64,000 bases of DNA from Acinetobacter sp. NCu2D-2 (GTDB lineage Bacteria; Pseudomonadota; Gammaproteobacteria; Pseudomonadales; Moraxellaceae): positions 620,001 to 684,000 of the forward strand of contig NZ_CP015594.1 of assembly GCF_001647675.1 (NCBI RefSeq), given 5' to 3'. The position numbers and the translations under genes are program-made. This document shows positions 1 to 64,000 of this stretch, one piece after another (the first letter of the stretch is position 1; each line of letters starts with the position of its first letter). The notes below the pieces were generated by a model that saw nothing but the letters and a program-made list of their open reading frames with translations, did not search any database and was not told the DNA's origin.

Positions 1-449
1 CCTTCGCGGCGGTAATCATCAATCACATTCAATAATCGAAACTTGCGACCATCGGAAAGCTGATCATGCATAAAATCTAATGACCAAACCTGATTTTCTC
101 GGATTGGTTCTTTCAATGGTTCAGGCGCATGCCGTTTTAGTCTTCTTCTCGGTTTAATACGCAGATTCAGTGCCAACTCACAGTAAATGCGGTAAACCCG
201 CTTGTGATTCCAGCAGCAACTCTCAACATGCCGTAAATACGAGAAGCACAAACCAAAGCCCCAGTCGGAATTTTCCTCAGTGAGTTCAATGAGCTGTTCA
301 GCAATGAGTGCATTGTCATCGCTGAGTTTGGCTTGATAGCGGTAGCAGGTTTCACTAATGCCAAATGCTTTACAAGCCAAACGAATACTAATGGCATGCT
401 GGGCAACTGCCTGTTGTGCCATCTTACGCCGGCAAGATGGCTTTACCAC
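1..449 (-). CDS. IS3-family transposase OrfB, 5' part (cut by window edge)
   Basis: The reading frame starts at a GTG overlapping the end of orfA and continues off the left edge, giving about 149 residues. The sequence matches the amino half of the 271-aa OrfB of copy 3 (34303-35118): an HTH_21-like region ([20 protein letters not shown]), the [13 protein letters not shown] segment and the start of the integrase core ([12 protein letters not shown], first catalytic Asp). No disruption is visible inside the window. Whether this copy is intact depends on about 400 bases to the left. Confidence 0.88.
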   Translation of the reverse strand, partial: MVKPSCRRKMAQQAVAQHAISIRLACKAFGISETCYRYQAKLSDDNALIAEQLIELTEENSDWGFGLCFSYLRHVESCCWNHKRVYRIYCELALNLRIKPRRRLKRHAPEPLKEPIRENQVWSLDFMHDQLSDGRKFRLLNVIDDYRRE

Positions 450-709
450 TTTTTTACCATCGCTTCCTGGATGATTTCGGCCTTTAATCGCTCTTCCGCA
501 TACATCTTTTTAAGTCTGGTATTTTCGGCTTCTAGCTCTTTCAGTCGAGCCATTAATGATGTATCCATACCACCATATTTGGCACGCCATTTATAAAAGG
601 TAGCATTACTCATGCCGTGTTCACGGCAAAGGGTCGCTACAGGTGTGCCAGATTCTGCCTGTTTCAAGATGGACATGATCTGACTGTCAGTAAATTTAGA
701 TGTTTTCAT
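443..709 (-). CDS. IS3-family transposase OrfA (88 aa)
   Basis: Small helix-turn-helix protein of an IS3-family element. It opens MKTSKFTDSQIMSILKQAES and has the HTH segment CREHGMSNATFYKWRAKYGG, followed by a leucine-rich coiled segment that continues into the OrfAB fusion. It ends at KKW; the run AAAAAAG just before the stop is a likely -1 slippage site that would fuse OrfA to OrfB (known for the family, inferred here). The start follows AGGAGATTCTGC. Confidence 0.92.
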   Translation of the reverse strand: MKTSKFTDSQIMSILKQAESGTPVATLCREHGMSNATFYKWRAKYGGMDTSLMARLKELEAENTRLKKMYAEERLKAEIIQEAMVKKW

Positions 710-936
710 GCAGAATCTCCTGCTCGTATCTTAAGAGAAAATTCTACTTTTAGATCCTATTATTTTTAGGGGGGATTACCATACGCCACGATATAAAAGT
801 ATTTTTATCAAAATGAACTAAATAATATATAGGCAATATTTTGCTTATATAAAAAATCTGTGTAAAAAACTTTAACTTAAAAAATGAATAATTCGTCATT
901 GTCATAGGTAATCAGATTTTTATCAGATATAATTAA

Positions 937-952
937 TTAATATATTTATTAA
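937..952. promoter_or_regulatory. Degenerate HpaR-type operator before the marR gene
   Basis: TTAATATATTTATTAA resembles the palindrome TTAATATATTAA found exactly elsewhere in the cluster, but with a mismatch, in a very AT-rich stretch only 14 bases before the start codon. Autoregulation by the MarR-type product is plausible, but this is a weak call. Confidence 0.35.
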
Positions 953-965
953 TTTATCAAGCAAT

Positions 966-1391
966 ATGAAGAAAGTTAGACCCTCTGTCACTTTGGCATT
1001 ACTACATACACGTGAAGCGCTGATGACACATTTTCGTCCTGCTTTGCATGATGTAGGTCTAACGGAACAGCAATGGCGTATTATCCGTATTTTGGCTCAA
1101 TATGGTGAATTAGAAAGCACACTTTTGGCAGATAAAGCATGTGTATTAAAGCCAAGCCTAACAGGAATTATTCGTAGACTCTGTGAAATGGGATTAGTCC
1201 TGCGTCGTCGTGGTGAACAGGATCAACGCTATGTATATATTAGGTTGACCACGGCAGGCGAAGACATCTTTAAAAAGATGTCTGTCGAAATGGAAAAGCG
1301 ATATCAAAATATTCATCAACAGATTGGTGACGACCGCATGTCAAAACTCTTAGAGCTGTTGACAGAATTACAAAAACTTAAGCTTGATTAA
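966..1391 (+). CDS. hpaR: MarR-family regulator, HpaR-like (copy 1)
   Basis: Protein of 141 aa, the usual size for MarR family winged-helix repressors and for HpaR, repressor of homoprotocatechuate meta-cleavage genes. Visible parts: N-terminal helix TLALLHTREALMTHFRPAL, the helix GLTEQQWRIIRIL, the recognition region LKPSLTGIIRRLCEMGLVLRRR and the wing with DQRYVYIRLT. The start lies in an AT-rich leader with a degenerate operator. It converges with the following MFS gene and overlaps it by 14 bases. A clear paralog lies at 27075-27503 at the other end of the catabolic region. Which of the two is the functional HpaR cannot be told from sequence alone. Confidence 0.85.
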   Translation: MKKVRPSVTLALLHTREALMTHFRPALHDVGLTEQQWRIIRILAQYGELESTLLADKACVLKPSLTGIIRRLCEMGLVLRRRGEQDQRYVYIRLTTAGEDIFKKMSVEMEKRYQNIHQQIGDDRMSKLLELLTELQKLKLD

Positions 1392-2580
1392 GTGGTTTAC
1401 GCATAATCCATACATAACAAGCCAAATAGCTGCATAAAATGACACTGTAAATCAGCATCAGCTTGCTAGGAAAAATCAGTGAGGCAAGTAGTCCCACACA
1501 TAGACCGCCGAGTGCATCAAAGCCGAAACGGGTTGAGGTATAGATCGAAATTGCACGCCCACGATAAGCTTCAATCGTAGAATTCTGAATAATAATATTG
1601 GTTAAAATATTAGTAGTTGAAATCCCAAAACCTAATAAGAACATTGCAAAACACAGTACATACATATGGGTTGAAATACCCAAAAGCATCAACCCAAAGC
1701 TACAAAAGGCGATATTCTGAATAAAAATATTTTTCGGTGCATTAAAGTTTTTCTTGCTGGCTAAAATCACGGATGAAATTAAAGAGCCAACTCCAGCAAA
1801 GCCCCATAAAATACCTAAGGTTTTTTCATTACCCGCAATAATATCTTTAGCATAAATAGGTAATAGCGTTACATAACTGGACGCCGTCATATTGAGTACA
1901 ATCACCGTCATCATCAAGATACGATATTGATGATTTTGGTACATGTATTTAATACCTTCTATAAATACTGCCCCTAATTTTCCAGTTGCTTTGACAGAGT
2001 TCACTGCTTTCATTTGCGAAACAGCGATGCCAAGCCCTAAATAAGAAAATGCATTGATATAAAAGCATAGCTCAGCACCAATCGTACTTAATAATAAGCC
2101 TGCAATTGGTGGTCCTATAAAGCGTGAAGCATTGAAAATCATGGCATTTAAAGCCAATGCATTTGGCAGAAGCGCTTTATCTTCAATGATCAAACTAAGC
2201 AAAGATTGACGTAGTGGGGTGTCGATTGCTGTCAGAATACCGAGCAAGAGCGACATGCAAATTAATAGCGGTGGTGTAAAAAGATTAAAGTGATACAGTA
2301 AACCTAAGCTTATGGTTTGTATAAAAAATAAAATTTGGACAATAACTAAGAACTTTTGTTTATTCAGTTTATCAATCCAAGCGCCTGCAATCGGGCTCAC
2401 CAATAGCTGCGGAATTAATGCGCAAAAGCCAATGATGCCTAGCAGCGCCGCAGATTGAGTCTGCTCATAAATGATCCATGCTAAAGCGACTTGTTGAATC
2501 CAAGTGCCTAGGGTGGAAAATGAATGACCAATAAAGTAACGACGAAAATTAGGCGAGCGAAGTGAACTGAATGTATGCAA
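1378..2580 (-). CDS. MFS exporter, EntS-like (MFS_3) family
   Basis: Protein of 400 aa with about twelve hydrophobic segments. The opening FSSLRSPNFRRYFIGHSFSTLGTWIQQVALAWIIY is characteristic of the EntS/MFS_3 branch, which exports siderophores, lipids or drugs. The cytoplasmic loop AGAWIDKLNKQK fits the MFS signature between TM2 and TM3. The start is 19 bases downstream (in its own direction) of an exact TTAATATGTTAA palindrome, so it probably belongs to the HpaR regulon. A role in exporting a pathway intermediate or the aromatic substrate is inference; no substrate can be read from the sequence. Confidence 0.8.
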   Translation of the reverse strand: MHTFSSLRSPNFRRYFIGHSFSTLGTWIQQVALAWIIYEQTQSAALLGIIGFCALIPQLLVSPIAGAWIDKLNKQKFLVIVQILFFIQTISLGLLYHFNLFTPPLLICMSLLLGILTAIDTPLRQSLLSLIIEDKALLPNALALNAMIFNASRFIGPPIAGLLLSTIGAELCFYINAFSYLGLGIAVSQMKAVNSVKATGKLGAVFIEGIKYMYQNHQYRILMMTVIVLNMTASSYVTLLPIYAKDIIAGNEKTLGILWGFAGVGSLISSVILASKKNFNAPKNIFIQNIAFCSFGLMLLGISTHMYVLCFAMFLLGFGISTTNILTNIIIQNSTIEAYRGRAISIYTSTRFGFDALGGLCVGLLASLIFPSKLMLIYSVILCSYLACYVWIMRKPLNQA

Positions 2581-2598
2581 AACGAGTTAAGCTTAAAT

Positions 2599-2613
2599 TT
2601 AATATGTTAACTA
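2599..2613. promoter_or_regulatory. HpaR-type operator before the EntS-like MFS gene
   Basis: TTAATATGTTAACTA contains the exact 12-mer TTAATATGTTAA (2599-2610), identical to one of the two palindromes in the hpaA/hpaG1 intergenic region. It sits directly upstream of the leftward MFS start at 2580, where a bound repressor would block transcription or the start of elongation. Confidence 0.65.
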
Positions 2614-2770
2614 TTTTACTGGTTTTTTCGCATTTTGTGTTTTTTAGATACAGAATTATGATCAATAATCTCTATTGATATGTAGAAAGGTATATCTATA
2701 AATTAGTTTATTATATTAATTAGGATTCACTTTAATTTTAACTGGTAAAAATAGATAAAATGAGATAACT

Positions 2771-2794
2771 TTTTAGTTAATATATTAACTAAAA
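2771..2794. promoter_or_regulatory. 24-bp perfect palindromic operator (HpaR-type)
   Basis: The core TTAGTTAATATATTAACTAA (2773-2792) is a perfect palindrome, and two more matching bases on each side make it 24 bp. It shares TTAATATATTAA with sites at 5740 and 19732. It lies 15 bases before the ATG of the 238-aa gene at 2810 and shares the divergent intergenic region with the MFS operator at 2599. A MarR-family dimer is the expected binder (inference). Confidence 0.75.
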
Positions 2795-2809
2795 TAAAGG
2801 TGGATCAAA

Positions 2810-3526
2810 ATGGGGCACGCCAAACATTTTAGTCTGTATGTATCGAACTCGGATTTATTGACGCTCAATAAAACCAAAACAAGTACTATGGTCTATACAG
2901 ACATTCAAATGATCAATGAAATTATCTTAAATTTGATTGCATCGAAACGAGATTTTAGCAATTTTAAAAACTATTTTGAACAATTAGGTTTTAAATTAAA
3001 TCAATTTATTCATCAATTTAAATTAGAGATTAAATGTGCAGGTACGCTTAAGTTTGAGTTGCTAAAATTACTGTCTAAACTCAAAGTTATTCAGCATTAT
3101 ACGGGTGATCATTGGGTGGAAAGTATTGCAACTAGCCTTACTAAATCCATATATCAAAACATTCCTCAAATGACTTTAGTAGATTTACTTATATTTGAGA
3201 CCTACCATTCTCTAGGTTTAACATCGCAGTTAAGTGGTCAAGATAAACTTCTGGTGAAAAAAGTTAAAAATCTTGATTTATATAGTGAACTTTTAGCATG
3301 TTATAAAAAACCGCAAATCACTCAAAAAAATATTGAACAATATTTTGAAAAGAATCGAACCGAATTATTAATGAATTTGGTCGCTTCAGAGAAGAAGATC
3401 GTTCATATTCATTATGATATGGATTATTTAGAATCTTATGTGTGCAATAAAATGATGCTGGATTTACTGGGTGAAAATATCGATGAGCAACTCAATTTAA
3501 GAATAGAAAAAGAACTTTTAAGTTAA
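2810..3526 (+). CDS. Unrecognised 238-aa cytoplasmic protein under a perfect HpaR-type operator
   Basis: I do not recognise this family. The product is 238 aa, rich in Leu, Ile, Lys and Asn, with no signal peptide, membrane segment or known catalytic motif visible; it appears mostly helical. An excellent ribosome site (AAAGGTGG) precedes the ATG. Base composition is more AT-rich than in the hpa operon. It is a single-gene unit: divergent from the EntS-like exporter, convergent with the Bcr/CflA exporter, with an inverted repeat after the stop. The operator 15 bases upstream suggests induction with the 4-hydroxyphenylacetate genes. A regulatory or stress role is possible, but no function is assigned. 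Confidence 0.75.
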   Translation: MGHAKHFSLYVSNSDLLTLNKTKTSTMVYTDIQMINEIILNLIASKRDFSNFKNYFEQLGFKLNQFIHQFKLEIKCAGTLKFELLKLLSKLKVIQHYTGDHWVESIATSLTKSIYQNIPQMTLVDLLIFETYHSLGLTSQLSGQDKLLVKKVKNLDLYSELLACYKKPQITQKNIEQYFEKNRTELLMNLVASEKKIVHIHYDMDYLESYVCNKMMLDLLGENIDEQLNLRIEKELLS

Positions 3527-3530
3527 TACA

Positions 3531-3566
3531 CAGGCATTCTCCATTCAAATTATAGGAGAATACCTG
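3531..3566. terminator. Stem-loop between convergent genes
   Basis: CAGGCATTCTCC pairs with GGAGAATACCTG with one mismatch, in the 50-base gap between two convergent genes. There is no strong T-run, so it may be a weak bidirectional terminator or an mRNA-stabilising hairpin. Confidence 0.5.
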
Positions 3567-3576
3567 AGCTTTATGT

Positions 3577-4764
3577 TTAGGAAATTTCCTTCATCCCGCG
3601 TGTCAGTAATAAACTGCTCAAACATAAAATTGCGCCAGCACAAATGACAAAATTCATCGGTGCAGGGTGATTGTTTACGAAGAACAGACTCACCACATAA
3701 CTCAGTACTGCACCCATGGCGAACTGCATCGACACGGATAATCCTGATGCTGTACCTGCTTGTTGTGGTAAAAGCTTAAGAAGATTGGCCATTGAGTTTG
3801 CCCCAATTGAACCTGTTACGCCTACAAAGATGGCTAATCCAGCAATTAAGTACCAAGGCGATTCAAGTTTAAATAGGGTGATAAGGGCTAAATATATACC
3901 TGCACTGCAAGAAATCATCGCCATGGCTTTTAACAGTTGATATGCCCCATAACGCTTGAGCAAGCGGCTATTGATTGCTGTGAAGATGATGATGGAGAAA
4001 ATATTTCCAGCAAATAGATAAGCGTATTGCTGCGCAGTAAAGCCGTAGTAATGAATAAACACAAAAGATGATGCGGTAATATAGGCAAACATTGCTCCAA
4101 AAGAGAAGCTATTCGACAGCATAAAACCCCAAGCAAAACGGTTGCTGAGGACGGCTTTATAGTTTTGTAAAATGCCAGTCGGAGCATGGTTGGGTTTGGG
4201 TGCTTGGATGGTAATTTTTGACCAAGCTAGGCACAGGAGTGAATAAGCCAATAGGAAAATGAAAATTCCGCTCCAATGTGCATATTCAACGATCAATGCA
4301 CCGAGCAATGGTGCAATCAAGGTCGCAATCATGGTGATGATATGCATTAAGGATAATATTTTGGGAATTTCATGATTCTCAAACAGGTCACGGACCAATG
4401 CGCGAGAAAGTACCGATGCGCTGGCTCCACCCAAAGCTTGTAGTAAGCGGAAAACCTGTAGCTGTTCAATTTGAGTTGCCAAGATACAACCTAAGGTGGC
4501 TAAGACATAAATCACAATCCCAATCATCAGTAGGCGTTTACGGCCATAACGATCCGAGAGTGGGCCATAAACCAACATTCCAATACTAAAGCCCAGTAAG
4601 AAGATGGTAATAGTTTTTTGTACTGCAGCCACATGCGTATTTAAATCCAGCGCAATCGAAGGCAGACTTGGTAAATACATATCAATTGACAGTGGTCCAA
4701 AGGCCACTAACGCACTAAGTAGAATAATTAAGCTTTTAGAGCGCGTTTGAGTTGTTGTGACCAT
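3577..4764 (-). CDS. Bcr/CflA-type MFS drug exporter
   Basis: Protein of 395 aa with twelve predicted membrane segments. The N-terminal LGALxxFGPLSIDMYLPSLP-like segment (here LSALVAFGPLSIDMYLPSLP) is diagnostic of the Bcr/CflA subfamily of DHA1 multidrug exporters, and the loop YGPLSDRYGRKRLL is the MFS motif A. The gene starts 3 bases after the hpaA stop codon, so the two are probably cotranscribed and translationally coupled. That placement suggests export of an aromatic or toxic intermediate during 4-hydroxyphenylacetate growth; the substrate is not predictable. Confidence 0.85.
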   Translation of the reverse strand: MVTTTQTRSKSLIILLSALVAFGPLSIDMYLPSLPSIALDLNTHVAAVQKTITIFLLGFSIGMLVYGPLSDRYGRKRLLMIGIVIYVLATLGCILATQIEQLQVFRLLQALGGASASVLSRALVRDLFENHEIPKILSLMHIITMIATLIAPLLGALIVEYAHWSGIFIFLLAYSLLCLAWSKITIQAPKPNHAPTGILQNYKAVLSNRFAWGFMLSNSFSFGAMFAYITASSFVFIHYYGFTAQQYAYLFAGNIFSIIIFTAINSRLLKRYGAYQLLKAMAMISCSAGIYLALITLFKLESPWYLIAGLAIFVGVTGSIGANSMANLLKLLPQQAGTASGLSVSMQFAMGAVLSYVVSLFFVNNHPAPMNFVICAGAILCLSSLLLTRGMKEIS

Positions 4765-4767
4765 GGA

Positions 4768-5658
4768 TTAGGCTCTTGCTGTATTGAGTTGTTGATTACG
4801 ATAGTCAGATGGGCGCATGCCTGCATGACGGGTAAAGAATCGACTGAAATAAGCAGGATCTTTAAAGCCAAGTTGGTAACAGACCGAGTTAATTGAAGCG
4901 TCAGAGAAAATTAGCAAGCGTTTGGCTTCTTGCATTTGACGGTCAAAAATGAGTTTCTTGGATGAAATATTGGCAACACGACGACAAATATCATTTAAAC
5001 GGGTTTCGGTAATCGCAAGCTCTTGTGCATATTGATTCAGAGGCCAATGCTCTAGGAAATGATTTTCAATCAATTCATTAAATGAACGGAAAATTTTTAA
5101 ATCACCGCTACAGCTATTGATCCGTGGTGCAGTGACATCTCCCAAACGAATCATTTGAATAAAAATTAGAGAAACAAGGTTCTTGAGTGCGGCATTACGA
5201 CTGACTTTGTTACTTTGGAACTCATTTTCAATATCTTCAAAATAACGTTCCAGTTGTTTGAGGTCGTCATAGTAGTTGTGTTTCAGTCCTTCTAGGGAAA
5301 TACACAGCGGCACAATATTCTGAACTTTTAGATCGACCTGTAATAAAGGCCAAATTAAATTGGATTGTACGGTCAGGACATGGCCTTCACATAAAGGGTC
5401 AGTAATAAAAGCATGTGCGACAGAGGGCGGGGTCAGGAAACAAACGGGTGCTTTGCACACATACTTCACATCATCCAAATAAATTCGAATAGAGCCTTTC
5501 GTGACAAAGTGCAATTGGAAGAAACCATCGTGTCGATGGGCAGGCATATTTACACCGAAAAAATCAGCCAATTTACCTAAGGCTTCATAGTGAATTTCGG
5601 AGTCCATGTAGCGTTGATCGTAAACTTCACCAAGTTTGATATTTGGGATCTGATTCAT
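4768..5658 (-). CDS. hpaA: AraC-family activator HpaA
   Basis: Protein of 296 aa with an N-terminal cupin sensor domain (HRHDGFFQLHFVTKGSIRIYLDD) and a C-terminal double helix-turn-helix (about residues 190-290: LAITETRLNDICRRV and INSVCYQLGFKDPAYFSRFFTRHAGMRPSDYR). The size and layout match HpaA, which in E. coli senses 4-hydroxyphenylacetate and activates the hydroxylase genes. It is divergent from hpaG1, with two palindromic operators in between. Candidate binding sites for it are the 21-bp-spaced direct repeats at 13516 and 17263, upstream of the transporter and hydroxylase units; that link is inferred. Confidence 0.88.
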   Translation of the reverse strand: MNQIPNIKLGEVYDQRYMDSEIHYEALGKLADFFGVNMPAHRHDGFFQLHFVTKGSIRIYLDDVKYVCKAPVCFLTPPSVAHAFITDPLCEGHVLTVQSNLIWPLLQVDLKVQNIVPLCISLEGLKHNYYDDLKQLERYFEDIENEFQSNKVSRNAALKNLVSLIFIQMIRLGDVTAPRINSCSGDLKIFRSFNELIENHFLEHWPLNQYAQELAITETRLNDICRRVANISSKKLIFDRQMQEAKRLLIFSDASINSVCYQLGFKDPAYFSRFFTRHAGMRPSDYRNQQLNTARA

Positions 5659-5717
5659 ACCTTCGAGTCCATGAAAAGTATAATTTTCAACTTTAATCGA
5701 AAAAAAGACTTGAAAAA

Positions 5718-5753
5718 AGTTAATATGTTAATTATAAAGTTAATATATTAACT
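5718..5753. promoter_or_regulatory. Double HpaR-type operator in the hpaA-hpaG1 intergenic region
   Basis: Two palindromes lie side by side: AGTTAATATGTTAATT (5718-5733) and AGTTAATATATTAACT (5738-5753, perfect). Their centres are 20 bp apart, about two helical turns, which would place two dimers on the same face. They lie 55-90 bases before the hpaG1 start and 60-95 before hpaA, so they could control both directions. The motif recurs at 2599, 2777 and 19732. Confidence 0.8.
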
Positions 5754-5807
5754 AATTATCAAAAAGTCTAGTCCTAAGCGACAAGATATAGAAGCAGAGA
5801 GTCTCAA

Positions 5808-6467
5808 ATGAGTGAGTTAAAACCAATCAGCACGGATGGTAATGTTTTTGGTATCGCTTTGAATTACAAGTGTTTGTATGAAAAATTACAAGCATCTTTC
5901 AATGAAAAGCCTTACGTGAACGAACCTAAAAAACCAGTTTTGTTCATTAAAACACCAAACACCCGTAATGTTTCAGGTCGTCCAGTTGTTAAGAAAAAAT
6001 CTGAAATTTTGCAAGCGGGTCCAAGTGTTGGCATCGTGATCGGGAAAAGTACTACTCGTGTGAGTAAAAGTGAAGCTGCTGCTCATATCGCTGGCTATGT
6101 GGTTGTAAATGAATGGAGCCTTCCAGAGGAAAGTTATTACCGTCCAGCAATCAAAGCAAAATGCCAAGATGGCTTCTGTGTTGTAGGTACACCTGTTGCT
6201 CAGGATCAAGTGACTGATTTAAATAATCTTGCACTTCGTGTTTATGTAAATGGCGAATTGAAGCAAGAAGGTACGACTGCAAACTGGATTCGTACACCAG
6301 AACAGATTATTGAAGAAATTTCTGAATATATGCCGTTGAACGAAGGCGACATCATCTTAACAGGTACACCTTATGGTCGTGTTTCTGTAGTTGCGGGTGA
6401 TGAAGTTCGTGTTGAGATTGATCAACTCGGTTCAGTAACAAACACGGTTCAGGAAGAGGGTAACTAA
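5808..6467 (+). CDS. hpaG1: HpaG1: HpaG N-terminal-half homolog (FAH fold)
   Basis: This 219-aa fumarylacetoacetate-hydrolase-fold protein corresponds to the amino half of E. coli HpaG, the bifunctional decarboxylase/isomerase making 2-oxo-hept-ene-1,7-dioate from 5-oxo-pent-3-ene-1,2,5-tricarboxylate. Seen here: FGIALNY at the start, the LTGTPYG turn and the GDEVRVEI strand typical of the fold. The usual metal-binding Glu-x-Glu before VIGK is replaced (QAGPSVGIVIGK) and the Asp of the next ligand region reads NEW, so this half probably lacks a canonical metal site while hpaG2 keeps it. First gene of the meta operon; 3 bases separate it from hpaG2. Confidence 0.88.
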   Translation: MSELKPISTDGNVFGIALNYKCLYEKLQASFNEKPYVNEPKKPVLFIKTPNTRNVSGRPVVKKKSEILQAGPSVGIVIGKSTTRVSKSEAAAHIAGYVVVNEWSLPEESYYRPAIKAKCQDGFCVVGTPVAQDQVTDLNNLALRVYVNGELKQEGTTANWIRTPEQIIEEISEYMPLNEGDIILTGTPYGRVSVVAGDEVRVEIDQLGSVTNTVQEEGN

Positions 6468-6470
6468 TAA

Positions 6471-7232
6471 ATGAAAACTGCACGCATTCGTTATAACAAT
6501 GAAGTTTTAGAAGTTCAGGTAAATGATGAACTTCAAGTAACCCTTCCATCTGGTGAAGTTTTGGAAGAACAGGCAGTTGAATGGTTACCACCTGCTAACG
6601 GCACAATGTTCGCCTTAGGTTTGAACTATGCAGATCACGCACGTGAACTTGCTTTTGAACCACCAAAAGAACCATTGATTTTTATTAAAGCGTCAAATAC
6701 CTACACAGGCCATAACAAAAATACATGGCGTCCAGACAATGTTGAATACATGCACTATGAGTGTGAACTTGTCGCAGTGATTGGTAAAGAAGCGAAAAAC
6801 GTGAAACGTGAAGACGCGCTTGATTATGTTGCGGGTTATACCCTATGTAATGACTACGCGATTCGTGATTTCTTGGAAAACTACTATCGTCCAAACCTAC
6901 GTGTGAAAAACCGTCACTCTACAACACCTGTAGGTCCATACATCATCGACAAATCATTAGTGCCTTCACCAAATAACCTCACACTTCGTACATGGGTGAA
7001 CGGTGAGCTTCGTCAAGAAGGGACTACAGCAGACATGATCTTCAATGTTCCATTCTTAATTGAATACATCTCTTCATTCATGACATTGCAACCAGGCGAC
7101 ATGATCGCGACAGGTACACCAGAAGGTTTATCTGATGTGGTGCCTGGTGATGAAGTTGTGGTTGAAATTGAAGGCGTGGGAAAATTACGTAACTTCATTG
7201 TTTCAGAATCAGATTTTTTCAAAACAGTTTAA
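6471..7232 (+). CDS. hpaG2: HpaG2: HpaG C-terminal-half homolog (isomerase/decarboxylase)
   Basis: This 253-aa FAH-family protein corresponds to the carboxy half of E. coli HpaG, which decarboxylates and isomerises the tricarboxylate intermediate. The metal ligands are visible: the acidic pair in YECELVAVIGK and the Asp in CNDYAIRDF. GDMIATGTPEGLSDVVPGDEV is the conserved C-terminal loop. An N-terminal extension of about 45 residues precedes the FALGLNYADH start of the catalytic fold. In Acinetobacter and pseudomonads the two halves are often separate genes and likely work together. Cotranscribed with hpaG1 and hpaE. Confidence 0.92.
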   Translation: MKTARIRYNNEVLEVQVNDELQVTLPSGEVLEEQAVEWLPPANGTMFALGLNYADHARELAFEPPKEPLIFIKASNTYTGHNKNTWRPDNVEYMHYECELVAVIGKEAKNVKREDALDYVAGYTLCNDYAIRDFLENYYRPNLRVKNRHSTTPVGPYIIDKSLVPSPNNLTLRTWVNGELRQEGTTADMIFNVPFLIEYISSFMTLQPGDMIATGTPEGLSDVVPGDEVVVEIEGVGKLRNFIVSESDFFKTV

Positions 7233-7242
7233 GCGTTAAAGG

Positions 7243-8712
7243 ATGAACAAAATGATTAAGCATTGGATTGATGGTAAAGAAGTAGAAAGTAAAGAAACGT
7301 TTACAAACTATAACCCTGCGACAAATGAAGCGATTGGTGAAGTTGCTAGCGGTGGTCAAGAAGAAATTAATTTGGCAGTTGCTGCTGCAAAACGTGCGGC
7401 ACCAGGTTGGGCAAAAACACCTGCGAAAGAACGTGCGCGTTTAATGCGTAATTTGGGCGACTTGATTGACCAAAACGTAGCGAAAATTGCTGAACTTGAA
7501 ACTTTAGATACAGGTTTACCAATTCATCAAACCAAGAATGTATTGATTCCACGTGCATCGCACAACTTCAACTTCTTCGCTGAAGTATGTACACGTCTAA
7601 ATGGTCATACTTATCCAGTCGATGACCAAATGTTGAACTACACACTACACCAACCAGTAGGTGTATGTGGTTTGGTTTCTCCTTGGAACGTACCGTTTAT
7701 GACGGCAACTTGGAAAACTGCACCATGTTTAGCATTGGGTAATACTGCTGTATTGAAAATGTCTGAACTCTCTCCTTTAACTGCAAATGAACTCGGTCGT
7801 TTGGCTTTAGAAGCGGGTATTCCTGAAGGCGTATTCAACGTTGTTCAAGGTTATGGCGCAACTGCTGGTGATGCACTTGTAAAACACCCTGACGTACGTG
7901 CAATTTCGTTCACAGGTGGTACAGCGACAGGTCGTCGTATCATGGCGAATGCCGGTCTTAAAAAATACTCAATGGAATTAGGTGGTAAATCACCAGTTCT
8001 TATTTTTGAAGATGCTGACCTAGAACGTGCATTAGATGCTGCATTGTTCACGATCTTCTCATTGAATGGCGAGCGTTGTACTGCAGGTAGTCGTATCTTC
8101 ATTCAAGAATCTGTATATGACGAATTCGTAAAAGAATTTGCGCGCCGTGCGAAAAACATCAATGTTGGTGATCCACAAGATCCAAATACACAAGTGGGTT
8201 CAATGATCACCAAGGCGCATTACGACAAAGTAACGGGCTATATCAAGATTGGTATCGAAGAAGGTGCAAACTTGGTAGCAGGTGGTTTAGAGCGTCCGGC
8301 TGGTCTTGCAGATCACTTGAAAAATGGTCAATTCGTTCAGCCAACTGTGTTTGCTGACGTAGACAACCGTATGCGTATCGCACAAGAAGAAATCTTTGGC
8401 CCAGTGGTATGTTTGATCAAGTTCAAAGATGAAGCTGAAGCGCTTCGTTTGGCAAATGACACTGAATACGGTCTTGCATCTTACATCTGGACACAAGATA
8501 TTGGTAAAGCGCATCGTTTAGCGGCGGGCATCGAAGCAGGTATGGTGTTCATTAACAGCCAAAACGTACGTGACTTACGTCAACCATTCGGTGGTGTAAA
8601 AGGTTCTGGTACAGGTCGTGAAGGCGGTGAGTACAGCTTAGAGGTATTCACAGAGCTTAAGAACGTGTGTATCTCAATGGGTTCACATCACATTCCAAAG
8701 TGGGGCGCGTAA
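7243..8712 (+). CDS. hpaE: 5-carboxymethyl-2-hydroxymuconate semialdehyde dehydrogenase
   Basis: NAD-dependent aldehyde dehydrogenase (489 aa) oxidising the ring-cleavage product of homoprotocatechuate. The catalytic Cys is in FSLNGERCTAGSR and the general-base Glu in MELGGKSPV; FTGGTATGR is the cofactor-binding loop, and IPKWGA closes it much like E. coli HpaE (488 aa). Start choice: the TAAAGGA ribosome site overlaps the first ATG (7243) but is well spaced for the ATG at 7252 (MIKHWIDGK), so translation may really start there. Highly biased codon use (CGT, GGT, GAA) suggests strong expression. Confidence 0.95.
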   Translation: MNKMIKHWIDGKEVESKETFTNYNPATNEAIGEVASGGQEEINLAVAAAKRAAPGWAKTPAKERARLMRNLGDLIDQNVAKIAELETLDTGLPIHQTKNVLIPRASHNFNFFAEVCTRLNGHTYPVDDQMLNYTLHQPVGVCGLVSPWNVPFMTATWKTAPCLALGNTAVLKMSELSPLTANELGRLALEAGIPEGVFNVVQGYGATAGDALVKHPDVRAISFTGGTATGRRIMANAGLKKYSMELGGKSPVLIFEDADLERALDAALFTIFSLNGERCTAGSRIFIQESVYDEFVKEFARRAKNINVGDPQDPNTQVGSMITKAHYDKVTGYIKIGIEEGANLVAGGLERPAGLADHLKNGQFVQPTVFADVDNRMRIAQEEIFGPVVCLIKFKDEAEALRLANDTEYGLASYIWTQDIGKAHRLAAGIEAGMVFINSQNVRDLRQPFGGVKGSGTGREGGEYSLEVFTELKNVCISMGSHHIPKWGA

Positions 8713-8757
8713 GCGTCCTTCGGGAAGTATGGTCTAACACTATTTCAGGAAGAAAAA

Positions 8758-9606
8758 ATGGGTAAGCTCGCTTTAGCTGCAAAAATCACACATGTACCTT
8801 CAATGTACTTGTCAGAACTTCCAGGTCCTCAAAATGGCTGCCGCCAAGCTGCAATTGATGGTCATATTGAAATTGGTCGTCGTTGTCGTGAACTCGGTGT
8901 AGATACCATTGTTGTGCTAGATAGTCACTGGCTCGTGAACAGTGCCTTCCACATTAACTGTGGCGCACACTTTGAAGGTGTATATACCAGTAATGAATTG
9001 CCGCACTTCATTAAAGATATGGAATTCGATTACGACGGTAACCCTGAATTTGGTCAATTGATGCAAGAAGAAATTGCCAAAACAGGTATTCGTGTACAAG
9101 CGCATAACATCGAAAGCTTACATCTTGAATACGGTACGCTCGTTCCAATGCGTTACATGAACCAAGACAAGAAATTTAAAGTGGTTTCTGTGTCTGCATT
9201 CTTAACATCGCATGAGCTTCAAGACAGCCGTAAATTTGGTGAAGGTTTACGCGCAGCGATCGAAAAATATGAAGGTACGGTAGCAGTTTTTGCGAGCGGC
9301 TCTTTATCTCATCGTTTCATTTGGGATCGTGAAGCAAGCCGTGGTATGGATTCATATACACGTGAGTGGGATCGTCAAGTCGACAAGCACGTTGTCGGTA
9401 TGTGGGAGCGCGGTGAGTGGAAAGAATTTACCGACATGCTTCCTGAATATGCGGAATACTGCTTCGGTGAAGGTGGTATGCATGATACAGCAATGCTTCT
9501 TGGTCTACTCGGCTGGGATCAATACGACAAACCTGTTGAAATCTTAACACCTGCATTCCCAAGTTCGGGTACAGGTCAGATTAACGCCGTTTTCCCAGTT
9601 GAATAA
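8758..9606 (+). CDS. hpaD: Homoprotocatechuate 2,3-dioxygenase (class III extradiol)
   Basis: Opens the ring of 3,4-dihydroxyphenylacetate between C2 and C3 to give 5-carboxymethyl-2-hydroxymuconate semialdehyde. At 282 aa it matches E. coli HpaD (283 aa) of the LigB superfamily, not the vicinal-oxygen-chelate HPCD type. Seen: KITHVPSMYLSE with an N-terminal His and VLDSHWLVNSAFHINC with further His residues of the Fe(II) site, plus the acidic EGGMHDTAMLLGLLGW region. The start follows AGGAAGAAAAA and fits the family. Lies between hpaE and hpaF, with 45 bases before it. Confidence 0.95.
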   Translation: MGKLALAAKITHVPSMYLSELPGPQNGCRQAAIDGHIEIGRRCRELGVDTIVVLDSHWLVNSAFHINCGAHFEGVYTSNELPHFIKDMEFDYDGNPEFGQLMQEEIAKTGIRVQAHNIESLHLEYGTLVPMRYMNQDKKFKVVSVSAFLTSHELQDSRKFGEGLRAAIEKYEGTVAVFASGSLSHRFIWDREASRGMDSYTREWDRQVDKHVVGMWERGEWKEFTDMLPEYAEYCFGEGGMHDTAMLLGLLGWDQYDKPVEILTPAFPSSGTGQINAVFPVE

Positions 9607-9622
9607 TTTAGGAATCTAGACT

Positions 9623-10012
9623 ATGCCTCACTTTATTGCTGAATATAGCGCAAACATTAAAGATGACATCGATTTTCCTGAATTCTTTGGGGAAGTGAAT
9701 CAATTCTTAGGCAACACAGGTGTGTTTCCATTGGGTGGTATCCGTAGCCGTGCAATTCGTATGGATGACTACGTGATTGCGGATGCTAAGCATGATTATG
9801 CCTTTATCCATATGACATTAAAGGTAGGGGCAGGTCGAGATTTAGAAATCCGGAAAGGGGTGGCTGAGGAGCTATTCAAGCTGATTGAAGCTCATTTCCA
9901 ACCGCTTAAAGATAGACGTTTATTGGCCATTTCTTTTGAAATGATTGAACTTGATCCAGTGTTGAACTTTAAGTCTAACAACATTCATCAATTTCTTAAT
10001 GCTCAGAAATAA
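9623..10012 (+). CDS. hpaF: 5-carboxymethyl-2-hydroxymuconate isomerase
   Basis: Tautomerase-superfamily enzyme of 129 aa (E. coli HpaF about 126) that isomerises 5-carboxymethyl-2-hydroxymuconate to its oxo form, the substrate of HpaG. The protein begins [12 protein letters not shown]; Pro2, exposed after Met removal, is the catalytic base in the family. Follows hpaD after 16 bases and precedes hpaH by 14, so it is an internal operon gene. Confidence 0.94.
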
Positions 10013-10026
10013 GAACGGATTCGATC

Positions 10027-10830
10027 ATGCTTGACCAAGAAAAAATTAAAGCGCTTGCGCTAGAACTCGACAAAGCAGAAAAAACACGTACGCAAATGCG
10101 TCAATTCTCTTTGCAATATCCTGAAATTACCATTGAAGATGCATACGCAATTCAAAAAGAATGGGTTGCACACAAAATTGCTGAAGGCCGTAAGTTGGTG
10201 GGTCATAAAATTGGCTTAACCTCACGTGCAATGCAAGTCTCTTCAAACATCACAGAGCCTGACTACGGTGCTTTGCTCGATGATATGGTTTTCGAAGAAG
10301 GTTCAGATATTCCATTTGATCGTTTCATCGTTCCACGTGTTGAAGTTGAACTTGCGTTCATCTTAGGTAAAGACTTAACCGGTCCAAACTGCACAATTTT
10401 TGATGTATTAGATGCAACGGATTACATTATTCCTGCCATCGAAATCATTGATGCGCGTTTACACAACACAGACCCTGAAACAGGGATTACCCGTAAAGTA
10501 TTCGACACCATTTCTGACAATGCTGCCAATGCAGGTATTGTGTTAGGTGGTCGTCCAATTAAACCGCACGAGCTTGATTTACGCCGTATTCCTGCAATCT
10601 TGTACCGTAACGGAGTGATTGAAGAATCAGGTGTTTCAGCTGCGGTATTGAATAACCCTGTGAAAGGTGTGGCTTGGCTTGCAAATAAACTCCACCCACA
10701 CGGTGTAACACTTAAAGCAGGTCAAATTATTCTTGGTGGTTCGTTCACACGTCCAGTGGCTGCACGTCCAGGCGATACATTCCATGTTGATTATGATCAA
10801 CTGGGTTCAATCGCATTCCGTTTCGTTTAA
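10027..10830 (+). CDS. hpaH: 2-oxo-hept-4-ene-1,7-dioate hydratase
   Basis: Protein of 267 aa, the same length as E. coli HpaH. It adds water to 2-oxo-hept-4-ene-1,7-dioate, giving 4-hydroxy-2-oxo-heptane-1,7-dioate for HpaI. Family marks seen: [12 protein letters not shown], the metal-binding [15 protein letters not shown] with spaced acidic residues, [10 protein letters not shown], and [21 protein letters not shown] near the end. It is related to MhpD-type hydratases, but the operon position fixes the substrate. 10 bases separate it from hpaI. Confidence 0.95.
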
Positions 10831-10840
10831 GGGGTAGGTC

Positions 10841-11644
10841 GTGTTAGATACAACCAACTATTTCAAGAAAAAGCTTAAAGAAACTCAGCAAATTGGCATG
10901 TGGCTTGGTATGGCAGATGGCTATACGGCTGAAATTGCAGCAAATGCGGGTTTCGATTGGTTATTGATTGACGGTGAACATGCACCGAACGATTTGAAAT
11001 CGATTCTTTACCAATTACAAACTATTGCAGCTTACCCATCGCAAGCTGTAGTTCGTCCTGTCACAGGTGATGTTGGCTTAATCAAACAGCTTTTGGATAT
11101 TGGTGCGCAAACACTACTCATTCCAATGGTTGAATCTGCTGAGCAAGCAGAATTGATGGTCAGTGCAACACGTTACCCACCTGAAGGCATTCGTGGTGTC
11201 GGTGCTGCTCTAGCACGTGCATCTCGTTGGAACAATATTTCAACATACCTAAATGATGCTGATGAACAAATCTGTGTCATTGTACAAATCGAATCGAAAA
11301 AAGGCTTAGAAAACCTTGATGCGATCTTACAAGTTGAAGGCATTGATGGCGTCTTTATTGGCCCAGCAGATTTATCAGCAGCTTTAGGTCATCGTGGTAA
11401 TCCAGGTCACCCAAATGTACAGGAAATTATTGTTGCGAGCATCAATAAAATCCGTGCAGCAGGCAAAGCCGCAGGTATATTATCTGCAGACGAAAAACTT
11501 GCGAAGCAATACTTGGCAATGGGTACAGAGTTTGTCGCAGTTGGTGTAGACACAAGTCTTTTGATGAAATCAATGAACCAATTGCTGTCAAAATTTAAAG
11601 ATGGTGTTGCGGCTCCAGTCAGCACAACGCCAAGCGTCTATTAA
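10841..11644 (+). CDS. hpaI: 4-hydroxy-2-oxo-heptane-1,7-dioate aldolase
   Basis: Class II, metal-dependent pyruvate aldolase of 267 aa cleaving the last intermediate to pyruvate and succinic semialdehyde. His47 (IDGEHAPND) and Arg72 (VVRPVTG) line up with the catalytic His45 and Arg70 known from E. coli HpaI; the metal ligands are the Glu of VQIESKKG and the Asp of [13 protein letters not shown]. The start is GTG with a GGGGTAGG ribosome site 10 bases after the hpaH stop. The product feeds the aldehyde dehydrogenase directly downstream. Confidence 0.95.
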
Positions 11645-11655
11645 GGAGAATATAG

Positions 11656-13104
11656 ATGCAACTAAATAATCCAGACCTACTTAAACAACAGTCATATATT
11701 GATGGTGTATGGGTAGATGCTGCGGATCAAAAAAGCTTTGCAGTGTTAAATCCTGCAACAGGTGATGCGATTGCGTCAGTTCCAAGTGTTTCAGCGCTAC
11801 AAGTTGAACAAGCGGTAGAAGCTGCTGAAACTGCACTTGCAACGTGGAAGTTAACCACTGCAAAAGAGCGTTCAGCATTACTACGTAAATGGTTCAACCT
11901 TATTGTTGAAAACCAAGAAGACTTGGCGGTGATTTTAAGTACTGAACAAGGTAAACCATTGACTGAAAGTCGTGGCGAAATCCTGTACGGTGCAAGCTTC
12001 ATCGAATGGTTTGCTGAAGAAGCAAAACGTACTTATGGTGATGTGATTCCTCACGATAAACACGGTCGTCGTTTGGTTGTAATCAAACAGCCTGTTGGTG
12101 TTGTTGCGGCAATCACCCCATGGAACTTCCCGAATGCGATGATCACTCGTAAAGTGGGTCCAGCGCTGGCAGCAGGTTGTACAGTCATTATTAAACCAGC
12201 ATCAGAAACACCGCTTTCTGCTTTGGCTTTGGTTGCACTTGCTGAACAAGCGGGTATTCCGAAAGGCGTAGTTAATGTTGTAACAGGTAGTTCACGTGAA
12301 ATTGGTGGTGTGTTAACCACGCATCCAGCCGTGAAAAAAGTATCGTTCACAGGTTCTACAGGTGTCGGTAAATTGTTGATGGAACAATGTTCTTCAACAA
12401 TGAAAAAAGTCAGTATGGAACTTGGTGGTAATGCGCCGTTCATCGTGTTTGAAGATGCAGACTTAGATAAAGCGGTTGAAGGTGCAATCGCATCTAAATT
12501 CCGTAACTCAGGTCAAACCTGTGTATGTACCAACCGTATTTTGGTTCAAGAAAATATCCATGATGCATTTGTAGAGAAACTTTCTAAAGCTGTTCAAGCA
12601 TTGAAAGTTGCACCTGCATTTGAAGAAGGTGCTGAACAAGGTCCTTTGATCAACGAAAAATCTGTTGAGAAGATTGAAGAGCATATTGCAGATGCCGTTG
12701 CAAAAGGTGCAAAAGTTGCTGTTGGTGGTAAGCGTCATGCACTTGGTCAAACTTTCTTTGAGCCGACACTCTTGACAGATGTAACGCCTGACATGCTTGT
12801 GGCAAAAGATGAAACCTTTGCACCACTTGCACCTGTATTCAAATTTAAGACAGATGAAGAAGCGATCTTCATGGCCAATGACACTGAGTTTGGTCTAGCG
12901 TCTTATATCTATACTGAAAGCCTAAGCCGTGCTTGGAAAGTCGGCGAAGCACTTGAATACGGTATGGTCGGTATTAATGAAGGTTTAATCTCTACTGAAG
13001 TTGCACCTTTTGGTGGTATTAAGGAATCTGGTTCAGGTCGTGAAGGTTCTAAATACGGTATTGAAGATTATCTAGAAATTAAATACATGTGTATGGGTAT
13101 TTAA
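11656..13104 (+). CDS. gabD: Succinate-semialdehyde dehydrogenase of the hpa operon
   Basis: Aldehyde dehydrogenase of 482 aa, size and sequence of the GabD type. Catalytic Cys in FRNSGQTCVCTNR, Glu in MELGGNAPF, cofactor loop FTGSTGVGK, and PWNFPNAMITRK. It ends the operon 11 bases after hpaI, whose product, succinic semialdehyde, it should oxidise to succinate. NAD versus NADP preference cannot be read with confidence. Terminator immediately after. Confidence 0.9.
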   Translation: MQLNNPDLLKQQSYIDGVWVDAADQKSFAVLNPATGDAIASVPSVSALQVEQAVEAAETALATWKLTTAKERSALLRKWFNLIVENQEDLAVILSTEQGKPLTESRGEILYGASFIEWFAEEAKRTYGDVIPHDKHGRRLVVIKQPVGVVAAITPWNFPNAMITRKVGPALAAGCTVIIKPASETPLSALALVALAEQAGIPKGVVNVVTGSSREIGGVLTTHPAVKKVSFTGSTGVGKLLMEQCSSTMKKVSMELGGNAPFIVFEDADLDKAVEGAIASKFRNSGQTCVCTNRILVQENIHDAFVEKLSKAVQALKVAPAFEEGAEQGPLINEKSVEKIEEHIADAVAKGAKVAVGGKRHALGQTFFEPTLLTDVTPDMLVAKDETFAPLAPVFKFKTDEEAIFMANDTEFGLASYIYTESLSRAWKVGEALEYGMVGINEGLISTEVAPFGGIKESGSGREGSKYGIEDYLEIKYMCMGI

Positions 13105-13122
13105 TAGATTAACTATTGAAAA

Positions 13123-13150
13123 TAAAGGGCAATTGCCCTTTATTTTTTTT
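13123..13150 (+). terminator. Rho-independent terminator of the meta-cleavage operon
   Basis: TAAAGGGCAATTGCCCTTTA is a perfect 20-bp palindrome followed by a run of eight T, 18 bases after the dehydrogenase stop codon. Confidence 0.92.
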
Positions 13151-13515
13151 GTCTGAAAATTATTTTTAAGTTGAGTTTATTAGATTATTTTATGATTGGA
13201 GGTAATACTCTAATCAAGCGATAGAGTTTTTAGCGATTAAAAAAAAGAGTAATTAAAGACAAAATAACGATAAGCTTATAGTTCATTTAATAACTATATG
13301 ATTTATAACAATATTTATATTTTAGTAAATCTAAATAATAGCTTTTAAATATTTTTTTGGTCATATATAAATCCTCTTAGTTATTTTGTTGTTTAATTCA
13401 GTGGAATATGCCTATTTTTAAAATTTTGAAACGGAAAAATGCCATATTAAACTAAAGTATAAGTATGCTAAATCACTGTATATTAATAAAATATTAGTAT
13501 AAAGTTAGCTGGTAT

Positions 13516-13570
13516 GAAAAGTACCAATTAAAACCTGAAAATTGCATTTATCTGAGAGGGTCAGATATTT
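13516..13570 (+). promoter_or_regulatory. Candidate HpaA-activated promoter with tandem half-sites
   Basis: GAAAAGTACCAATT at 13516 is followed exactly 21 bp later (13537) by the related GAAAATTGCATTTA; the second overlaps a possible -35 (TTGCAT, 13542) with an ATATTT-like -10 at about 13565. The same first half-site, also with a partner 21 bp downstream, occurs at 17263 before the hydroxylase genes. Direct repeats about two turns apart next to the -35 are typical of AraC-family activators. The rest of the 517-base gap (13105-13621) is AT-rich with no gene visible. Confidence 0.6.
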
Positions 13571-13621
13571 GAAAATCATAACCAGAATTAAGTAATTCTG
13601 AAAAAGTAAAAGGATTTTACA

Positions 13622-13786
13622 ATGAATGATCATATGAGCCAGGACGGCCAAATTCAGTTGATCGGGATGCATGAGTCTCTATCGCCACAATTACTTCGCA
13701 TGATTTATTCACAAACAGATGAACAGCAGTCTGTTGACTCTCCGAAATCATTATTCCAGTTATTAATCGATTTTCTGAAAGGCTAA
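13622..13786 (+). CDS. Small 54-aa protein ahead of the MHS transporter
   Basis: A short ORF beginning MNDHMSQDGQIQLIGMHES and ending LLIDFLKG. It has a strong ribosome site (AAAAGGA, 7 bases before ATG), lies just after the candidate HpaA promoter and 121 bases before the transporter gene. It has no membrane segment or signal peptide; the C-terminal half is amphipathic and Leu-rich. I do not recognise a family. The following gap can form two hairpins (around CAACGTCGAC/GTCGAGTTG and TGAGTAA/TTACTCA), so it could act as a leader ORF or as a real small protein cotranscribed with the transporter. Confidence 0.6.
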   Translation: MNDHMSQDGQIQLIGMHESLSPQLLRMIYSQTDEQQSVDSPKSLFQLLIDFLKG

Positions 13787-13907
13787 GTCTAAACGCCAAC
13801 GTCGACCTGAATGTCGAGTTGTGCCTTTGGCATGCTTAAGAAATGAGTAATACGCGTTTAACGTTTTTACTCAGCAATTTATCCATACTGACAGGGAAAG
13901 ATGGATT

Positions 13908-15284
13908 ATGACTTCATTATCTCAAACCACTCCTCAGGTTTCAGACAAGATGTCTGAAAATGATCGTAAAGTGGCTTTTGCAACGATCATTGGTACGACC
14001 GTAGAGTGGTACGACTTCTTTATTTATGCTGCGGCAGCAGGTCTTGTATTTAAGACTTTATTCTTCTCTCCAGCAGGTTCAACTTTAGGAACTTTGCTTG
14101 CGTTTGCGACAGTCGGTTTAAGCTTCTTGTTCCGTCCGCTTGGTGCATTCCTTGCGGGTTATTTTGGTGATAAATATGGTCGTCGTGTTGTTTTGGTTGC
14201 AACATTGGTGGTCATGGGTCTTTCAACTGCACTGATCGGTCTATTGCCGACCTATGCGCAGATTGGTATTTGGGCGCCGATACTGCTTCTCATTTTACGT
14301 ATCTTGCAAGGTTTATCTGCAGGTGGTGAATGGGGTGGTGCTGTATTGATGGCTGTTGAGCACGCACCAACACATAAACGTGGTCGTTTTGGTTCATTCC
14401 CGCAAATTGGTGTGCCGCTAGGTTTACTGCTTGCATCAGGTATGCTTGCATTGATGAGCGGTGTGATTGCACCAGGTGAAGCATTCATGGAGTGGGGTTG
14501 GCGTATTCCATTCTTGTTCAGTATTATTCTTTTGTTCTTAGGTCACTGGTTGCGTAAATCAGTTGAAGAAAGTCCTGTATTTGAAGAAATTAAAGAACGT
14601 AAAAGTGCATCTCAAACACCTGTACGTGATTTATTTAAAAACCATGCATTGCTTGTCATTGTGGCAGCGCTTGTATTCGCTGGTAACAGTGCAATTGGTT
14701 ATATGACTACAGGTGGTTTTATTCAAAACTACACCACTGATCCAAATGGTCCATTGGCTTTACCACGTACACCAATCTTAACGATTGTGACTATTTCAGC
14801 TGCAGTATGGCTATTGTTTACATGGATTTCAGGTGGTTTGTCTGACAAAATTGGTCGTCGTCAAACCTATATCTATGGCTGGATCATTCAATTGGTTGGT
14901 GTGATTGCACTGTTCCCATTGGTGAATATGGGTGAAATCTGGTCTGTAGGTGCTGCGCTATGCTTGCTTTCAGTGGGTATTGGTATGACCTATGGTGCGC
15001 AGTCTGCATTCTACTCAGAATTATTCCCAGCATCGATTCGTTTCTCTGGTGTGTCTATTTCTTATGCTTTAGGTGCGATTTTAGGTGGTGCATTCTCGCC
15101 ATTGGTTGCATCATGGTTGGTCAGCACAACAGGTTCGACAGGTTCAGTGGCGATTTATCTTTCAATTATGACTTTGATTGGTTTTGTTGCAACTATTCTG
15201 TTAAAAGACCGTTCAGGTATTCCTTTAGGCCCTGATCATGAAGAAGAACAATCTAAATCACCATTTACTTTTGGTAGTAAATAA
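13908..15284 (+). CDS. MHS-family MFS transporter (probable 4-hydroxyphenylacetate uptake)
   Basis: Protein of 458 aa with twelve membrane segments in the metabolite:H+ symporter branch (ShiA/ProP/KgtP-like). Family marks: ATIIGTTVEWYDFFIYAAAAG in TM1, FRPLGAFLAGYFGDKYGRR motif, RILQGLSAGGEWGGAVLM and YGAQSAFYSELFPASIRFSG. E. coli uses a different family (ACS, HpaX) for this substrate. Its position between the meta operon and the hydroxylase genes, under the same motif as the hydroxylase promoter, suggests uptake of 4-hydroxyphenylacetate or a related acid. An IS now separates it from its terminator (16615). Confidence 0.85.
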   Translation: MTSLSQTTPQVSDKMSENDRKVAFATIIGTTVEWYDFFIYAAAAGLVFKTLFFSPAGSTLGTLLAFATVGLSFLFRPLGAFLAGYFGDKYGRRVVLVATLVVMGLSTALIGLLPTYAQIGIWAPILLLILRILQGLSAGGEWGGAVLMAVEHAPTHKRGRFGSFPQIGVPLGLLLASGMLALMSGVIAPGEAFMEWGWRIPFLFSIILLFLGHWLRKSVEESPVFEEIKERKSASQTPVRDLFKNHALLVIVAALVFAGNSAIGYMTTGGFIQNYTTDPNGPLALPRTPILTIVTISAAVWLLFTWISGGLSDKIGRRQTYIYGWIIQLVGVIALFPLVNMGEIWSVGAALCLLSVGIGMTYGAQSAFYSELFPASIRFSGVSISYALGAILGGAFSPLVASWLVSTTGSTGSVAIYLSIMTLIGFVATILLKDRSGIPLGPDHEEEQSKSPFTFGSK

Positions 15285-15337
15285 TTAGATATTGTCTTGT
15301 CCTGAAATAGATTGACAGTATTCCACTTCAAACCGAG

Positions 15338-16147
15338 TTAAGCAATTAGCTCGGTTTTTGTTTGCTCATACATCTGATTCGGGGTGTTCATATTTAAACT
15401 TAAATGCGGTCTATAACAATTGTAAATCATGATAGATTCCGCAATTAAGTGATCTAACTCCTTCATGGTTTGACATCGCGTGGTTAAAAACTCCTGCTTT
15501 AATATTCCATTAATTCGCTCTGCTAATGCATTCTGATAACAGTCCTTGCCATCTGTCATGGAAGGACATATCCCATAATGGCGCAATGCCGATTGATATA
15601 GCTCAGAGCAATATTGAGCACCTCTATCTGAATGATGAATCATCCTAGTCGCTCGATCTGTCGCTTGCTGCATCGCCATATGTAGAGCCTGCACAACATT
15701 CTCCGCACGCATATCATTCGATAACTTATAACCTTTAATCTGTCGGGTATAAGCATCTGTCACCAAGGATAAATAATGCACACCTTCAGCACTCTCAACA
15801 TAGGTAATATCACTAACAAAGACTTCATTGGCTTGCACTGCTGAATAATCCTTTAATAAATTTGGATGCTTCTTCATCCAATGCTTGCTATCCGTAGTTT
15901 TTGTATAGCAACGCTTAGGGCGAATCAATAAGTTATTTTCTTTCAATATTTTAAATAACTGATCCCGTCCACACTTTAAACCACGTTGCAACAATTTGCC
16001 TTTAATAAGCCAATACAGCTTACGTGTTCCGATACTTGGCATGAGACAGCGATATTCCATAACCAACTCAAGTATTTGTTCAGTTGCTTGTGCAGTCATT
16101 TGAGCACGTTTTTCTGCTTGATAATAAGCTTGTCGGGTGATTCCCAA
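15338..16147 (-). CDS. IS3-family transposase OrfB (269 aa)
   Basis: Integrase-core transposase of the rve type. The DDE residues sit in EVFVSDITYVES (first Asp), HSDRGAQYCS (second Asp) and CYQNALAERINGILKQE (Glu); the protein ends with the typical YNCYRPHLSLNMNTPNQMY. It starts ahead of OrfA's end in a different frame, so an OrfAB fusion by -1 frameshifting is expected. Appears intact. Confidence 0.93.
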   Translation of the reverse strand: MGITRQAYYQAEKRAQMTAQATEQILELVMEYRCLMPSIGTRKLYWLIKGKLLQRGLKCGRDQLFKILKENNLLIRPKRCYTKTTDSKHWMKKHPNLLKDYSAVQANEVFVSDITYVESAEGVHYLSLVTDAYTRQIKGYKLSNDMRAENVVQALHMAMQQATDRATRMIHHSDRGAQYCSELYQSALRHYGICPSMTDGKDCYQNALAERINGILKQEFLTTRCQTMKELDHLIAESIMIYNCYRPHLSLNMNTPNQMYEQTKTELIA

Positions 16148-16170
16148 CCACTGACAATAACGTGAAACGC

Positions 16171-16560
16171 TTAGTCTTCTTTGGCTTTGCCAATCTTTGA
16201 AACGTGCTCGGTATACTTTTTTCCAAGATCAGTCCCACATTCTTTATCAATGTGATAAATCACATCCTGAATAAATTCAGTTTTAAGCTTTTCTGCGGCT
16301 AACTGCTTTTCTAATTGGCGGATTCGTTGTTGGGGTGTCAATTGGCGTTTAGAAGAAGTCGGCATATTCGAAGTCCAGTCCTGTTGTCCGTGCTTGCGTA
16401 ACCATACCAGCACAGTTGATCTTCCTTGAATACCATATTTTGCCTGAGCTTGCTTATAAGTAATTTGCCCTTTTTCTACTTCATGTACCACCATCATTTT
16501 AAAGGCAAAGCTATAGTCACGTTGTGTACGTTTAACTCGTTGTTCTCGTTTATGTTCCAT
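16171..16560 (-). CDS. IS3-family transposase OrfA (129 aa)
   Basis: Helix-turn-helix protein with KRTQRDYSFAFKMMVVHEVEKGQITYKQAQAKYGIQGRSTVLVWLRKHG (HTH region, about residues 10-58) and a downstream coiled region QRIRQLEKQLAAEKLKTEFIQ. It is longer than the OrfA of the other IS3 type in this window, so the two are different elements. Confidence 0.92.
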   Translation of the reverse strand: MEHKREQRVKRTQRDYSFAFKMMVVHEVEKGQITYKQAQAKYGIQGRSTVLVWLRKHGQQDWTSNMPTSSKRQLTPQQRIRQLEKQLAAEKLKTEFIQDVIYHIDKECGTDLGKKYTEHVSKIGKAKED

Positions 16561-16614
16561 AAAATAAGTCTCTTAAGGTGTAAACTTATTTCAGGACGGG
16601 ACATATATCTGATT

Positions 16615-16646
16615 AAAAAAAGCCGCTGACGATAGCGGCTTTTTTA
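16615..16646 (+). terminator. Orphaned terminator of the MHS transporter gene
   Basis: AGCCGCT-GACGAT-AGCGGCT followed by TTTTTT, preceded by an A-run. Without the IS at 15293-16603 it would lie about 30 bases after the transporter stop codon. Confidence 0.85.
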
Positions 16647-16819
16647 TTGGCAGTGGTTTGTGTTTTCCCAAATTAAAAAAGAGTCGATGTAAAAAATAAG
16701 AGATAAAAATTTGGTTGAAGCCATTTATATGGGTTGATATTACGTCAATAAAAATATCAAAAGACGGATATTTAAAATGTAAAAAAATGATTTAAAAATT
16801 GTTGTCATTCAAAAGTCCT

Positions 16820-17322
16820 AAAAGTACCAATGAAATTAAGTCGAAAAAATGGGCATCTATGCAATTAATTTGAAAATTTGTTTGAAGACAGGAACCAGAT
16901 TTTCGAATTTTTATAAAACAAAATAGCTAAAAATTGATGATGAATTATGGCTTTTAATATTTTTAGCTTTAATTATTTGATCATTAAAATGCATATTTAA
17001 AATCATGATGATTCTTCTTTTTTTGTTTTTAAGTTATTGAAATATAAATTAAATAAATAATTTAAATATTTTTTTTGATATTGTGATTGATGAGTTTTAT
17101 GTGAGATTTTTTAAATCAATAGTCTTTAATTTTGGCTTTCATTCTGTACTTCAATCTATCTGAAAAATGATCAAAATTTAGGTTTTTATCATTTTTCACA
17201 TCACTTACTACTTTAGTAGAAAGCCAAAAGAAGGGTGTAAAAATGCACGCATAATCACACTTGAAAAGTACCAATTTAACTCAGAAAAGTCCATTAATGT
17301 TGTGGTTGGTTTTATGAATAAT
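16820..17322 (+). promoter_or_regulatory. Hydroxylase promoter region with HpaA-type half-sites
   Basis: TGAAAAGTACCAATT at 17262-17276 is followed 21 bp later by GAAAAGTCCATTAA (17284), the same arrangement as at 13516. A -10-like TATGAATAAT lies at 17313-17322. A further, single AAAAGTACCAAT occurs at 16820, 440 bp upstream, and could be a distal site. The start codon of C2 is at 17415. The 811-base gap (16604-17414) otherwise shows only very AT-rich sequence and the orphan terminator. Confidence 0.6.
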
Positions 17323-17414
17323 AGTGCCTAACAACACATTCATATGGTGTTTAGCGCATTTTAAGACGTTGACCGCCATGTACATTTGAATTGGAACATC
17401 AAGGAAGTAGGCAT

Positions 17415-18680
17415 ATGGAAAATACCACTGCATTTAACTCTGATTCTCATACAGCTTATAACGCAGCTGAAGATTATGAGGGATATAAAGTGACTTACAC
17501 TGAAGCTAAGCCTGTAGCGAATGAATCACTTTTAGAAAAAATTAAAGCAGTTCTTCCACAAATTGCTGCCAATGCAGAAGCGGCTGAACAGCTTCGCCGT
17601 GTGCCTGATGAAAACATCAAATTATTAAAAGATATTGGTTTACACCGCGCTTTCCAACCTAAGGTGTATGGCGGTTTAGAAATCAGCCTTCCTGAATTTG
17701 CAGATTGTATCGTAACGATTGCAGGTGCATGTGCAGGGACTGCATGGGCATTCAGCTTGCTTTGTACACATAGTCATCAAATTGCAATGTTCCCTAAACA
17801 ACTACAGGATGAAATTTGGTTAGCCAACCCAGATGCAACGGCAAGTAGTTCAATTGCGCCATTTGGTAAAGTTGAAGAAGTTGAAGGTGGTGTTAAGCTT
17901 TCTGGCGACTACGGTTGGAGTAGTGGTTGTGACCATGCAGAATATGCAATCGTTGGTTTTAACCGCTTCGATGCCGAAGGTAACAAAATCTATAGCTTCG
18001 GTGTTATTCCACGTTCAGACTATGAAATCGTAGATAACTGGTTTGCTGGCGCAATTAAGAGCAGTGGTTCTAAACAACTTAAAATCCGTGATTTATTCAT
18101 TCCTGAATATCGTATCCAAAAAGCGAAAGATATGATGGAAGGTAAATCAGCTGGTTTCGGTTTATATCCAGACAGTAAGATTTTCTATTCTCCATACCGT
18201 CCTTACTTCGCAAGTGGTTTCTCTGCAGTAAGTCTTGGTGTTGCTGAACGTATGCTTGAAGCATTCAAATTAAAGCAAAAAACACGTATTCGTGCATACA
18301 CAGGTGCAAATCTTGGTGCGTCAACACCAGCACTTATGCGTTTAGCTGAGTCTACACATCAAGTGGCAGCAGCACGTGCCTTCCTAGAAAAAACTTGGGA
18401 AGACCACCGTATTCATGGTGAGCAAAAACGCTACCCAACTCAAGAAACATTGGCATTCTGGCGTACTAACCAAGCCTATGCAGTAAAAATGTGTATTGAA
18501 GCGGTTGACCGTTTATTCGCAGCAGCGGGTGCAACAAGCTGGTTGGATGGTCAGGAAATGCAACGTCTGTTCCGTGACTCACACATGACAGGTGCTCACG
18601 CTTATACAGATTACGATGTATGTGCACAAATTTTAGGTCGTGAATTGATGGGCTTAGACCCAGATCCAACAATGGTTTAA
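17415..18680 (+). CDS. C2-hpah: p-Hydroxyphenylacetate 3-hydroxylase, oxygenase component C2
   Basis: Class-D (acyl-CoA-dehydrogenase fold) flavin monooxygenase, 421 aa, matching the C2 component described from A. baumannii; it uses reduced flavin from C1 and oxygen to convert 4-hydroxyphenylacetate to 3,4-dihydroxyphenylacetate. His119 (CTHSHQ), Ser145 (TASSSIAPFG) and Ser170 (GWSSGCDHAEY) appear to match the flavin/substrate residues reported for that enzyme, with a one-residue numbering offset (from memory). Start: AAGGAAGTAGG precedes the ATG at 17415; an in-frame TTG at 17391 has no ribosome site. 18 bases before the reductase gene. It is unrelated to E. coli HpaB. Confidence 0.94.
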   Translation: MENTTAFNSDSHTAYNAAEDYEGYKVTYTEAKPVANESLLEKIKAVLPQIAANAEAAEQLRRVPDENIKLLKDIGLHRAFQPKVYGGLEISLPEFADCIVTIAGACAGTAWAFSLLCTHSHQIAMFPKQLQDEIWLANPDATASSSIAPFGKVEEVEGGVKLSGDYGWSSGCDHAEYAIVGFNRFDAEGNKIYSFGVIPRSDYEIVDNWFAGAIKSSGSKQLKIRDLFIPEYRIQKAKDMMEGKSAGFGLYPDSKIFYSPYRPYFASGFSAVSLGVAERMLEAFKLKQKTRIRAYTGANLGASTPALMRLAESTHQVAAARAFLEKTWEDHRIHGEQKRYPTQETLAFWRTNQAYAVKMCIEAVDRLFAAAGATSWLDGQEMQRLFRDSHMTGAHAYTDYDVCAQILGRELMGLDPDPTMV

Positions 18681-19637
<957 letters not shown>

Positions 19638-19657
19638 TTCGTTTTAGATCAATCTTA

Positions 19658-19687
19658 AAAAAAAACCGCTTCGGCGGTTTTTTTATA
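19658..19687 (+). terminator. Rho-independent terminator after the hydroxylase genes
   Basis: AAACCGCTTCGGCGGTTT hairpin with a TTCG-type loop, A-run before and T-run after, 20 bases past the C1 stop codon. Confidence 0.93.
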
Positions 19688-19731
19688 CCTATTATTCAAT
19701 AATAAAACATTTGCATATAGGATAATTTTGT

Positions 19732-19743
19732 TTAATATATTAA
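19732..19743. promoter_or_regulatory. HpaR-type operator before the KstD-like gene
   Basis: Exact TTAATATATTAA, extended to TTTAATATATTAATTAA, 52 bases upstream of the ATG at 19796. Same 12-mer as the perfect operators at 2777 and 5740, which links this module to the 4-hydroxyphenylacetate regulon (inference). Confidence 0.65.
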
Positions 19744-19795
19744 TTAATGTTTAAAACGACATTCAAGAATACATAGAGGTTTTCTGGAGAGAATA

Positions 19796-21544
19796 ATGGA
19801 ATCACAATTCAACGTTGATGTACTGGTTGTTGGCTCAGGTGCATCAGGTATGGCAACTGCTATTACAGCAAAGCTTTTAGGCTTAAATGTACTTGTCATT
19901 GAAAAGTCTAAAAATTATGGTGGCACAACCGCGCGTTCAGGTGGTTGGTTATGGGTACCCGGTACAAAACTTGCGAAAGCATATGGACATGAAGATTCTC
20001 CAGAAGCCGTCAAAGCATATTTAAAACATGAAGGTGGGGATGCTTATAACGAGGAACGTGTTGATTCTTTTGTTAATCATTGTTCCGATGCGATTGATTT
20101 TTTCACTAAAAATACTGCTGTCCAATTTGATATGCCTTTAACATTCCCCGACTATCATGCAGAAGCACCAGGTGCAATGCAGGGCGGACGTTCGATGGTG
20201 ACACGTCCTTTTGATGCGCGTGAACTTGGTGATCGTTTGGCATTGCTTGAACCGCCACTACCTGAATTGACTGTATTTGGTATGATGATTGGTTCGGGTG
20301 CAGATTTGCGTCACTTTATGAAAGCAACCCGTTCATTAGAATCGGCGTTATATACAGTGAAACGTTTCGGTACACACTTTGCTGAATGTTTAAAATACGG
20401 CCGTGGCATGTTGCTGACCAATGGTAATGCTTTGGCAGGTCGCTTAGCAAAATCTGCGCTAGATTTAGATATTCCTGTGTTAGTCGACACTGCCGCGAAA
20501 GAGCTCATACTTGCAAATGGCAAAGTGGTGGGTCTTAAAGCTGTTTCAGCAGGTCAAGAGATTAAAATTAATGCTTCACGTGCAGTAGTACTTGCTGCAG
20601 GTGGTTTCCCTCACAATACTGAATTACGTAAACGTCTATATAGCCATAGCGTAACAGGTTTAGACCATTGGTCTCCAACGACTGAAACCAATACAGGTGA
20701 CAGTATTGCAATGGTTGAAAAAGTGAATGTTAAAGTTGATACACACTTAGAAAACAATGCTGCATGGGCACCTATTTCTCTGGTAAAACGTAAGGACGGT
20801 ACTCATGGTGTGATGCCACACTTTATTGATCGTGCGAAACCGGGTGTGATTGCGGTTAATAAAAAGGGTAAACGTTTCGTCAATGAAGCAAACTCATATC
20901 ATGACTTTGTTCAAGGAATGATTAAAGGTGCCAATATTGATGGCGAAATTACCTCTTGGCTCATCTGCGATCGTAAAACCTTACGTATGTATGGTCTAGG
21001 TTCTGTTCCACCACAACCACTGCCAATTGGAAAATATCTTAAATCAGGTTACCTCAAACAAGGGCGTAGTATTGCTGAACTGGCAAAAAACTGTGGGATA
21101 GATCCTCAAGGGCTAGAGGAAACTATTAATAAGTTCAATCCATTGGCAAAAATCGGTCAAGATCCTGAGTTCGGTAAAGGTTCTAAAGCCTATAACCGTT
21201 ATCAAGGTGACCCGCTACACATGCCAAATCCATGCTTAAAACCAATTGAGCAAGGGCCTTTCTATGCTGTTCAATTACGTCCGGGTGACATCGGGACATA
21301 TGCAGGTTTACCAGTCGATCGTCATAGCCGTGTACTAGATGCAACTGGTCAAATTGTTCAAGGTTTGTACTCGGTAGGTAATGATGCCACAAGCATTATG
21401 GGTGGGAATTATCCAGGTGCAGGTATTACTTTAGGACCTGCTTTGGTATTCGGTTATCAGACTGGCTTATTCATTGCCAAAGGTAAAGACAATAATCCAA
21501 TTAAAGAGCGTACTGTCGAAAACCAAGAAGCAGTCGCGGTCTAA
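19796..21544 (+). CDS. FAD-dependent oxidoreductase, 3-ketosteroid Δ1-dehydrogenase-like
   Basis: Protein of 582 aa in the fumarate reductase/KstD flavoprotein superfamily. The FAD-binding N terminus is DVLVVGSGASGMATAITAKLLG with the acidic end at VIEKS; GGTTARSGGWLWVPG follows; RAVVLAAGGFPHN and, near the C terminus, GLYSVGNDATSIMGGNYPGAGITLGPALVFGYQTG close the FAD site. The superfamily covers ketosteroid dehydrogenases, fumarate reductases and several flavin enzymes on small acids, so the substrate is open. It lies just upstream of an SDR gene and carries an HpaR-type operator, suggesting oxidation of an aromatic or alicyclic acid that feeds the hpa pathway. Confidence 0.8.
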   Translation: MESQFNVDVLVVGSGASGMATAITAKLLGLNVLVIEKSKNYGGTTARSGGWLWVPGTKLAKAYGHEDSPEAVKAYLKHEGGDAYNEERVDSFVNHCSDAIDFFTKNTAVQFDMPLTFPDYHAEAPGAMQGGRSMVTRPFDARELGDRLALLEPPLPELTVFGMMIGSGADLRHFMKATRSLESALYTVKRFGTHFAECLKYGRGMLLTNGNALAGRLAKSALDLDIPVLVDTAAKELILANGKVVGLKAVSAGQEIKINASRAVVLAAGGFPHNTELRKRLYSHSVTGLDHWSPTTETNTGDSIAMVEKVNVKVDTHLENNAAWAPISLVKRKDGTHGVMPHFIDRAKPGVIAVNKKGKRFVNEANSYHDFVQGMIKGANIDGEITSWLICDRKTLRMYGLGSVPPQPLPIGKYLKSGYLKQGRSIAELAKNCGIDPQGLEETINKFNPLAKIGQDPEFGKGSKAYNRYQGDPLHMPNPCLKPIEQGPFYAVQLRPGDIGTYAGLPVDRHSRVLDATGQIVQGLYSVGNDATSIMGGNYPGAGITLGPALVFGYQTGLFIAKGKDNNPIKERTVENQEAVAV

Positions 21545-21640
21545 GTTTTTAGTGTTTTATTCCCATCACATGAATTTCTCGTGGTGGGAATCCTTTCTTA
21601 AATTTCGTTTTTGACTCATATTTTGAACAGGAAGTTTTAA

Positions 21641-22393
21641 ATGTTTGTGCTTTATAATAAAAAAATTGTGGTAACAGGTGCTGCGCAGGGTAATGGTGAA
21701 GCGATTGCCAAAGGTTTATCTCAGCTTGGTGCAACGGTCATTTTGGCAGATTTAAATCTGGAAAAATTAGAACAGGTTAAACAGGATATTGTTGCTACAG
21801 GTCGTGAAGCTTATGCATTCGCCTTAAATGTAGCTGATTTAGAAAATTGCCAGCAGTTTGCACAGCAAGTTCAGCAGACCTTGGGTGATATTGATGTCTT
21901 GGTTAATAATGCGGGAATTTTACGTCGAAGTAATATTGAATCTGAATCAACATTTAAAGACCTTGATGACACTTTAAATATCAATCTAAAAGGGAGTTAT
22001 AACCTGACACATTCTTTCCTCGAATCCTTAAAAAAGACGCAAGGTAATATTGTCAATGTTGCATCGATTCAGTCATTTGTCGCAGCAACGAGTGCAACAA
22101 CCTATGCAATTTCAAAGGGCGCAGTTGCACAGATGACGAAAACTTTAGCTGCAGAATTGGCAAAATATGGTATCCGCGTCAATGCCATTGCTCCAGGTGT
22201 TATTGAAACCCCGATGACTGAGTTTACCCGTTCCAATCAGGGCATGATCGAGGGTTATTTACGTCATGTTCCAATGAATCGTACAGGGCAGCCGACTGAG
22301 CTTGTAGGGCCAGTATCTTTTCTCTGCTCCAATGCCGCAAGTTATGTAACAGGCTGTATACTACCTGTAGATGGCGGTTATTTAACTGTCTAA
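21641..22393 (+). CDS. Short-chain dehydrogenase/reductase (SDR)
   Basis: Classical SDR of 250 aa. NAD(P)-binding VVTGAAQGNGEAIAKGLSQLGA with DLN after β2 (suggesting NAD preference), NNAG motif in VLVNNAGILRR, catalytic Ser in VASIQSF and YxxxK in TYAISKGAVAQ; the C-terminal GCILPVDGGYLTV is typical of FabG-like members. 96 bases after the flavoprotein gene and followed by two IclR regulators. Probable partner of the KstD-like enzyme in an unidentified pathway. Confidence 0.85.
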   Translation: MFVLYNKKIVVTGAAQGNGEAIAKGLSQLGATVILADLNLEKLEQVKQDIVATGREAYAFALNVADLENCQQFAQQVQQTLGDIDVLVNNAGILRRSNIESESTFKDLDDTLNINLKGSYNLTHSFLESLKKTQGNIVNVASIQSFVAATSATTYAISKGAVAQMTKTLAAELAKYGIRVNAIAPGVIETPMTEFTRSNQGMIEGYLRHVPMNRTGQPTELVGPVSFLCSNAASYVTGCILPVDGGYLTV

Positions 22394-22426
22394 TCGGAGA
22401 ATATAAATACAGGTGCAGAGGGAACA

Positions 22427-23167
22427 ATGACCAATCATCAGCGCGGCATCCAAACCGTTGAATTGGCCGGTGACATTTTAAAATTGGTCTGTGGTTCTAA
22501 GAGAGCTTTATCCTTAAGTGAAATTGCAGAAACCTTGGAGATGTCTCCAGGTTCTGCCTATAAGTACTTAATTAGCCTTTTAAGAACAGGGTTATTAAAA
22601 AGAAATGACAGTACTTTAGAGTACGAAGCGGGTCCTTTAAGTTTACGACTCGGACTTTCTAAAATTAAACATGACGACATGCTAGCCCATGCTCGTGATG
22701 CTTTGACGCATCTTGCAGAAAAATATCAACTTAATGCCTTTGCTTCTATGTGGTCCGACTTAAATGGGGCAACAGTTGTCTTTTATAAAGAATATGGTGG
22801 CTTCTTTAATTTAGGTTTTCGTTTGGGTATGCGTTTATCGCTGCTGAATACCACCACAGGTCGCTTATTTGCAGCGCATATGGATGCTGTTCAGTTAGCA
22901 GACAACCTTGATCAGGATATGATTAAGCCATTAGATTATATGAATGTGCTTCAAGAGATTCGAACTCAAGGCTACTCAACATTGTCTGATATTCCCACAC
23001 CAGGATTTACCAGCTATGCAGTGCCAGTGTTTGATTGTGATCAAAATATTGTAATGACTTTAACAGCGTTTGGACCTTCTGAACGATTTGTACAGGGCAA
23101 AATTCAGCCTGTACTTGATGAACTGAACCAAATTGCAGCGGAGCTTAAAGGACAAAACAATGGATGA
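22427..23167 (+). CDS. IclR-family regulator (first of a tandem pair)
   Basis: Protein of 246 aa. N-terminal winged helix: GIQTVELAGDILKLVCGSKRALSLSEIAETLEMSPGSAYKYLISLLRTGLLKR. The IclR effector domain follows (about residues 75-245), with FASMWSDLNGATVVFYKEYGG and the PGFTSYAVPVFDCDQNIVMTLTAFG core. 33 bases after the SDR; its 3' end overlaps the next regulator gene by 8 bases. A ligand-sensing regulator of the KstD/SDR module is the natural reading. Confidence 0.85.
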   Translation: MTNHQRGIQTVELAGDILKLVCGSKRALSLSEIAETLEMSPGSAYKYLISLLRTGLLKRNDSTLEYEAGPLSLRLGLSKIKHDDMLAHARDALTHLAEKYQLNAFASMWSDLNGATVVFYKEYGGFFNLGFRLGMRLSLLNTTTGRLFAAHMDAVQLADNLDQDMIKPLDYMNVLQEIRTQGYSTLSDIPTPGFTSYAVPVFDCDQNIVMTLTAFGPSERFVQGKIQPVLDELNQIAAELKGQNNG

Positions 23168-23930
23168 TCTTAGCCAACAACCAGGCATTCAAAGTATTGA
23201 CTATATTAGTGAAATATTAGAATTATTTTGTGATCGGCACGCCAAACTTAGCTTAAAAGAGATTGCTAGTGCTTTAAATGATAGTCCGGCTAAAGTATTT
23301 CGCTATTTGGTTAGCTTAACACGTATTGGATTGCTGCAAAAAACGGCCAACAATGAATATGTGGTAGGGGATCTTGCACTTGATCTTTCTTTTAAAGCTT
23401 TAAATCTACTCGACCCGATTGAACAAGCATGTCAAACCGCAAAAGCTATTAATCGTGAAAGCTCGTATGGGGTAGCGGTCAGTATTTGGGGATCTTTAGG
23501 ACCAACAGTAATAAAAACCTATGAACCCGTTGAAGGGATTTATTCTAAAATCCGTGCAGGTTCGGTGATGTCACTGATCAATAGTTCTATTGGTAATACT
23601 TTTGCACAGTTCTTACCTGAGCATATTCTTCGCGATGCACTTGAGTTAGATTACATTCGTCATTCAGGAGTTAAGCTCTCAGCCAAAGAGCGTAATGAGT
23701 TTATGACAGCTATGCAGTCACGTCGTGATCAAACTATAACGCTCATGGTCGATCGACCAAGTGCCGGTCTGAGTTCAATCAGTTTACCTGTGTTTGGTAT
23801 TTCGGATGAGATTCAGTTTGTGATTACGGCATTTCATAACAGTCATGTACTTTTGGCAGAGCAAGACCAATTTACTCAGTATTTAACTAATAAAATTGCT
23901 GAGCTATCGCGCAATATCGGCTTGAACTAA
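23160..23930 (+). CDS. IclR-family regulator (second of a tandem pair)
   Basis: Protein of 256 aa, similar in layout to its neighbour: winged helix GIQSIDYISEILELFCDRHAKLSLKEIASALNDSPAKVFRYLVSLTRIGLLQK and an IclR effector domain ending SLPVFGISDEIQFVITAFHN. Start chosen at 23160 because AAAGGACAAAACA gives a well-spaced ribosome site; a longer frame from 23133 exists but has none. The 8-base overlap with the previous gene implies translational coupling. The two probably arose by duplication and may form a heteromer; that is inference. Confidence 0.83.
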   Translation: MDDLSQQPGIQSIDYISEILELFCDRHAKLSLKEIASALNDSPAKVFRYLVSLTRIGLLQKTANNEYVVGDLALDLSFKALNLLDPIEQACQTAKAINRESSYGVAVSIWGSLGPTVIKTYEPVEGIYSKIRAGSVMSLINSSIGNTFAQFLPEHILRDALELDYIRHSGVKLSAKERNEFMTAMQSRRDQTITLMVDRPSAGLSSISLPVFGISDEIQFVITAFHNSHVLLAEQDQFTQYLTNKIAELSRNIGLN

Positions 23931-23971
23931 AGTATTAAAAAAATGTCTGAACAAGGATTGTACAGATATAA

Positions 23972-23983
23972 TTAACATGTTAA
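23972..23983. promoter_or_regulatory. Palindrome before the ACS-family transporter
   Basis: TTAACATGTTAA is a perfect 12-bp palindrome that differs from the TTAATATRTTAA operators by a compensated T/A to C/G change. It sits 83 bases before the likely start at 24067. It could be an HpaR-type site or a site for an IclR protein. Confidence 0.5.
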
Positions 23984-24066
23984 ATTTTATATATAAGTGA
24001 AAGATTTGCTTATTATACAATTTATTTGTCGCTTCAGCATTGATGCTAAGCATGAGGAAATTTGGT

Positions 24067-25419
24067 ATGGATCACCAATTGTCGTCACAAATCGCTTTTT
24101 CTACAGCGACTGAACTAGAAAAACAGTTACTCCTAAAAAAACTGTTTTGGAAAATTCTTCCTATTTTATTTATTGCCTACTTCTTTTCATTTTTAGACCG
24201 CGTCAACATTGGTTATGCGAAGCTACAAATGCAGGATGCAATTGGCTTTACAGATTCTCAGTATGCTTTCGCTGCTGGTATTTTCTTTATCGGTTATGCA
24301 TTTTTTGAAATCCCAAGTAACATCCTGATGGATAAAATTGGGGCTAGAAAAACCCTTGCACGTATCATGATTCTTTGGGGTTTAGCTTCGGCAGCAACGA
24401 TGCTTGTTAGCTCTGCAACCCAACTCTATGTATTGCGTTTGATGCTGGGGATATTTGAAGCAGGCTTTTTCCCAGGCGTAATTCTTTATTTAAGTTTTTG
24501 GTTCCCAAGCTATATGCGAGGGCGTGTCACCTCTATTTTAATCTTGGCAACCTTGACGGCACCCATTATTGGTGGACCTATTTCAGGTTTAATCATGACC
24601 CACATGAATGGTTTCCACGGTTTAGGTGGCTGGCAATGGATGTTCTTGCTTGAAGCATTGCCGATTATCTTGATTGGTTTCGTCTGCTTGTTCTATTTAA
24701 CGGATAAACCAGGAACTTCTCGTTGGTTAAGCCCACAAGAGCGTCAATTGCATAAGCAAATTATGACGGAAGATGCGGGTCCCGATGCACAGGATTCCAA
24801 GATTAATCATTCTGGTAAAGCCGTTTTAAAATGCTTAACCGATTACCGTGTGTATTTATTAGCTTCACTCGCATTTGCTGCATATTGTGGGTCTTACGGT
24901 TTCAATTTCTGGCTACCAACTATGATTAAAGAAATGGGAGTCACTGATATTGCTCAAATTTCTTTCTATGCCATGATTCCATTCTCGCTTGCTGCTGTGG
25001 GTATGATTACCGTCGGTCGTAGTTCAGATAAACGTCGTGAACGCCGTTGGCATTACACGATCAGCATGTTGTTTGGTGCTGCGATGATGTGTCTCGCTGC
25101 ATTTTGGACTGGCGATATGATCAGTCGTCTGATCATTCTTGGCTTAGCTGGTTTTGGTTTCAGTGGTGGCGTGGTTGTGGCATGGTCACTTCCTGCAGCA
25201 TATTTAGAAGGTAAAACAGCGGCAGCAGGTATTGCAATGGTCAGCACGCTTGCAACGATGAGCGGATTATTTGCACCTTGGGCAATTGGTTTTGCACGTG
25301 AATTAACAGGAACCAATGAAGCAGCATTATTAACTATTGCGGGTGTAATGGTATTGGCTGCACTTATAATGGCATTCCTGATTCCTGCAAAAGCAGTCTA
25401 TGTCAGCGATAAAAAATAA
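24067..25419 (+). CDS. MFS transporter, anion:cation symporter (ACS) family, HpaX-related
   Basis: Protein of 450 aa with twelve membrane segments. Family marks: FSFLDRVNIGYAKLQMQ in TM1, FFEIPSNILMDKIGARK, LGIFEAGFFPGVILYLSFWFPSYMRGR and KPGTSRWLSPQE. ACS members import organic anions (phthalate, hexuronates, and HpaX for 4-hydroxyphenylacetate). Start chosen at 24067: GAGGAAA is spaced 7 bases before it, while upstream TTG/ATG codons (24040-24052) have no good site. Likely importer for the substrate of the KstD/SDR module or a second hydroxyphenylacetate carrier. Confidence 0.85.
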   Translation: MDHQLSSQIAFSTATELEKQLLLKKLFWKILPILFIAYFFSFLDRVNIGYAKLQMQDAIGFTDSQYAFAAGIFFIGYAFFEIPSNILMDKIGARKTLARIMILWGLASAATMLVSSATQLYVLRLMLGIFEAGFFPGVILYLSFWFPSYMRGRVTSILILATLTAPIIGGPISGLIMTHMNGFHGLGGWQWMFLLEALPIILIGFVCLFYLTDKPGTSRWLSPQERQLHKQIMTEDAGPDAQDSKINHSGKAVLKCLTDYRVYLLASLAFAAYCGSYGFNFWLPTMIKEMGVTDIAQISFYAMIPFSLAAVGMITVGRSSDKRRERRWHYTISMLFGAAMMCLAAFWTGDMISRLIILGLAGFGFSGGVVVAWSLPAAYLEGKTAAAGIAMVSTLATMSGLFAPWAIGFARELTGTNEAALLTIAGVMVLAALIMAFLIPAKAVYVSDKK

Positions 25420-25488
25420 TTTCTCCTGAGGTCACTAGTACATCTATAGAACTCATTTTTTAAAACTTTGATTTTTTAAACCTATTAG

Positions 25489-25503
25489 CAGATCTGAGAT
25501 CTG
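25489..25503. promoter_or_regulatory. Inverted repeat in the transporter-porin gap
   Basis: CAGATCTGAGATCTG is a perfect 15-bp inverted repeat with one central base. It lies in the 254-base gap before the porin gene, which also holds a degenerate HpaR-like box (TTTAGATATTAA, 25552-25563). It may be an operator for one of the IclR proteins; this is a guess. Confidence 0.35.
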
Positions 25504-25673
25504 TTGATCTAGAGAGACTCATTTTAAATTCACATACCGTCTTATTTTTAATTTAGATATTAATTAAGAATTATGCAAATAGAGGGATGGATGAACCATA
25601 TAGCAGCTAAAACGTGGTGATCAGTTTTGATCTTGAACTACACGTAAATAAACTACATTTAAGGAAAAATGTA

Positions 25674-27020
25674 ATGAATAAGCCAACAAAATTATCGGTA
25701 TTGATTGCTTTGCTCATGCCTTTTTCGCCAGAAATTCTAGCGAATAATATTATTGAAGATGGCACATTTGATGTAATGAACCGTAACTTCTATTTCTATC
25801 GTGATTTTAGAGAAGGGGCGTATAACACAGCAGGTGCAAACACTCAGGTTCCAGTGTCAGAAAAAGAGGGTTATCGCAGTGAATGGGCACAAGGGATTGT
25901 GGCAGAGTTTAAGTCAGGATTTACCGATACCCCAGTTCAATTTGGCTTTAACTTCCATGCGATGGGTGCATTAAAGTTATATAGCAATCCCTATAAAACA
26001 GGTACCAATATTTTAGAATTCGATGGTGCAACTGGTGAAACTAAGGAAACCAATGGTGAATTCGGTGGTGCACTTAAATTTAAGTATAAAGATACGACAG
26101 TCACTTATGGTGATCAATTTCCAAATACACCTGTAATTGCAGTGAGTACTGTACGTTTACTGCCATCTACAGCGACTGGTATTTCTGTTCAGGATAAATC
26201 TTTCGATAACTTAACCATTAATGCTGCGCATTTTTATCGCATGAATCCTGTCGATACTACGGAAAGTTTAAATTACTTTACGACCGACTATGCTGCTGGG
26301 ATTACTTCTAATTCCATTAGCTTTGTAGGTGGAACCTATAAACACAAGGATGTTCTTTATACTGCTTATGCATCAGAACTTGAAGATGTCTGGAATCAGT
26401 ACTATTTAGGGGCAAGTACCAGTTATAAGTTAGCTCAAGAAGGTCATGCACTTCGCTTTGCAACCTCAAATTATTACAACACCGATACGGGTGCAAAAAA
26501 TGGCGGTGACATTTCTGCTTTGGCATTATCAGGTTTGCTCGGCTACCAAATTGGAAAGCAAACGTTCTCTATCGGTTATCAACAAATCATTGGTGATGAA
26601 CCATTTGACTGGGTTGCATTTAAAACCTTAGGTGCCAATACTTCAATTTTAAATGCCGCACAATACGCGACCTTTAGTGAAGCCAATGAAAAATCTGTGC
26701 AATTAAAGTATGAGGCAGATTTATCAGAGTTTGGTTTAAACGGCTTTAGCTTTATGGGGCGCTATTTATACGGCTGGGATATTGATAACTCAGACAGCAA
26801 AAACTTGGTCTACAACCGTAACGGCGCACATGTATATAACAAAGACATTGATTACACACACTGGGAGCGTGATTTAACTTTGGGTTATAAAGTTCAGACA
26901 GGTTTTGCGAAAGGTTTAGACATCAAACTGCGTCAAGCCACACATCGTGCAACAAAGGGATATCGTTATAATGACATCGATGAACTACGCGTCATTCTCG
27001 AATATCCATTATCATTTTAG
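25674..27020 (+). CDS. OprD-family outer-membrane porin
   Basis: Protein of 448 aa. Signal peptide MNKPTKLSVLIALLMPFSPE followed by ILA and a likely cut before NNIIEDGTF. The mature start FDVMNRNFYFYRDFREG and the many alternating β-strand segments, ending RVILEYPLSF with a C-terminal Phe, fit the OprD/OpdK family of 18-strand substrate-specific porins. Start at 25674 has AAGGAAAAA before it; the longer frame from 25614 would bury the signal peptide. Together with the ACS transporter it gives an outer- and inner-membrane uptake route, probably for an aromatic or carboxylic acid. Confidence 0.85.
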   Translation: MNKPTKLSVLIALLMPFSPEILANNIIEDGTFDVMNRNFYFYRDFREGAYNTAGANTQVPVSEKEGYRSEWAQGIVAEFKSGFTDTPVQFGFNFHAMGALKLYSNPYKTGTNILEFDGATGETKETNGEFGGALKFKYKDTTVTYGDQFPNTPVIAVSTVRLLPSTATGISVQDKSFDNLTINAAHFYRMNPVDTTESLNYFTTDYAAGITSNSISFVGGTYKHKDVLYTAYASELEDVWNQYYLGASTSYKLAQEGHALRFATSNYYNTDTGAKNGGDISALALSGLLGYQIGKQTFSIGYQQIIGDEPFDWVAFKTLGANTSILNAAQYATFSEANEKSVQLKYEADLSEFGLNGFSFMGRYLYGWDIDNSDSKNLVYNRNGAHVYNKDIDYTHWERDLTLGYKVQTGFAKGLDIKLRQATHRATKGYRYNDIDELRVILEYPLSF

Positions 27021-27074
27021 TTTTGATTCAAAAAGTTGGTAGAATAACTTATATATAGATATCTACTCAGACTT

Positions 27075-27503
27075 ATGAAAAAAATACGACCGTCGCTGAC
27101 CTTGGCTTTATTAGAAGCCCGCGAAGCGCTCATGACACATTTTCGCCCTGAGCTTAATGAGATTGGCTTAACAGAACAACAATGGCGTGTAATTCGAACT
27201 TTGGCTCAACATGAAGAGCTTGATAGTACCAGCTTGGCAGAAAAAGCCTGCATTTTAAAACCAAGTCTTACTGGTATTATTAATCGCATGTCGGAGATGG
27301 ATTTGATCGCACGTCATCGTTCTGAAACTGATCAACGTTTTAGTTATATTTCTTTAACTGAAGCGGGGCGTGAAATTTTTGCCAAAATGTCAGTGCGAAT
27401 GGAACAGCGTTATCAGGACATTCAAAACCGACTGGGCGATGAAAAAATGCAGCAACTGCTGGATTTATTAGATGAAGCTAAAAAGTTAAAACGCCAACTT
27501 TAG
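27075..27503 (+). CDS. MarR-family regulator, HpaR-like (copy 2)
   Basis: Protein of 142 aa, by eye about 60% identical to the regulator at 966-1391 over its whole length (same TLALLxxREALMTHFRP start, GLTEQQWR, ACILKPSLTGIINRM recognition region). Recognition-helix residues are largely conserved, so both may bind the same TTAATATRTTAA operators. No such palindrome lies directly before this gene. One of the two is the HpaR ortholog; the other may respond to a different ligand. Followed by a strong terminator. Confidence 0.85.
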   Translation: MKKIRPSLTLALLEAREALMTHFRPELNEIGLTEQQWRVIRTLAQHEELDSTSLAEKACILKPSLTGIINRMSEMDLIARHRSETDQRFSYISLTEAGREIFAKMSVRMEQRYQDIQNRLGDEKMQQLLDLLDEAKKLKRQL

Positions 27504-27508
27504 AGCAC

Positions 27509-27540
27509 AAAAAATGCCTGATTCGTCAGGCATTTTTTTT
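27509..27540 (+). terminator. Rho-independent terminator after the second HpaR-like gene
   Basis: ATGCCTGATTCGTCAGGCAT hairpin flanked by an A-run and eight T. It closes the catabolic region and could work in both directions. Confidence 0.92.
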
Positions 27541-27576
27541 ATCAATTTAAAAAAATTATAAATTGAGTATCTGGGA

Positions 27577-27771
27577 TTAAAGCTCACGCCACACGTCGTT
27601 TTCATCTTTTAAAGACACAGTGAAATTAAATGAATCATCTGTGCTCACTAAAAGTGAGGTCGGTGTTTGCATCACAACTTTAAGGACAGTGCCAGCATCA
27701 AAAATCAAAGGCTCACAATTTTCCTTTTCCAAGGTCACTGGCTTTAATAATTCGATTACAGAGCTTTCCAT
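27577..27771 (-). CDS. Small 64-aa protein of unknown function
   Basis: Begins MESSVIELLKPVTLEKENCE and ends ENDVWREL; predicted mostly β with no membrane segment or signal. Start placed at 27771 because GGGGA is correctly spaced before this ATG; an in-frame TTG lies 15 bases upstream. Single-gene unit convergent with the hpaR-like gene. I do not recognise a named family. Confidence 0.6.
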   Translation of the reverse strand: MESSVIELLKPVTLEKENCEPLIFDAGTVLKVVMQTPTSLLVSTDDSFNFTVSLKDENDVWREL

Positions 27772-27786
27772 TGACTCATTCCCCAA

Positions 27787-28260
27787 AGTGTATGTTCTAA
27801 ACTGATCATAGCATGAATATTTTTAATATTTGCACGTTCAGCGTATCTGGCAAAACCAAAATCAGATTTTGTGTAGATGATTATATGAAAATAAGTGCTA
27901 CAGTAAAGTCCGAAACGTATCAATTATGTACTTATTTTAAATAAAGAAATCTTAAATCATGCTGACCATTCAAGCATTTATTCTACCGCTCAAATTGTAC
28001 TCAATGGTCATATTGGGCTATTTAATCAGAAATATATTTCAAATGTAGACAGATACCCGATAACTGGTTAAATCAGCAGATGTTTTGAGTAAAATATTCA
28101 ACATTTCATTGGATAGTCTTTTATTTCCAACAGGGCTTGTATCAAACTGAATCTAAAGACGAAGAAATTTGAGTCAAGCATTTCAAAAGTGGATTACACT
28201 GCTCCACATAAGCGATAACATCGTTCATAAATTGAAAAGAATAAGGAGTATTCATCGACT
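27787..28260. other. Intergenic region before the SbmA-like gene
   Basis: 474 bases. A 29-codon frame (27959-28048, hydrophobic) has no convincing ribosome site. The stretch must hold promoters for the small leftward gene and the SbmA-like gene, which has AAGGAG 12 bases upstream of its ATG. No other feature seen. Confidence 0.4.
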
Positions 28261-29454
28261 ATGTTCAAGTCTTTTTTTCCAAAACCACTCTGGTTTTTTA
28301 GCAGCCTCGTTCTGTATTTTTTTATTCATTTAGGAATTTGGCATAGCGGTGGTTCGGGCTGGGGAACCTATGTGGGTTTTCCTGAAGGCTATACTGAACA
28401 AACTTTACCGATTGGTGTTAGCCGTTTCTGGTCGGCACAATTTTTATGGTTCTATTTATGGTACTTCGTCGCGACTGCGCTATTTGCATTGTTTTGGCAT
28501 TTTAAAGAACATCATCCTTGGCAGCGTTGGTCCATTTGGGGCTCGTCTTTTATCTTGTTTAACATTTGGTATGGCGTACAGGTCAATGTGGTGTTAAACG
28601 AGTGGTATAGCCCGTTTTATGACTCCATCCAAAGAATGCTCACCAATGGTGGCGGTGATGTTGCAGACCTGTATGCGGGGGCAGTGACCTTTATTTATAT
28701 TGCGATGGTCTATGTAACTTTTGCCGTCTTTAATTTATTCTTTGTCAGCCATTATGTATTCCGTTGGCGTACTGCAATGAATAACTACTACACCGCACAT
28801 TGGGAGCAGTTACGTCATATTGAAGGTGCATCACAGCGTATTCAGGAAGACACCATGCGCTTTGCAAAAACCACTGAAGAACTAGGTGTTTCCCTGATTG
28901 AATCCTTAATGCTGCTCATGGCATTTTTACCAGTACTTTATACGCTGTCGAGTCATGTCAAAACGCTTCCTATCATTGGAGAGGTGACCCATGCGCTCAT
29001 GTGGGCAGCCATTGGTTGGGCGGTGTTTGGTACGGTATTATTAATGACAGTCGGGATTAAATTGCCAGGTTTGGAATTTAATAACCAGAAGGTGGAAGCC
29101 GCTTATCGTAAAGAATTGGTTTATGGTGAAGATCATGCAGATCGCGCGCATCCACTACTTTTACAAGAACTGTTTAGCCGTGTACGCGTGAATTATTTCC
29201 GTTTGTATTTCCACTATGCGTATTTCAATATGGTGCGTATTTGGTATCTACAACTCGATAATATTTACGGCTTATTCATTTTGTTCCCAAGTATCGCGGC
29301 AGGTGCGATTACACTGGGTCTGATGATGCAAATCTTAAATGTATTCGGTAAAGTCCGAGAGTCGTTCCAATACTTGATTATGTCGTGGCCTAAAATTATT
29401 GAACTGCTTTCAATCTATAAACGTTTAAAAGCATTTGAGTCGAATTTGCATTAA
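28261..29454 (+). CDS. sbmA: SbmA/BacA-family peptide transporter
   Basis: Inner-membrane protein of 397 aa, close to E. coli SbmA (406). The opening [19 protein letters not shown], the segment [12 protein letters not shown] and [35 protein letters not shown] are hallmarks of the family, with about seven or eight membrane segments and no ABC ATPase domain. It imports peptide antibiotics (microcins, bleomycin, proline-rich peptides) driven by the proton gradient. Ribosome site AAGGAG. Single gene, terminator after it. Confidence 0.92.
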
Positions 29455-29474
29455 TTTTTCAAATTTGAACCTAT

Positions 29475-29512
29475 TCGGATGTGTTGTTGAGATGCATCCG
29501 ATTTTTTTTTAT
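29475..29512 (+). terminator. Rho-independent terminator of the SbmA-like gene
   Basis: TCGGATG pairs with CATCCGA around a 12-base loop, followed by a run of nine or more T, about 20 bases after the stop codon. Confidence 0.82.
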
Positions 29513-29571
29513 TTTTTAAATTTTCTAATCCGACGAATGACAGATCAATTTAGCTTTTTTTAGCTTTTACC

Positions 29572-29597
29572 TCCCAATATTGGGATATGAGCGCTCA
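29572..29597. repeat. Two adjacent palindromes in the sbmA-lipoprotein gap
   Basis: TCCCAATATTGGGA (29572-29585) and TGAGCGCTCA (29588-29597) are perfect palindromes separated by two bases. They sit upstream of the candidate small RNA and may be protein-binding sites. Confidence 0.45.
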
Positions 29598-29689
29598 ATA
29601 TTCATGCCTAAGATGAACTAACCAACGGTGATGGTGCTAATTTCCATAACGATATGTATTAAAAAAATAAAAGTACAAATATGGGGGAA

Positions 29690-29818
29690 ATTATCTTAAC
29701 TTTGCTCATGATGTGTCAGACCTCTCCCTATAGAGCTATGACAGATTATGACTGACCACTGTCTCGCGGGGGCATTGCGGATCAAAGAAGTGAGTGGTTA
29801 CTTCTTTGATCTTTTTTT
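29690..29818 (+). ncRNA. Candidate intergenic small RNA
   Basis: A 12-bp perfect stem GATCAAAGAAGT / ACTTCTTTGATC (29780-29811) followed by seven T ends a stretch with no ORF and with its own GC-richer segment (CGCGGGGGCATTGCGG). A terminator here has no gene to terminate: the SbmA-like gene already has one 300 bases earlier. A small RNA with this hairpin as its 3' end is the simplest reading. The 5' end is unknown; TATAGA at about 29729 could be a -10. No Rfam family recognised. Confidence 0.45.
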
Positions 29819-30063
29819 ATGGTGTAGATTTGATCTGCATTCTTTCATTAGCTTAAAGCTGTTCATAATTAAGTCACTGATCTGTTTAGTAAAATCTTAT
29901 TTCTAAGATACTTAGATTATTCATTCTTGGTTTATTCTTTTCAAATGCCTAGCTTTTTGATGCCAAATTTGAAATAAATTTCTACGTGAATCAATATCTT
30001 GTGTTTGTTGTTTAAGTATTTTTCAGTTATGTTATGCCAATGCTTTGGCTTGAGAATAATAAT

Positions 30064-31074
30064 GTGAAACTCAAACTGATAATACTCACAACAATAATGT
30101 TTGGCTTAGCAGCATGTCAGTCGACAGGACGCGTTCAGAAAGACCCGATGACAGACTATGCAACGCCACAAGAAATGATGATTAAAAAAGGTTTGAACTT
30201 GGACGATGGATCGGCAAAGGATTATGTCTATCTATGGGATGCAAAATCGGGTACGCCAGCAAATCATGCTTTATTGCCAAGAACGACGGTAAGTCAATAT
30301 TGTCATGCCAAAGGTGGAACCTTGGTGCTGTCATATAAGAGCCAACTCCGTTTAGTCAATCATGCGGCACAAAAGAAACGCTTAGCGGCAGATCGTCGTT
30401 TGGCTCAAGGGATTGGTGCGTATAAATGTAAGCTCAGCAATGATCAGTATTGGATTGTTTCCATTGAGCCTATGTCTGAAAAGCAAATCGATAAGAGCAA
30501 TACCAGCCGTTCAGTGAAGTTACTCAGTAAAGTCATGACTATGGCAGAAGCTCGTCAATTTTATCGTGGCGCTGCGGTACTCGATCGTAAAGTTGAACCG
30601 CCCGTAAAAGCAGCTAGCAAGGCTGCAACTAAAGAGCAGACTAAGAAAGAAAAAGAAGCTGCGCTGAAAGATCAGCTAAAAGACGTTCCGAATAAAGAAG
30701 TCCCTGCCAAAGAGATTAAAGCACCAGTGGTTGAGGCACTGCCTGCACCTGTCATTGCAAATACGGTTGAAACCACTCAACAGCAGCAAACACGACTGTA
30801 TGTGGCTGCACGTCGCGATATTAATGCGGGCAGAAATGTAACCAATGCCTGTAACAATGCTCAGCGCGCCTATAGTCTTGGTAAGCAGCAGGGTGCAGAA
30901 GGGACACGTATTTATACCGAGTCTGGCATGTTGGTGGCACGTTGTCTGAATAGCATTCCTTCGTATGGCAGCCGTATTCCAAATGCCAAAGGGCAAGCAA
31001 AACGGATATTGACCAACTTAGCCAATAACTATAATCATTCAGGTGCGAAGAATATGCTTCGGCAGATGAAATAA
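30064..31074 (+). CDS. Lipoprotein with Lys/Ala-rich linker
   Basis: A GTG start at 30064 gives a clean lipoprotein signal, KLKLIILTTIMFGLAAC, with the lipobox LAAC; the frame could also start at ATG 30034, which would give a longer polar lead. The mature protein (about 320 aa) has an N-terminal domain with two Cys (YCHAKGGTLVL, YKCKLS), a low-complexity charged linker rich in Lys, Ala and Glu (about residues 180-230) and a helical C-terminal domain. Probably anchored in the outer membrane with the linker crossing the periplasm. No named family recognised. Confidence 0.75.
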   Translation: MKLKLIILTTIMFGLAACQSTGRVQKDPMTDYATPQEMMIKKGLNLDDGSAKDYVYLWDAKSGTPANHALLPRTTVSQYCHAKGGTLVLSYKSQLRLVNHAAQKKRLAADRRLAQGIGAYKCKLSNDQYWIVSIEPMSEKQIDKSNTSRSVKLLSKVMTMAEARQFYRGAAVLDRKVEPPVKAASKAATKEQTKKEKEAALKDQLKDVPNKEVPAKEIKAPVVEALPAPVIANTVETTQQQQTRLYVAARRDINAGRNVTNACNNAQRAYSLGKQQGAEGTRIYTESGMLVARCLNSIPSYGSRIPNAKGQAKRILTNLANNYNHSGAKNMLRQMK

Positions 31075-31085
31075 CTTCCTACTTT

Positions 31086-31116
31086 AAAAGCCCATCCATG
31101 AGATGGGCTTTTTTAT
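31086..31116 (+). terminator. Rho-independent terminator after the lipoprotein gene
   Basis: AAGCCCATCCATGAGATGGGCTT hairpin (stem GCCCATC/GATGGGC) with T-run, 12 bases past the stop codon. Confidence 0.9.
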
Positions 31117-31214
31117 ATCTCATATCATTACGACTCAAGTTTTACACACGCATAACAGGGTTGTGGCTTGGGTTTGTGTTAAAAGTACCGTATTCATTTT
31201 AGGTATTTAGATTT

Positions 31215-31730
31215 ATGTCATTTCGTTTAAAAGCATCATTTAAAAATAATCGTACAGTTTTCAAGGCTGCACTTTTGGCTTCTACTATGATGTTTACGGC
31301 TCAAACCGCTTCGGCAAGTATAGCTCAAGAGCAACTGAGTTCTTGCTTGGTAAAAGCAACGACAGCAGCAGATAAAACCAGTGTTCTACAATGGACTTTT
31401 GCAGCACTGGCAACGCACCCTGATTTAAAGGCTTTTGCACAAGTAAGTGAGGCTCAAAAAGAGCAACTGGACAAAAACTTTGCAGCTGTGGTGCAGCGTA
31501 TATTGGTTGAGCAATGTTCGACTCAGGCGAAAGCTGTGATTCAAGCGGATGGTGTTGAAGGTATTGGGGCAAGTTTCCAAGAGCTTGGGCAAATTACAGG
31601 TGAAGAGATTTTGAAAAATCCTGAAATTAAGAGTCAGCTTAAAGGCGTGTTGAAGTATCTGGATTTGAATAAGTTGGTGATGACGTTTTTAACCCCAGAT
31701 ATTTGGAATAAGTTGGGGGCGATACGTTAA
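31215..31730 (+). CDS. Secreted or periplasmic protein of unknown function (171 aa)
   Basis: A signal peptide (TVFKAALLASTMMFTAQTASA, likely cut before SIAQEQ) leads a helical mature protein of about 137 aa with two Cys (SSCLVK, VEQCST) that could form a disulfide. No catalytic motif is visible. Lies after the lipoprotein gene with its own leader and converges with a small membrane protein gene. Confidence 0.75.
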   Translation: MSFRLKASFKNNRTVFKAALLASTMMFTAQTASASIAQEQLSSCLVKATTAADKTSVLQWTFAALATHPDLKAFAQVSEAQKEQLDKNFAAVVQRILVEQCSTQAKAVIQADGVEGIGASFQELGQITGEEILKNPEIKSQLKGVLKYLDLNKLVMTFLTPDIWNKLGAIR

Positions 31731-31739
31731 AACATGTGC

Positions 31740-31961
31740 CTATTTTAAAATGGTAGCGATGATCTTAAGCAGCCAAATAATGGGATAGGCAATCATTTCT
31801 CCAATATGTAATAGCTGAGATCCTTTGTGGTCTTTAGTTTCCTTATGATGCATGGAAAATAAATAGCTTCTCGATCTAGGATGAATCAACAAGATAATGA
31901 TCGAGATGGTAAATATCCCGATGGCAGTTTGAATGATTGTGAGCAGAAGGTCGGGTGTCAT
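31740..31961 (-). CDS. Small membrane protein (73 aa)
   Basis: Two hydrophobic segments (LLLTIIQTAIGIFTISIIILLI and MIAYPIIWLLKIIATIL) separated by a basic, His-rich loop (HPRSRSYLFSMHHKETKDHKG). Starts at ATG with a weak upstream site. Its promoter side faces the IS3 copy inserted 50 bases upstream, which may have cut its regulatory region. No family recognised. Confidence 0.6.
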   Translation of the reverse strand: MTPDLLLTIIQTAIGIFTISIIILLIHPRSRSYLFSMHHKETKDHKGSQLLHIGEMIAYPIIWLLKIIATILK

Positions 31962-32354
31962 TTTTGTTTTTCTTTGGTGTTTTTGATTTTATAGCATGTT
32001 CTAAATCCTCTGGTAATCCCCCCTAAAAATAATAGGATCTAAAAGTAGAATTTTCTCTTAAGATACGAGCAGGAGATTCTGCATGAAAACATCTAAATTT
32101 ACTGACAGTCAGATCATGTCCATCTTGAAACAGGCAGAATCTGGTACACCTGTAGCGACCCTTTGCCGTGAACACGGCATGAGTAATGCTACCTTTTATA
32201 AATGGCGTGCCAAATATGGTGGTATGGATACATCATTAATGGCTCGACTGAAAGAGCTAGAAGCCGTGTTAGCGGCAGTGTAAAAATGACCCCCTAATGG
32301 CATTTAAAAACTGACCCCCTTGGTTAATATAGCGGTCATTTTGGACTGCTCAAC

Positions 32355-34147
<1,793 letters not shown>

Positions 34148-34302
34148 TATGAGATCAAAGGGGTCAATTTTACTTTGCCATTTGTAAGGTAAAAGGGGGC
34201 AATTTTAGAATGCCGTTGACAGCCCGAAAATACCAGACTTAAAAAGATGTATGCGGAAGAGCGATTAAAGGCCGAAATCATCCAGGAAGCGATGGCAAAA
34301 AA

Positions 34303-35118
34303 GTGGTAAAGCCATCTTGCCGGCGTAAGATGGCACAACAGGCAGTTGCCCAGCATGCCATTAGTATTCGTTTGGCTTGTAAAGCATTTGGCATTAGTGA
34401 AACCTGCTACCGCTATCAAGCCAAACTCAGCGATGACAATGCACTCATTGCTGAACAGCTCATTGAACTCACTGAGGAAAATTCCGACTGGGGCTTTGGT
34501 TTGTGCTTCTCGTATTTACGGCATGTTGAGAGTTGCTGCTGGAATCACAAGCGGGTTTACCGCATTTACTGTGAGTTGGCACTGAATCTGCGTATTAAAC
34601 CGAGAAGAAGACTAAAACGGCATGCGCCTGAACCATTGAAAGAACCAATCCGAGAAAATCAGGTTTGGTCATTAGATTTTATGCATGATCAGCTTTCCGA
34701 TGGTCGCAAGTTTCGATTATTGAATGTGATTGATGATTACCGCCGCGAAGGCCTAGCCATTGAAGCAGGGTTCTCATTGCCCACAATCAGGGTTATTCGT
34801 ACGTTGAATCAATTGCTGGAGTGGAGAGAAAAACCGTTAGTGATCCGATGCGATAATGGTCCCGAATTTATCAGTCACGAATTTGTGCGCTGGGCTACTG
34901 AGCACGGTATTCGTATTGAATATATTCAACCGGGTAAGCCACAGCAGAATGCGTATATTGAACGCTATAATCGGACCATACGTTATAGTTGGCTGAGCAA
35001 GCATTTATTTGATACTTTGGATGAAGTACAAGATTATGCAACAAACTGGTTGTGGCATTACAACCATGAAAGACCACATCAAGCTAACAAAGGAAAGCCA
35101 CCTCTAATGGCTGCTTAA
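34303..35118 (+). CDS. IS3-family transposase OrfB (271 aa)
   Basis: Starts at a GTG inside the A-run at the end of orfA. Catalytic residues: first Asp in [11 protein letters not shown], second in [11 protein letters not shown], Glu in [17 protein letters not shown]. The tail [17 protein letters not shown] is typical of the IS407-like branch. The frame is intact, but because its orfA is split, no OrfAB fusion can be made from this copy. Confidence 0.93.
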
Positions 35119-35401
35119 CCTCTACTTTTAACTTCGGTTATTTATGGGAGGATTACCGGTACTATTTAATAAATTTGAAAAATGAGGAATTAAGAATAGA
35201 AGTAATTGATGTTTTTCGTAATAGTTTAGAGATAAAGGTATCTCCAAGAAATAGTGAGAAAGTGCAACTAAAACATATTCTTTTTAAAAATTATGGTTTT
35301 CAAATTCAAATGGAAGGTTTTGAGAAGCTAAATTTTTATATTTATGATGAAATTTGTGTTGTTTTGACAACACTTAATAGAAGTAGAAATTTAGGTATAA
35401 A

Positions 35402-36736
35402 GAGACTGTAAATTAAATTGTGTAATTGCCTGAATTTGCTATGTTCATATTCACAACGGAGTCAGGCAACATGATGAACGAACAAAAACTAAAAGACTTT
35501 GCAGCAGAATTTGCTAAAGGAATCAAAACAGAAGACGATCTCAATCAATTCACCCGATTATTGACTAAACTCACTGTTGAAACGGCTCTCAATGCCGAAC
35601 TTACCGAACATCTCGGACATGAAAAGAATGCTCGTAAGAACGGTTCAAATGCTCGTAACGGTTATTCCAGTAAGACCGTGCTGAGCGATGATGGTGAGAT
35701 TGAGATCACCACACCACGAGATCGTGATGGCACATTTGAGCCACAACTAATTAAAAAGAATGAGAAGCACTGCTTCGCAAGGCGTATCACGCAAATGGAT
35801 AGCCAAATTCTATCCCTTTATGCCAAAGGCATGACTACCCGTGAAATCGTGGCTACTTTCAAAGAAATGTACGATGCTGATGTATCTCCAACGCTTATTT
35901 CCAAGGTGACTGATGCTGTTAAGGAGCAAGTCGCTGAATGGCAAAACCGTCCGCTGGATGCACTCTATCCCATCGTCTATATGGACTGTATTGTAGTTAA
36001 AGTCCGTCATAATGGCAGTGTTATCAACAAGGCTGTATTCCTTGCCTTAGGCATTAATCTTGATGGACAGAAAGAACTGCTCGGCATGTGGATGGCTGAG
36101 AATGAAGGTGCAAAGTTCTGGCTGAATGTCCTGACTGAGCTTAAAAACCGAGGGTTGCAGGATATTCTGATCGCCTGTGTGGATGGACTAAAAGGCTTTC
36201 CTGATGCCATTAACAGCGTATACCCGCAAACCCATATCCAGCTGTGCATTATCCATATGCTGCGTAACAGCTTGAAATACGTATCATGGAAAGATTACAA
36301 GGCCGTCACTCAGGATTTAAAAGCCGTTTATCAGTCACCTACTGAAGAGGCAGCCTTGATGGCCATGGATCAATTCGCCCAAACATGGGATGACAAGTAC
36401 CCACAGATCAGCAAAAGCTGGCGTACACACTGGGAGAATCTAAATACCTTCTTTGCTTATCCAGCCGAGATACGCAAAGCCATCTATACCACCAATGCGA
36501 TCGAATCATTAAACAGCGTAATACGTCAGGCGATCAAAAAGCGTAAAGTCTTTCCAACGGATGATTCTGTACGTAAAGTGATTTACCTGGCAATTGATGC
36601 AGCGTCTAAAAAGTGGAATATGCCTATTCGCGACTGGCGTTTAGCCATGAGCCGCTTTATTATTGAATTCGGTGACCGCTTAAGCAATCACCTTTAAATT
36701 TATGAAAAGCAATTACACAAAATTATTTACAGGCTC
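35402..36736 (+). mobile_element. IS256-family element (1335 bp)
   Basis: Ends GAGACTGTAAATTAAATTGT and, inverted, GAGCCTGTAAATAATTTTGT. Flanked by a perfect 8-bp target duplication GGTATAAA (35394-35401 and 36737-36744). Carries one intact transposase gene. Confidence 0.96.
35471..36697 (+). CDS. IS256-family transposase
   Basis: Protein of 408 aa from the ATG at 35471 (a longer frame from 35426 overlaps the terminal region). MULE/DDE transposase: first Asp in YPIVYMDCIVVKVR, second in LIACVDGLKGFPDAI, Glu in TTNAIESLNSVIRQAIKKRK. The N-terminal EHLGHEKN...ARNGYSSKTV segment is a family hallmark. Intact and flanked by good repeats, so likely active or recently active. Confidence 0.96.
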   Translation: MMNEQKLKDFAAEFAKGIKTEDDLNQFTRLLTKLTVETALNAELTEHLGHEKNARKNGSNARNGYSSKTVLSDDGEIEITTPRDRDGTFEPQLIKKNEKHCFARRITQMDSQILSLYAKGMTTREIVATFKEMYDADVSPTLISKVTDAVKEQVAEWQNRPLDALYPIVYMDCIVVKVRHNGSVINKAVFLALGINLDGQKELLGMWMAENEGAKFWLNVLTELKNRGLQDILIACVDGLKGFPDAINSVYPQTHIQLCIIHMLRNSLKYVSWKDYKAVTQDLKAVYQSPTEEAALMAMDQFAQTWDDKYPQISKSWRTHWENLNTFFAYPAEIRKAIYTTNAIESLNSVIRQAIKKRKVFPTDDSVRKVIYLAIDAASKKWNMPIRDWRLAMSRFIIEFGDRLSNHL

Positions 36737-36784
36737 GGTATAAATGAAAGTAATCAAGCAGATTTTATAGAAATTGAATTAAAA

Positions 36785-36814
36785 GAAAACCCGCTCTAAA
36801 GCGGGTTTTCTTTT
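36785..36814. terminator. Bidirectional terminator between the gene remnant and gatB
   Basis: GAAAACCCGCT-CTAA-AGCGGGTTTTC with T-runs in both directions; the stop codon of the remnant lies in the loop. Confidence 0.9.
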
Positions 36815-36828
36815 AAAGAAAGATCAAA

Positions 36829-38310
36829 TCAACCAATCAATTTTTTCATTAATTCATTCACTTGTGCAGGGTTGGCTTTACCTTTCGCTGCCTTCATGAC
36901 TTGACCTACAAGACCGTTAAAGGCTTTCTCTTTACCAGATTTATACTCTTCAACCATCTTCTCGTTGGCAGCAAGTACGTCCTTAATAATTGCTTCAATT
37001 GCGCCTGTATCAGTTTCCTGTTTCAAGCCTTTTTCAGCAATAATCTCGTCCGCAGTTTTGCCTTCTTCCCACATAAAGCCGAAGACTTGTTTTGCAATCT
37101 TGCCGTTAATGGTGTTGTCCACAATACGTGCAATCATGCCACCCAATTTTTCAGCAGATACAGGAGAATCAGCTAATTCTAAGCCTGCTTTGTTTAAAGC
37201 ACCTGAGAATTCGCCCATTACCCAGTTTGCAGACACTTTACCTTGTGCAGCACCGCCAGCAGCTTTCACCACGTCTTCATAAAACTCTGACATTTCACGA
37301 GTCAGCGTTAATACATGAGCATCGTACTCAGTCACGCCAAAGTCCGCGACGAAACGAGCACGACGTGCAGCAGGAAGCTCAGGCATGGTTGCTTTAATCA
37401 CTTCAATTTGCTCGTCTGCGATGATGACAGGTAACAAGTCTGGGTCAGGGAAGTAGCGGTAATCGTTCGCTTCTTCTTTAGAACGCATAGAACGCGTTTC
37501 CATTTTCACAGGGTCGAACAAACGTGTTTCTTGGTCGATGGTACCGTCCCATTCCAAGATTTCCATTTGACGTTCAATTTCAACATTGATCGCTTGTTCA
37601 ATGAAACGGAATGAGTTGAGGTTTTTAAGCTCACAACGTGTACCGAATGGTTGACCCGGACGACGTAAAGACACGTTACAATCGGCACGGAATGAACCTT
37701 CTGCCATGTTACCGTCAGAAATACCTAACCAACGCACAAGCGTGTGAATCGCTTTAATATAGGCAACTGCTTCTTCAACCGAACGCATATCCGGTTCAGA
37801 GACGATTTCAAGCAATGGAGTACCTGCACGGTTTAAGTCGATACCAGATTGACCTTCGAATTGGTCGTGGATCGATTTACCCGCATCTTCCTCAAGGTGC
37901 GCACGTGTTACGCCAATGCGTTTAACCGTACCATCTTCAAGTTGGATGTCGATATGACCCAAGCCCACAATTGGATTATCCATTTGGCTGATTTGATAAC
38001 CTTTTGGCGAGTCAGGGTAGAAATAGTTTTTACGCGCGAATACAGAAGCTTGGTCGATGTAAGCATCGATCCCTAAACCAAAGCGAATCGCAAGATCAAC
38101 GACTTCTTTGTTGAGTACAGGCAAAACACCCGGCATTGCAAGGTCAACTAGGCTCGCTTGCGTATTTGGGTCTTGACCAAATTCAGTCGATGAACCTGAG
38201 AAAATTTTGGTATTGGTTGCAAGCTGAGTGTGAATCTCGATACCAATGACAACTTCCCAACCATCAATCAGGTTAGATTTTGGTTTAGCAGATTTTTGAG
38301 CTTGAGCCAT
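36829..38310 (-). CDS. gatB: Aspartyl/glutamyl-tRNA amidotransferase subunit B
   Basis: Protein of 493 aa. N-terminal catalytic domain with [22 protein letters not shown], metal/ATP-site residues in [20 protein letters not shown] and the tRNA-binding [27 protein letters not shown]-terminal YqeY-like domain from about residue 350. Phosphorylates and transamidates Glu-tRNA(Gln) and/or Asp-tRNA(Asn) using ammonia from GatA. Directly abuts gatA (stop and start share one base), so translation is coupled. Confidence 0.97.
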
Positions 38311-39788
38311 TATGCATTCTCCTCAGCAATTGCAGCGCGTTTAGTATGCCAATCGGTGACTTGTTGATACTGATGTACCACAGACAACAATTGCGATTCT
38401 GACCAGTAGTTACCAATCAGCTGTAAGCCAACCGGTAAATTATCCTTGTCAAAACCAACAGGCGCGTTAATCGCAGGTAGACCTGCCAAGTTCACTGCGA
38501 TGGTGTAGATGTCACCTAAGTACATTTCTACAGGCGACAAGTTTGCACCAATCTTGTATGCAGTGGTTGGTGCAGCAGGCGCAGCAATTACGTCTACAGA
38601 TTCAAATGCTTTTAAGAAGTCTTGTTGAATCAGACGACGTACTTTTTGTGCTTTCACATAGTACGCATCGTAGTAACCTGCAGATAATGCATACGTACCA
38701 ATCAAGATACGACGTTGTACTTCTTTACCGAAACCTTCCGAACGTGAACGTTTGTATAAGTCCATCAAGTCAATTGGGTTTTCTGCACGGTAGCCATAAC
38801 GTACGCCATCAAAACGAGACAAGTTCGATGAAGCTTCAGCAGGGGCAATCAGGTAGTAGGTTGGGACGTAGCTTTCTGTCATGTTGAGATCAATCTCAAC
38901 CAGCGTTGCGCCCATTTCCTCTAACTTTTTCAATGATTCTTCAACACGTGCTTTCACATCAGCATCTAAGCCTTGAACGTTAAAGTACTGTTTAGGAATA
39001 CCAATGCGTAAACCTTTCACCGATGTACCGTTGAGGTTAGCCACATAGTCATCGACTTCTTTGTTCACAGAAGTTGAGTCTTTGGCATCATGACCTGCCA
39101 TCACGTTCATGAGGTAAGCACAGTCTTCAGCCGAACGTGCCATTGGACCACCTTGATCCAAAGATGACGCATACGCGATCATACCGAAACGTGAAACACG
39201 ACCATAAGTCGGTTTAAGACCTGTAAGACCACAGAAAGATGCAGGTTGACGGATTGAACCACCAGTATCTGTACCTGTTGCAAATGGAGCAAGGTCAGCA
39301 GCAACGGCCGCAGCCGAACCACCTGATGAACCACCTGGGACATGGCTTAAGTTCCAAGGGTTAGCTGTTGCGCCGTAGTATGAGTTCTCTGAAGTTGAAC
39401 CCATGGCGAATTCGTCCATGTTCACTTTACCTAAAGTGACAAGACCTGCAGTTTTACCTTTTGCCACAACAGTTGCATCGTAAGGTGATACAAAGTTGTC
39501 GAGCATTTTAGAGCCCGCAGTGGTTTTAATGCCTTGGGTACAGAAAATATCTTTATGTGCAATTGGCACACCTGTAAGTACATTTGCACCGCCAGCTTTA
39601 CGTAATGCGTCAGCCGCATCAGCCTCTGCCAATGCCAATTCAGGTGTAACTGTTACAAATGATTTAACTTGCGCATCGATTTTCGCAATACGTTTTAAAT
39701 AGTGTTCAGTCAATTCGCGTGAAGAAAATTGAGCATTTGCCAAACCTTCTGTCATTTCACGAATCGATAAGCGATGTAAATCTGTCAT
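38310..39788 (-). CDS. gatA: Aspartyl/glutamyl-tRNA amidotransferase subunit A
   Basis: Amidase-signature glutaminase of 492 aa. The Ser-cisSer-Lys triad is visible: Lys in [12 protein letters not shown] and the two Ser in [33 protein letters not shown]. Releases ammonia from glutamine for GatB. Lies between gatC and gatB on the minus strand, 52 bases after gatC. Confidence 0.97.
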
Positions 39789-39840
39789 GAGAAATAATTC
39801 TTTACGTTTAATTTAATAAAAAGTTTTAACTGATCAATAA

Positions 39841-40155
39841 TCACTCAATCACGCGAGGAACGAGGTATAAACCTTCTTGTACAGCAGGTGCGACTGCTTG
39901 ATATTCTTCACGATGATTGCTTTCCGACACGACATCTTCACGTAGTGGCTGTGGATTGTCGAAAGGGCTCTTTAATGGTTCAACACCATCGGTATTGATG
40001 CCTTTCAGGGTTTCCATCATGCCTAAAATTTTATTTAAACTTTGAGCATATTCAGCAGATTGCGTATCATCGAGTGATAACCTTGCAAGGTGAGCAATGG
40101 CTGAAACTGTTTCTGCATTTAAATCTGCAGAATGCTGTGCATCCGATGTAGACAT
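39841..40155 (-). CDS. gatC: Aspartyl/glutamyl-tRNA amidotransferase subunit C
   Basis: Protein of 104 aa, the small stabilising subunit that wraps GatA and GatB. Typical segments: VSAIAHLARLSLDDTQSAEYAQSLNKILGMMETLKGINTDGVEPL and LREDVV. First gene of gatCAB, divergent from mreB. Confidence 0.96.
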   Translation of the reverse strand: MSTSDAQHSADLNAETVSAIAHLARLSLDDTQSAEYAQSLNKILGMMETLKGINTDGVEPLKSPFDNPQPLREDVVSESNHREEYQAVAPAVQEGLYLVPRVIE

Positions 40156-40208
40156 AATATTACCTAATCAGTATTAAAAAAAATTCAAATTATCGTGCGT
40201 TATGATAA

Positions 40209-41336
<1,128 letters not shown>

Positions 41337-41352
41337 GAAAAGGACGCGGCGG

Positions 41353-42210
41353 GTGCAAGCACATCTGTTTTCAAGACAACCGCCATCTTTTCGCTCTTTC
41401 ATCATAGCGTTGGTGACATGTTTCGTGGTGCTTTTCTTCGATTGGCGCATGCCACATGTTATCCAACCTGCAAGGGATGTCTTGTATGCAGCGTATAATC
41501 CGATTTATGCGCTGGCAAGTTATCCTGTGTTGTCGCGAGAATGGCTGACTCAACAAACTAAGTCTGAAGCGCAACTTCGTCGTGAAAATACCGCGATGCA
41601 AGCTGAGCTTTTACAGGCTCAGGTACGTTTACAAAAAATTGCTGAACTTTCAGCTGAAAACACGCGTCTGCGTGGTCTGCTCGATACTCCTTTAATCATC
41701 GATGGTCGTATGGAAATTGCTGAAGTCATTGGGACAGATGCCGATCCATTACGTCATATTATTGTGATTAACCGCGGTTCCAACAGTCAGCTTCGCGTCG
41801 GTCAAACGGTACTCGATGACAAAGGTATTATGGGGCAGGTGATTAATGTCTACCCACATAGTAGCCGTGTCATGCTGTTATCCGATAAAGAGCACTCACT
41901 TTCAGTTCGTTTAGAACATACTGGCATGCGTGCCATTGTTTCAGGAACAGGCGATTTAGGTCGTTTGAAAATGGAATATGTTCCAACCAGTGCCAATATC
42001 AAAGTAGGTGAAAAAGTTTATAGCTCAGGCTTAGGCGAACATTTCCCTGCAGGGTATTTAGTCGGTACGATCTCGAAAGTTCAACGTCACAATTCTGGTG
42101 AATTCGCCCAAATTGATGTGATTCCTGCAGCACAGCTTGCTGGTGGGCATCATGTGGTGGTTTTATTTTCCGACTCATTAGCGATGGAGCAACCGAATGT
42201 CGATCGCTAG
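41353..42210 (+). CDS. mreC: Rod-shape-determining protein MreC
   Basis: Protein of 285 aa with a GTG start. N-terminal membrane anchor (SFIIALVTCFVVLFFDW), a coiled coil (about residues 60-105, rich in Ala, Leu and Gln) and two β-barrel domains in the periplasm (GTDADPLRHIIVINRGSNSQLRVGQTVLDDKGIMGQV; SGLGEHFPAGYLVGTI). Links MreB to the cell-wall elongation machinery. Overlaps mreD by 14 bases. Confidence 0.95.
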   Translation: MQAHLFSRQPPSFRSFIIALVTCFVVLFFDWRMPHVIQPARDVLYAAYNPIYALASYPVLSREWLTQQTKSEAQLRRENTAMQAELLQAQVRLQKIAELSAENTRLRGLLDTPLIIDGRMEIAEVIGTDADPLRHIIVINRGSNSQLRVGQTVLDDKGIMGQVINVYPHSSRVMLLSDKEHSLSVRLEHTGMRAIVSGTGDLGRLKMEYVPTSANIKVGEKVYSSGLGEHFPAGYLVGTISKVQRHNSGEFAQIDVIPAAQLAGGHHVVVLFSDSLAMEQPNVDR

Positions 42211-42688
42211 AATGAAGAACAATCGCCAGAGAGATCCTTTATTTGCCATTATCATTTCCGTGATTGTGGCATCGATCCTCATGGTCTACCCATTGTCTTA
42301 TGCCTTGTCAGGATGGCGTCCGCTATTCATGTTCATGGTCATGATGTTTTGGGTGCTGTGTCAGCCGACATGGTGTGGGGTATGGTTTGCATTTGCCACT
42401 GGTATTTTTGCAGATTTACTCCTTGATGCACCGCTCGGTTTAAATGCATTGAGTTTTATAGTTATTACATTTTTAGCGCGGTTTCTGACACGCGAACGCC
42501 GTATTCTCACTTTTGGAAATTTGTGGGTCATCACGACATTAGCAATTCTTGCGCATCTGATGATTCTATTTTTCTCACAAGTGGCAAGTGGTGTCCATTT
42601 TTCTTTCCCACGTCACTGGTTACCGATGTTGACTAGTGTATTCGTGTGGCCTGTCTTATATTATATGCTACGAAAATGGCGCATATAA
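42197..42688 (+). CDS. mreD: Rod-shape-determining protein MreD
   Basis: Integral membrane protein of 163 aa with five or six hydrophobic segments (FAIIISVIVASILMVYPLSY, FMFMVMMFWVLCQP and others) and the family segment FATGIFADLLLDAPLGLNAL. Part of the elongasome with MreBC. Its end overlaps maf by 13 bases. Confidence 0.94.
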   Translation: MSIARMKNNRQRDPLFAIIISVIVASILMVYPLSYALSGWRPLFMFMVMMFWVLCQPTWCGVWFAFATGIFADLLLDAPLGLNALSFIVITFLARFLTRERRILTFGNLWVITTLAILAHLMILFFSQVASGVHFSFPRHWLPMLTSVFVWPVLYYMLRKWRI

Positions 42689-43242
42689 TTCTCGCTTCTA
42701 GCTCTCCACGCCGTCGAGAATTGCTCGCACAGCTCGGACTCGAATTTGATATTTTGAGTCCAGATATTGATGAATCTGTTCAAGAAAATGAAACAGTTGC
42801 AGCCTATGTCGAGCGACTCGCACGTGCGAAAGCCGAAGCAGTTGCAGTACAATATCCTGATGCGATTATTATTGCTGCAGATACCAGTTTAGGTGTCGAC
42901 AACGAAATATTAGGCAAACCAGAATCTAAGCAACATGCGTTTGAAATATGGTCTAAAATATCAGGCCGACAGCATGATGTTTTTTCTGGCGTATGTGTTC
43001 GTACAAAAGATGAAAAATACAGTATAGTGGTTCAAACACGAGTGCATTTTCAGGCACTTAGTGTCAGTGATATGGAAAGTTACTGGGCCACGGGCGAGCC
43101 AATTGGAAAGGCTGGCGCTTATGCGATTCAAGGCATTGCAGCACGTTATATTCCAAAAATTGAAGGCAGTTACTCCAATGTTGTGGGCTTGCCGCTATAT
43201 GAAACAGTACAGTTATTACAGACAGTTAAAGCACTAAATTAA
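42676..43242 (+). CDS. maf: Maf nucleoside-triphosphate pyrophosphatase
   Basis: Protein of 188 aa. N-terminal phosphate loop MAHIILASSSPRRRELL, catalytic ADTSLGVDNEILGKPE and the GEPIGKAGAYAIQG segment; a dTTP/UTP-type Maf (YhdE branch). Hydrolyses abnormal or excess nucleotides. Start at 42676 matches the conserved N terminus; a longer frame from 42646 has 10 extra residues. Confidence 0.94.
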   Translation: MAHIILASSSPRRRELLAQLGLEFDILSPDIDESVQENETVAAYVERLARAKAEAVAVQYPDAIIIAADTSLGVDNEILGKPESKQHAFEIWSKISGRQHDVFSGVCVRTKDEKYSIVVQTRVHFQALSVSDMESYWATGEPIGKAGAYAIQGIAARYIPKIEGSYSNVVGLPLYETVQLLQTVKALN

Positions 43243-43289
43243 CTGCTGATTAAAAGAATTTAATTTTTATAATGTTTTGAGTTGTTGTT

Positions 43290-44744
43290 ATGTCTAATGA
43301 GTTGTTGATTAACGTCACACCGACAGAGTGTCGGGTGGCGTTAATTGAAAACGGTACGGTGAACGAGTTATTCGTTGAACGTACTGCCAAACGTGGTTTG
43401 GTTGGGAATGTATATAAAGGGAAAGTTGTGCGTGTGCTACCTGGTATGCAAGCAGCTTTTGTGGATATTGGTTTATCACGTACGGCATTTTTACATATCA
43501 ATGATATGGTATGGCCGCGTAATCAACCGATGCCCAATGTATTTGAGCTCTTACAACCGGGACAAGTTCTGACGGTTCAAGTCATGAAAGATATGCTTGG
43601 TACCAAGGGCGCTCGACTCTCGACAGATCTTTCTATTCCCTCACGCTACCTTGTGCTCATGCCATATGGCAATCATATTGGTGTATCGCAACGGATTGAA
43701 TCTGAAGAAGAACGCGTTCGTTTACGCTCAATTATTGAGAAAGTTCAAAGTATTCATAAGCTACCTGGTTCGGTCATTGTTCGTACCGCAGCAGAAGGTA
43801 TTGATGAAGACGCTATTGCTCAGGATATGAGTTATTTGGCAAAACTTTGGGAATACATTCAACGTAAACAAAAAAGTATTGCAGTGCCTTCATTGATTTT
43901 TGAAGAGTTGCCATTACCACAGCGTGTGATTCGTGACTTGGCCAATGAACATACCTCAAAAATTTATGTCGATTCTCGTGAGATTCACGGCAAGTTAAAA
44001 GAATTTGTCGATGAGTTTGTGCCAAACATGAAAGAGTGTTTGATGCATTATCCGGGTGAGGCACCGATTTTTGATTTATATCATGTCGAAGATGATATTC
44101 AGAAAGCCCTACAGACGCGTGTAGCACTCAAGTCTGGTGGTTATCTGATGATTGATCAGACTGAAGCTATGACAACGATTGACGTCAATACTGGCTCTTA
44201 TGTCGGTGGTCGTTCGCTTGAGGATACTGTCTTTAAAACCAACATGGAAGCCACTCAAGTGATTGCACGTCAACTTCGACTGCGTAACTTGGGCGGTATT
44301 ATCATTATTGATTTTATCGACATGCAAGAAGCTCAGCATCGTGAAGAAGTCTTAAATCAATTTGAAAAGATGTTAGAAGGCGATCACGCAAAAACCAAAA
44401 TCACTCAAGTTTCTGAACTTGGTTTGGTGGAAATGACGCGGAAGCGGACTCGTGAATCTTTAGAACATTTGTTGTGTGAGTCATGCCCGACCTGTCAGGG
44501 ACGTGGTTATGTTAAATCTGCTGAGACAGTGTGTTACGAAATATTCCGAGAAATCTTACGTTACGCACGTGCATACGAATCACAAAGTGGTTTTACTGTG
44601 GTTGCACATCCCTTAGTGATTGATCGTTTGCTGACTGCAGAAGCTGCAGCTGTTGCGGATTTGGAGCATTTCATCAGTCGTGTGATTAAATTCCAAGTTG
44701 AAAATTTATACACGCAAGAGCAATACGATATCATTCTCAGCTGA
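43290..44744 (+). CDS. rng: Ribonuclease G
   Basis: Protein of 484 aa, RNase E/G family. N-terminal S1 RNA-binding domain (residues about 35-120, VGNVYKGKVVRVLPGMQAAFVDIG), catalytic core with Asp residues in TIDVNTGSYVGG and IIIIDFIDMQ, and the zinc-link Cys pair CESCPTCQGRGYV. Lacks the long RNase E scaffold tail. Processes 16S rRNA and some mRNAs. Last gene of the mre block. Confidence 0.95.
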   Translation: MSNELLINVTPTECRVALIENGTVNELFVERTAKRGLVGNVYKGKVVRVLPGMQAAFVDIGLSRTAFLHINDMVWPRNQPMPNVFELLQPGQVLTVQVMKDMLGTKGARLSTDLSIPSRYLVLMPYGNHIGVSQRIESEEERVRLRSIIEKVQSIHKLPGSVIVRTAAEGIDEDAIAQDMSYLAKLWEYIQRKQKSIAVPSLIFEELPLPQRVIRDLANEHTSKIYVDSREIHGKLKEFVDEFVPNMKECLMHYPGEAPIFDLYHVEDDIQKALQTRVALKSGGYLMIDQTEAMTTIDVNTGSYVGGRSLEDTVFKTNMEATQVIARQLRLRNLGGIIIIDFIDMQEAQHREEVLNQFEKMLEGDHAKTKITQVSELGLVEMTRKRTRESLEHLLCESCPTCQGRGYVKSAETVCYEIFREILRYARAYESQSGFTVVAHPLVIDRLLTAEAAAVADLEHFISRVIKFQVENLYTQEQYDIILS

Positions 44745-44777
44745 ATTTGTAACATAATATCGCTAAATACTTGTTAC

Positions 44778-44803
44778 AACTCTCATTTTACAATGGGAGT
44801 TGA
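44778..44803. terminator. Hairpin after rng
   Basis: CAACTCTCATT pairs with AATGGGAGTTG (one G-U pair) around TTAC. No T-run follows, so it may be an mRNA end-stabilising hairpin or a weak terminator. Confidence 0.5.
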
Positions 44804-44881
44804 ATTGCCAATACTAGATACATCCAAGTAGCCAAAGCCAATCTCCCATAATTCTAGGCTTAGCAAAATAAGAGGTGTGTC

Positions 44882-45055
44882 ATGAGTATGAGTAAAGCGG
44901 TCATTAATCAGGGTATAAAACACGTATTAGAAGCGAAAACTGTTCATGCGGGGTATATTGTGGATGAACGTGGCAATGAAGTGCAGATTACATCGTCAAT
45001 GGTGCGTCATGTATGCCACCAATTACTTAAACAATGTCGGACTGTAAAAGCTTAA
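44882..45055 (+). CDS. Small 57-aa protein resembling the PA1571 type
   Basis: Starts MSMSKAVINQGIKHVLEAK and carries GYIVDERGNEVQITSSMVRHVC, a pattern recalling the short PA1571-type proteins of Pseudomonas and Acinetobacter (Gly-x-x-Ile-Asp-x-x-Gly-x-Glu-x-x-Ile-Thr). Ribosome site AGAGG before the ATG and a clean terminator after it support a real gene. Function unknown; cytoplasmic by composition. Resemblance is from memory. Confidence 0.7.
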   Translation: MSMSKAVINQGIKHVLEAKTVHAGYIVDERGNEVQITSSMVRHVCHQLLKQCRTVKA

Positions 45056-45101
45056 ATTGAACCTGAAAAAATTAAAACAATTCAAAAAATAATCAAATAA
45101 A

Positions 45102-45134
45102 TAAAAGGGACTATAAAAGTCCCTTTTATTTTTT
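45102..45134 (+). terminator. Rho-independent terminator after the 57-aa gene
   Basis: AAAAGGGACTATAAAAGTCCCTTTT hairpin (stem AAAAGGGACT/AGTCCCTTTT) followed by a T-rich tail. Confidence 0.9.
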
Positions 45135-45202
45135 CATCAATTAATTGGCAAATCTGCTCAGTAAGATTTCATCATAGAATCTACCCAAGCATTTTAAAAT
45201 GC

Positions 45203-46585
45203 TTAGCTAACCGCAGCTAACTTTGGGGTTTTTCCGCCATCCACGATACGTTCAAAACGCTGAATTTCATCTTCTAAATGACTGAGTAAATTCTGCATTT
45301 TTGGTAAGGCATTGCGACAAGCAGTTAAACCAACTTCGAGTTTATCGAGATAACTGGTCATGGTGATATTGAGTGCCTGACCATCAAGCACGATTGAAGC
45401 AGGATAGAGTGCTTCTAAACGTGCGCCATTCCAATACAACGGCTCTTGTGGCCCTGGAACATTAGAAATAACGAGGTTAAAGGCTTGGCGTTTTGGCATT
45501 AAGCCTGAAGCAATATTTAAACCTGCAGCGCCATAGATAAAAGCACTGTAGTTTAAAATTTGATTGGCATTCATGCGTTTAAAACGTTCTTTGGCATTCA
45601 TGACACTACGACGAACAATCTTTAGGCGCTCAAGTGGGTCATCTTTATGCGTCCCTAAATTTGCCAAGATCATAGTAATGCGATTCGACATGTCTGAATC
45701 ATCACTACGTACTGATGCAGGCACCATCGCGATCAACGGCTTTTTAGGCAGTGCATTCTGAGTAATGAGGTATTCGCGTAGTGCACCTGAGCAAATGGCC
45801 AGCACGATGTCATTAATGGTGACACCAAGTGATTTGGCAATATGACGCAAACGCGAGAATTCAAACGACTGTGCAGCAAAACGACGTGCAGCGCTCACAC
45901 GTTGATTAAGAATCGAACTTGGCGCTTGGAAACTTGAAACATAATCCGGATTGCGTCCCATGTCCTTAATTACGGTTTGTGACAGTTCATACATGACGCG
46001 CGGTGTAGACTCAAGTTGACCTTTAATGGTTGCCAATATGCCTTTTACACGGCTGACTTTCGGTGCTTTTAAGCGTTTTGCGCGTGGGCCTTCAACACAC
46101 CAAGGTGGCACAATGCTTTTTGCATTTGGATCATGGGATAAAGATTTTTCAACCAAACGCATGCCTGCAATACCATCCACCATCGCATGGTGAATTTTAA
46201 AGTACATGGCAAAACGGTTACCTTCAATCCCTTCAATAATATGACAAGTCCAAAGTGGCTTTGCACGGTCAATTAAAGCGCTGTGCTCTTGAGAAATATA
46301 GGTAAGAAGTTCACGGATACGGCCAGGTTTAGGTAAGGCAATATGTCTGAAATGATGATCTAAATCAAAATGTTCATCTTCATCCCAAAACAGTCCATTT
46401 AAATAATTATTAAAAGGTGGGATCGGAACTGATTTGGATTGGCGGATGTCGCTGACAAGTTCTTGTATAAATGATGCAGGTGCATTTTCAGGAATTTGGA
46501 ACAGGAAAAGTCCGCCTACATGCATAGGCTGCTGCCGTTTCTCTAAAGAGAGGAAAATAAAATCAATTGGATGTAATGGACGCAT
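45203..46585 (-). CDS. atfA: Wax ester synthase / diacylglycerol acyltransferase
   Basis: Protein of 460 aa, WS/DGAT family. The active-site HHAMVDG lies at residues 132-138, the same place as in A. baylyi AtfA; other family marks are the PLHPIDFIFLSLE start, NDIVLAICSGALREYL, and NLVISNVPGPQEPLYWNGARL. Makes storage wax esters and triacylglycerols from acyl-CoA at the inner membrane face. Single gene on the minus strand. Confidence 0.95.
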   Translation of the reverse strand: MRPLHPIDFIFLSLEKRQQPMHVGGLFLFQIPENAPASFIQELVSDIRQSKSVPIPPFNNYLNGLFWDEDEHFDLDHHFRHIALPKPGRIRELLTYISQEHSALIDRAKPLWTCHIIEGIEGNRFAMYFKIHHAMVDGIAGMRLVEKSLSHDPNAKSIVPPWCVEGPRAKRLKAPKVSRVKGILATIKGQLESTPRVMYELSQTVIKDMGRNPDYVSSFQAPSSILNQRVSAARRFAAQSFEFSRLRHIAKSLGVTINDIVLAICSGALREYLITQNALPKKPLIAMVPASVRSDDSDMSNRITMILANLGTHKDDPLERLKIVRRSVMNAKERFKRMNANQILNYSAFIYGAAGLNIASGLMPKRQAFNLVISNVPGPQEPLYWNGARLEALYPASIVLDGQALNITMTSYLDKLEVGLTACRNALPKMQNLLSHLEDEIQRFERIVDGGKTPKLAAVS

Positions 46586-46715
46586 AGCGTGGATTGCCTC
46601 ATCGAACCTTCTACGGCCGTTCTTGTTGGAATAGCCTTGTTAGAATTATTAATATTACTTATACAAAGTATAGCGATTTTGACACATAAAGGTATAAATT
46701 TATGTGTATGCAAAG

Positions 46716-46748
46716 GTTAAAAAAACCACCGTCTATCGGTGGTTTTAT
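46716..46748 (-). terminator. Rho-independent terminator of cysH
   Basis: ACCACCGTCTATCGGTGGT hairpin (stem AACCACCG/CGGTGGTT); on the minus strand it is followed by a run of seven T. Lies just after the cysH stop codon at 46758. Confidence 0.88.
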
Positions 46749-46757
46749 CCAATCTTA

Positions 46758-47489
46758 TTATTTTAAATTGCCAGCATGTAGTCCACATTCTTTATGGGTG
46801 GCTTCTTCCCACCACCAACGACCTTCGCGTTCATGTTGGTTGGGTAGAACGGGGCGTGTACATGGTTCACAACCAATCGAGATATAACCTTTCTCATGCA
46901 GTGGGTTATATGGAATTTCCATCATACGGATATAATTCCAAACGTCACTACTAGACCAATTTGCAAGTGGATTATATTTAATCAGTTGTTTGCCTGGTCC
47001 TGAGAAGCCAGCATCAGCTTGAATGACTGGAATTTCATTACGTGTTCCTGGGCTTTGATCCTTACGCTGACCTGTAATCCAACCATCTAAAGTGGCTAAT
47101 TTTTTGCGTAAAGGCTGTACCTTACGGATACCGCAACATTCTTTATGATCATCTTGATAGAAGCTAAATAATCCTTTTTCAGTCACGAGTTTCTGAACAG
47201 CTTCGCTTTCAGGGAAACAGATTTCGATATCAATCTTATAGTACTTACGTACTTGTTCAATAAACCGATAGGTTTCGGCATGTAGGCGACCCGTATCTAG
47301 GCTAAAGACACGAAAAGGTTTACCAAGATGCGAAGCCATATCAATCAGTACAACATCTTCTGCACCTGAGAATGAAATCGCAATTTCACCTTCTTGGCTA
47401 AGAGCGAGAGCTAAAATTTCACTTGGAGATTTATCGGCATATTCAGACGCAAGTGCATCTACAAGATCAATACTTGGAATAGTAGTCAT
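46758..47489 (-). CDS. cysH: Assimilatory APS/PAPS reductase
   Basis: Protein of 243 aa from the ATG at 47489 (10 further in-frame residues upstream lack support). PP-loop motif [23 protein letters not shown]-type region [12 protein letters not shown], and both Cys pairs [13 protein letters not shown] and IGCEPCTRP that hold a 4Fe-4S cluster, so it is probably an adenylylsulfate (APS) reductase type. Catalytic Cys in ECGLHAG near the C terminus. Reduces activated sulfate to sulfite in cysteine synthesis. Divergent from thrH. Confidence 0.93.
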
Positions 47490-47689
47490 GACAGTCCTGG
47501 CGATATAGGCTTGGAACAATAAGGCCTATATTAATTTATTTCAGAACTATTTTAATAGAATAGATATAAACGACTTATCACTAAAAAATAAATACTTATG
47601 AAAAAAATAGATTTAAAAAAGTACAATGCAAAAATCAGATCTTCGGCTATGATAGTGCAAAATTTTTAATACACCAGAGGGGAATGTTC

Positions 47690-48307
47690 ATGGAAGTTGT
47701 TTGTCTTGATTTAGAAGGCGTATTGGTTCCTGAAATTTGGATTAACTTTGCAAAGAAAACAGGCATTAAAGCACTTGAAGCAACGACTCGTGATATTCCT
47801 GATTACGATGTATTGATGACTCAGCGTCTGAATATCTTAAAAGAACATGGTTTGGGATTAAATGATATTCAGGAAGTGATTGCTGAGATGGGGCCTTTTG
47901 AAGGTGCTAAAGAATTTGTTGAATGGGTGCGTACACATTTCCAATTGATTATTTTATCAGACACATTCTATGAATTTGCGCATCCTCTAATGAAACAATT
48001 AGGCTGGCCAACCATTTTCTGTCACAAATTAGAAACTGATGAAAATGGTATGATTTCAGCATATAAACTTCGTCAGCCAGACCAAAAACGTCAAGCCGTA
48101 AAAGCTTTACATGGTTTGAATTTCCGTGTGATTGCAGCAGGAGATTCGTATAACGATACGACGATGCTGGGTGAAGCAGATGCAGGTTTCTTATTTGATG
48201 CACCTGAAAATGTGATTGCAGAATTCCCGCAGTTCCCACCAATCCACGGTTATGCAGCATTAAAAGAAGCCATTCGTAATGCTTCAGTTCGAGATATTCC
48301 AGCTTAA
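47690..48307 (+). CDS. thrH: ThrH phosphoserine phosphatase / homoserine phosphotransferase
   Basis: HAD-superfamily protein of 205 aa, very like Pseudomonas ThrH. Catalytic Asp7 in VCLDLEGVLVPEIWI, motif II ILSDTFYEF and motif III/IV VIAAGDSYNDTTMLGEADAG. Transfers phosphate from phosphoserine to homoserine or hydrolyses it, linking serine and threonine synthesis. Start at 47690 matches the family (MEVVCLD) and has GAGGGG well spaced; an ATG 6 bases upstream is too near that site. Confidence 0.94.
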   Translation: MEVVCLDLEGVLVPEIWINFAKKTGIKALEATTRDIPDYDVLMTQRLNILKEHGLGLNDIQEVIAEMGPFEGAKEFVEWVRTHFQLIILSDTFYEFAHPLMKQLGWPTIFCHKLETDENGMISAYKLRQPDQKRQAVKALHGLNFRVIAAGDSYNDTTMLGEADAGFLFDAPENVIAEFPQFPPIHGYAALKEAIRNASVRDIPA

Positions 48308-48325
48308 AACTGATTTTGACTGAAA

Positions 48326-48356
48326 TAAAAAGGGCATCCGAAGATGCCCTTTTTAT
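48326..48356. terminator. Terminator between thrH and the first FadL-like gene
   Basis: AAAAAGGGCATCCGAAGATGCCCTTTTT: eight-to-twelve-bp stem with CGAA loop and T-runs on both strands; serves two convergent genes. Confidence 0.93.
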
Positions 48357-48388
48357 CGTTTAACCCATTTTGACCCCATCAAAATGAA

Positions 48389-49804
48389 TTAGAAACGGTA
48401 ACCAATTTTCAAGCTATAACCGATAGCATCGTTATCTTCAAAATCAGCACTGTAAACATCTGTACCAAAGTGACTTGCTACTTGAGATTTAGCATCGCCT
48501 AACCAGAAGTATTTAACGCCAGCTTGAATAAATGATTGAGGAGTTGGCGAATATTGACCGCCTAAACCAACGCTCCAATAACCTTCTGTAGGACCAAGTG
48601 TTGAAACAGGGTTACCTGCGCCAGAATCCCAACCTACCATAACAGTACCAGCCCATAAATCATTGAATTTACGACCGACACCTACGTTGGCAGAAATTTG
48701 ATCTTTTTCATATGCAATAAGGTCAAAGCCACGTGGATCACCAATGATTTTTCCAGTTAAATCAGAAGCAAGTTGACCAAACTTATTCGGACGAATTTTA
48801 AATTCTGACCAATCTACCCAACGTAATTGAGCAAAAGCGACAGTATTTGCCATGATTCCAGTTTGGAAATCAAGGTTTACAGATTGAGGAGTTTTGATTT
48901 TGGTTTCAGCAATATCAAACTTCCAATCTTTTTTCAAAGCATCAATTTTACCAGAAGTACCCATCAAAATATTAAAAGGCATAGTTTCTTCAACCATGAC
49001 TTCATGTTCGATTTCTGAGCGATAAGTTACAGATGCTTTCAATGCAATTTCAGGAATTTGGAATGCAGCACCAGCTAACCAGCCAACAGCACCATCTTCA
49101 CTGATTTTAGCTTTATAGCCTTTAAAACCTGTCAGTGTTTCAGCACCTTGTACGCTTGAAGATAGTGAACAAGTCGGTGCCCCAATAAGTGCGAAACAGT
49201 TTACACCCCCGAATGGACCATAAGCTGAACCATGAAGTGATACATCACCTTTCACAGTTTGATAAACTGGACCACCATAAATATTCCAATTCTCAGTTGG
49301 TTGGAAACCAAAAATTAAAGAAAGAGTCTGTGTTGATACACTGACATTAGTTGATTCATCGCCAACAGTAAATGCACCTACATTATTTACGCCTAAATCT
49401 AATGTGCTTTTAGCATTTACGACATCATGACGTTTATCCGCTTGTGAGTACTCAGCATCTGCACCGTAAGGTTGATCATAGATCAAACCGAAAGAAAACT
49501 TATCCGTAGCCTGAACTTTGATTACAGCATTATAGAAATAATAGCTATTGGCCATATCGCTTAAGTTTGTATTTGCTAATTCACCAACTTTAGATTGTTC
49601 TCCACCAGTTGGTTTGTAATCAGATTTTAATTTGCCTGATACATCTGCATCTAGAGCTGAAATACCTGCTTCAAAATAATTCCCAGGCTGCAAAAATGCT
49701 TGGATTGATTGACCTGAACGATCTAATGCTGCTGCGAAAGCTCCCGACATTGGTAGGCTAGCGAATAAAATAGCAGTACTTAATGTTTTTAATTTCATAC
49801 TCAT
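48389..49804 (-). CDS. FadL/OmpP1-family outer-membrane channel (paralog 1)
   Basis: Protein of 471 aa. Signal peptide LSTAILFASLPMSGAFA, mature start AALDRSGQSIQAFLQPGNYFEAG (the FadL hatch region), repeated β-strand segments (FGLIYDQPYGADAEYS, ALKASVTYRSEIEHEV, VGWDSGAGNPVSTLGPTEGYWSVGLGGQYS) and a C-terminal YSLKIGYRF ending in Phe for BAM assembly. Takes up fatty acids or other hydrophobic compounds. AAGGAAAG suits either ATG 49804 or the ATG at 49798, the latter matching paralog 3. It is the longest of the three, with an added Cys-containing loop (FGGVNCFALIGAPTCSLSSS). Confidence 0.93.
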   Translation of the reverse strand: MSMKLKTLSTAILFASLPMSGAFAAALDRSGQSIQAFLQPGNYFEAGISALDADVSGKLKSDYKPTGGEQSKVGELANTNLSDMANSYYFYNAVIKVQATDKFSFGLIYDQPYGADAEYSQADKRHDVVNAKSTLDLGVNNVGAFTVGDESTNVSVSTQTLSLIFGFQPTENWNIYGGPVYQTVKGDVSLHGSAYGPFGGVNCFALIGAPTCSLSSSVQGAETLTGFKGYKAKISEDGAVGWLAGAAFQIPEIALKASVTYRSEIEHEVMVEETMPFNILMGTSGKIDALKKDWKFDIAETKIKTPQSVNLDFQTGIMANTVAFAQLRWVDWSEFKIRPNKFGQLASDLTGKIIGDPRGFDLIAYEKDQISANVGVGRKFNDLWAGTVMVGWDSGAGNPVSTLGPTEGYWSVGLGGQYSPTPQSFIQAGVKYFWLGDAKSQVASHFGTDVYSADFEDNDAIGYSLKIGYRF

Positions 49805-50196
49805 TCTTTCCTTGAGTCACGCAAATAACACGTATCTTTGTGTTATGTAATAAGTGATATGTATTGCATTTATTTTCATATCGTTGCGTGAAAATATCAG
49901 ATTAAAAAAAGAGTAAAGACTCTAAAAGATAAGTTTAATGTTATTAATGCTATTGACTTTTAGAAACTCATATAAAACTTAATATGTATTGCAATTAAGA
50001 TATTGATAATAAAAAGTATATTTTTTGTAAAAATATTTCACATTATTTGTGTGTGGAAAATCATTTGGTTTAAAAATAGACAACGGGTTAACATTTAAGT
50101 GAAATAGATAATTTAATTTATATTAATTAATGGTTTAAATTTATTTAATAATGGATTTTGAAATTGATGATTTGCTGATAATAAATCTGAATCTAT
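49805..50196. other. AT-rich spacer between FadL paralogs 1 and 2
   Basis: About 390 bases, very AT-rich, no ORF with a ribosome site. It should hold the promoter of paralog 1. Nothing else seen. Confidence 0.5.
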
Positions 50197-50226
50197 AAAA
50201 AAAGGGATGCAAAAACATCCCTTTTA
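50197..50226 (-). terminator. Rho-independent terminator of FadL paralog 2
   Basis: AAAGGGATGCAAAAACATCCCTTTT: stem AAAGGGATG/CATCCCTTT; the minus strand has a run of seven T after it. Confidence 0.88.
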
Positions 50227-50241
50227 ACTAATCATTCTTGC

Positions 50242-51393
50242 TTAGAAACGATAACCAATTTTCATACCATATGCCCAAGCATTGTTATCGGTGAAATCTC
50301 CGACAGGAATGCCAGATGTTTGAGCAACTGCATCACCAAGCCATAGATGTTTAACACCTGCCTGAATAAAGTAATTTGCTGCAGGGCTATATTGAGCACC
50401 TAAACTAAGACTCCAATAACCTTCAGTAGGTCCAAGTGTAGTCACAGGGTTACCTGCACCTGAATCCCAGCCAACTGTAGTTGAAGCAGACCATTTGTCA
50501 GAGAACTTATGACCTACACCGACATTTGCAGACCATTGATCTTTATCATATGAAATAAGATCTTGACCTTTTGACTTTAAAAAGGGAGGACTTACAGTAA
50601 ATTGGTCCCAATGAACCCAACGAACATTGGCAAATGCTAAAGTATTTTGAGTTACACCGGTTTGGAAGTCTAAATTGACAGATTGCGGTGTTACCGCTTG
50701 AGTTGTTGTCTCTTCAGTGAAATTAAGTGTGCCTAGCCCAGTAATCACTGGATTAAGTACTTCATGTGATTTCGCATTATGCTTCACTTCAGAGCGGTAG
50801 GTGACAGCAGTCTTTAAAGCAATCTCAGGAATACTGTAGGCAAAACCAGCAATCCAGCCAAATGCAGGTTCTTCATCAACCTTAATTTCGTAAGTACCCA
50901 ATTTTTCTTTGCCGCCATAAGCAAAGCCCCTAAGCTTAATGTCTGCTTCTACTGTTTGCCAAACTGGACCAGCATAAATATTCCAATTTTCAGTAGGTTG
51001 ATAACCAATCAGCGCAGTTAAATTTTGGGTCTTAACCTCTACCGATGTTCCAACTTTTTGATCACCAAATGTATTACTTGCACTCGAATATTGTGCGTCT
51101 GCGCCATAAGGCTGATCATAAATCAAACCTAAAGAAACTTTATCTGTCGCTTGTACTTTAACGGCAGCATTTACGAAATAGTAGTCATCTGCCATATCCG
51201 AAATTTTTTCAGGCAAAATTTTAGAGGTACCTTTTACATCAGGATCTAAAATTGAAATACCTGCTTCAGCATAGTTAGCAGGTTGTAGAAAAGCTTGGAT
51301 TGATTGACCAGAGCGATCTAAACCACCAGCAAATGCTGTAGAAAAGGGAAGTGAACACAATAATAGTGCTGAAGAAAGTGGCTTAAGCTGCAT
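50242..51393 (-). CDS. FadL/OmpP1-family outer-membrane channel (paralog 2)
   Basis: Protein of 383 aa, the shortest of the three. Signal peptide PLSSALLLCSLPFSTAFA, mature start GGLDRSGQSIQAFLQPANYAEAG, then shared segments LGLIYDQPYGADAQYS, ALKTAVTYRSEVKH, VGWDSGAGNPVTTLGPTEGYWSLSLGAQYS and final WAYGMKIGYRF. Several extracellular loops are shortened compared with paralogs 1 and 3. Own terminator, so separately transcribed. Confidence 0.92.
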   Translation of the reverse strand: MQLKPLSSALLLCSLPFSTAFAGGLDRSGQSIQAFLQPANYAEAGISILDPDVKGTSKILPEKISDMADDYYFVNAAVKVQATDKVSLGLIYDQPYGADAQYSSASNTFGDQKVGTSVEVKTQNLTALIGYQPTENWNIYAGPVWQTVEADIKLRGFAYGGKEKLGTYEIKVDEEPAFGWIAGFAYSIPEIALKTAVTYRSEVKHNAKSHEVLNPVITGLGTLNFTEETTTQAVTPQSVNLDFQTGVTQNTLAFANVRWVHWDQFTVSPPFLKSKGQDLISYDKDQWSANVGVGHKFSDKWSASTTVGWDSGAGNPVTTLGPTEGYWSLSLGAQYSPAANYFIQAGVKHLWLGDAVAQTSGIPVGDFTDNNAWAYGMKIGYRF

Positions 51394-51673
51394 TGCTCAT
51401 CCTTGAAATAGCTTGGTAAATTAAAAAACTGATGGAAAAATAACATAATTTAAAAAAGAGTAAATGCTCAGCTTTGATTAAATCGTAATCTGATTGGTAT
51501 ATAAAAAAATCAATCTTAGAGTAGATATACTATTTTTATTAGACTAAAGTCATGAATTTTATGTTTTTAATTTAAATACATTGGCTGAAATGACAAGAAT
51601 AATAATTAGAAGTCAAGTGTTGTATATTTATTCAATTAGTTTACAAGTGTATAAAAATTTATAGCATTCAAAA

Positions 51674-52712
51674 GGCTTTGTTGCACAAACCTATCTGTAA
51701 AGGCTTTTTCAGCGATATAATTTCCAAATGAATAAGCCTACACAGAAAATCTACCGCACAACCAATTGGCCCGCATATAACCGAGCACTCATGAGTCGCG
51801 GAAATATTGCCATTTGGTTTGATCCTGCTACGCAATGGTATGCGCCATCAAAAGGCAAACAAGGGCGAAATCAAACCTACTCCGACGCAGCCATCCAATG
51901 CTGCTTAATGATTAAATCCTTATTCCGTCTATCTTTACGTATGGTCACTGGCTTTGTGCAAAGTCTGATTAAACTTTGCGGATTAAATTGGACCGCACCA
52001 GATTACAGTACGCTTTGTAGAAGACAAAAGCATATTGATATTGCAATCAGCTACCAAAAAAGTAGCGATGGGCTGCATCTACTCGTAGACTCTACAGGCA
52101 TGAAGTTTCTAGGTGAGGGCGAATGGAAACGCAAGAAACATGGAGCTGAATATCGTCGCCAATGGCGTAAACTACATATTGGTATAGATGCCAAAACCCT
52201 ACAAATACGCGCTATTCAGCTCACAACCAATAATGTCAGTGATTCACAGGTGCTTGGTGATTTACTTAATCAGATTCCACAAGATGAGCAGATTGACTCT
52301 GTTTATACCGATGGAGCTTATGACACCAAGCAATGCCGTCAGGTTATTGCAGATCGGCAAGCACATGCGGTGATTCCACCTAGAAAAAATGCGAAACCAT
52401 GGAAAGATACAAAAAGTAGCTCGCTAGAGCGAAATGAATTACTTCGAACAGTTAAACGTTTAGGCAGGACATTATGGAAAAAATGGTCAGGCTATCATCG
52501 CCGCAGTTTGGTGGAAACCAAGATGCATTGCATCAAATTATTAGGCGATAAATTAATGGCAAGAAGCTTTCCTAGTCAGGTGAATGAAATTCATGCACGT
52601 GTAGCAGTCCTCAACAGATTTACGGAATTAGGTCGACCACTTACCCAAGTTACGCCTTAAATTTGGCTCAATTAGGGGCGCTTTGCATTTCAAATCTTTG
52701 TGCAACAAAGCC
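51674..52712 (+). mobile_element. IS5-family (IS903-group) element, 1039 bp
   Basis: Terminal repeats GGCTTTGTTGCACAAA at both ends (17 of 18 bases), with a perfect 9-bp target duplication CATTCAAAA (51665-51673 and 52713-52721), the duplication length of the IS903 group. Inserted right beside the terminator of FadL paralog 3. Resembles Acinetobacter IS17-like elements by size and ends (from memory). Confidence 0.95.
51728..52660 (+). CDS. IS5-family transposase (310 aa)
   Basis: Intact DDE transposase. First Asp in LHLLVDSTGMKFLGEGEW, second in DSVYTDGAYDTKQCR, and the YREK-like signature with Glu in RRSLVETKMHCIKLLGDKLMAR. Fills the element. Confidence 0.95.
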   Translation: MNKPTQKIYRTTNWPAYNRALMSRGNIAIWFDPATQWYAPSKGKQGRNQTYSDAAIQCCLMIKSLFRLSLRMVTGFVQSLIKLCGLNWTAPDYSTLCRRQKHIDIAISYQKSSDGLHLLVDSTGMKFLGEGEWKRKKHGAEYRRQWRKLHIGIDAKTLQIRAIQLTTNNVSDSQVLGDLLNQIPQDEQIDSVYTDGAYDTKQCRQVIADRQAHAVIPPRKNAKPWKDTKSSSLERNELLRTVKRLGRTLWKKWSGYHRRSLVETKMHCIKLLGDKLMARSFPSQVNEIHARVAVLNRFTELGRPLTQVTP

Positions 52713-52721
52713 CATTCAAAA

Positions 52722-52752
52722 GAAAACCACCCGTAGGTGGCTTCTTTTAGGT
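52722..52752 (-). terminator. Terminator of FadL paralog 3
   Basis: AAGAAAACCACCCGTAGGTGGCTTCTTTT: stem GCCACC/GGTGGC-type with imperfect outer pairing, ten bases after the stop codon on the minus strand; partly at the edge of the IS903 target duplication. Confidence 0.65.
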
Positions 52753-52762
52753 TATGAACTTT

Positions 52763-53992
52763 TTAGAAGCGATAACCGATTTTTAAACCATAACCGATTG
52801 CATTATTATCTTCAAATTCTCCCACATTTGGATTCGCTACTGTTAATGCAGTTGCATCACCTAACCAGAAGTATTTCACACCACCAGCGATAAAGTAATT
52901 CGGAGCAGGGCTATATTGTAAACCAAGGCCTACGTTCCAATAACCCTCTGTAGGACCAAGTGTGGTTACAGGGTTTCCAGCACCAGAGTCCCAACCTACG
53001 GAGACATTACCTGCCCATTTTTCGCTAAATTTACGACCAACACCACCAGTCACAGTCCATTGGTCTTTATTATATTCAACTAGATTGCCACCAGCTAAAC
53101 CAGCGAAAGCAGGATTTAAACCAGCAGCTGTATCAAGAATTTGACCAAAGTTATTTGGGCGAATAGAAAAACCATCCCAATTTACCCAACGTACATTCAA
53201 GAATCCTACAGTATCGGCCATAATGCCAGATTGTAAATCTAAGTTAACAGATTGCGGTGTAGTGATCGCTGTTTTACCAGTTGTAAATAGAGCACCAGCT
53301 AAAGGGTTGATATTAGTAAAACTACCGAAAGATTCTGTTGCTTCTAATTCATGATCAATTTCTGAGCGATAAGTTAAAGATGCTTTTAGAGCAATATCCG
53401 GAATTTGATATGCAATACCTGCTAACCATCCCCATCCTTCATCTCTTTTCATATTTGCATCATAAGGCAGAGCTGGAACACCTAATGGAGCAATAGGGAC
53501 ACCACCAAGCATACTATAAGCACCACCACGAAGAGCAACTTCACCTTTAGCTTCTTGGTAAACAGCACCAGCGTAGAAATTCCAGTTTACTGTAGGCTGG
53601 AAACCTACTAATAATGATAAGTTCTCAGTGTGAACTTCTGCTAATGTGCCATCGTCACCGTTTGGATTGAATGCATCTGATTGATTTTTGTATTCTGCTT
53701 TAGCACCAAATGGTTGGTCATATAAAAGACCTACAGAAATATTCTCTGTTGCCTGAATTTTTAATGCTGCTGAAGGGAAGTAATAAGAACTTGCCATATC
53801 ACCAGTTGCTTCACCTGTAAAAGCTGTACCAGATACGTCAGCATCTAGAACAGAAAGGCCAGCTTCAAAGTAGTTACCTGGTTGTAAAAACGCAGAGATT
53901 GATTGACCTGAGCGATCCATAGCTGCAGCAAATACACCAGTGGCTGGTAGCGCTGCTAAAATCATTGCTGTACTAAGTGTTTTTAATTTCAT
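52763..53992 (-). CDS. FadL/OmpP1-family outer-membrane channel (paralog 3)
   Basis: Protein of 409 aa. Signal peptide LSTAMILAALPATGVFA, mature start AAMDRSGQSISAFLQPGNYFEAG, and the shared segments VGLLYDQPFGAKAEYK, ALKASLTYRSEIDHEL, VGWDSGAGNPVTTLGPTEGYWNVGLGLQYS, ending IGYGLKIGYRF. Closest to paralog 1. The three lie head-to-tail on one strand, each with its own leader. Confidence 0.93.
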   Translation of the reverse strand: MKLKTLSTAMILAALPATGVFAAAMDRSGQSISAFLQPGNYFEAGLSVLDADVSGTAFTGEATGDMASSYYFPSAALKIQATENISVGLLYDQPFGAKAEYKNQSDAFNPNGDDGTLAEVHTENLSLLVGFQPTVNWNFYAGAVYQEAKGEVALRGGAYSMLGGVPIAPLGVPALPYDANMKRDEGWGWLAGIAYQIPDIALKASLTYRSEIDHELEATESFGSFTNINPLAGALFTTGKTAITTPQSVNLDLQSGIMADTVGFLNVRWVNWDGFSIRPNNFGQILDTAAGLNPAFAGLAGGNLVEYNKDQWTVTGGVGRKFSEKWAGNVSVGWDSGAGNPVTTLGPTEGYWNVGLGLQYSPAPNYFIAGGVKYFWLGDATALTVANPNVGEFEDNNAIGYGLKIGYRF

Positions 53993-54312
53993 TCTTCAAT
54001 TTCCCTTGAGGTACACATTGGTTTAAACATTTGGGGTATATGCTTTGTATTGTTTTTTGGAGTTTTCATACGCCTTCAATGGCAGATTTGTTACTCCATG
54101 TGTCAAAAATAACACAATTAAAATAAGAGTAAATGCTCTAGAGTGACAAATTAGTTTAAAAAATAATCTTAATAGAGTTTTTGCACTAAATTAAAATTAA
54201 GAAAATGCTTTATCTAATTGAAATAAATCAAAATAATAAGAAATTAAAGCTGTTGAAAATAATTAATCTAGAATGAGTAGAAAGTGTTATTTGTTTCACA
54301 CTTTTATAAGAA
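53993..54312. other. Spacer between FadL paralog 3 and tRNA-Arg
   Basis: 320 bases, AT-rich, no ORF. Contains the leader of paralog 3 (AAGGGAAATTGAAGA before its ATG). No other feature seen. Confidence 0.5.
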
Positions 54313-54388
54313 TGGTGCGCCCTGCGGGACTCGAACCCACGTCGGTCACTTAGGAGGCAACTGCTCTATCCAGTTAAGCTAAGGGCGC
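54313..54388 (-). tRNA. tRNA-Arg (anticodon CCT)
   Basis: On the minus strand GCGCCCTTAGCTTAACTGGA opens a full cloverleaf: 7-bp acceptor stem GCGCCCT with AGGGCGC, anticodon loop CTCCTAA (anticodon CCT), GGGTTCGAGTCCC T-arm, and encoded CCA. The anticodon stem contains two G-T pairs. Reads AGG codons. Confidence 0.93.
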
Positions 54389-54418
54389 TAAGTGTGCCAA
54401 TGTACTCTAAATTAAGCC

Positions 54419-54450
54419 AAAAAAAAAGTTATTACCGAAGTAATAACTTT
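54419..54450 (-). terminator. Rho-independent terminator of the amino-acid permease gene
   Basis: AAGTTATTACCGAAGTAATAACTT hairpin; on the minus strand it is followed by about ten T. Lies between the permease stop and the tRNA. Confidence 0.88.
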
Positions 54451-54470
54451 ATAAAAGCATAAATCGAAAC

Positions 54471-55826
54471 TTATGCTTTTTTTCTATTCAATAATTTGAA
54501 GGTAAAGAACATGATGCAAATCCATAGAGGAATCATCATGACTGATTCTTTAAAGCCTTGCGTCCACATGATATATAAAATCATAGCAATAAAGGTGAGA
54601 ACAATGACGTTACTCACTGGAGACCAAAGTGCAGGGAATTTTGTGGTTTCCCCAAGTGCTTTCATCTTTTGGATGAACTTAAAATGAGTCAATGAAATCA
54701 TTGCCCAGTTGAGTACCAATGCACCTACGACCACATAAATCAAATGACTGAGTGCATCTTCAGGCACGAAGTAGTTTAACAATACACAACCAAAGATAAG
54801 CAATGCAGAGAAAAGGACAGCTGTAATTGGCGTACCTTGTTTATTCACTTTTAAGAATGCTTTTGGCGCATTACCTTGTTTGGCTAAACCAAAAAGCATA
54901 CGGCTGTTGGCATACATACCACTGTTATATACGGAAAGTGCCGCAGTCAAAATAATAAAGTTAAGCAGATGAGCCGCCCAATCGATACCCAATTGACTGA
55001 AAATCATCACAAAAGGGCTTTTATCAAGGCCACCTAGTTCTAACTGATTCCAAGGCACGAGTGATAACAAAATCGTTAATGCACCGACATAGAATATCAG
55101 AATACGGAACACAACCTGATTGATCGCTTTGGGAATGGTTTTCTCAGGATTCTCAGCTTCTGCCGCTGCCATACCGATCAATTCAATACCACCAAAGGCA
55201 AACATCAAGAAGGCCAACATGTAGAATAAACCTTCAAAACCATTCGGGAAGAAACCACCCGCAGTCCAAAGGTTACTAAATGACGCAGTTGAGTTAGCAT
55301 CTGCTGTAAACAGTAAATACAGACCAAATACAATCATTGAAATGACGGCAGTCACTTTGACAATAGACAGCCAAAATTCAGATTCACCGTAAAATTTAAC
55401 ATTGCCGAGATTAACCAAAGTAATCACAACAAAGAAAAACAGCACAGAAGCCCAAGCAGGAATTGCAGGCCACCAATAATTAATATATTTCGCAACGGCC
55501 GTCAGTTCGGTCATTGCAACTAGGATATATAAAATCCAATAGTTCCAACCAGCAAGAAAGCCTGGAAATTTGCCCCAATATTTATAAGCAAAATGGCTGA
55601 AAGAACCCGCAACAGGTTCATGAACAATCATTTCACCTAATTGACGCATGATTAAGAAGGCAATTAAGCCGCCAATCGCATAGCCCAAAATAATCGAAGG
55701 ACCCGCAGATTGAATCACCTGCGCAGAACCTAAGAATAAACCTGTCCCAATTGCACCGCCCATGGCGATCAATTGAATATGACGGTTCTTTAAGCCACGC
55801 TGAAGTTGTGAAGACTCGTTGTTCAA
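54471..55826 (-). CDS. Amino-acid permease (AAT/APC family, AroP-like)
   Basis: Protein of 451 aa with twelve membrane segments. Family marks: LKNRHIQLIAMGGAIGTGLFLGSA at TM1, PVAGSFSHFAYKYWG, FAFGGIELIGMAAAEAENPEKTIPKAIN, and SVYNSGMYANSRMLFGLAKQGNAP. This is the proton-driven amino-acid transporter family that includes AroP, PheP, ProY and CycA; the exact substrate is not fixed by sequence. Single gene. Confidence 0.87.
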   Translation of the reverse strand: MNNESSQLQRGLKNRHIQLIAMGGAIGTGLFLGSAQVIQSAGPSIILGYAIGGLIAFLIMRQLGEMIVHEPVAGSFSHFAYKYWGKFPGFLAGWNYWILYILVAMTELTAVAKYINYWWPAIPAWASVLFFFVVITLVNLGNVKFYGESEFWLSIVKVTAVISMIVFGLYLLFTADANSTASFSNLWTAGGFFPNGFEGLFYMLAFLMFAFGGIELIGMAAAEAENPEKTIPKAINQVVFRILIFYVGALTILLSLVPWNQLELGGLDKSPFVMIFSQLGIDWAAHLLNFIILTAALSVYNSGMYANSRMLFGLAKQGNAPKAFLKVNKQGTPITAVLFSALLIFGCVLLNYFVPEDALSHLIYVVVGALVLNWAMISLTHFKFIQKMKALGETTKFPALWSPVSNVIVLTFIAMILYIMWTQGFKESVMMIPLWICIMFFTFKLLNRKKA

Positions 55827-56155
55827 AGTTTTCAGCCCGACAATAGAATAATAAGTTTTAAGATTGTAATAGATCAGGCTGAATAAGCCTAGTACAACAC
55901 AGTTTATGAAATTTTATTATGGTAATAATAACTAGATATTATGAAATAAATCTAAACAAACAATAATTTAATCAATATATTAATTTTAATAATAAAAATT
56001 CATCACAGAAAATGACGACCAAGGTCTAAACACAAATGTTGTTTTTTTAAGCTATGCTGCAGGGGTCAATGTATTTTGATAAAACAAGATTATACTCAGC
56101 AGCGATGTACGCAAAGATTTAAAAACACAAGTAAAGTGAAAGGATAATAATATTT
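55827..56155. other. Divergent promoter region, permease / prpF
   Basis: 329 bases, AT-rich, with promoters expected in both directions. A near-match to the HpaR palindrome (TCAATATATTAA, 55972-55983) occurs, but there is no context to support a site. AAAGGATAATAAT precedes the prpF start. Confidence 0.4.
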
Positions 56156-57355
56156 ATGAGTTTTGCTCGCCAAATTAAAATTCCAGCAACCTATATCCGT
56201 GGTGGAACCAGTAAGGGTGTATTCTTCAATCTTAAGGATTTACCTGAAGCTGCACAAATAGCTGGTCCAATTCGAGACCAACTTTTACTGCGTGTCATTG
56301 GCAGTCCAGATCCGTATGGTAAACAAATTGATGGTATGGGCGGGGCAAGCTCAAGTACAAGTAAAACGGTTATCGTGTCGAAATCGATGACTCCAGAGCA
56401 TGATGTGGACTACTTATTTGGTCAGGTTTCAATTGACCGTCCATTTGTCGATTGGAGTGGTAATTGCGGCAATCTTACAGCGGCTGTAGGTTCGTTTGCC
56501 ATCCGTCAGGGTTTAATTGATGCTGATCGTATTCCTAAAAATGGAATCTGTACGGTTCGAATTTGGCAAGCCAATATTCAAAAAACCATTATCGCCCATG
56601 TGCCTATTCATCAAGGGCAGGTGCAGGAGTTAGGCGATTTTGAACTTGATGGAGTCACATTCCCTGCAGCGGAAGTTCAAATTGAATTTTTAGATCCTGC
56701 CGATGATGACGCAGATGGCGGTTCAATGTTCCCGACAGGGAATATCACCGATATCTTAGAAGTTCCAGAAATAGGTTCTTTTCAAGTCACCATGATTAAT
56801 GCGGGTATTCCAACCGTTTTTTTAAATGCGGCAGAATTGGGGTATGACGGTACCGAACTTCAAGATGCGATTAATAATGATCAAGCAGCGTTAACGAAAT
56901 TTGAAACGATTCGTGCCCATGCTGCATTGAAAATGGAATTAATCCATAACATAGATGAAGCTGCTACACGCCAGCATACACCTAAAATTGCATTTGTCGC
57001 TGAACCTAAAAATTATGTATCGTCCAGTGGCAAACAGATTAACGCAGCAGATATTGATGTCTTGGTACGTGCATTGTCGATGGGGAAATTGCATCATGCC
57101 ATGATGGGAACTGCCGCAGTGGCAATTGGTACAGCATCAGCGATTCCCGGCACTTTAGTGAATTTGGCTGCGGGTGGGGGTGAGCGACAATCTGTACGAT
57201 TTGGGCATCCATCAGGCACTTTACGTGTAGGTGCTGAAGCGTGTCTGATCAATGGCGAATGGACTGTAAAAAAGGCGATCATGAGCCGAAGTGCACGTGT
57301 TTTGATGGAAGGCTGGGTCTATGTGCCTGAAGATGTACTGACAAAATTGCAATAA
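56156..57355 (+). CDS. prpF: 2-Methylaconitate cis-trans isomerase
   Basis: Protein of 399 aa, PrpF family (diaminopimelate-epimerase fold). Family marks: IPATYIRGGTSKGVFFNLKDLP with the first catalytic-site region, DGMGGASSSTSKT, DWSGNCGNLTAAVG with the active-site Cys, and FGHPSGTLRVGAEA. Works in the methylcitrate cycle for propionate with the AcnD dehydratase. Here it stands alone: no prpB, prpC or acnD is adjacent, so it may serve another tricarboxylate or complement a distant prp cluster. Confidence 0.88.
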   Translation: MSFARQIKIPATYIRGGTSKGVFFNLKDLPEAAQIAGPIRDQLLLRVIGSPDPYGKQIDGMGGASSSTSKTVIVSKSMTPEHDVDYLFGQVSIDRPFVDWSGNCGNLTAAVGSFAIRQGLIDADRIPKNGICTVRIWQANIQKTIIAHVPIHQGQVQELGDFELDGVTFPAAEVQIEFLDPADDDADGGSMFPTGNITDILEVPEIGSFQVTMINAGIPTVFLNAAELGYDGTELQDAINNDQAALTKFETIRAHAALKMELIHNIDEAATRQHTPKIAFVAEPKNYVSSSGKQINAADIDVLVRALSMGKLHHAMMGTAAVAIGTASAIPGTLVNLAAGGGERQSVRFGHPSGTLRVGAEACLINGEWTVKKAIMSRSARVLMEGWVYVPEDVLTKLQ

Positions 57356-57375
57356 CTGAATTCTATCTTTTTTAG

Positions 57376-57403
57376 AACCGCAGATCATCAGCGGTTTTAT
57401 TTT
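57376..57403 (+). terminator. Rho-independent terminator of prpF
   Basis: AACCGC-AGATCATCA-GCGGTT followed by TTATTTT, 20 bases past the stop codon. Confidence 0.8.
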
Positions 57404-57410
57404 AGTGATA

Positions 57411-58384
57411 ACCCGAATCCTGCTTAAGCCGATGATTCCTTAATTTGAATTGTTGGCTTATTTCGATGGGTTAATTGATATGCACATAGTGAGGCGTAAA
57501 TTCCACTCAGAAATCCATGAAGACTACGTGCTTTACTCGTCACTAAATTGTATTGCCCCTTCAATAAGCTGAATAATGTTTCTATTTTATTGCGTTGTCT
57601 TAGGTGATATTCATCTGATGCACAGAGTTGAATAGCCTGCATATTCTTCCGATGATAAGTAATTAAATCAATACCTTGATCTTTCAATCTAATTTTTAAT
57701 TCTTGGCTGATGTAGCCCCGATCCCCGTAAAGTTTTGCTTCTATACCAGCAACCAATTGCTCAACCATTTTTATGTCAGCAACATGTCCATTCGATAAAG
57801 CAGAACAGGCAATTTCACCAAATTGATTCATTGCAATATGTAATTTACAGCCATAAAACCAGCCCATTGAGCTTCTACCACGTGATGCAATTTGGATTAA
57901 TGATTTATGACGCTGAATACGTTGATTTTTACAAACTGGCAGAGTTGTTGAATCAATCCATAAATATTGTGTACCTTGGCCTTTCATCAGTGCCACATGT
58001 AAAGCGTGTAGAGCTAATTCATGCATATTGATCAGATGAATCATCCTTTGATAGCAAGGCAAGTACTTAAATAAATGGCTTTTATCTTCTTTTAACCAGC
58101 TGAAAAAGGCTTTGAAATTATTGAAATGAGAGCATTTGTACCAAATGGCAATAAAGCAGATTTCTGAAATTGTAAGTTGAGCAGTTCTGATTCTTAAGGA
58201 ACCACGGTTTTGTTTGAGAAACTCCCAATAAGTTGCTTCAAATTTAAGAAAGAAATCATCAATTACGCAAAATAATTCGGTACTATTAAACATCAGGACT
58301 AGAGTTGTGAGTTTTGTGTGGTAACTCAACTGATGGCTCTAGTCCTCTTATTTTTCAAGTCAATTTCTTATCCGCGATTCGGGT
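57411..58384 (-). mobile_element. IS982-family element (974 bp)
   Basis: Ends ACCCGAATC (left) and its inverse GATTCGGGT (right), flanked by a perfect 8-bp target duplication TAGTGATA (57403-57410 and 58385-58392). Carries one transposase on the minus strand. Inserted between the prpF terminator and the ispA promoter. Confidence 0.95.
57424..58293 (-). CDS. IS982-family transposase
   Basis: Protein of 289 aa from the ATG at 58293; an in-frame TTG 36 bases upstream would add 12 residues. Catalytic residues: Asp in YLWIDSTTLPVCKN, Asp in AKLYGDRGYISQ, Glu in RQRNKIETLFSLLKGQYNL. The N-terminal FFLKFEATYWEF and C-terminal SLHGFLSGIYASLCAYQL are typical of the family. Intact. Confidence 0.93.
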   Translation of the reverse strand: MFNSTELFCVIDDFFLKFEATYWEFLKQNRGSLRIRTAQLTISEICFIAIWYKCSHFNNFKAFFSWLKEDKSHLFKYLPCYQRMIHLINMHELALHALHVALMKGQGTQYLWIDSTTLPVCKNQRIQRHKSLIQIASRGRSSMGWFYGCKLHIAMNQFGEIACSALSNGHVADIKMVEQLVAGIEAKLYGDRGYISQELKIRLKDQGIDLITYHRKNMQAIQLCASDEYHLRQRNKIETLFSLLKGQYNLVTSKARSLHGFLSGIYASLCAYQLTHRNKPTIQIKESSA

Positions 58385-58527
58385 TAGTGATATGTATGCA
58401 GCAGAATATTAGTGGGTAGAATAATGACTAATAATCAGTGTAAAAACTCGCTACAATAATGGTATGCATAAAACCGATGGTCACTCATTGGTTTTAATTC
58501 TTTTAGGACAATGTATTCGAGGCGAAT

Positions 58528-59439
58528 GTGTCATCTATTACTGATCTGTCAAATCATCCATTGACTCAAGCACAACATCGTATTCATCAAGATTTATTGA
58601 CAGCTTTAGATGCCTTTTCTATTCCAGAGCCATTAAAGTCAGCAGTTCATCATGCGGTGATGTTGGGCGGTAAACGTGTTCGTCCTGCATTAAGCTATGC
58701 TACGGCTGCTCTAAAGCCAAATCAAAATCAAGCCGCTGTGCGTCGTGCCGCGGTGGCAATTGAATTTATTCATTGTTATTCCTTAGCACATGATGATTTA
58801 CCCTGTATGGACAATGACCAGTTACGTCGTGGTCAGCCAACCTGTCATGTTGCATTTGGTGAAGATACGGCTTTACTTGCAGGTGATATTTTACAGTCTA
58901 TGGCCTTTGAAATTTTGGGGAGCCGACTGTTTGATCAGGGACCTGCAGTCGATGCTGCGATTGTATTAAAACAAATGCAAATTCTAGCAACTGCCTCTTC
59001 AAAAATGGTCAATGGTCAGGTGCTTGATTTGCAAGCGGAAGGCAAGCAGATTGATCAACACGCCTTGGAAAATATTCACCGTAATAAAACAGGTGCGCTA
59101 ATTTCAGCGGCAATTATGATGGCTGCTGTGACAATTTTTGAAGGAACTGATTTAGCTATTCCAAAATTACGTGAGTTCGCTCAAGCGATTGGTTTGGCAT
59201 TCCAAGTTCAAGATGACATCTTAGATATTATTTCTGACACTGAAGTTTTGGGTAAAACTGCAGGTAAAGATCAGCAAGTTGAAAAATCGACGTATCCTGC
59301 GCTTATGGGATTAGATCAAGCTCAAGCGTATGCCAAAGACTTACATGAACAAGCATTGGCTGCACTAGCGTATTTCGAACCTGCTCAAGCAGAAGAGTTA
59401 CTGGCGATTACGCAGTTCTTATTGCATCGTAAAAGCTAA
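58528..59439 (+). CDS. ispA: (2E,6E)-Farnesyl diphosphate synthase
   Basis: Polyprenyl synthase of 303 aa with a GTG start. First aspartate-rich motif in LAHDDLPCMDNDQLRRGQPT and second in QVQDDILDIISDTEVLGKTAGKD; GGKRVRPALSYA and the KTGALISAA helix are also present. Makes C15 farnesyl diphosphate for quinones and undecaprenyl phosphate. The IS982 copy lies 135 bases upstream of the start and may leave the promoter intact. Confidence 0.95.
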   Translation: MSSITDLSNHPLTQAQHRIHQDLLTALDAFSIPEPLKSAVHHAVMLGGKRVRPALSYATAALKPNQNQAAVRRAAVAIEFIHCYSLAHDDLPCMDNDQLRRGQPTCHVAFGEDTALLAGDILQSMAFEILGSRLFDQGPAVDAAIVLKQMQILATASSKMVNGQVLDLQAEGKQIDQHALENIHRNKTGALISAAIMMAAVTIFEGTDLAIPKLREFAQAIGLAFQVQDDILDIISDTEVLGKTAGKDQQVEKSTYPALMGLDQAQAYAKDLHEQALAALAYFEPAQAEELLAITQFLLHRKS

Positions 59440-59451
59440 AGCGTTGAAATA

Positions 59452-59484
59452 AAAAAAAGAGGACATGAAGTCCTCTTTTTTTTG
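59452..59484. terminator. Bidirectional terminator between ispA and putP
   Basis: AAAGAGGACATGAAGTCCTCTTT hairpin with A-run on the left and T-run on the right; serves both convergent genes. Confidence 0.92.
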
Positions 59485-59493
59485 AATCTGTTT

Positions 59494-60984
59494 TTATTTG
59501 GTTTCGTTATACAAACGCTCAGCTTGTTCGAAACGGTCAGTGACTTCTTTGCCTGGTGCTTTGCCCATCAGGCTGACAATGACGATTGAAAGCATAGACA
59601 GGATAAAGCCTGGAATGATTTCATAGAGGCCTGTGTCGCCAAATAGGTTTTTCCACAGAATCACGACAACTGCACCAACAATCATCCCTGCAAGTGCGCC
59701 ATTTAATGTCATACGCTTCCACATCAGCGATAATATAATCAATGGACCAAATGCAGCACCAAAACCTGCCCATGCATAAGCGACTAAACCTAAGACTTTT
59801 GAAGCAGGATTACCTGCCATCCAAATCGCAAGAATCGAAATCAGAAGCACCATTAAACGGCCAACCCAAATCAACTCTTTTTGCGTTGCAGATTTACGTA
59901 TGAACGATTTATAGAAATCTTCCGTCAACGTACTTGAACATACCAACAGCTGACAACTTAGCGTACTCATTACCGCAGCTAAAATTGCTGCGAGTACAAT
60001 TCCTGCAACCCATGGATTAAATAGAATTTTGGTTAATTCCATAAAGACGGTTTCAGGGTTTGCATTGACCACACTTGCAAGTTCTGGATGCTGTTGGAAG
60101 TAAGCAATACCAAAGAAACCAGCAGCAACTGCGCCGCCCAAACATAGTGTCATCCATGTCATACCAATGCGACGTGCATTTGGAATAGATTTTACTGAGT
60201 CTGCAGCCATGAAACGTACAAGAATATGCGGTTGACCAAAGTAACCTAAGCCCCATGCCAATAATGACAAGATCGCTACGCCACTTAAATTTTGTACCAT
60301 ATCGAATGCAGCAGGTCGTGCAGCTTCAAGTGCTAAAGTCACTTGTGACATATCGCTGAACGTAAGGATGGTGACAATAGGCGTTAGCAATAAGGCAAAA
60401 ATCATAAAGGTGGCTTGGATGGTATCTGTCCAAGATACTGCCAAGAAGCCACCAATGAATACATAGCTAATGGTGGCAATCGCGCTGATCCAAAGTGCTG
60501 TGCTATACGACATATCGAACATACTTTCGAAGAGTCGAGCACCAGCGACCATGCCTGAAGCACAGTAAATGGCAAAGAAAATTAAAATAACAACAGCTGA
60601 AACGATTCGTAGGATTTTCTTTTGATCATTAAAACGGTTGGAAAAATAATCGGGTAGCGTCAGTGCGTTATTTTGCACTTCAGTATGTACACGCAAACGA
60701 CCTGCAACCAAAAGCCAGTTCAGCCATGCACCCGCAATTAAACCAATCGCAATCCACATTTCAGACAAACCTGAAAGATAGATCGCACCTGGTAGACCCA
60801 TGAGTAGCCAGCCACTCATGTCAGAAGCGCCTGCAGAAAGTGCAGTAACAAAACTACCTAAACGACGGCCCCCTAAAATATAGTCAGAAAAGTTTGTTGT
60901 CGCACGATACGCCATCAATCCGACGACGACCATAATGACAATATATAAAAGAAAGGTGATTAAAGTTGGATTTAGGGAGCTCAT
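59494..60984 (-). CDS. putP: Sodium/proline symporter
   Basis: Protein of 496 aa, SSS family, with about thirteen membrane segments, the size of E. coli PutP (502). Family marks: LGSFVTALSAGASDMSGWLLMGLPGA (sodium-site Asp and Ser), LVAGRLRVHTEVQNNALTLPDYFSNRF, and GFGAAFGPLIILSLMWKRMT. Imports proline as a nutrient and osmoprotectant. Single gene. Confidence 0.94.
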   Translation of the reverse strand: MSSLNPTLITFLLYIVIMVVVGLMAYRATTNFSDYILGGRRLGSFVTALSAGASDMSGWLLMGLPGAIYLSGLSEMWIAIGLIAGAWLNWLLVAGRLRVHTEVQNNALTLPDYFSNRFNDQKKILRIVSAVVILIFFAIYCASGMVAGARLFESMFDMSYSTALWISAIATISYVFIGGFLAVSWTDTIQATFMIFALLLTPIVTILTFSDMSQVTLALEAARPAAFDMVQNLSGVAILSLLAWGLGYFGQPHILVRFMAADSVKSIPNARRIGMTWMTLCLGGAVAAGFFGIAYFQQHPELASVVNANPETVFMELTKILFNPWVAGIVLAAILAAVMSTLSCQLLVCSSTLTEDFYKSFIRKSATQKELIWVGRLMVLLISILAIWMAGNPASKVLGLVAYAWAGFGAAFGPLIILSLMWKRMTLNGALAGMIVGAVVVILWKNLFGDTGLYEIIPGFILSMLSIVIVSLMGKAPGKEVTDRFEQAERLYNETK

Positions 60985-61156
60985 ACAATATCCATTTTCG
61001 AGTTGGACTGTAAATCGAAATAGGGACTACGTTTAGATAACTTAGCGGAAATGCGAGATTTCGCTAGCGCTGCAGCCCAAAACATTACAAAAAATTAACG
61101 CGAAATTTAACCATAAATTCGCATGTTTTGCAGAGTTTTTATCGGCTTTATAGACA

Positions 61157-61181
61157 ATAGGCAGCTCGAAAGCTGCCTATT
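61157..61181 (-). terminator. Hairpin after the SPFH gene
   Basis: ATAGGCAGCTCGAAAGCTGCCTAT is a strong 10-bp stem about 20 bases past the stop of the leftward SPFH gene; the T-run is weak. Confidence 0.6.
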
Positions 61182-61202
61182 TAGATGAATCTACAAAATT
61201 TT

Positions 61203-62057
61203 TTAATTATTTCGACCCATGACACCACGAATGGTATTCATAATGTCGGCTGGTAATACCACCGTCTTGGCATTTGGAGATTTCGACATATCTTGCATCG
61301 CTTTGACATATTGCTCACCCAACAAGTAGGCAACAGGAATTTCTTTATCACCGACTGCTGAAGTCACCATCTCAATAGCACGCTGTGACGATTCAGCCAA
61401 AACTACTTGTGCTTCGGCATCACGACGCGATGCTTCTAAACGACCATCCGCTTCTAAGATTGCTGCTTGTTTTTCACCATCGGCTTTGGTCACAGTCGCA
61501 CGACGCTGACGCTCAGCAGCTGCTTGTTCTTCCATTGCGGCTTGCATGGTATGAGACGGCTTAATATCCTGAATTTCGACCGTCTTTAAGGTAATTCCCC
61601 AATCTGAAATATCATCAGAAATCGCAGCTTTCAATTTGGCTTTAATATGATCACGTGATGACAAAGCATCATCTAAATCCATTTCACCGACAATTGAACG
61701 TAAAGAGGTTTGAACCAGGTTTTGAATTGCCCATGTGTAGTTCTCAATACCATAGACTGCTTTTTCAGGTGTGGTCAGATTGATATATGCCACGGCATTC
61801 ATAAGTAATACAGCATTGTCGCGTGTGATCACTTCCTGAGACGGAATATCAAGCACGATATCTTTGGTGGTAACTTTGTAGGCAACATCATCAATATAAG
61901 GAATCACAAAGTTGAGACCGGGGCCTAATGTGGTGTGATATTTACCGAGACGTTGCACAATCCATTTATAGCCTTGAGGCACAATACGAACACCTTTAAA
62001 AATAGTGATCGCCACAAAAGCTAAGAATGCGATAACAATGATTGCTCCAGCAGACAT
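61203..62057 (-). CDS. SPFH/Band-7 membrane protein, QmcA-like
   Basis: Protein of 284 aa: an N-terminal membrane anchor (IIVIAFLAFVAITIFKGV), then the SPFH domain with VPQGYKWIVQRLGKYHTTLGPGLNFVIPYID, DIPSQEVITRDNAVLLMNAVAY, and a coiled, Ala/Glu-rich segment (QAAMEEQAAAERQRRATVTKADGEKQAAIL). Forms membrane microdomain assemblies, usually with an NfeD partner, whose gene lies 3 bases upstream. Role in protein quality control at the membrane is family knowledge. Confidence 0.92.
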   Translation of the reverse strand: MSAGAIIVIAFLAFVAITIFKGVRIVPQGYKWIVQRLGKYHTTLGPGLNFVIPYIDDVAYKVTTKDIVLDIPSQEVITRDNAVLLMNAVAYINLTTPEKAVYGIENYTWAIQNLVQTSLRSIVGEMDLDDALSSRDHIKAKLKAAISDDISDWGITLKTVEIQDIKPSHTMQAAMEEQAAAERQRRATVTKADGEKQAAILEADGRLEASRRDAEAQVVLAESSQRAIEMVTSAVGDKEIPVAYLLGEQYVKAMQDMSKSPNAKTVVLPADIMNTIRGVMGRNN

Positions 62058-62060
62058 AAT

Positions 62061-62543
62061 TTATATACCCTTTTCGTTTTCGTAATTTTTAGTGTGGTTC
62101 TGAACCACAAGATCATTTCCTAAAATATCCACCACTCGAACACGGTCACCCACATGAACAGGTGTTAAGGTGCGGCAAGACCATTCATCTGAACCGAGTA
62201 CAGGTAGCGGAAAGCGGACTTTGACTTGGTCATGGTCTAGGTTGACTTGGATCACCATACCGACTTGACCAATGGTTGCCTCTCGCGACAAGCCCGCTTT
62301 GGTTTTATCGGTTGATAATGGCTTAATAAATTTAAACCAAGCCACTGTGCACAGAATTGAAAAGAAAATCCAAATCAGAATTTGTAGATTCATTCCCATG
62401 CTCGGGAAGATCCAAAATAAAACACCAACCAATATTGCCCCAATCCCAAACCAGAGAGCAGCAAATGCAGGTAAAATCAGCTCAGACAAAATTAAGGCAA
62501 TGCCCAAAACAAACCAATGCCACGGTTCCAAAACAAATTCCAT
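62061..62543 (-). CDS. NfeD-family membrane protein
   Basis: Protein of 160 aa. Three or four hydrophobic segments (WFVLGIALILSELILPAFAALWFGIGAILVG, LQILIWIFFSILCTVAWFKFI) and a C-terminal OB-fold (GMVIQVNLDHDQVKVRFPLPVLGSDEWSCRTLTPVHVGDRVRVVDILGNDLVV). No protease domain, so a short-form NfeD partner of the SPFH protein. The two genes form an operon. Confidence 0.92.
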   Translation of the reverse strand: MEFVLEPWHWFVLGIALILSELILPAFAALWFGIGAILVGVLFWIFPSMGMNLQILIWIFFSILCTVAWFKFIKPLSTDKTKAGLSREATIGQVGMVIQVNLDHDQVKVRFPLPVLGSDEWSCRTLTPVHVGDRVRVVDILGNDLVVQNHTKNYENEKGI

Positions 62544-62721
62544 AAACAGACCTTTGTATTTAAATGGATTTAATCATCATTTTTATCAACCATGAGACTG
62601 ACTGTAGCAGATCGTGTCTTAAATACAAAACCTGATGAAAGATTGAGTTAAAGTCTGAGCGATGACTTAAAGGAATTAAGCATTGAACCGAAGTGTTTTA
62701 AAAAATTAAAGCTAGACAGCT

Positions 62722-63354
62722 TTAGGGATTTTTCTTCATATGTTTTTGCAAAGGCTTCGCCACCCATTCAGGATTCTTTGCGGACATTTTCCCATCATAA
62801 TGTTTCAAGATCGCTTCTAGATCAGCTTCAAAATCACCTGTGGTATGAAATACACCAAGGATATGAATTGTTTTTATATCGTAGTCGAAGCTAAACATGA
62901 CAACGGGTAAGCCAGCACCATGTGCAATATGATAAAAACCACTACGGATTTTTTCAGGGGCTTTGCGGGAACCTTCAGGTGCCATACCGACCCAAATCTG
63001 TTCTTTCTGTTGAATGATATCAATAATTTGTTGAGTTTGACCTTTTGGCGTGTCGCGTACGACAGGAATAACACCGACCCATTCTAAGACAGGTTTGAGT
63101 GGTGTTCTAAATAAACTGTCTTTACCAAAAATGGTGATATCAATACCCAGTCCCAGTAACGCATTAAAGCCTAACCAAGCATCTATATTCGAAGTATGCG
63201 GAGAGATAATCGCCACAGCTTTGGCAAGATTGGGGAATTCACCCTCAAATTTCCAGCCTTGAGCTAAAAATAAGCGTTTAAAAAATTCACGACTCAAATG
63301 ACTTCCACGGCTTGGAACAAGGGGAGGAAGTTGAGGGAATTTCGTTTCGCTCAT
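62722..63354 (-). CDS. Lysophospholipid acyltransferase (PlsC-like)
   Basis: Protein of 210 aa. The His-x4-Asp catalytic motif is in IISPHTSNIDAWLGFN and the glycerophosphate-binding block in GMAPEGSRKAPEKIRSGFYHIAHGAG. No N-terminal membrane helix. Acylates a lysophospholipid or related acceptor; substrate unclear. Divergent from the AmpG-like gene. Confidence 0.85.
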   Translation of the reverse strand: MSETKFPQLPPLVPSRGSHLSREFFKRLFLAQGWKFEGEFPNLAKAVAIISPHTSNIDAWLGFNALLGLGIDITIFGKDSLFRTPLKPVLEWVGVIPVVRDTPKGQTQQIIDIIQQKEQIWVGMAPEGSRKAPEKIRSGFYHIAHGAGLPVVMFSFDYDIKTIHILGVFHTTGDFEADLEAILKHYDGKMSAKNPEWVAKPLQKHMKKNP

Positions 63355-63485
63355 AAGGAGTACCTATCTCAATATAATTGTATTTTTTGAATTTTCTACT
63401 TTTTAATGTACTTTTTCATTGGCAGAATGTGTTGCTATAAAGATCATCATAATGGCTATTTTTGCCAAACGTAAGGCGAAATTGT

Positions 63486-64000
63486 ATGCAAAATATTTAC
63501 CTACTGTTATTTAGCCTGTATTGGGCACAAGGCTTACCAGTCGGGTTTATGACGCATGCATTACCTGTGATTTTACGTGCAGAAGGTGTGTCACTGACGC
63601 ACATTGGTGGTTTTGGTCTTCTGATGTTGCCATGGTCGATTAAAGTCTTTTGGGCACCGTTGGTCGACCGTTACGGTTTACGATCTTTAGGACATTATCG
63701 AAGTTGGATTATACCCACCCAATTACTGACAGTGGGTGTGCTTATCCTTTTATCCTTCATGCCGATCCATTCTCTAGATCAACCATTATATTTATTGCTG
63801 TTTTTTATCAGTCTATTACTTATGAATAGTGTAGGGGCGACGCAAGATATTGCCACCGATGGACTCGCAGTAAAGATGTTGAAAGGCGAACAGCAGCAGT
63901 GGGGAAATACCTTTCAAGTTGTGGGTTCCCGTTTAGGTTTTATTGTGGGCGGGGGCGCCGTTTTATGGTTGTTGGATCTATTGCAATGGCAACAGACTTT
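63486..64000 (+). CDS. AmpG-like MFS permease, 5' part (runs off right edge)
   Basis: Open frame from ATG at 63486 to the window end, 171 codons, no stop seen. Begins MQNIYLLLFSLYWAQGLPVGF and contains LMLPWSIKVFWAPLVDRYG and NSVGATQDIATDGLAV, the segment conserved in the AmpG/acetyl-CoA-transporter branch of the MFS (muropeptide or siderophore import). About five membrane segments are inside the window. Exact substrate unclear. Confidence 0.85.
   Translation, partial: MQNIYLLLFSLYWAQGLPVGFMTHALPVILRAEGVSLTHIGGFGLLMLPWSIKVFWAPLVDRYGLRSLGHYRSWIIPTQLLTVGVLILLSFMPIHSLDQPLYLLLFFISLLLMNSVGATQDIATDGLAVKMLKGEQQQWGNTFQVVGSRLGFIVGGGAVLWLLDLLQWQQT

Follow-up and report, generated by a model that had tools for sequence, protein, structure and literature searches.

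Six palindromes beside 4-hydroxyphenylacetate genes of Acinetobacter sp. NCu2D-2 are predicted HpaR switches

In the available sections of the accounts of Escherichia coli W and Yersinia pseudotuberculosis, HpaR is a MarR-family repressor tied to the hpa meta operon of 4-hydroxyphenylacetate (4-HPA) catabolism, with TTAA-N4-TTAA as its operator. This pattern is the published HpaR footprint in Yersinia, where it is called "similar to E. coli W", and the same extracts have Yersinia HpaR also binding a different, imperfect sequence at T6SS4. According to the accessible part of one report (PMC7180172), E. coli HpaR represses hpaR itself as well, and the 3,4-HPA catabolon of Pseudomonas putida U has a second HpaR (hpaY), with HpaR and HpaY controlling the meta operon and hpa coupled to a tyramine/dopamine pathway (PMC7180172, citing Arcos 2010). 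The discussion of a 2025 JBC paper places HpaR binding ahead of both hpaA and the meta operon. For Serratia, ITC with the purified HpaR gave no binding of 4-HPA or 3,4-dihydroxyphenylacetate.

We analyzed 64,000 nucleotides of Acinetobacter sp. NCu2D-2 (hereafter the window), in which an hpa cluster, two HpaR genes and the same type of operator occur together. The E. coli W and Yersinia accounts, as far as their available text goes, concern the hpa cluster and, for Yersinia, T6SS4, whereas in the NCu2D-2 genome genes for an exporter, a porin, a KstD-like enzyme, a P450 and an amine oxidase carry the operator as well. The features are as follows.

937-948: weak operator TTAATATATTTA, one mismatch, 17 bp upstream of HpaR1
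966-1391, plus strand: HpaR1, MarR-family HpaR (TIGR02337, 159 bits, cut-off 121)
1378-2580, minus strand: EntS-like MFS exporter, convergent with HpaR1
2599-2610: operator upstream of the EntS-like start
2771-2794: 24-bp perfect palindrome enclosing the operator at 2777-2788, upstream of the 238-aa ORF
2810-3526, plus strand: 238-aa orphan ORF, no Pfam or NCBIfam match
3577-4764, minus strand: Bcr/CflA-type MFS transporter (NF008314, 312 bits, cut-off 303)
4768-5658, minus strand: HpaA, AraC-family activator (TIGR02297, 367 bits, cut-off 275)
5720-5731: operator O1, hpaA/hpaG divergent region
5740-5751: operator O2, same region, a 16-bp perfect palindrome
5808-13104, plus strand: hpaG1-hpaG2-hpaE-hpaD-hpaF-hpaH-hpaI and a succinate-semialdehyde dehydrogenase gene (NCBIfam, above cut-off except hpaF, 172 against 215)
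13908-15284, plus strand: shikimate-transporter-like MFS, metabolite/H+ symporter (TIGR00883, 405 bits, cut-off 443)
17406-19637, plus strand: 4-HPA 3-hydroxylase, oxygenase component C2 and reductase component C1 (both above cut-off, NF045920 and NF045919)
19732-19743: operator before the KstD-like gene, 3' of a terminator-like hairpin
19796-21544, plus strand: KstD/ChcC2-like FAD-dependent ring-ketone desaturase
21641-22393, plus strand: SDR oxidoreductase
22427-23930, plus strand: tandem regulator genes, one IclR-family followed by one that looks IclR-like by eye and matches no NCBIfam model at 1e-15
23972-23983: operator TTAACATGTTAA before the HpaX-like MFS
24070-25419, plus strand: HpaX-like MFS permease (the D-galactonate transporter model scores best, 302, cut-off 395; the HpaX model comes second, 275, cut-off 615)
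25674-27020, plus strand: OprD-family porin (PF03573, 350 bits)
27047-27061, approximate place: decayed operator before HpaR2
27075-27503, plus strand: HpaR2, MarR-family HpaR (TIGR02337, 168 bits, cut-off 121)

The six palindromes beside the 4-HPA genes are very probably HpaR switches, as predicted from sequence, and we put at roughly 0.88 the probability of the whole reading, in which they are HpaR operators spread across ring-cleavage, transport and feeder genes. A preliminary description of the window had placed these sites at 2599, 2777, 5720, 5740, 19732 and 23972, each just upstream of a gene and none in the core-gene half, and had noted the 24-bp palindrome around 2777. We recovered all six at these positions, the palindrome at 2771-2794 is perfect, and no exact copy of TTAAYATRTTAA lies in the window beyond 24 kb. 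The distances to the nearest gene starts range from 18 to 81 bp: 18 bp for the EntS-like exporter, 21 for the 238-aa ORF, 61 and 81 for hpaA, 56 and 76 for hpaG, 52 for the KstD-like gene and 56 for the HpaX-like permease. The weak site at 937 was absent from that earlier list.

The six exact copies of TTAAYATRTTAA in the window compare with a mean of 0.09 (maximum 2) in 100 dinucleotide shuffles, and the whole genome holds 13: these six, three on the second contig (inside 8.4 kb), one before an OprD porin and three without a clear target. The equal genome-wide abundance that the preliminary description had named as telling against a regulon was looked for and did not appear. The spacer YATR carries the signal of the TTAA-YATR-TTAA operator. 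The generic TTAA-N4-TTAA is slightly elevated in the window (10 against 4.1). Genome-wide it occurs 253 times and its reversed control 286 times, so it was dropped as a signal. Matches to TTAATATRTTAA with up to two mismatches on both strands (60 in the window, 31 expected) are enriched yet diluted, scattered across the entire window. The flat genome-wide count of the generic pattern and these 60 looser matches would fit chance matches in AT-rich promoter DNA. We regard that explanation as extremely improbable, since exact-motif counts exceed both shuffle and Markov expectation, sites are conserved at matching positions in relatives, and the motif also occurs in hpa loci of 46-58% GC.

The hpaA/hpaG divergent region, where O1 and O2 place TTAA-N4-TTAA at hpa promoters, was aligned across 10 genomes: the O2 motif and the 20-bp O1-O2 spacing are kept in 10/10, while O1 is exact in six and degenerate in four. 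A promoter scan of this region gave three promoter-like matches against 0.8 in shuffles, two of which use bases of the operator at 5740; scans at the other sites were uninformative (2 against 2.1, 0 against 1.0 and 0 against 1.1 in shuffles). Several genomes thus conserve the operator before hpaA/hpaG, before hpaR (an exact site 4-19 bp upstream of the hpaR ORF in five relatives) and before EntS-like orthologues. In three relatives the site aligned to the operator at 23972 reads TTAATATATTAA, in which compensating substitutions preserve the palindrome. Orthologues of the shikimate-transporter-like MFS are preceded by the operator in several relatives, and no exact copy precedes the gene here. 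The sequence before HpaR2 reads TAGAATAACTTATATATAGATA in the window and TAGAATAGTTAATATATTAATA or near it in relatives.

HpaR1 and HpaR2 pass the TIGR02337 cut-off, and no further match in the whole genome does. HpaR1 is 80% identical to the single HpaR found in relative G169. Along its whole length HpaR2 is homologous to 7el2, a solved HpaR structure; 7el2 and 7el3, which we take to be from Acinetobacter baumannii, belong to an HpaR that is reported, in the available text, to bind ahead of hpaA and ahead of the meta operon.

The motif is conserved in hpa loci of Pseudomonas, Oceanobacter, Parathalassolituus and Neptunomonas. Twelve non-Acinetobacter hpa loci, several of them near relatives and so not independent, hold 23 exact sites against 0.021 expected under a Markov model, 21 of them near panel-gene starts; two P. 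fuscovaginae hpa loci have no exact site. The 15-kb E. coli hpa locus has the exact 12-mer once, 31 bp upstream of hpaG. These loci also bear on whether the operators could belong to a different regulator encoded in the cluster, either the AraC-family activator HpaA or the pair of IclR-like proteins. All three genes are present in the window, and HpaA co-occurs with many site-bearing hpa loci. We nevertheless consider this assignment quite unlikely: in the stretches examined the motif is kept in loci without a detected relative of either IclR-like gene and in Neptunomonas L146, with no HpaA detected within 20 kb, and palindromic sites fit a MarR dimer. Yersinia, which has no HpaA homologue according to the available part of its authors' account, nonetheless shows HpaR footprints of the TTAA-N4-TTAA pattern.

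Among Acinetobacter genomes, those with hpaG (n = 10) average 9.3 sites against 1.65 in the others (n = 109; Mann-Whitney p = 7e-8), and 8.9 with the NCu2D-2 genome left out. Genomes with hpaG also exceed the others in the reversed control (3.7 against 2.0, p = 0.02), so base composition contributes to this enrichment. Seven more genomes, picked for HpaR (the HpaR regions of four had already been examined under other locus names), hold 11, 9, 9, 4, 5, 8 and 8 sites. Mapping in 16 hpa-bearing genomes, with G143 left out, gave 142 sites, 96 near panel genes and 46 without a panel neighbour; this panel is partly circular, as some of its genes were taken from neighbours of relatives' sites, and one of the 96 was counted by hand (L014 16903, whose gene starts at the opposite end of contig 2). 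With window-defined genes only and the NCu2D-2 genome excluded, 69 of 129 sites are near such genes. R...Y flanks occur at 75/96 panel sites and 13/46 others.

HpaR presence was dropped as a predictor of the motif in favour of hpa genes, since four of five HpaR genomes without an hpaG match have 0-3 copies; in G102, which has HpaR and no hpaG match, six copies equal six control matches. The six loci classed as having HpaR without hpa were grouped by reading, and two of them match hpa proteins weakly (34% and 38%). G061 has nine sites without an HpaR match, four sharing flanks within a 444-aa ORF and a fifth with those flanks outside it; this repeated element, probably mobile, explains most of the excess, and G061 was dropped as a counterexample. 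G099 has seven sites, with no HpaR match found.

Taken together, the Yersinia footprints (as published in the available text), the E. coli hpaG site, the conserved hpa loci and the enrichment in hpa-bearing Acinetobacter support putative HpaR binding, as the preliminary description proposed. We infer binding, repression, a ligand, and operators common to HpaR1 and HpaR2.

The same description had extended the regulon to the EntS-like exporter, the 238-aa orphan and the KstD/SDR module, and the three fare differently. Extension to the exporter is strongly supported: its orthologue adjoins hpaR in many relatives, lies 17-18 bp downstream of an operator in G084, G039, G088, G124 and G169, and is an operator target in 14 of the 16 hpa-bearing genomes. 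It is an MFS exporter by family only, as it misses the NCBIfam cut-off for the enterobactin exporter EntS (80 against 324 bits). The KstD-like module is supported by four relatives, three with a one-mismatch site at the matching place and A. tianfuensis with an exact site before a decayed copy of the gene. The 238-aa ORF is marked in this window alone; it has four unnamed database homologues besides itself (59-64%) and no counterpart among the ORFs of the relatives' loci compared. HpaR might instead bind the hpaA/hpaG, EntS and permease sites, while the KstD-like unit and the 238-aa ORF are preceded by non-functional copies. The scarcity of exact KstD sites and the lack of a counterpart of the ORF in the loci compared would suit this, but the KstD operator position is retained in 5/5 aligned genomes and no other palindrome among the six is as long as that at 2777, and we hold this narrower version to be unlikely, though a good deal less so than another regulator. 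HpaR control probably does coordinate a programme beyond the core pathway, including exporter, uptake and other catabolic genes. The hairpin at about 19663-19686 is visible by eye here and in relatives, and the terminator scanner did not list it.

The KstD-like protein belongs to the FAD-dependent family of ChcC2/KstD ring-ketone desaturases, and its gene here adjoins hpa genes. Among the matches listed, 25 of 36 models, it falls below the cut-off each time, as with generic PRK06134 (740 bits, cut-off 747), ChcC2 (575, cut-off 900) and KstD (477, cut-off 789). It is identical to 4c3x, by a hand count assuming a 20-residue tag offset, at all four positions that we take to be catalytic in KstD (Tyr119, Tyr318, Tyr487 and Gly491). 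On contig 2 the operator also stands at P450 genes and, if the contig is circular, at amine-oxidase genes. A general pairing of KstD with an operator-marked P450 found no support, as 0/28 sites of the KstD-bearing G084, G088 and G124 have a gene related to the contig-2 P450 nearby. Nor did the idea of an operator heading every Rieske unit hold: the operator mostly separates the Rieske genes from a porin or permease gene, and only in G044 and G130 does it stand at the head of a LuxR-type/Rieske unit.

Without inducer, an HpaR dimer would occupy TTAAYATRTTAA about 20-80 bp from the start codon and block transcription, and a compound of the 4-HPA pathway would free it, although the Serratia ITC result weighs against such a ligand. 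The operator would mark the hpaA/hpaG promoters (as a pair 20 bp apart), the EntS-like exporter, the HpaX-like permease and a separate KstD-like/SDR unit and, outside the window, an OprD porin and a contig-2 cluster with P450 and primary-amine oxidase, so that a single repressor family may govern central ring cleavage together with transport and feeder reactions. More speculatively, HpaR could act as master repressor over a network of converging routes, an idea that we think improbable as a whole: KstD-like and SDR enzymes would aromatise 4-oxo-/4-hydroxycyclohexylacetate to 4-HPA, an amine-oxidase/aldehyde-dehydrogenase operon would feed 4-HPA from tyramine, VanA-like enzymes (cluster-linked in relatives) would demethylate methoxylated analogues, the EntS-like exporter would clear toxic intermediates, and two HpaR of two lineages would act on one operator set. 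The available part of one study lists cyclohexaneacetic acid as an oil-degradation product and 4-hydroxyphenylacetic acid under alkylbenzenes, drawing no link between them (PMC10837267).

For P. putida U, both a second HpaR and a connection to tyramine have been described before, and the available text on that system mentions no exporter, porin, KstD-like or P450 gene (PMC7180172); the new part would therefore be these targets. The predicted operators offer a sequence-level, testable definition of an HpaR regulon that would span central ring cleavage as well as genes for export, uptake and feeder steps, and suggest a pathway for genes that lacked one, namely the KstD-like/SDR pair, the EntS-like exporter and the contig-2 P450. 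The locus may also provide a natural case in which two repressors of one family but different lineages coexist and one no longer has an operator of its own.

The candidate operator of HpaR, a MarR-family repressor of 4-hydroxyphenylacetate (hpa) genes, is the palindrome TTAAYATRTTAA (TTAA-N4-TTAA), and an exact motif search found six copies in the window, compared with 0.09 in shuffled sequence.

Exact TTAAYATRTTAA sites in the window
2599, site beside the EntS-like exporter gene (1378..2580, minus strand)
2777, site before the 238-aa ORF (2810..3526, plus strand)
5720 and 5740, two sites between hpaA (4768..5658, minus strand) and hpaG (from 5808, plus strand)
19732, site before the KstD-like gene (19796..21544, plus strand), which is followed by an SDR gene (21641..22393, plus strand)
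23972, site to the left of the HpaX-like MFS gene (24070..25419, plus strand)

The preliminary description had named these six positions, placed them just upstream of genes and found none in the core-gene half, all of which was borne out: the sites are intergenic, with the closest start codons 18-81 bp downstream, and the window contains no further exact copies. Site 2777 does lie within the 24-bp perfect palindrome described there. The whole genome (3.05 Mb) carries 13 exact copies, including three inside 8.4 kb of contig 2, one 304 bp upstream of an OprD-family porin gene, and three with no clear catabolic target (C1:1289252, 1347665 and 2611173 on the main contig). The first of these (locus L008) is about 155 bp upstream of an MFS transporter gene, with no known hpa context there.

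Among 119 Acinetobacter genomes, 15 have HpaR above the cut-off and 10 have hpaG. Exact sites average 9.3 in the hpaG genomes versus 1.65 in the other 109 (p = 7e-8); base composition contributes to this enrichment, since a reversed control pattern is also more frequent in hpaG genomes (3.7 versus 2.0, p = 0.02). A wider search of 175 Acinetobacter genomes found HpaR in 20. The seven HpaR genomes beyond the first sample carry 11, 9, 9, 4, 5, 8 and 8 sites, and hpa genes were found in the fetched regions of six; four of the seven had already been viewed around HpaR in the named-genome locus comparison. The excess of sites in G061 is mostly due to TTAATATATTAA, repeated with identical flanks at five places (L208, L211, L213-L215), four within a 444-aa ORF. 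G012 (L083, L084), without an hpaG match, retains HpaR, an SSADH 96% identical to that of the window and an operator upstream of an OprD porin gene, as if it were the remainder after loss of the hpa cluster.

A scan of named genomes yielded 29 loci with an HpaR relative. Outside Acinetobacter, twelve hpa loci, several of them near relatives, hold 23 exact sites against 0.021 expected under a first-order Markov model, and for 21 of these sites a homologue of a panel gene (hpaG, hpaE, hpaA, hpaD and hpaR included) starts no more than 300 bp away. The E. coli locus has a single copy, 31 bp upstream of hpaG; two of the 12, both from P. fuscovaginae, lack the exact site. It is also absent from six loci with HpaR and without hpa genes, a grouping made by reading in which two have weak matches to hpa proteins.

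Across 16 hpa-bearing genomes, all 142 sites were mapped, and 96 have a panel gene no more than 350 bp away (one counted by hand). A stricter count, with a 260-bp limit and our own genome left out, places 69 of 129 near window-defined genes (28 of 49 in six later genomes). Extension of the regulon to the EntS-like exporter, as proposed initially, is supported: besides the window, 13 of 15 relatives carry a site at this gene. For hpaR, the figure is 7 of 15 relatives. Between hpaA and hpaG, the second operator's motif is kept in 10/10 aligned genomes and the first's in 6/10, with constant 20-bp spacing. Four unnamed proteins are homologous to the product of the 238-aa ORF, which had no family match in profile searches. 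In G169, strong extended palindromes (AGTTAATATATTAACT) occur upstream of a 404-aa ORF that matches no panel gene (L190:8317) and at L191:2494, with no clear neighbour gene.

The proposed KstD/SDR extension is also supported: TTAATATCTTAA occupies the matching place in three relatives, and A. tianfuensis has an exact site upstream of a KstD remnant (35 aligned residues, 69%). The searches found KstD-like orthologues at 88% solely in hpa-bearing genomes (3/119, plus A. bouvetii); relatives at 45-50% are also present elsewhere. The protein matches four positions that we take to be catalytic in KstD. Its place, with the SDR, beside the 4-HPA 3-hydroxylase genes (17406..19637, plus strand) suggests the hypothesis that the pair would aromatise an oxocyclohexylacetate to 4-HPA.

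Contig 2 (L014) carries three of the exact copies.

Exact sites on contig 2
Site 1, between a P450-reductase fusion gene (52 bp) and an IclR-like gene (62 bp)
Site 2, about 80 bp upstream of the apparent start of an interrupted GMC-type gene, then TnpB (L014:12430-14483, by eye)
Site 3, at the contig end

Relatives have an intact GMC gene where contig 2 has the apparent interruption, and the plasmid matches of the contig fall in the IS200/IS605 part of this segment. The first bases of contig 2 are the ATG of a primary-amine oxidase gene (1343 bits, cut-off 1278), and the last operator would lie 51 bp upstream of it if the contig is circular, as we infer. In G019, G039, G044, G073 and G087, an operator precedes a GMC, MBL or aldehyde-dehydrogenase gene adjoining or heading amine-oxidase genes, and in all of these except G039 it is shared with a divergent EntS-like gene; related GMC or aldehyde-dehydrogenase genes are similarly marked in G051, G147, G160 and G169. 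Operator-marked porins and permeases of relatives are adjoined by VanA-like Rieske genes (one protein profile-scanned).

Genome-wide, two proteins pass the HpaR cut-off, both encoded in the window: HpaR1 (966..1391, plus strand) and HpaR2 (27075..27503, plus strand). Both could bind the operators, as they have in common the stretch LKPSLTG (LRPSLTG in E. coli, with slight variation elsewhere). HpaR1 and its EntS neighbour are 80% and 74% identical to their counterparts in G169, where the search of 175 genomes found no other HpaR type. HpaR2, the KstD-like and HpaX-like genes and the porin gene have their matches in A. chengduensis, ANC 3813 and A. bouvetii. All three have an operator upstream of hpaR; in the window, the one upstream of HpaR2 is decayed. 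In a tree, HpaR1 sits on a long branch outside the HpaR2 group. We read the window as combining hpa clusters of two lineages. P. putida U is already reported to have a second HpaR copy (PMC7180172). By eye, an IS3-type transposase remnant lies beside HpaR1 at the left edge (1-760), and a two-ORF IS3-like transposase (15338-16560) separates the 4-HPA hydroxylase genes from an MFS gene.

Published footprints of Y. pseudotuberculosis HpaR (PMC7180172) cover two sites of 15 bp that contain TTAA-N4-TTAA and are described as "similar to E. coli W"; at T6SS4, that paper reports an HpaR site of a different, imperfect sequence. A 2025 JBC paper on A. baumannii (PMC12718150) notes in its discussion that HpaR binding occurs ahead of both hpaA and the meta operon. 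HpaR dimers most likely sit on and block these promoters, and a pathway compound would most likely free them; the ligand is uncertain because purified HpaR of Serratia showed no binding of 4-HPA or of 3,4-HPA (PMC10364317). The sites form a real, conserved set of predicted HpaR operators. This type of switch was already known, and what is extended is the predicted regulon.
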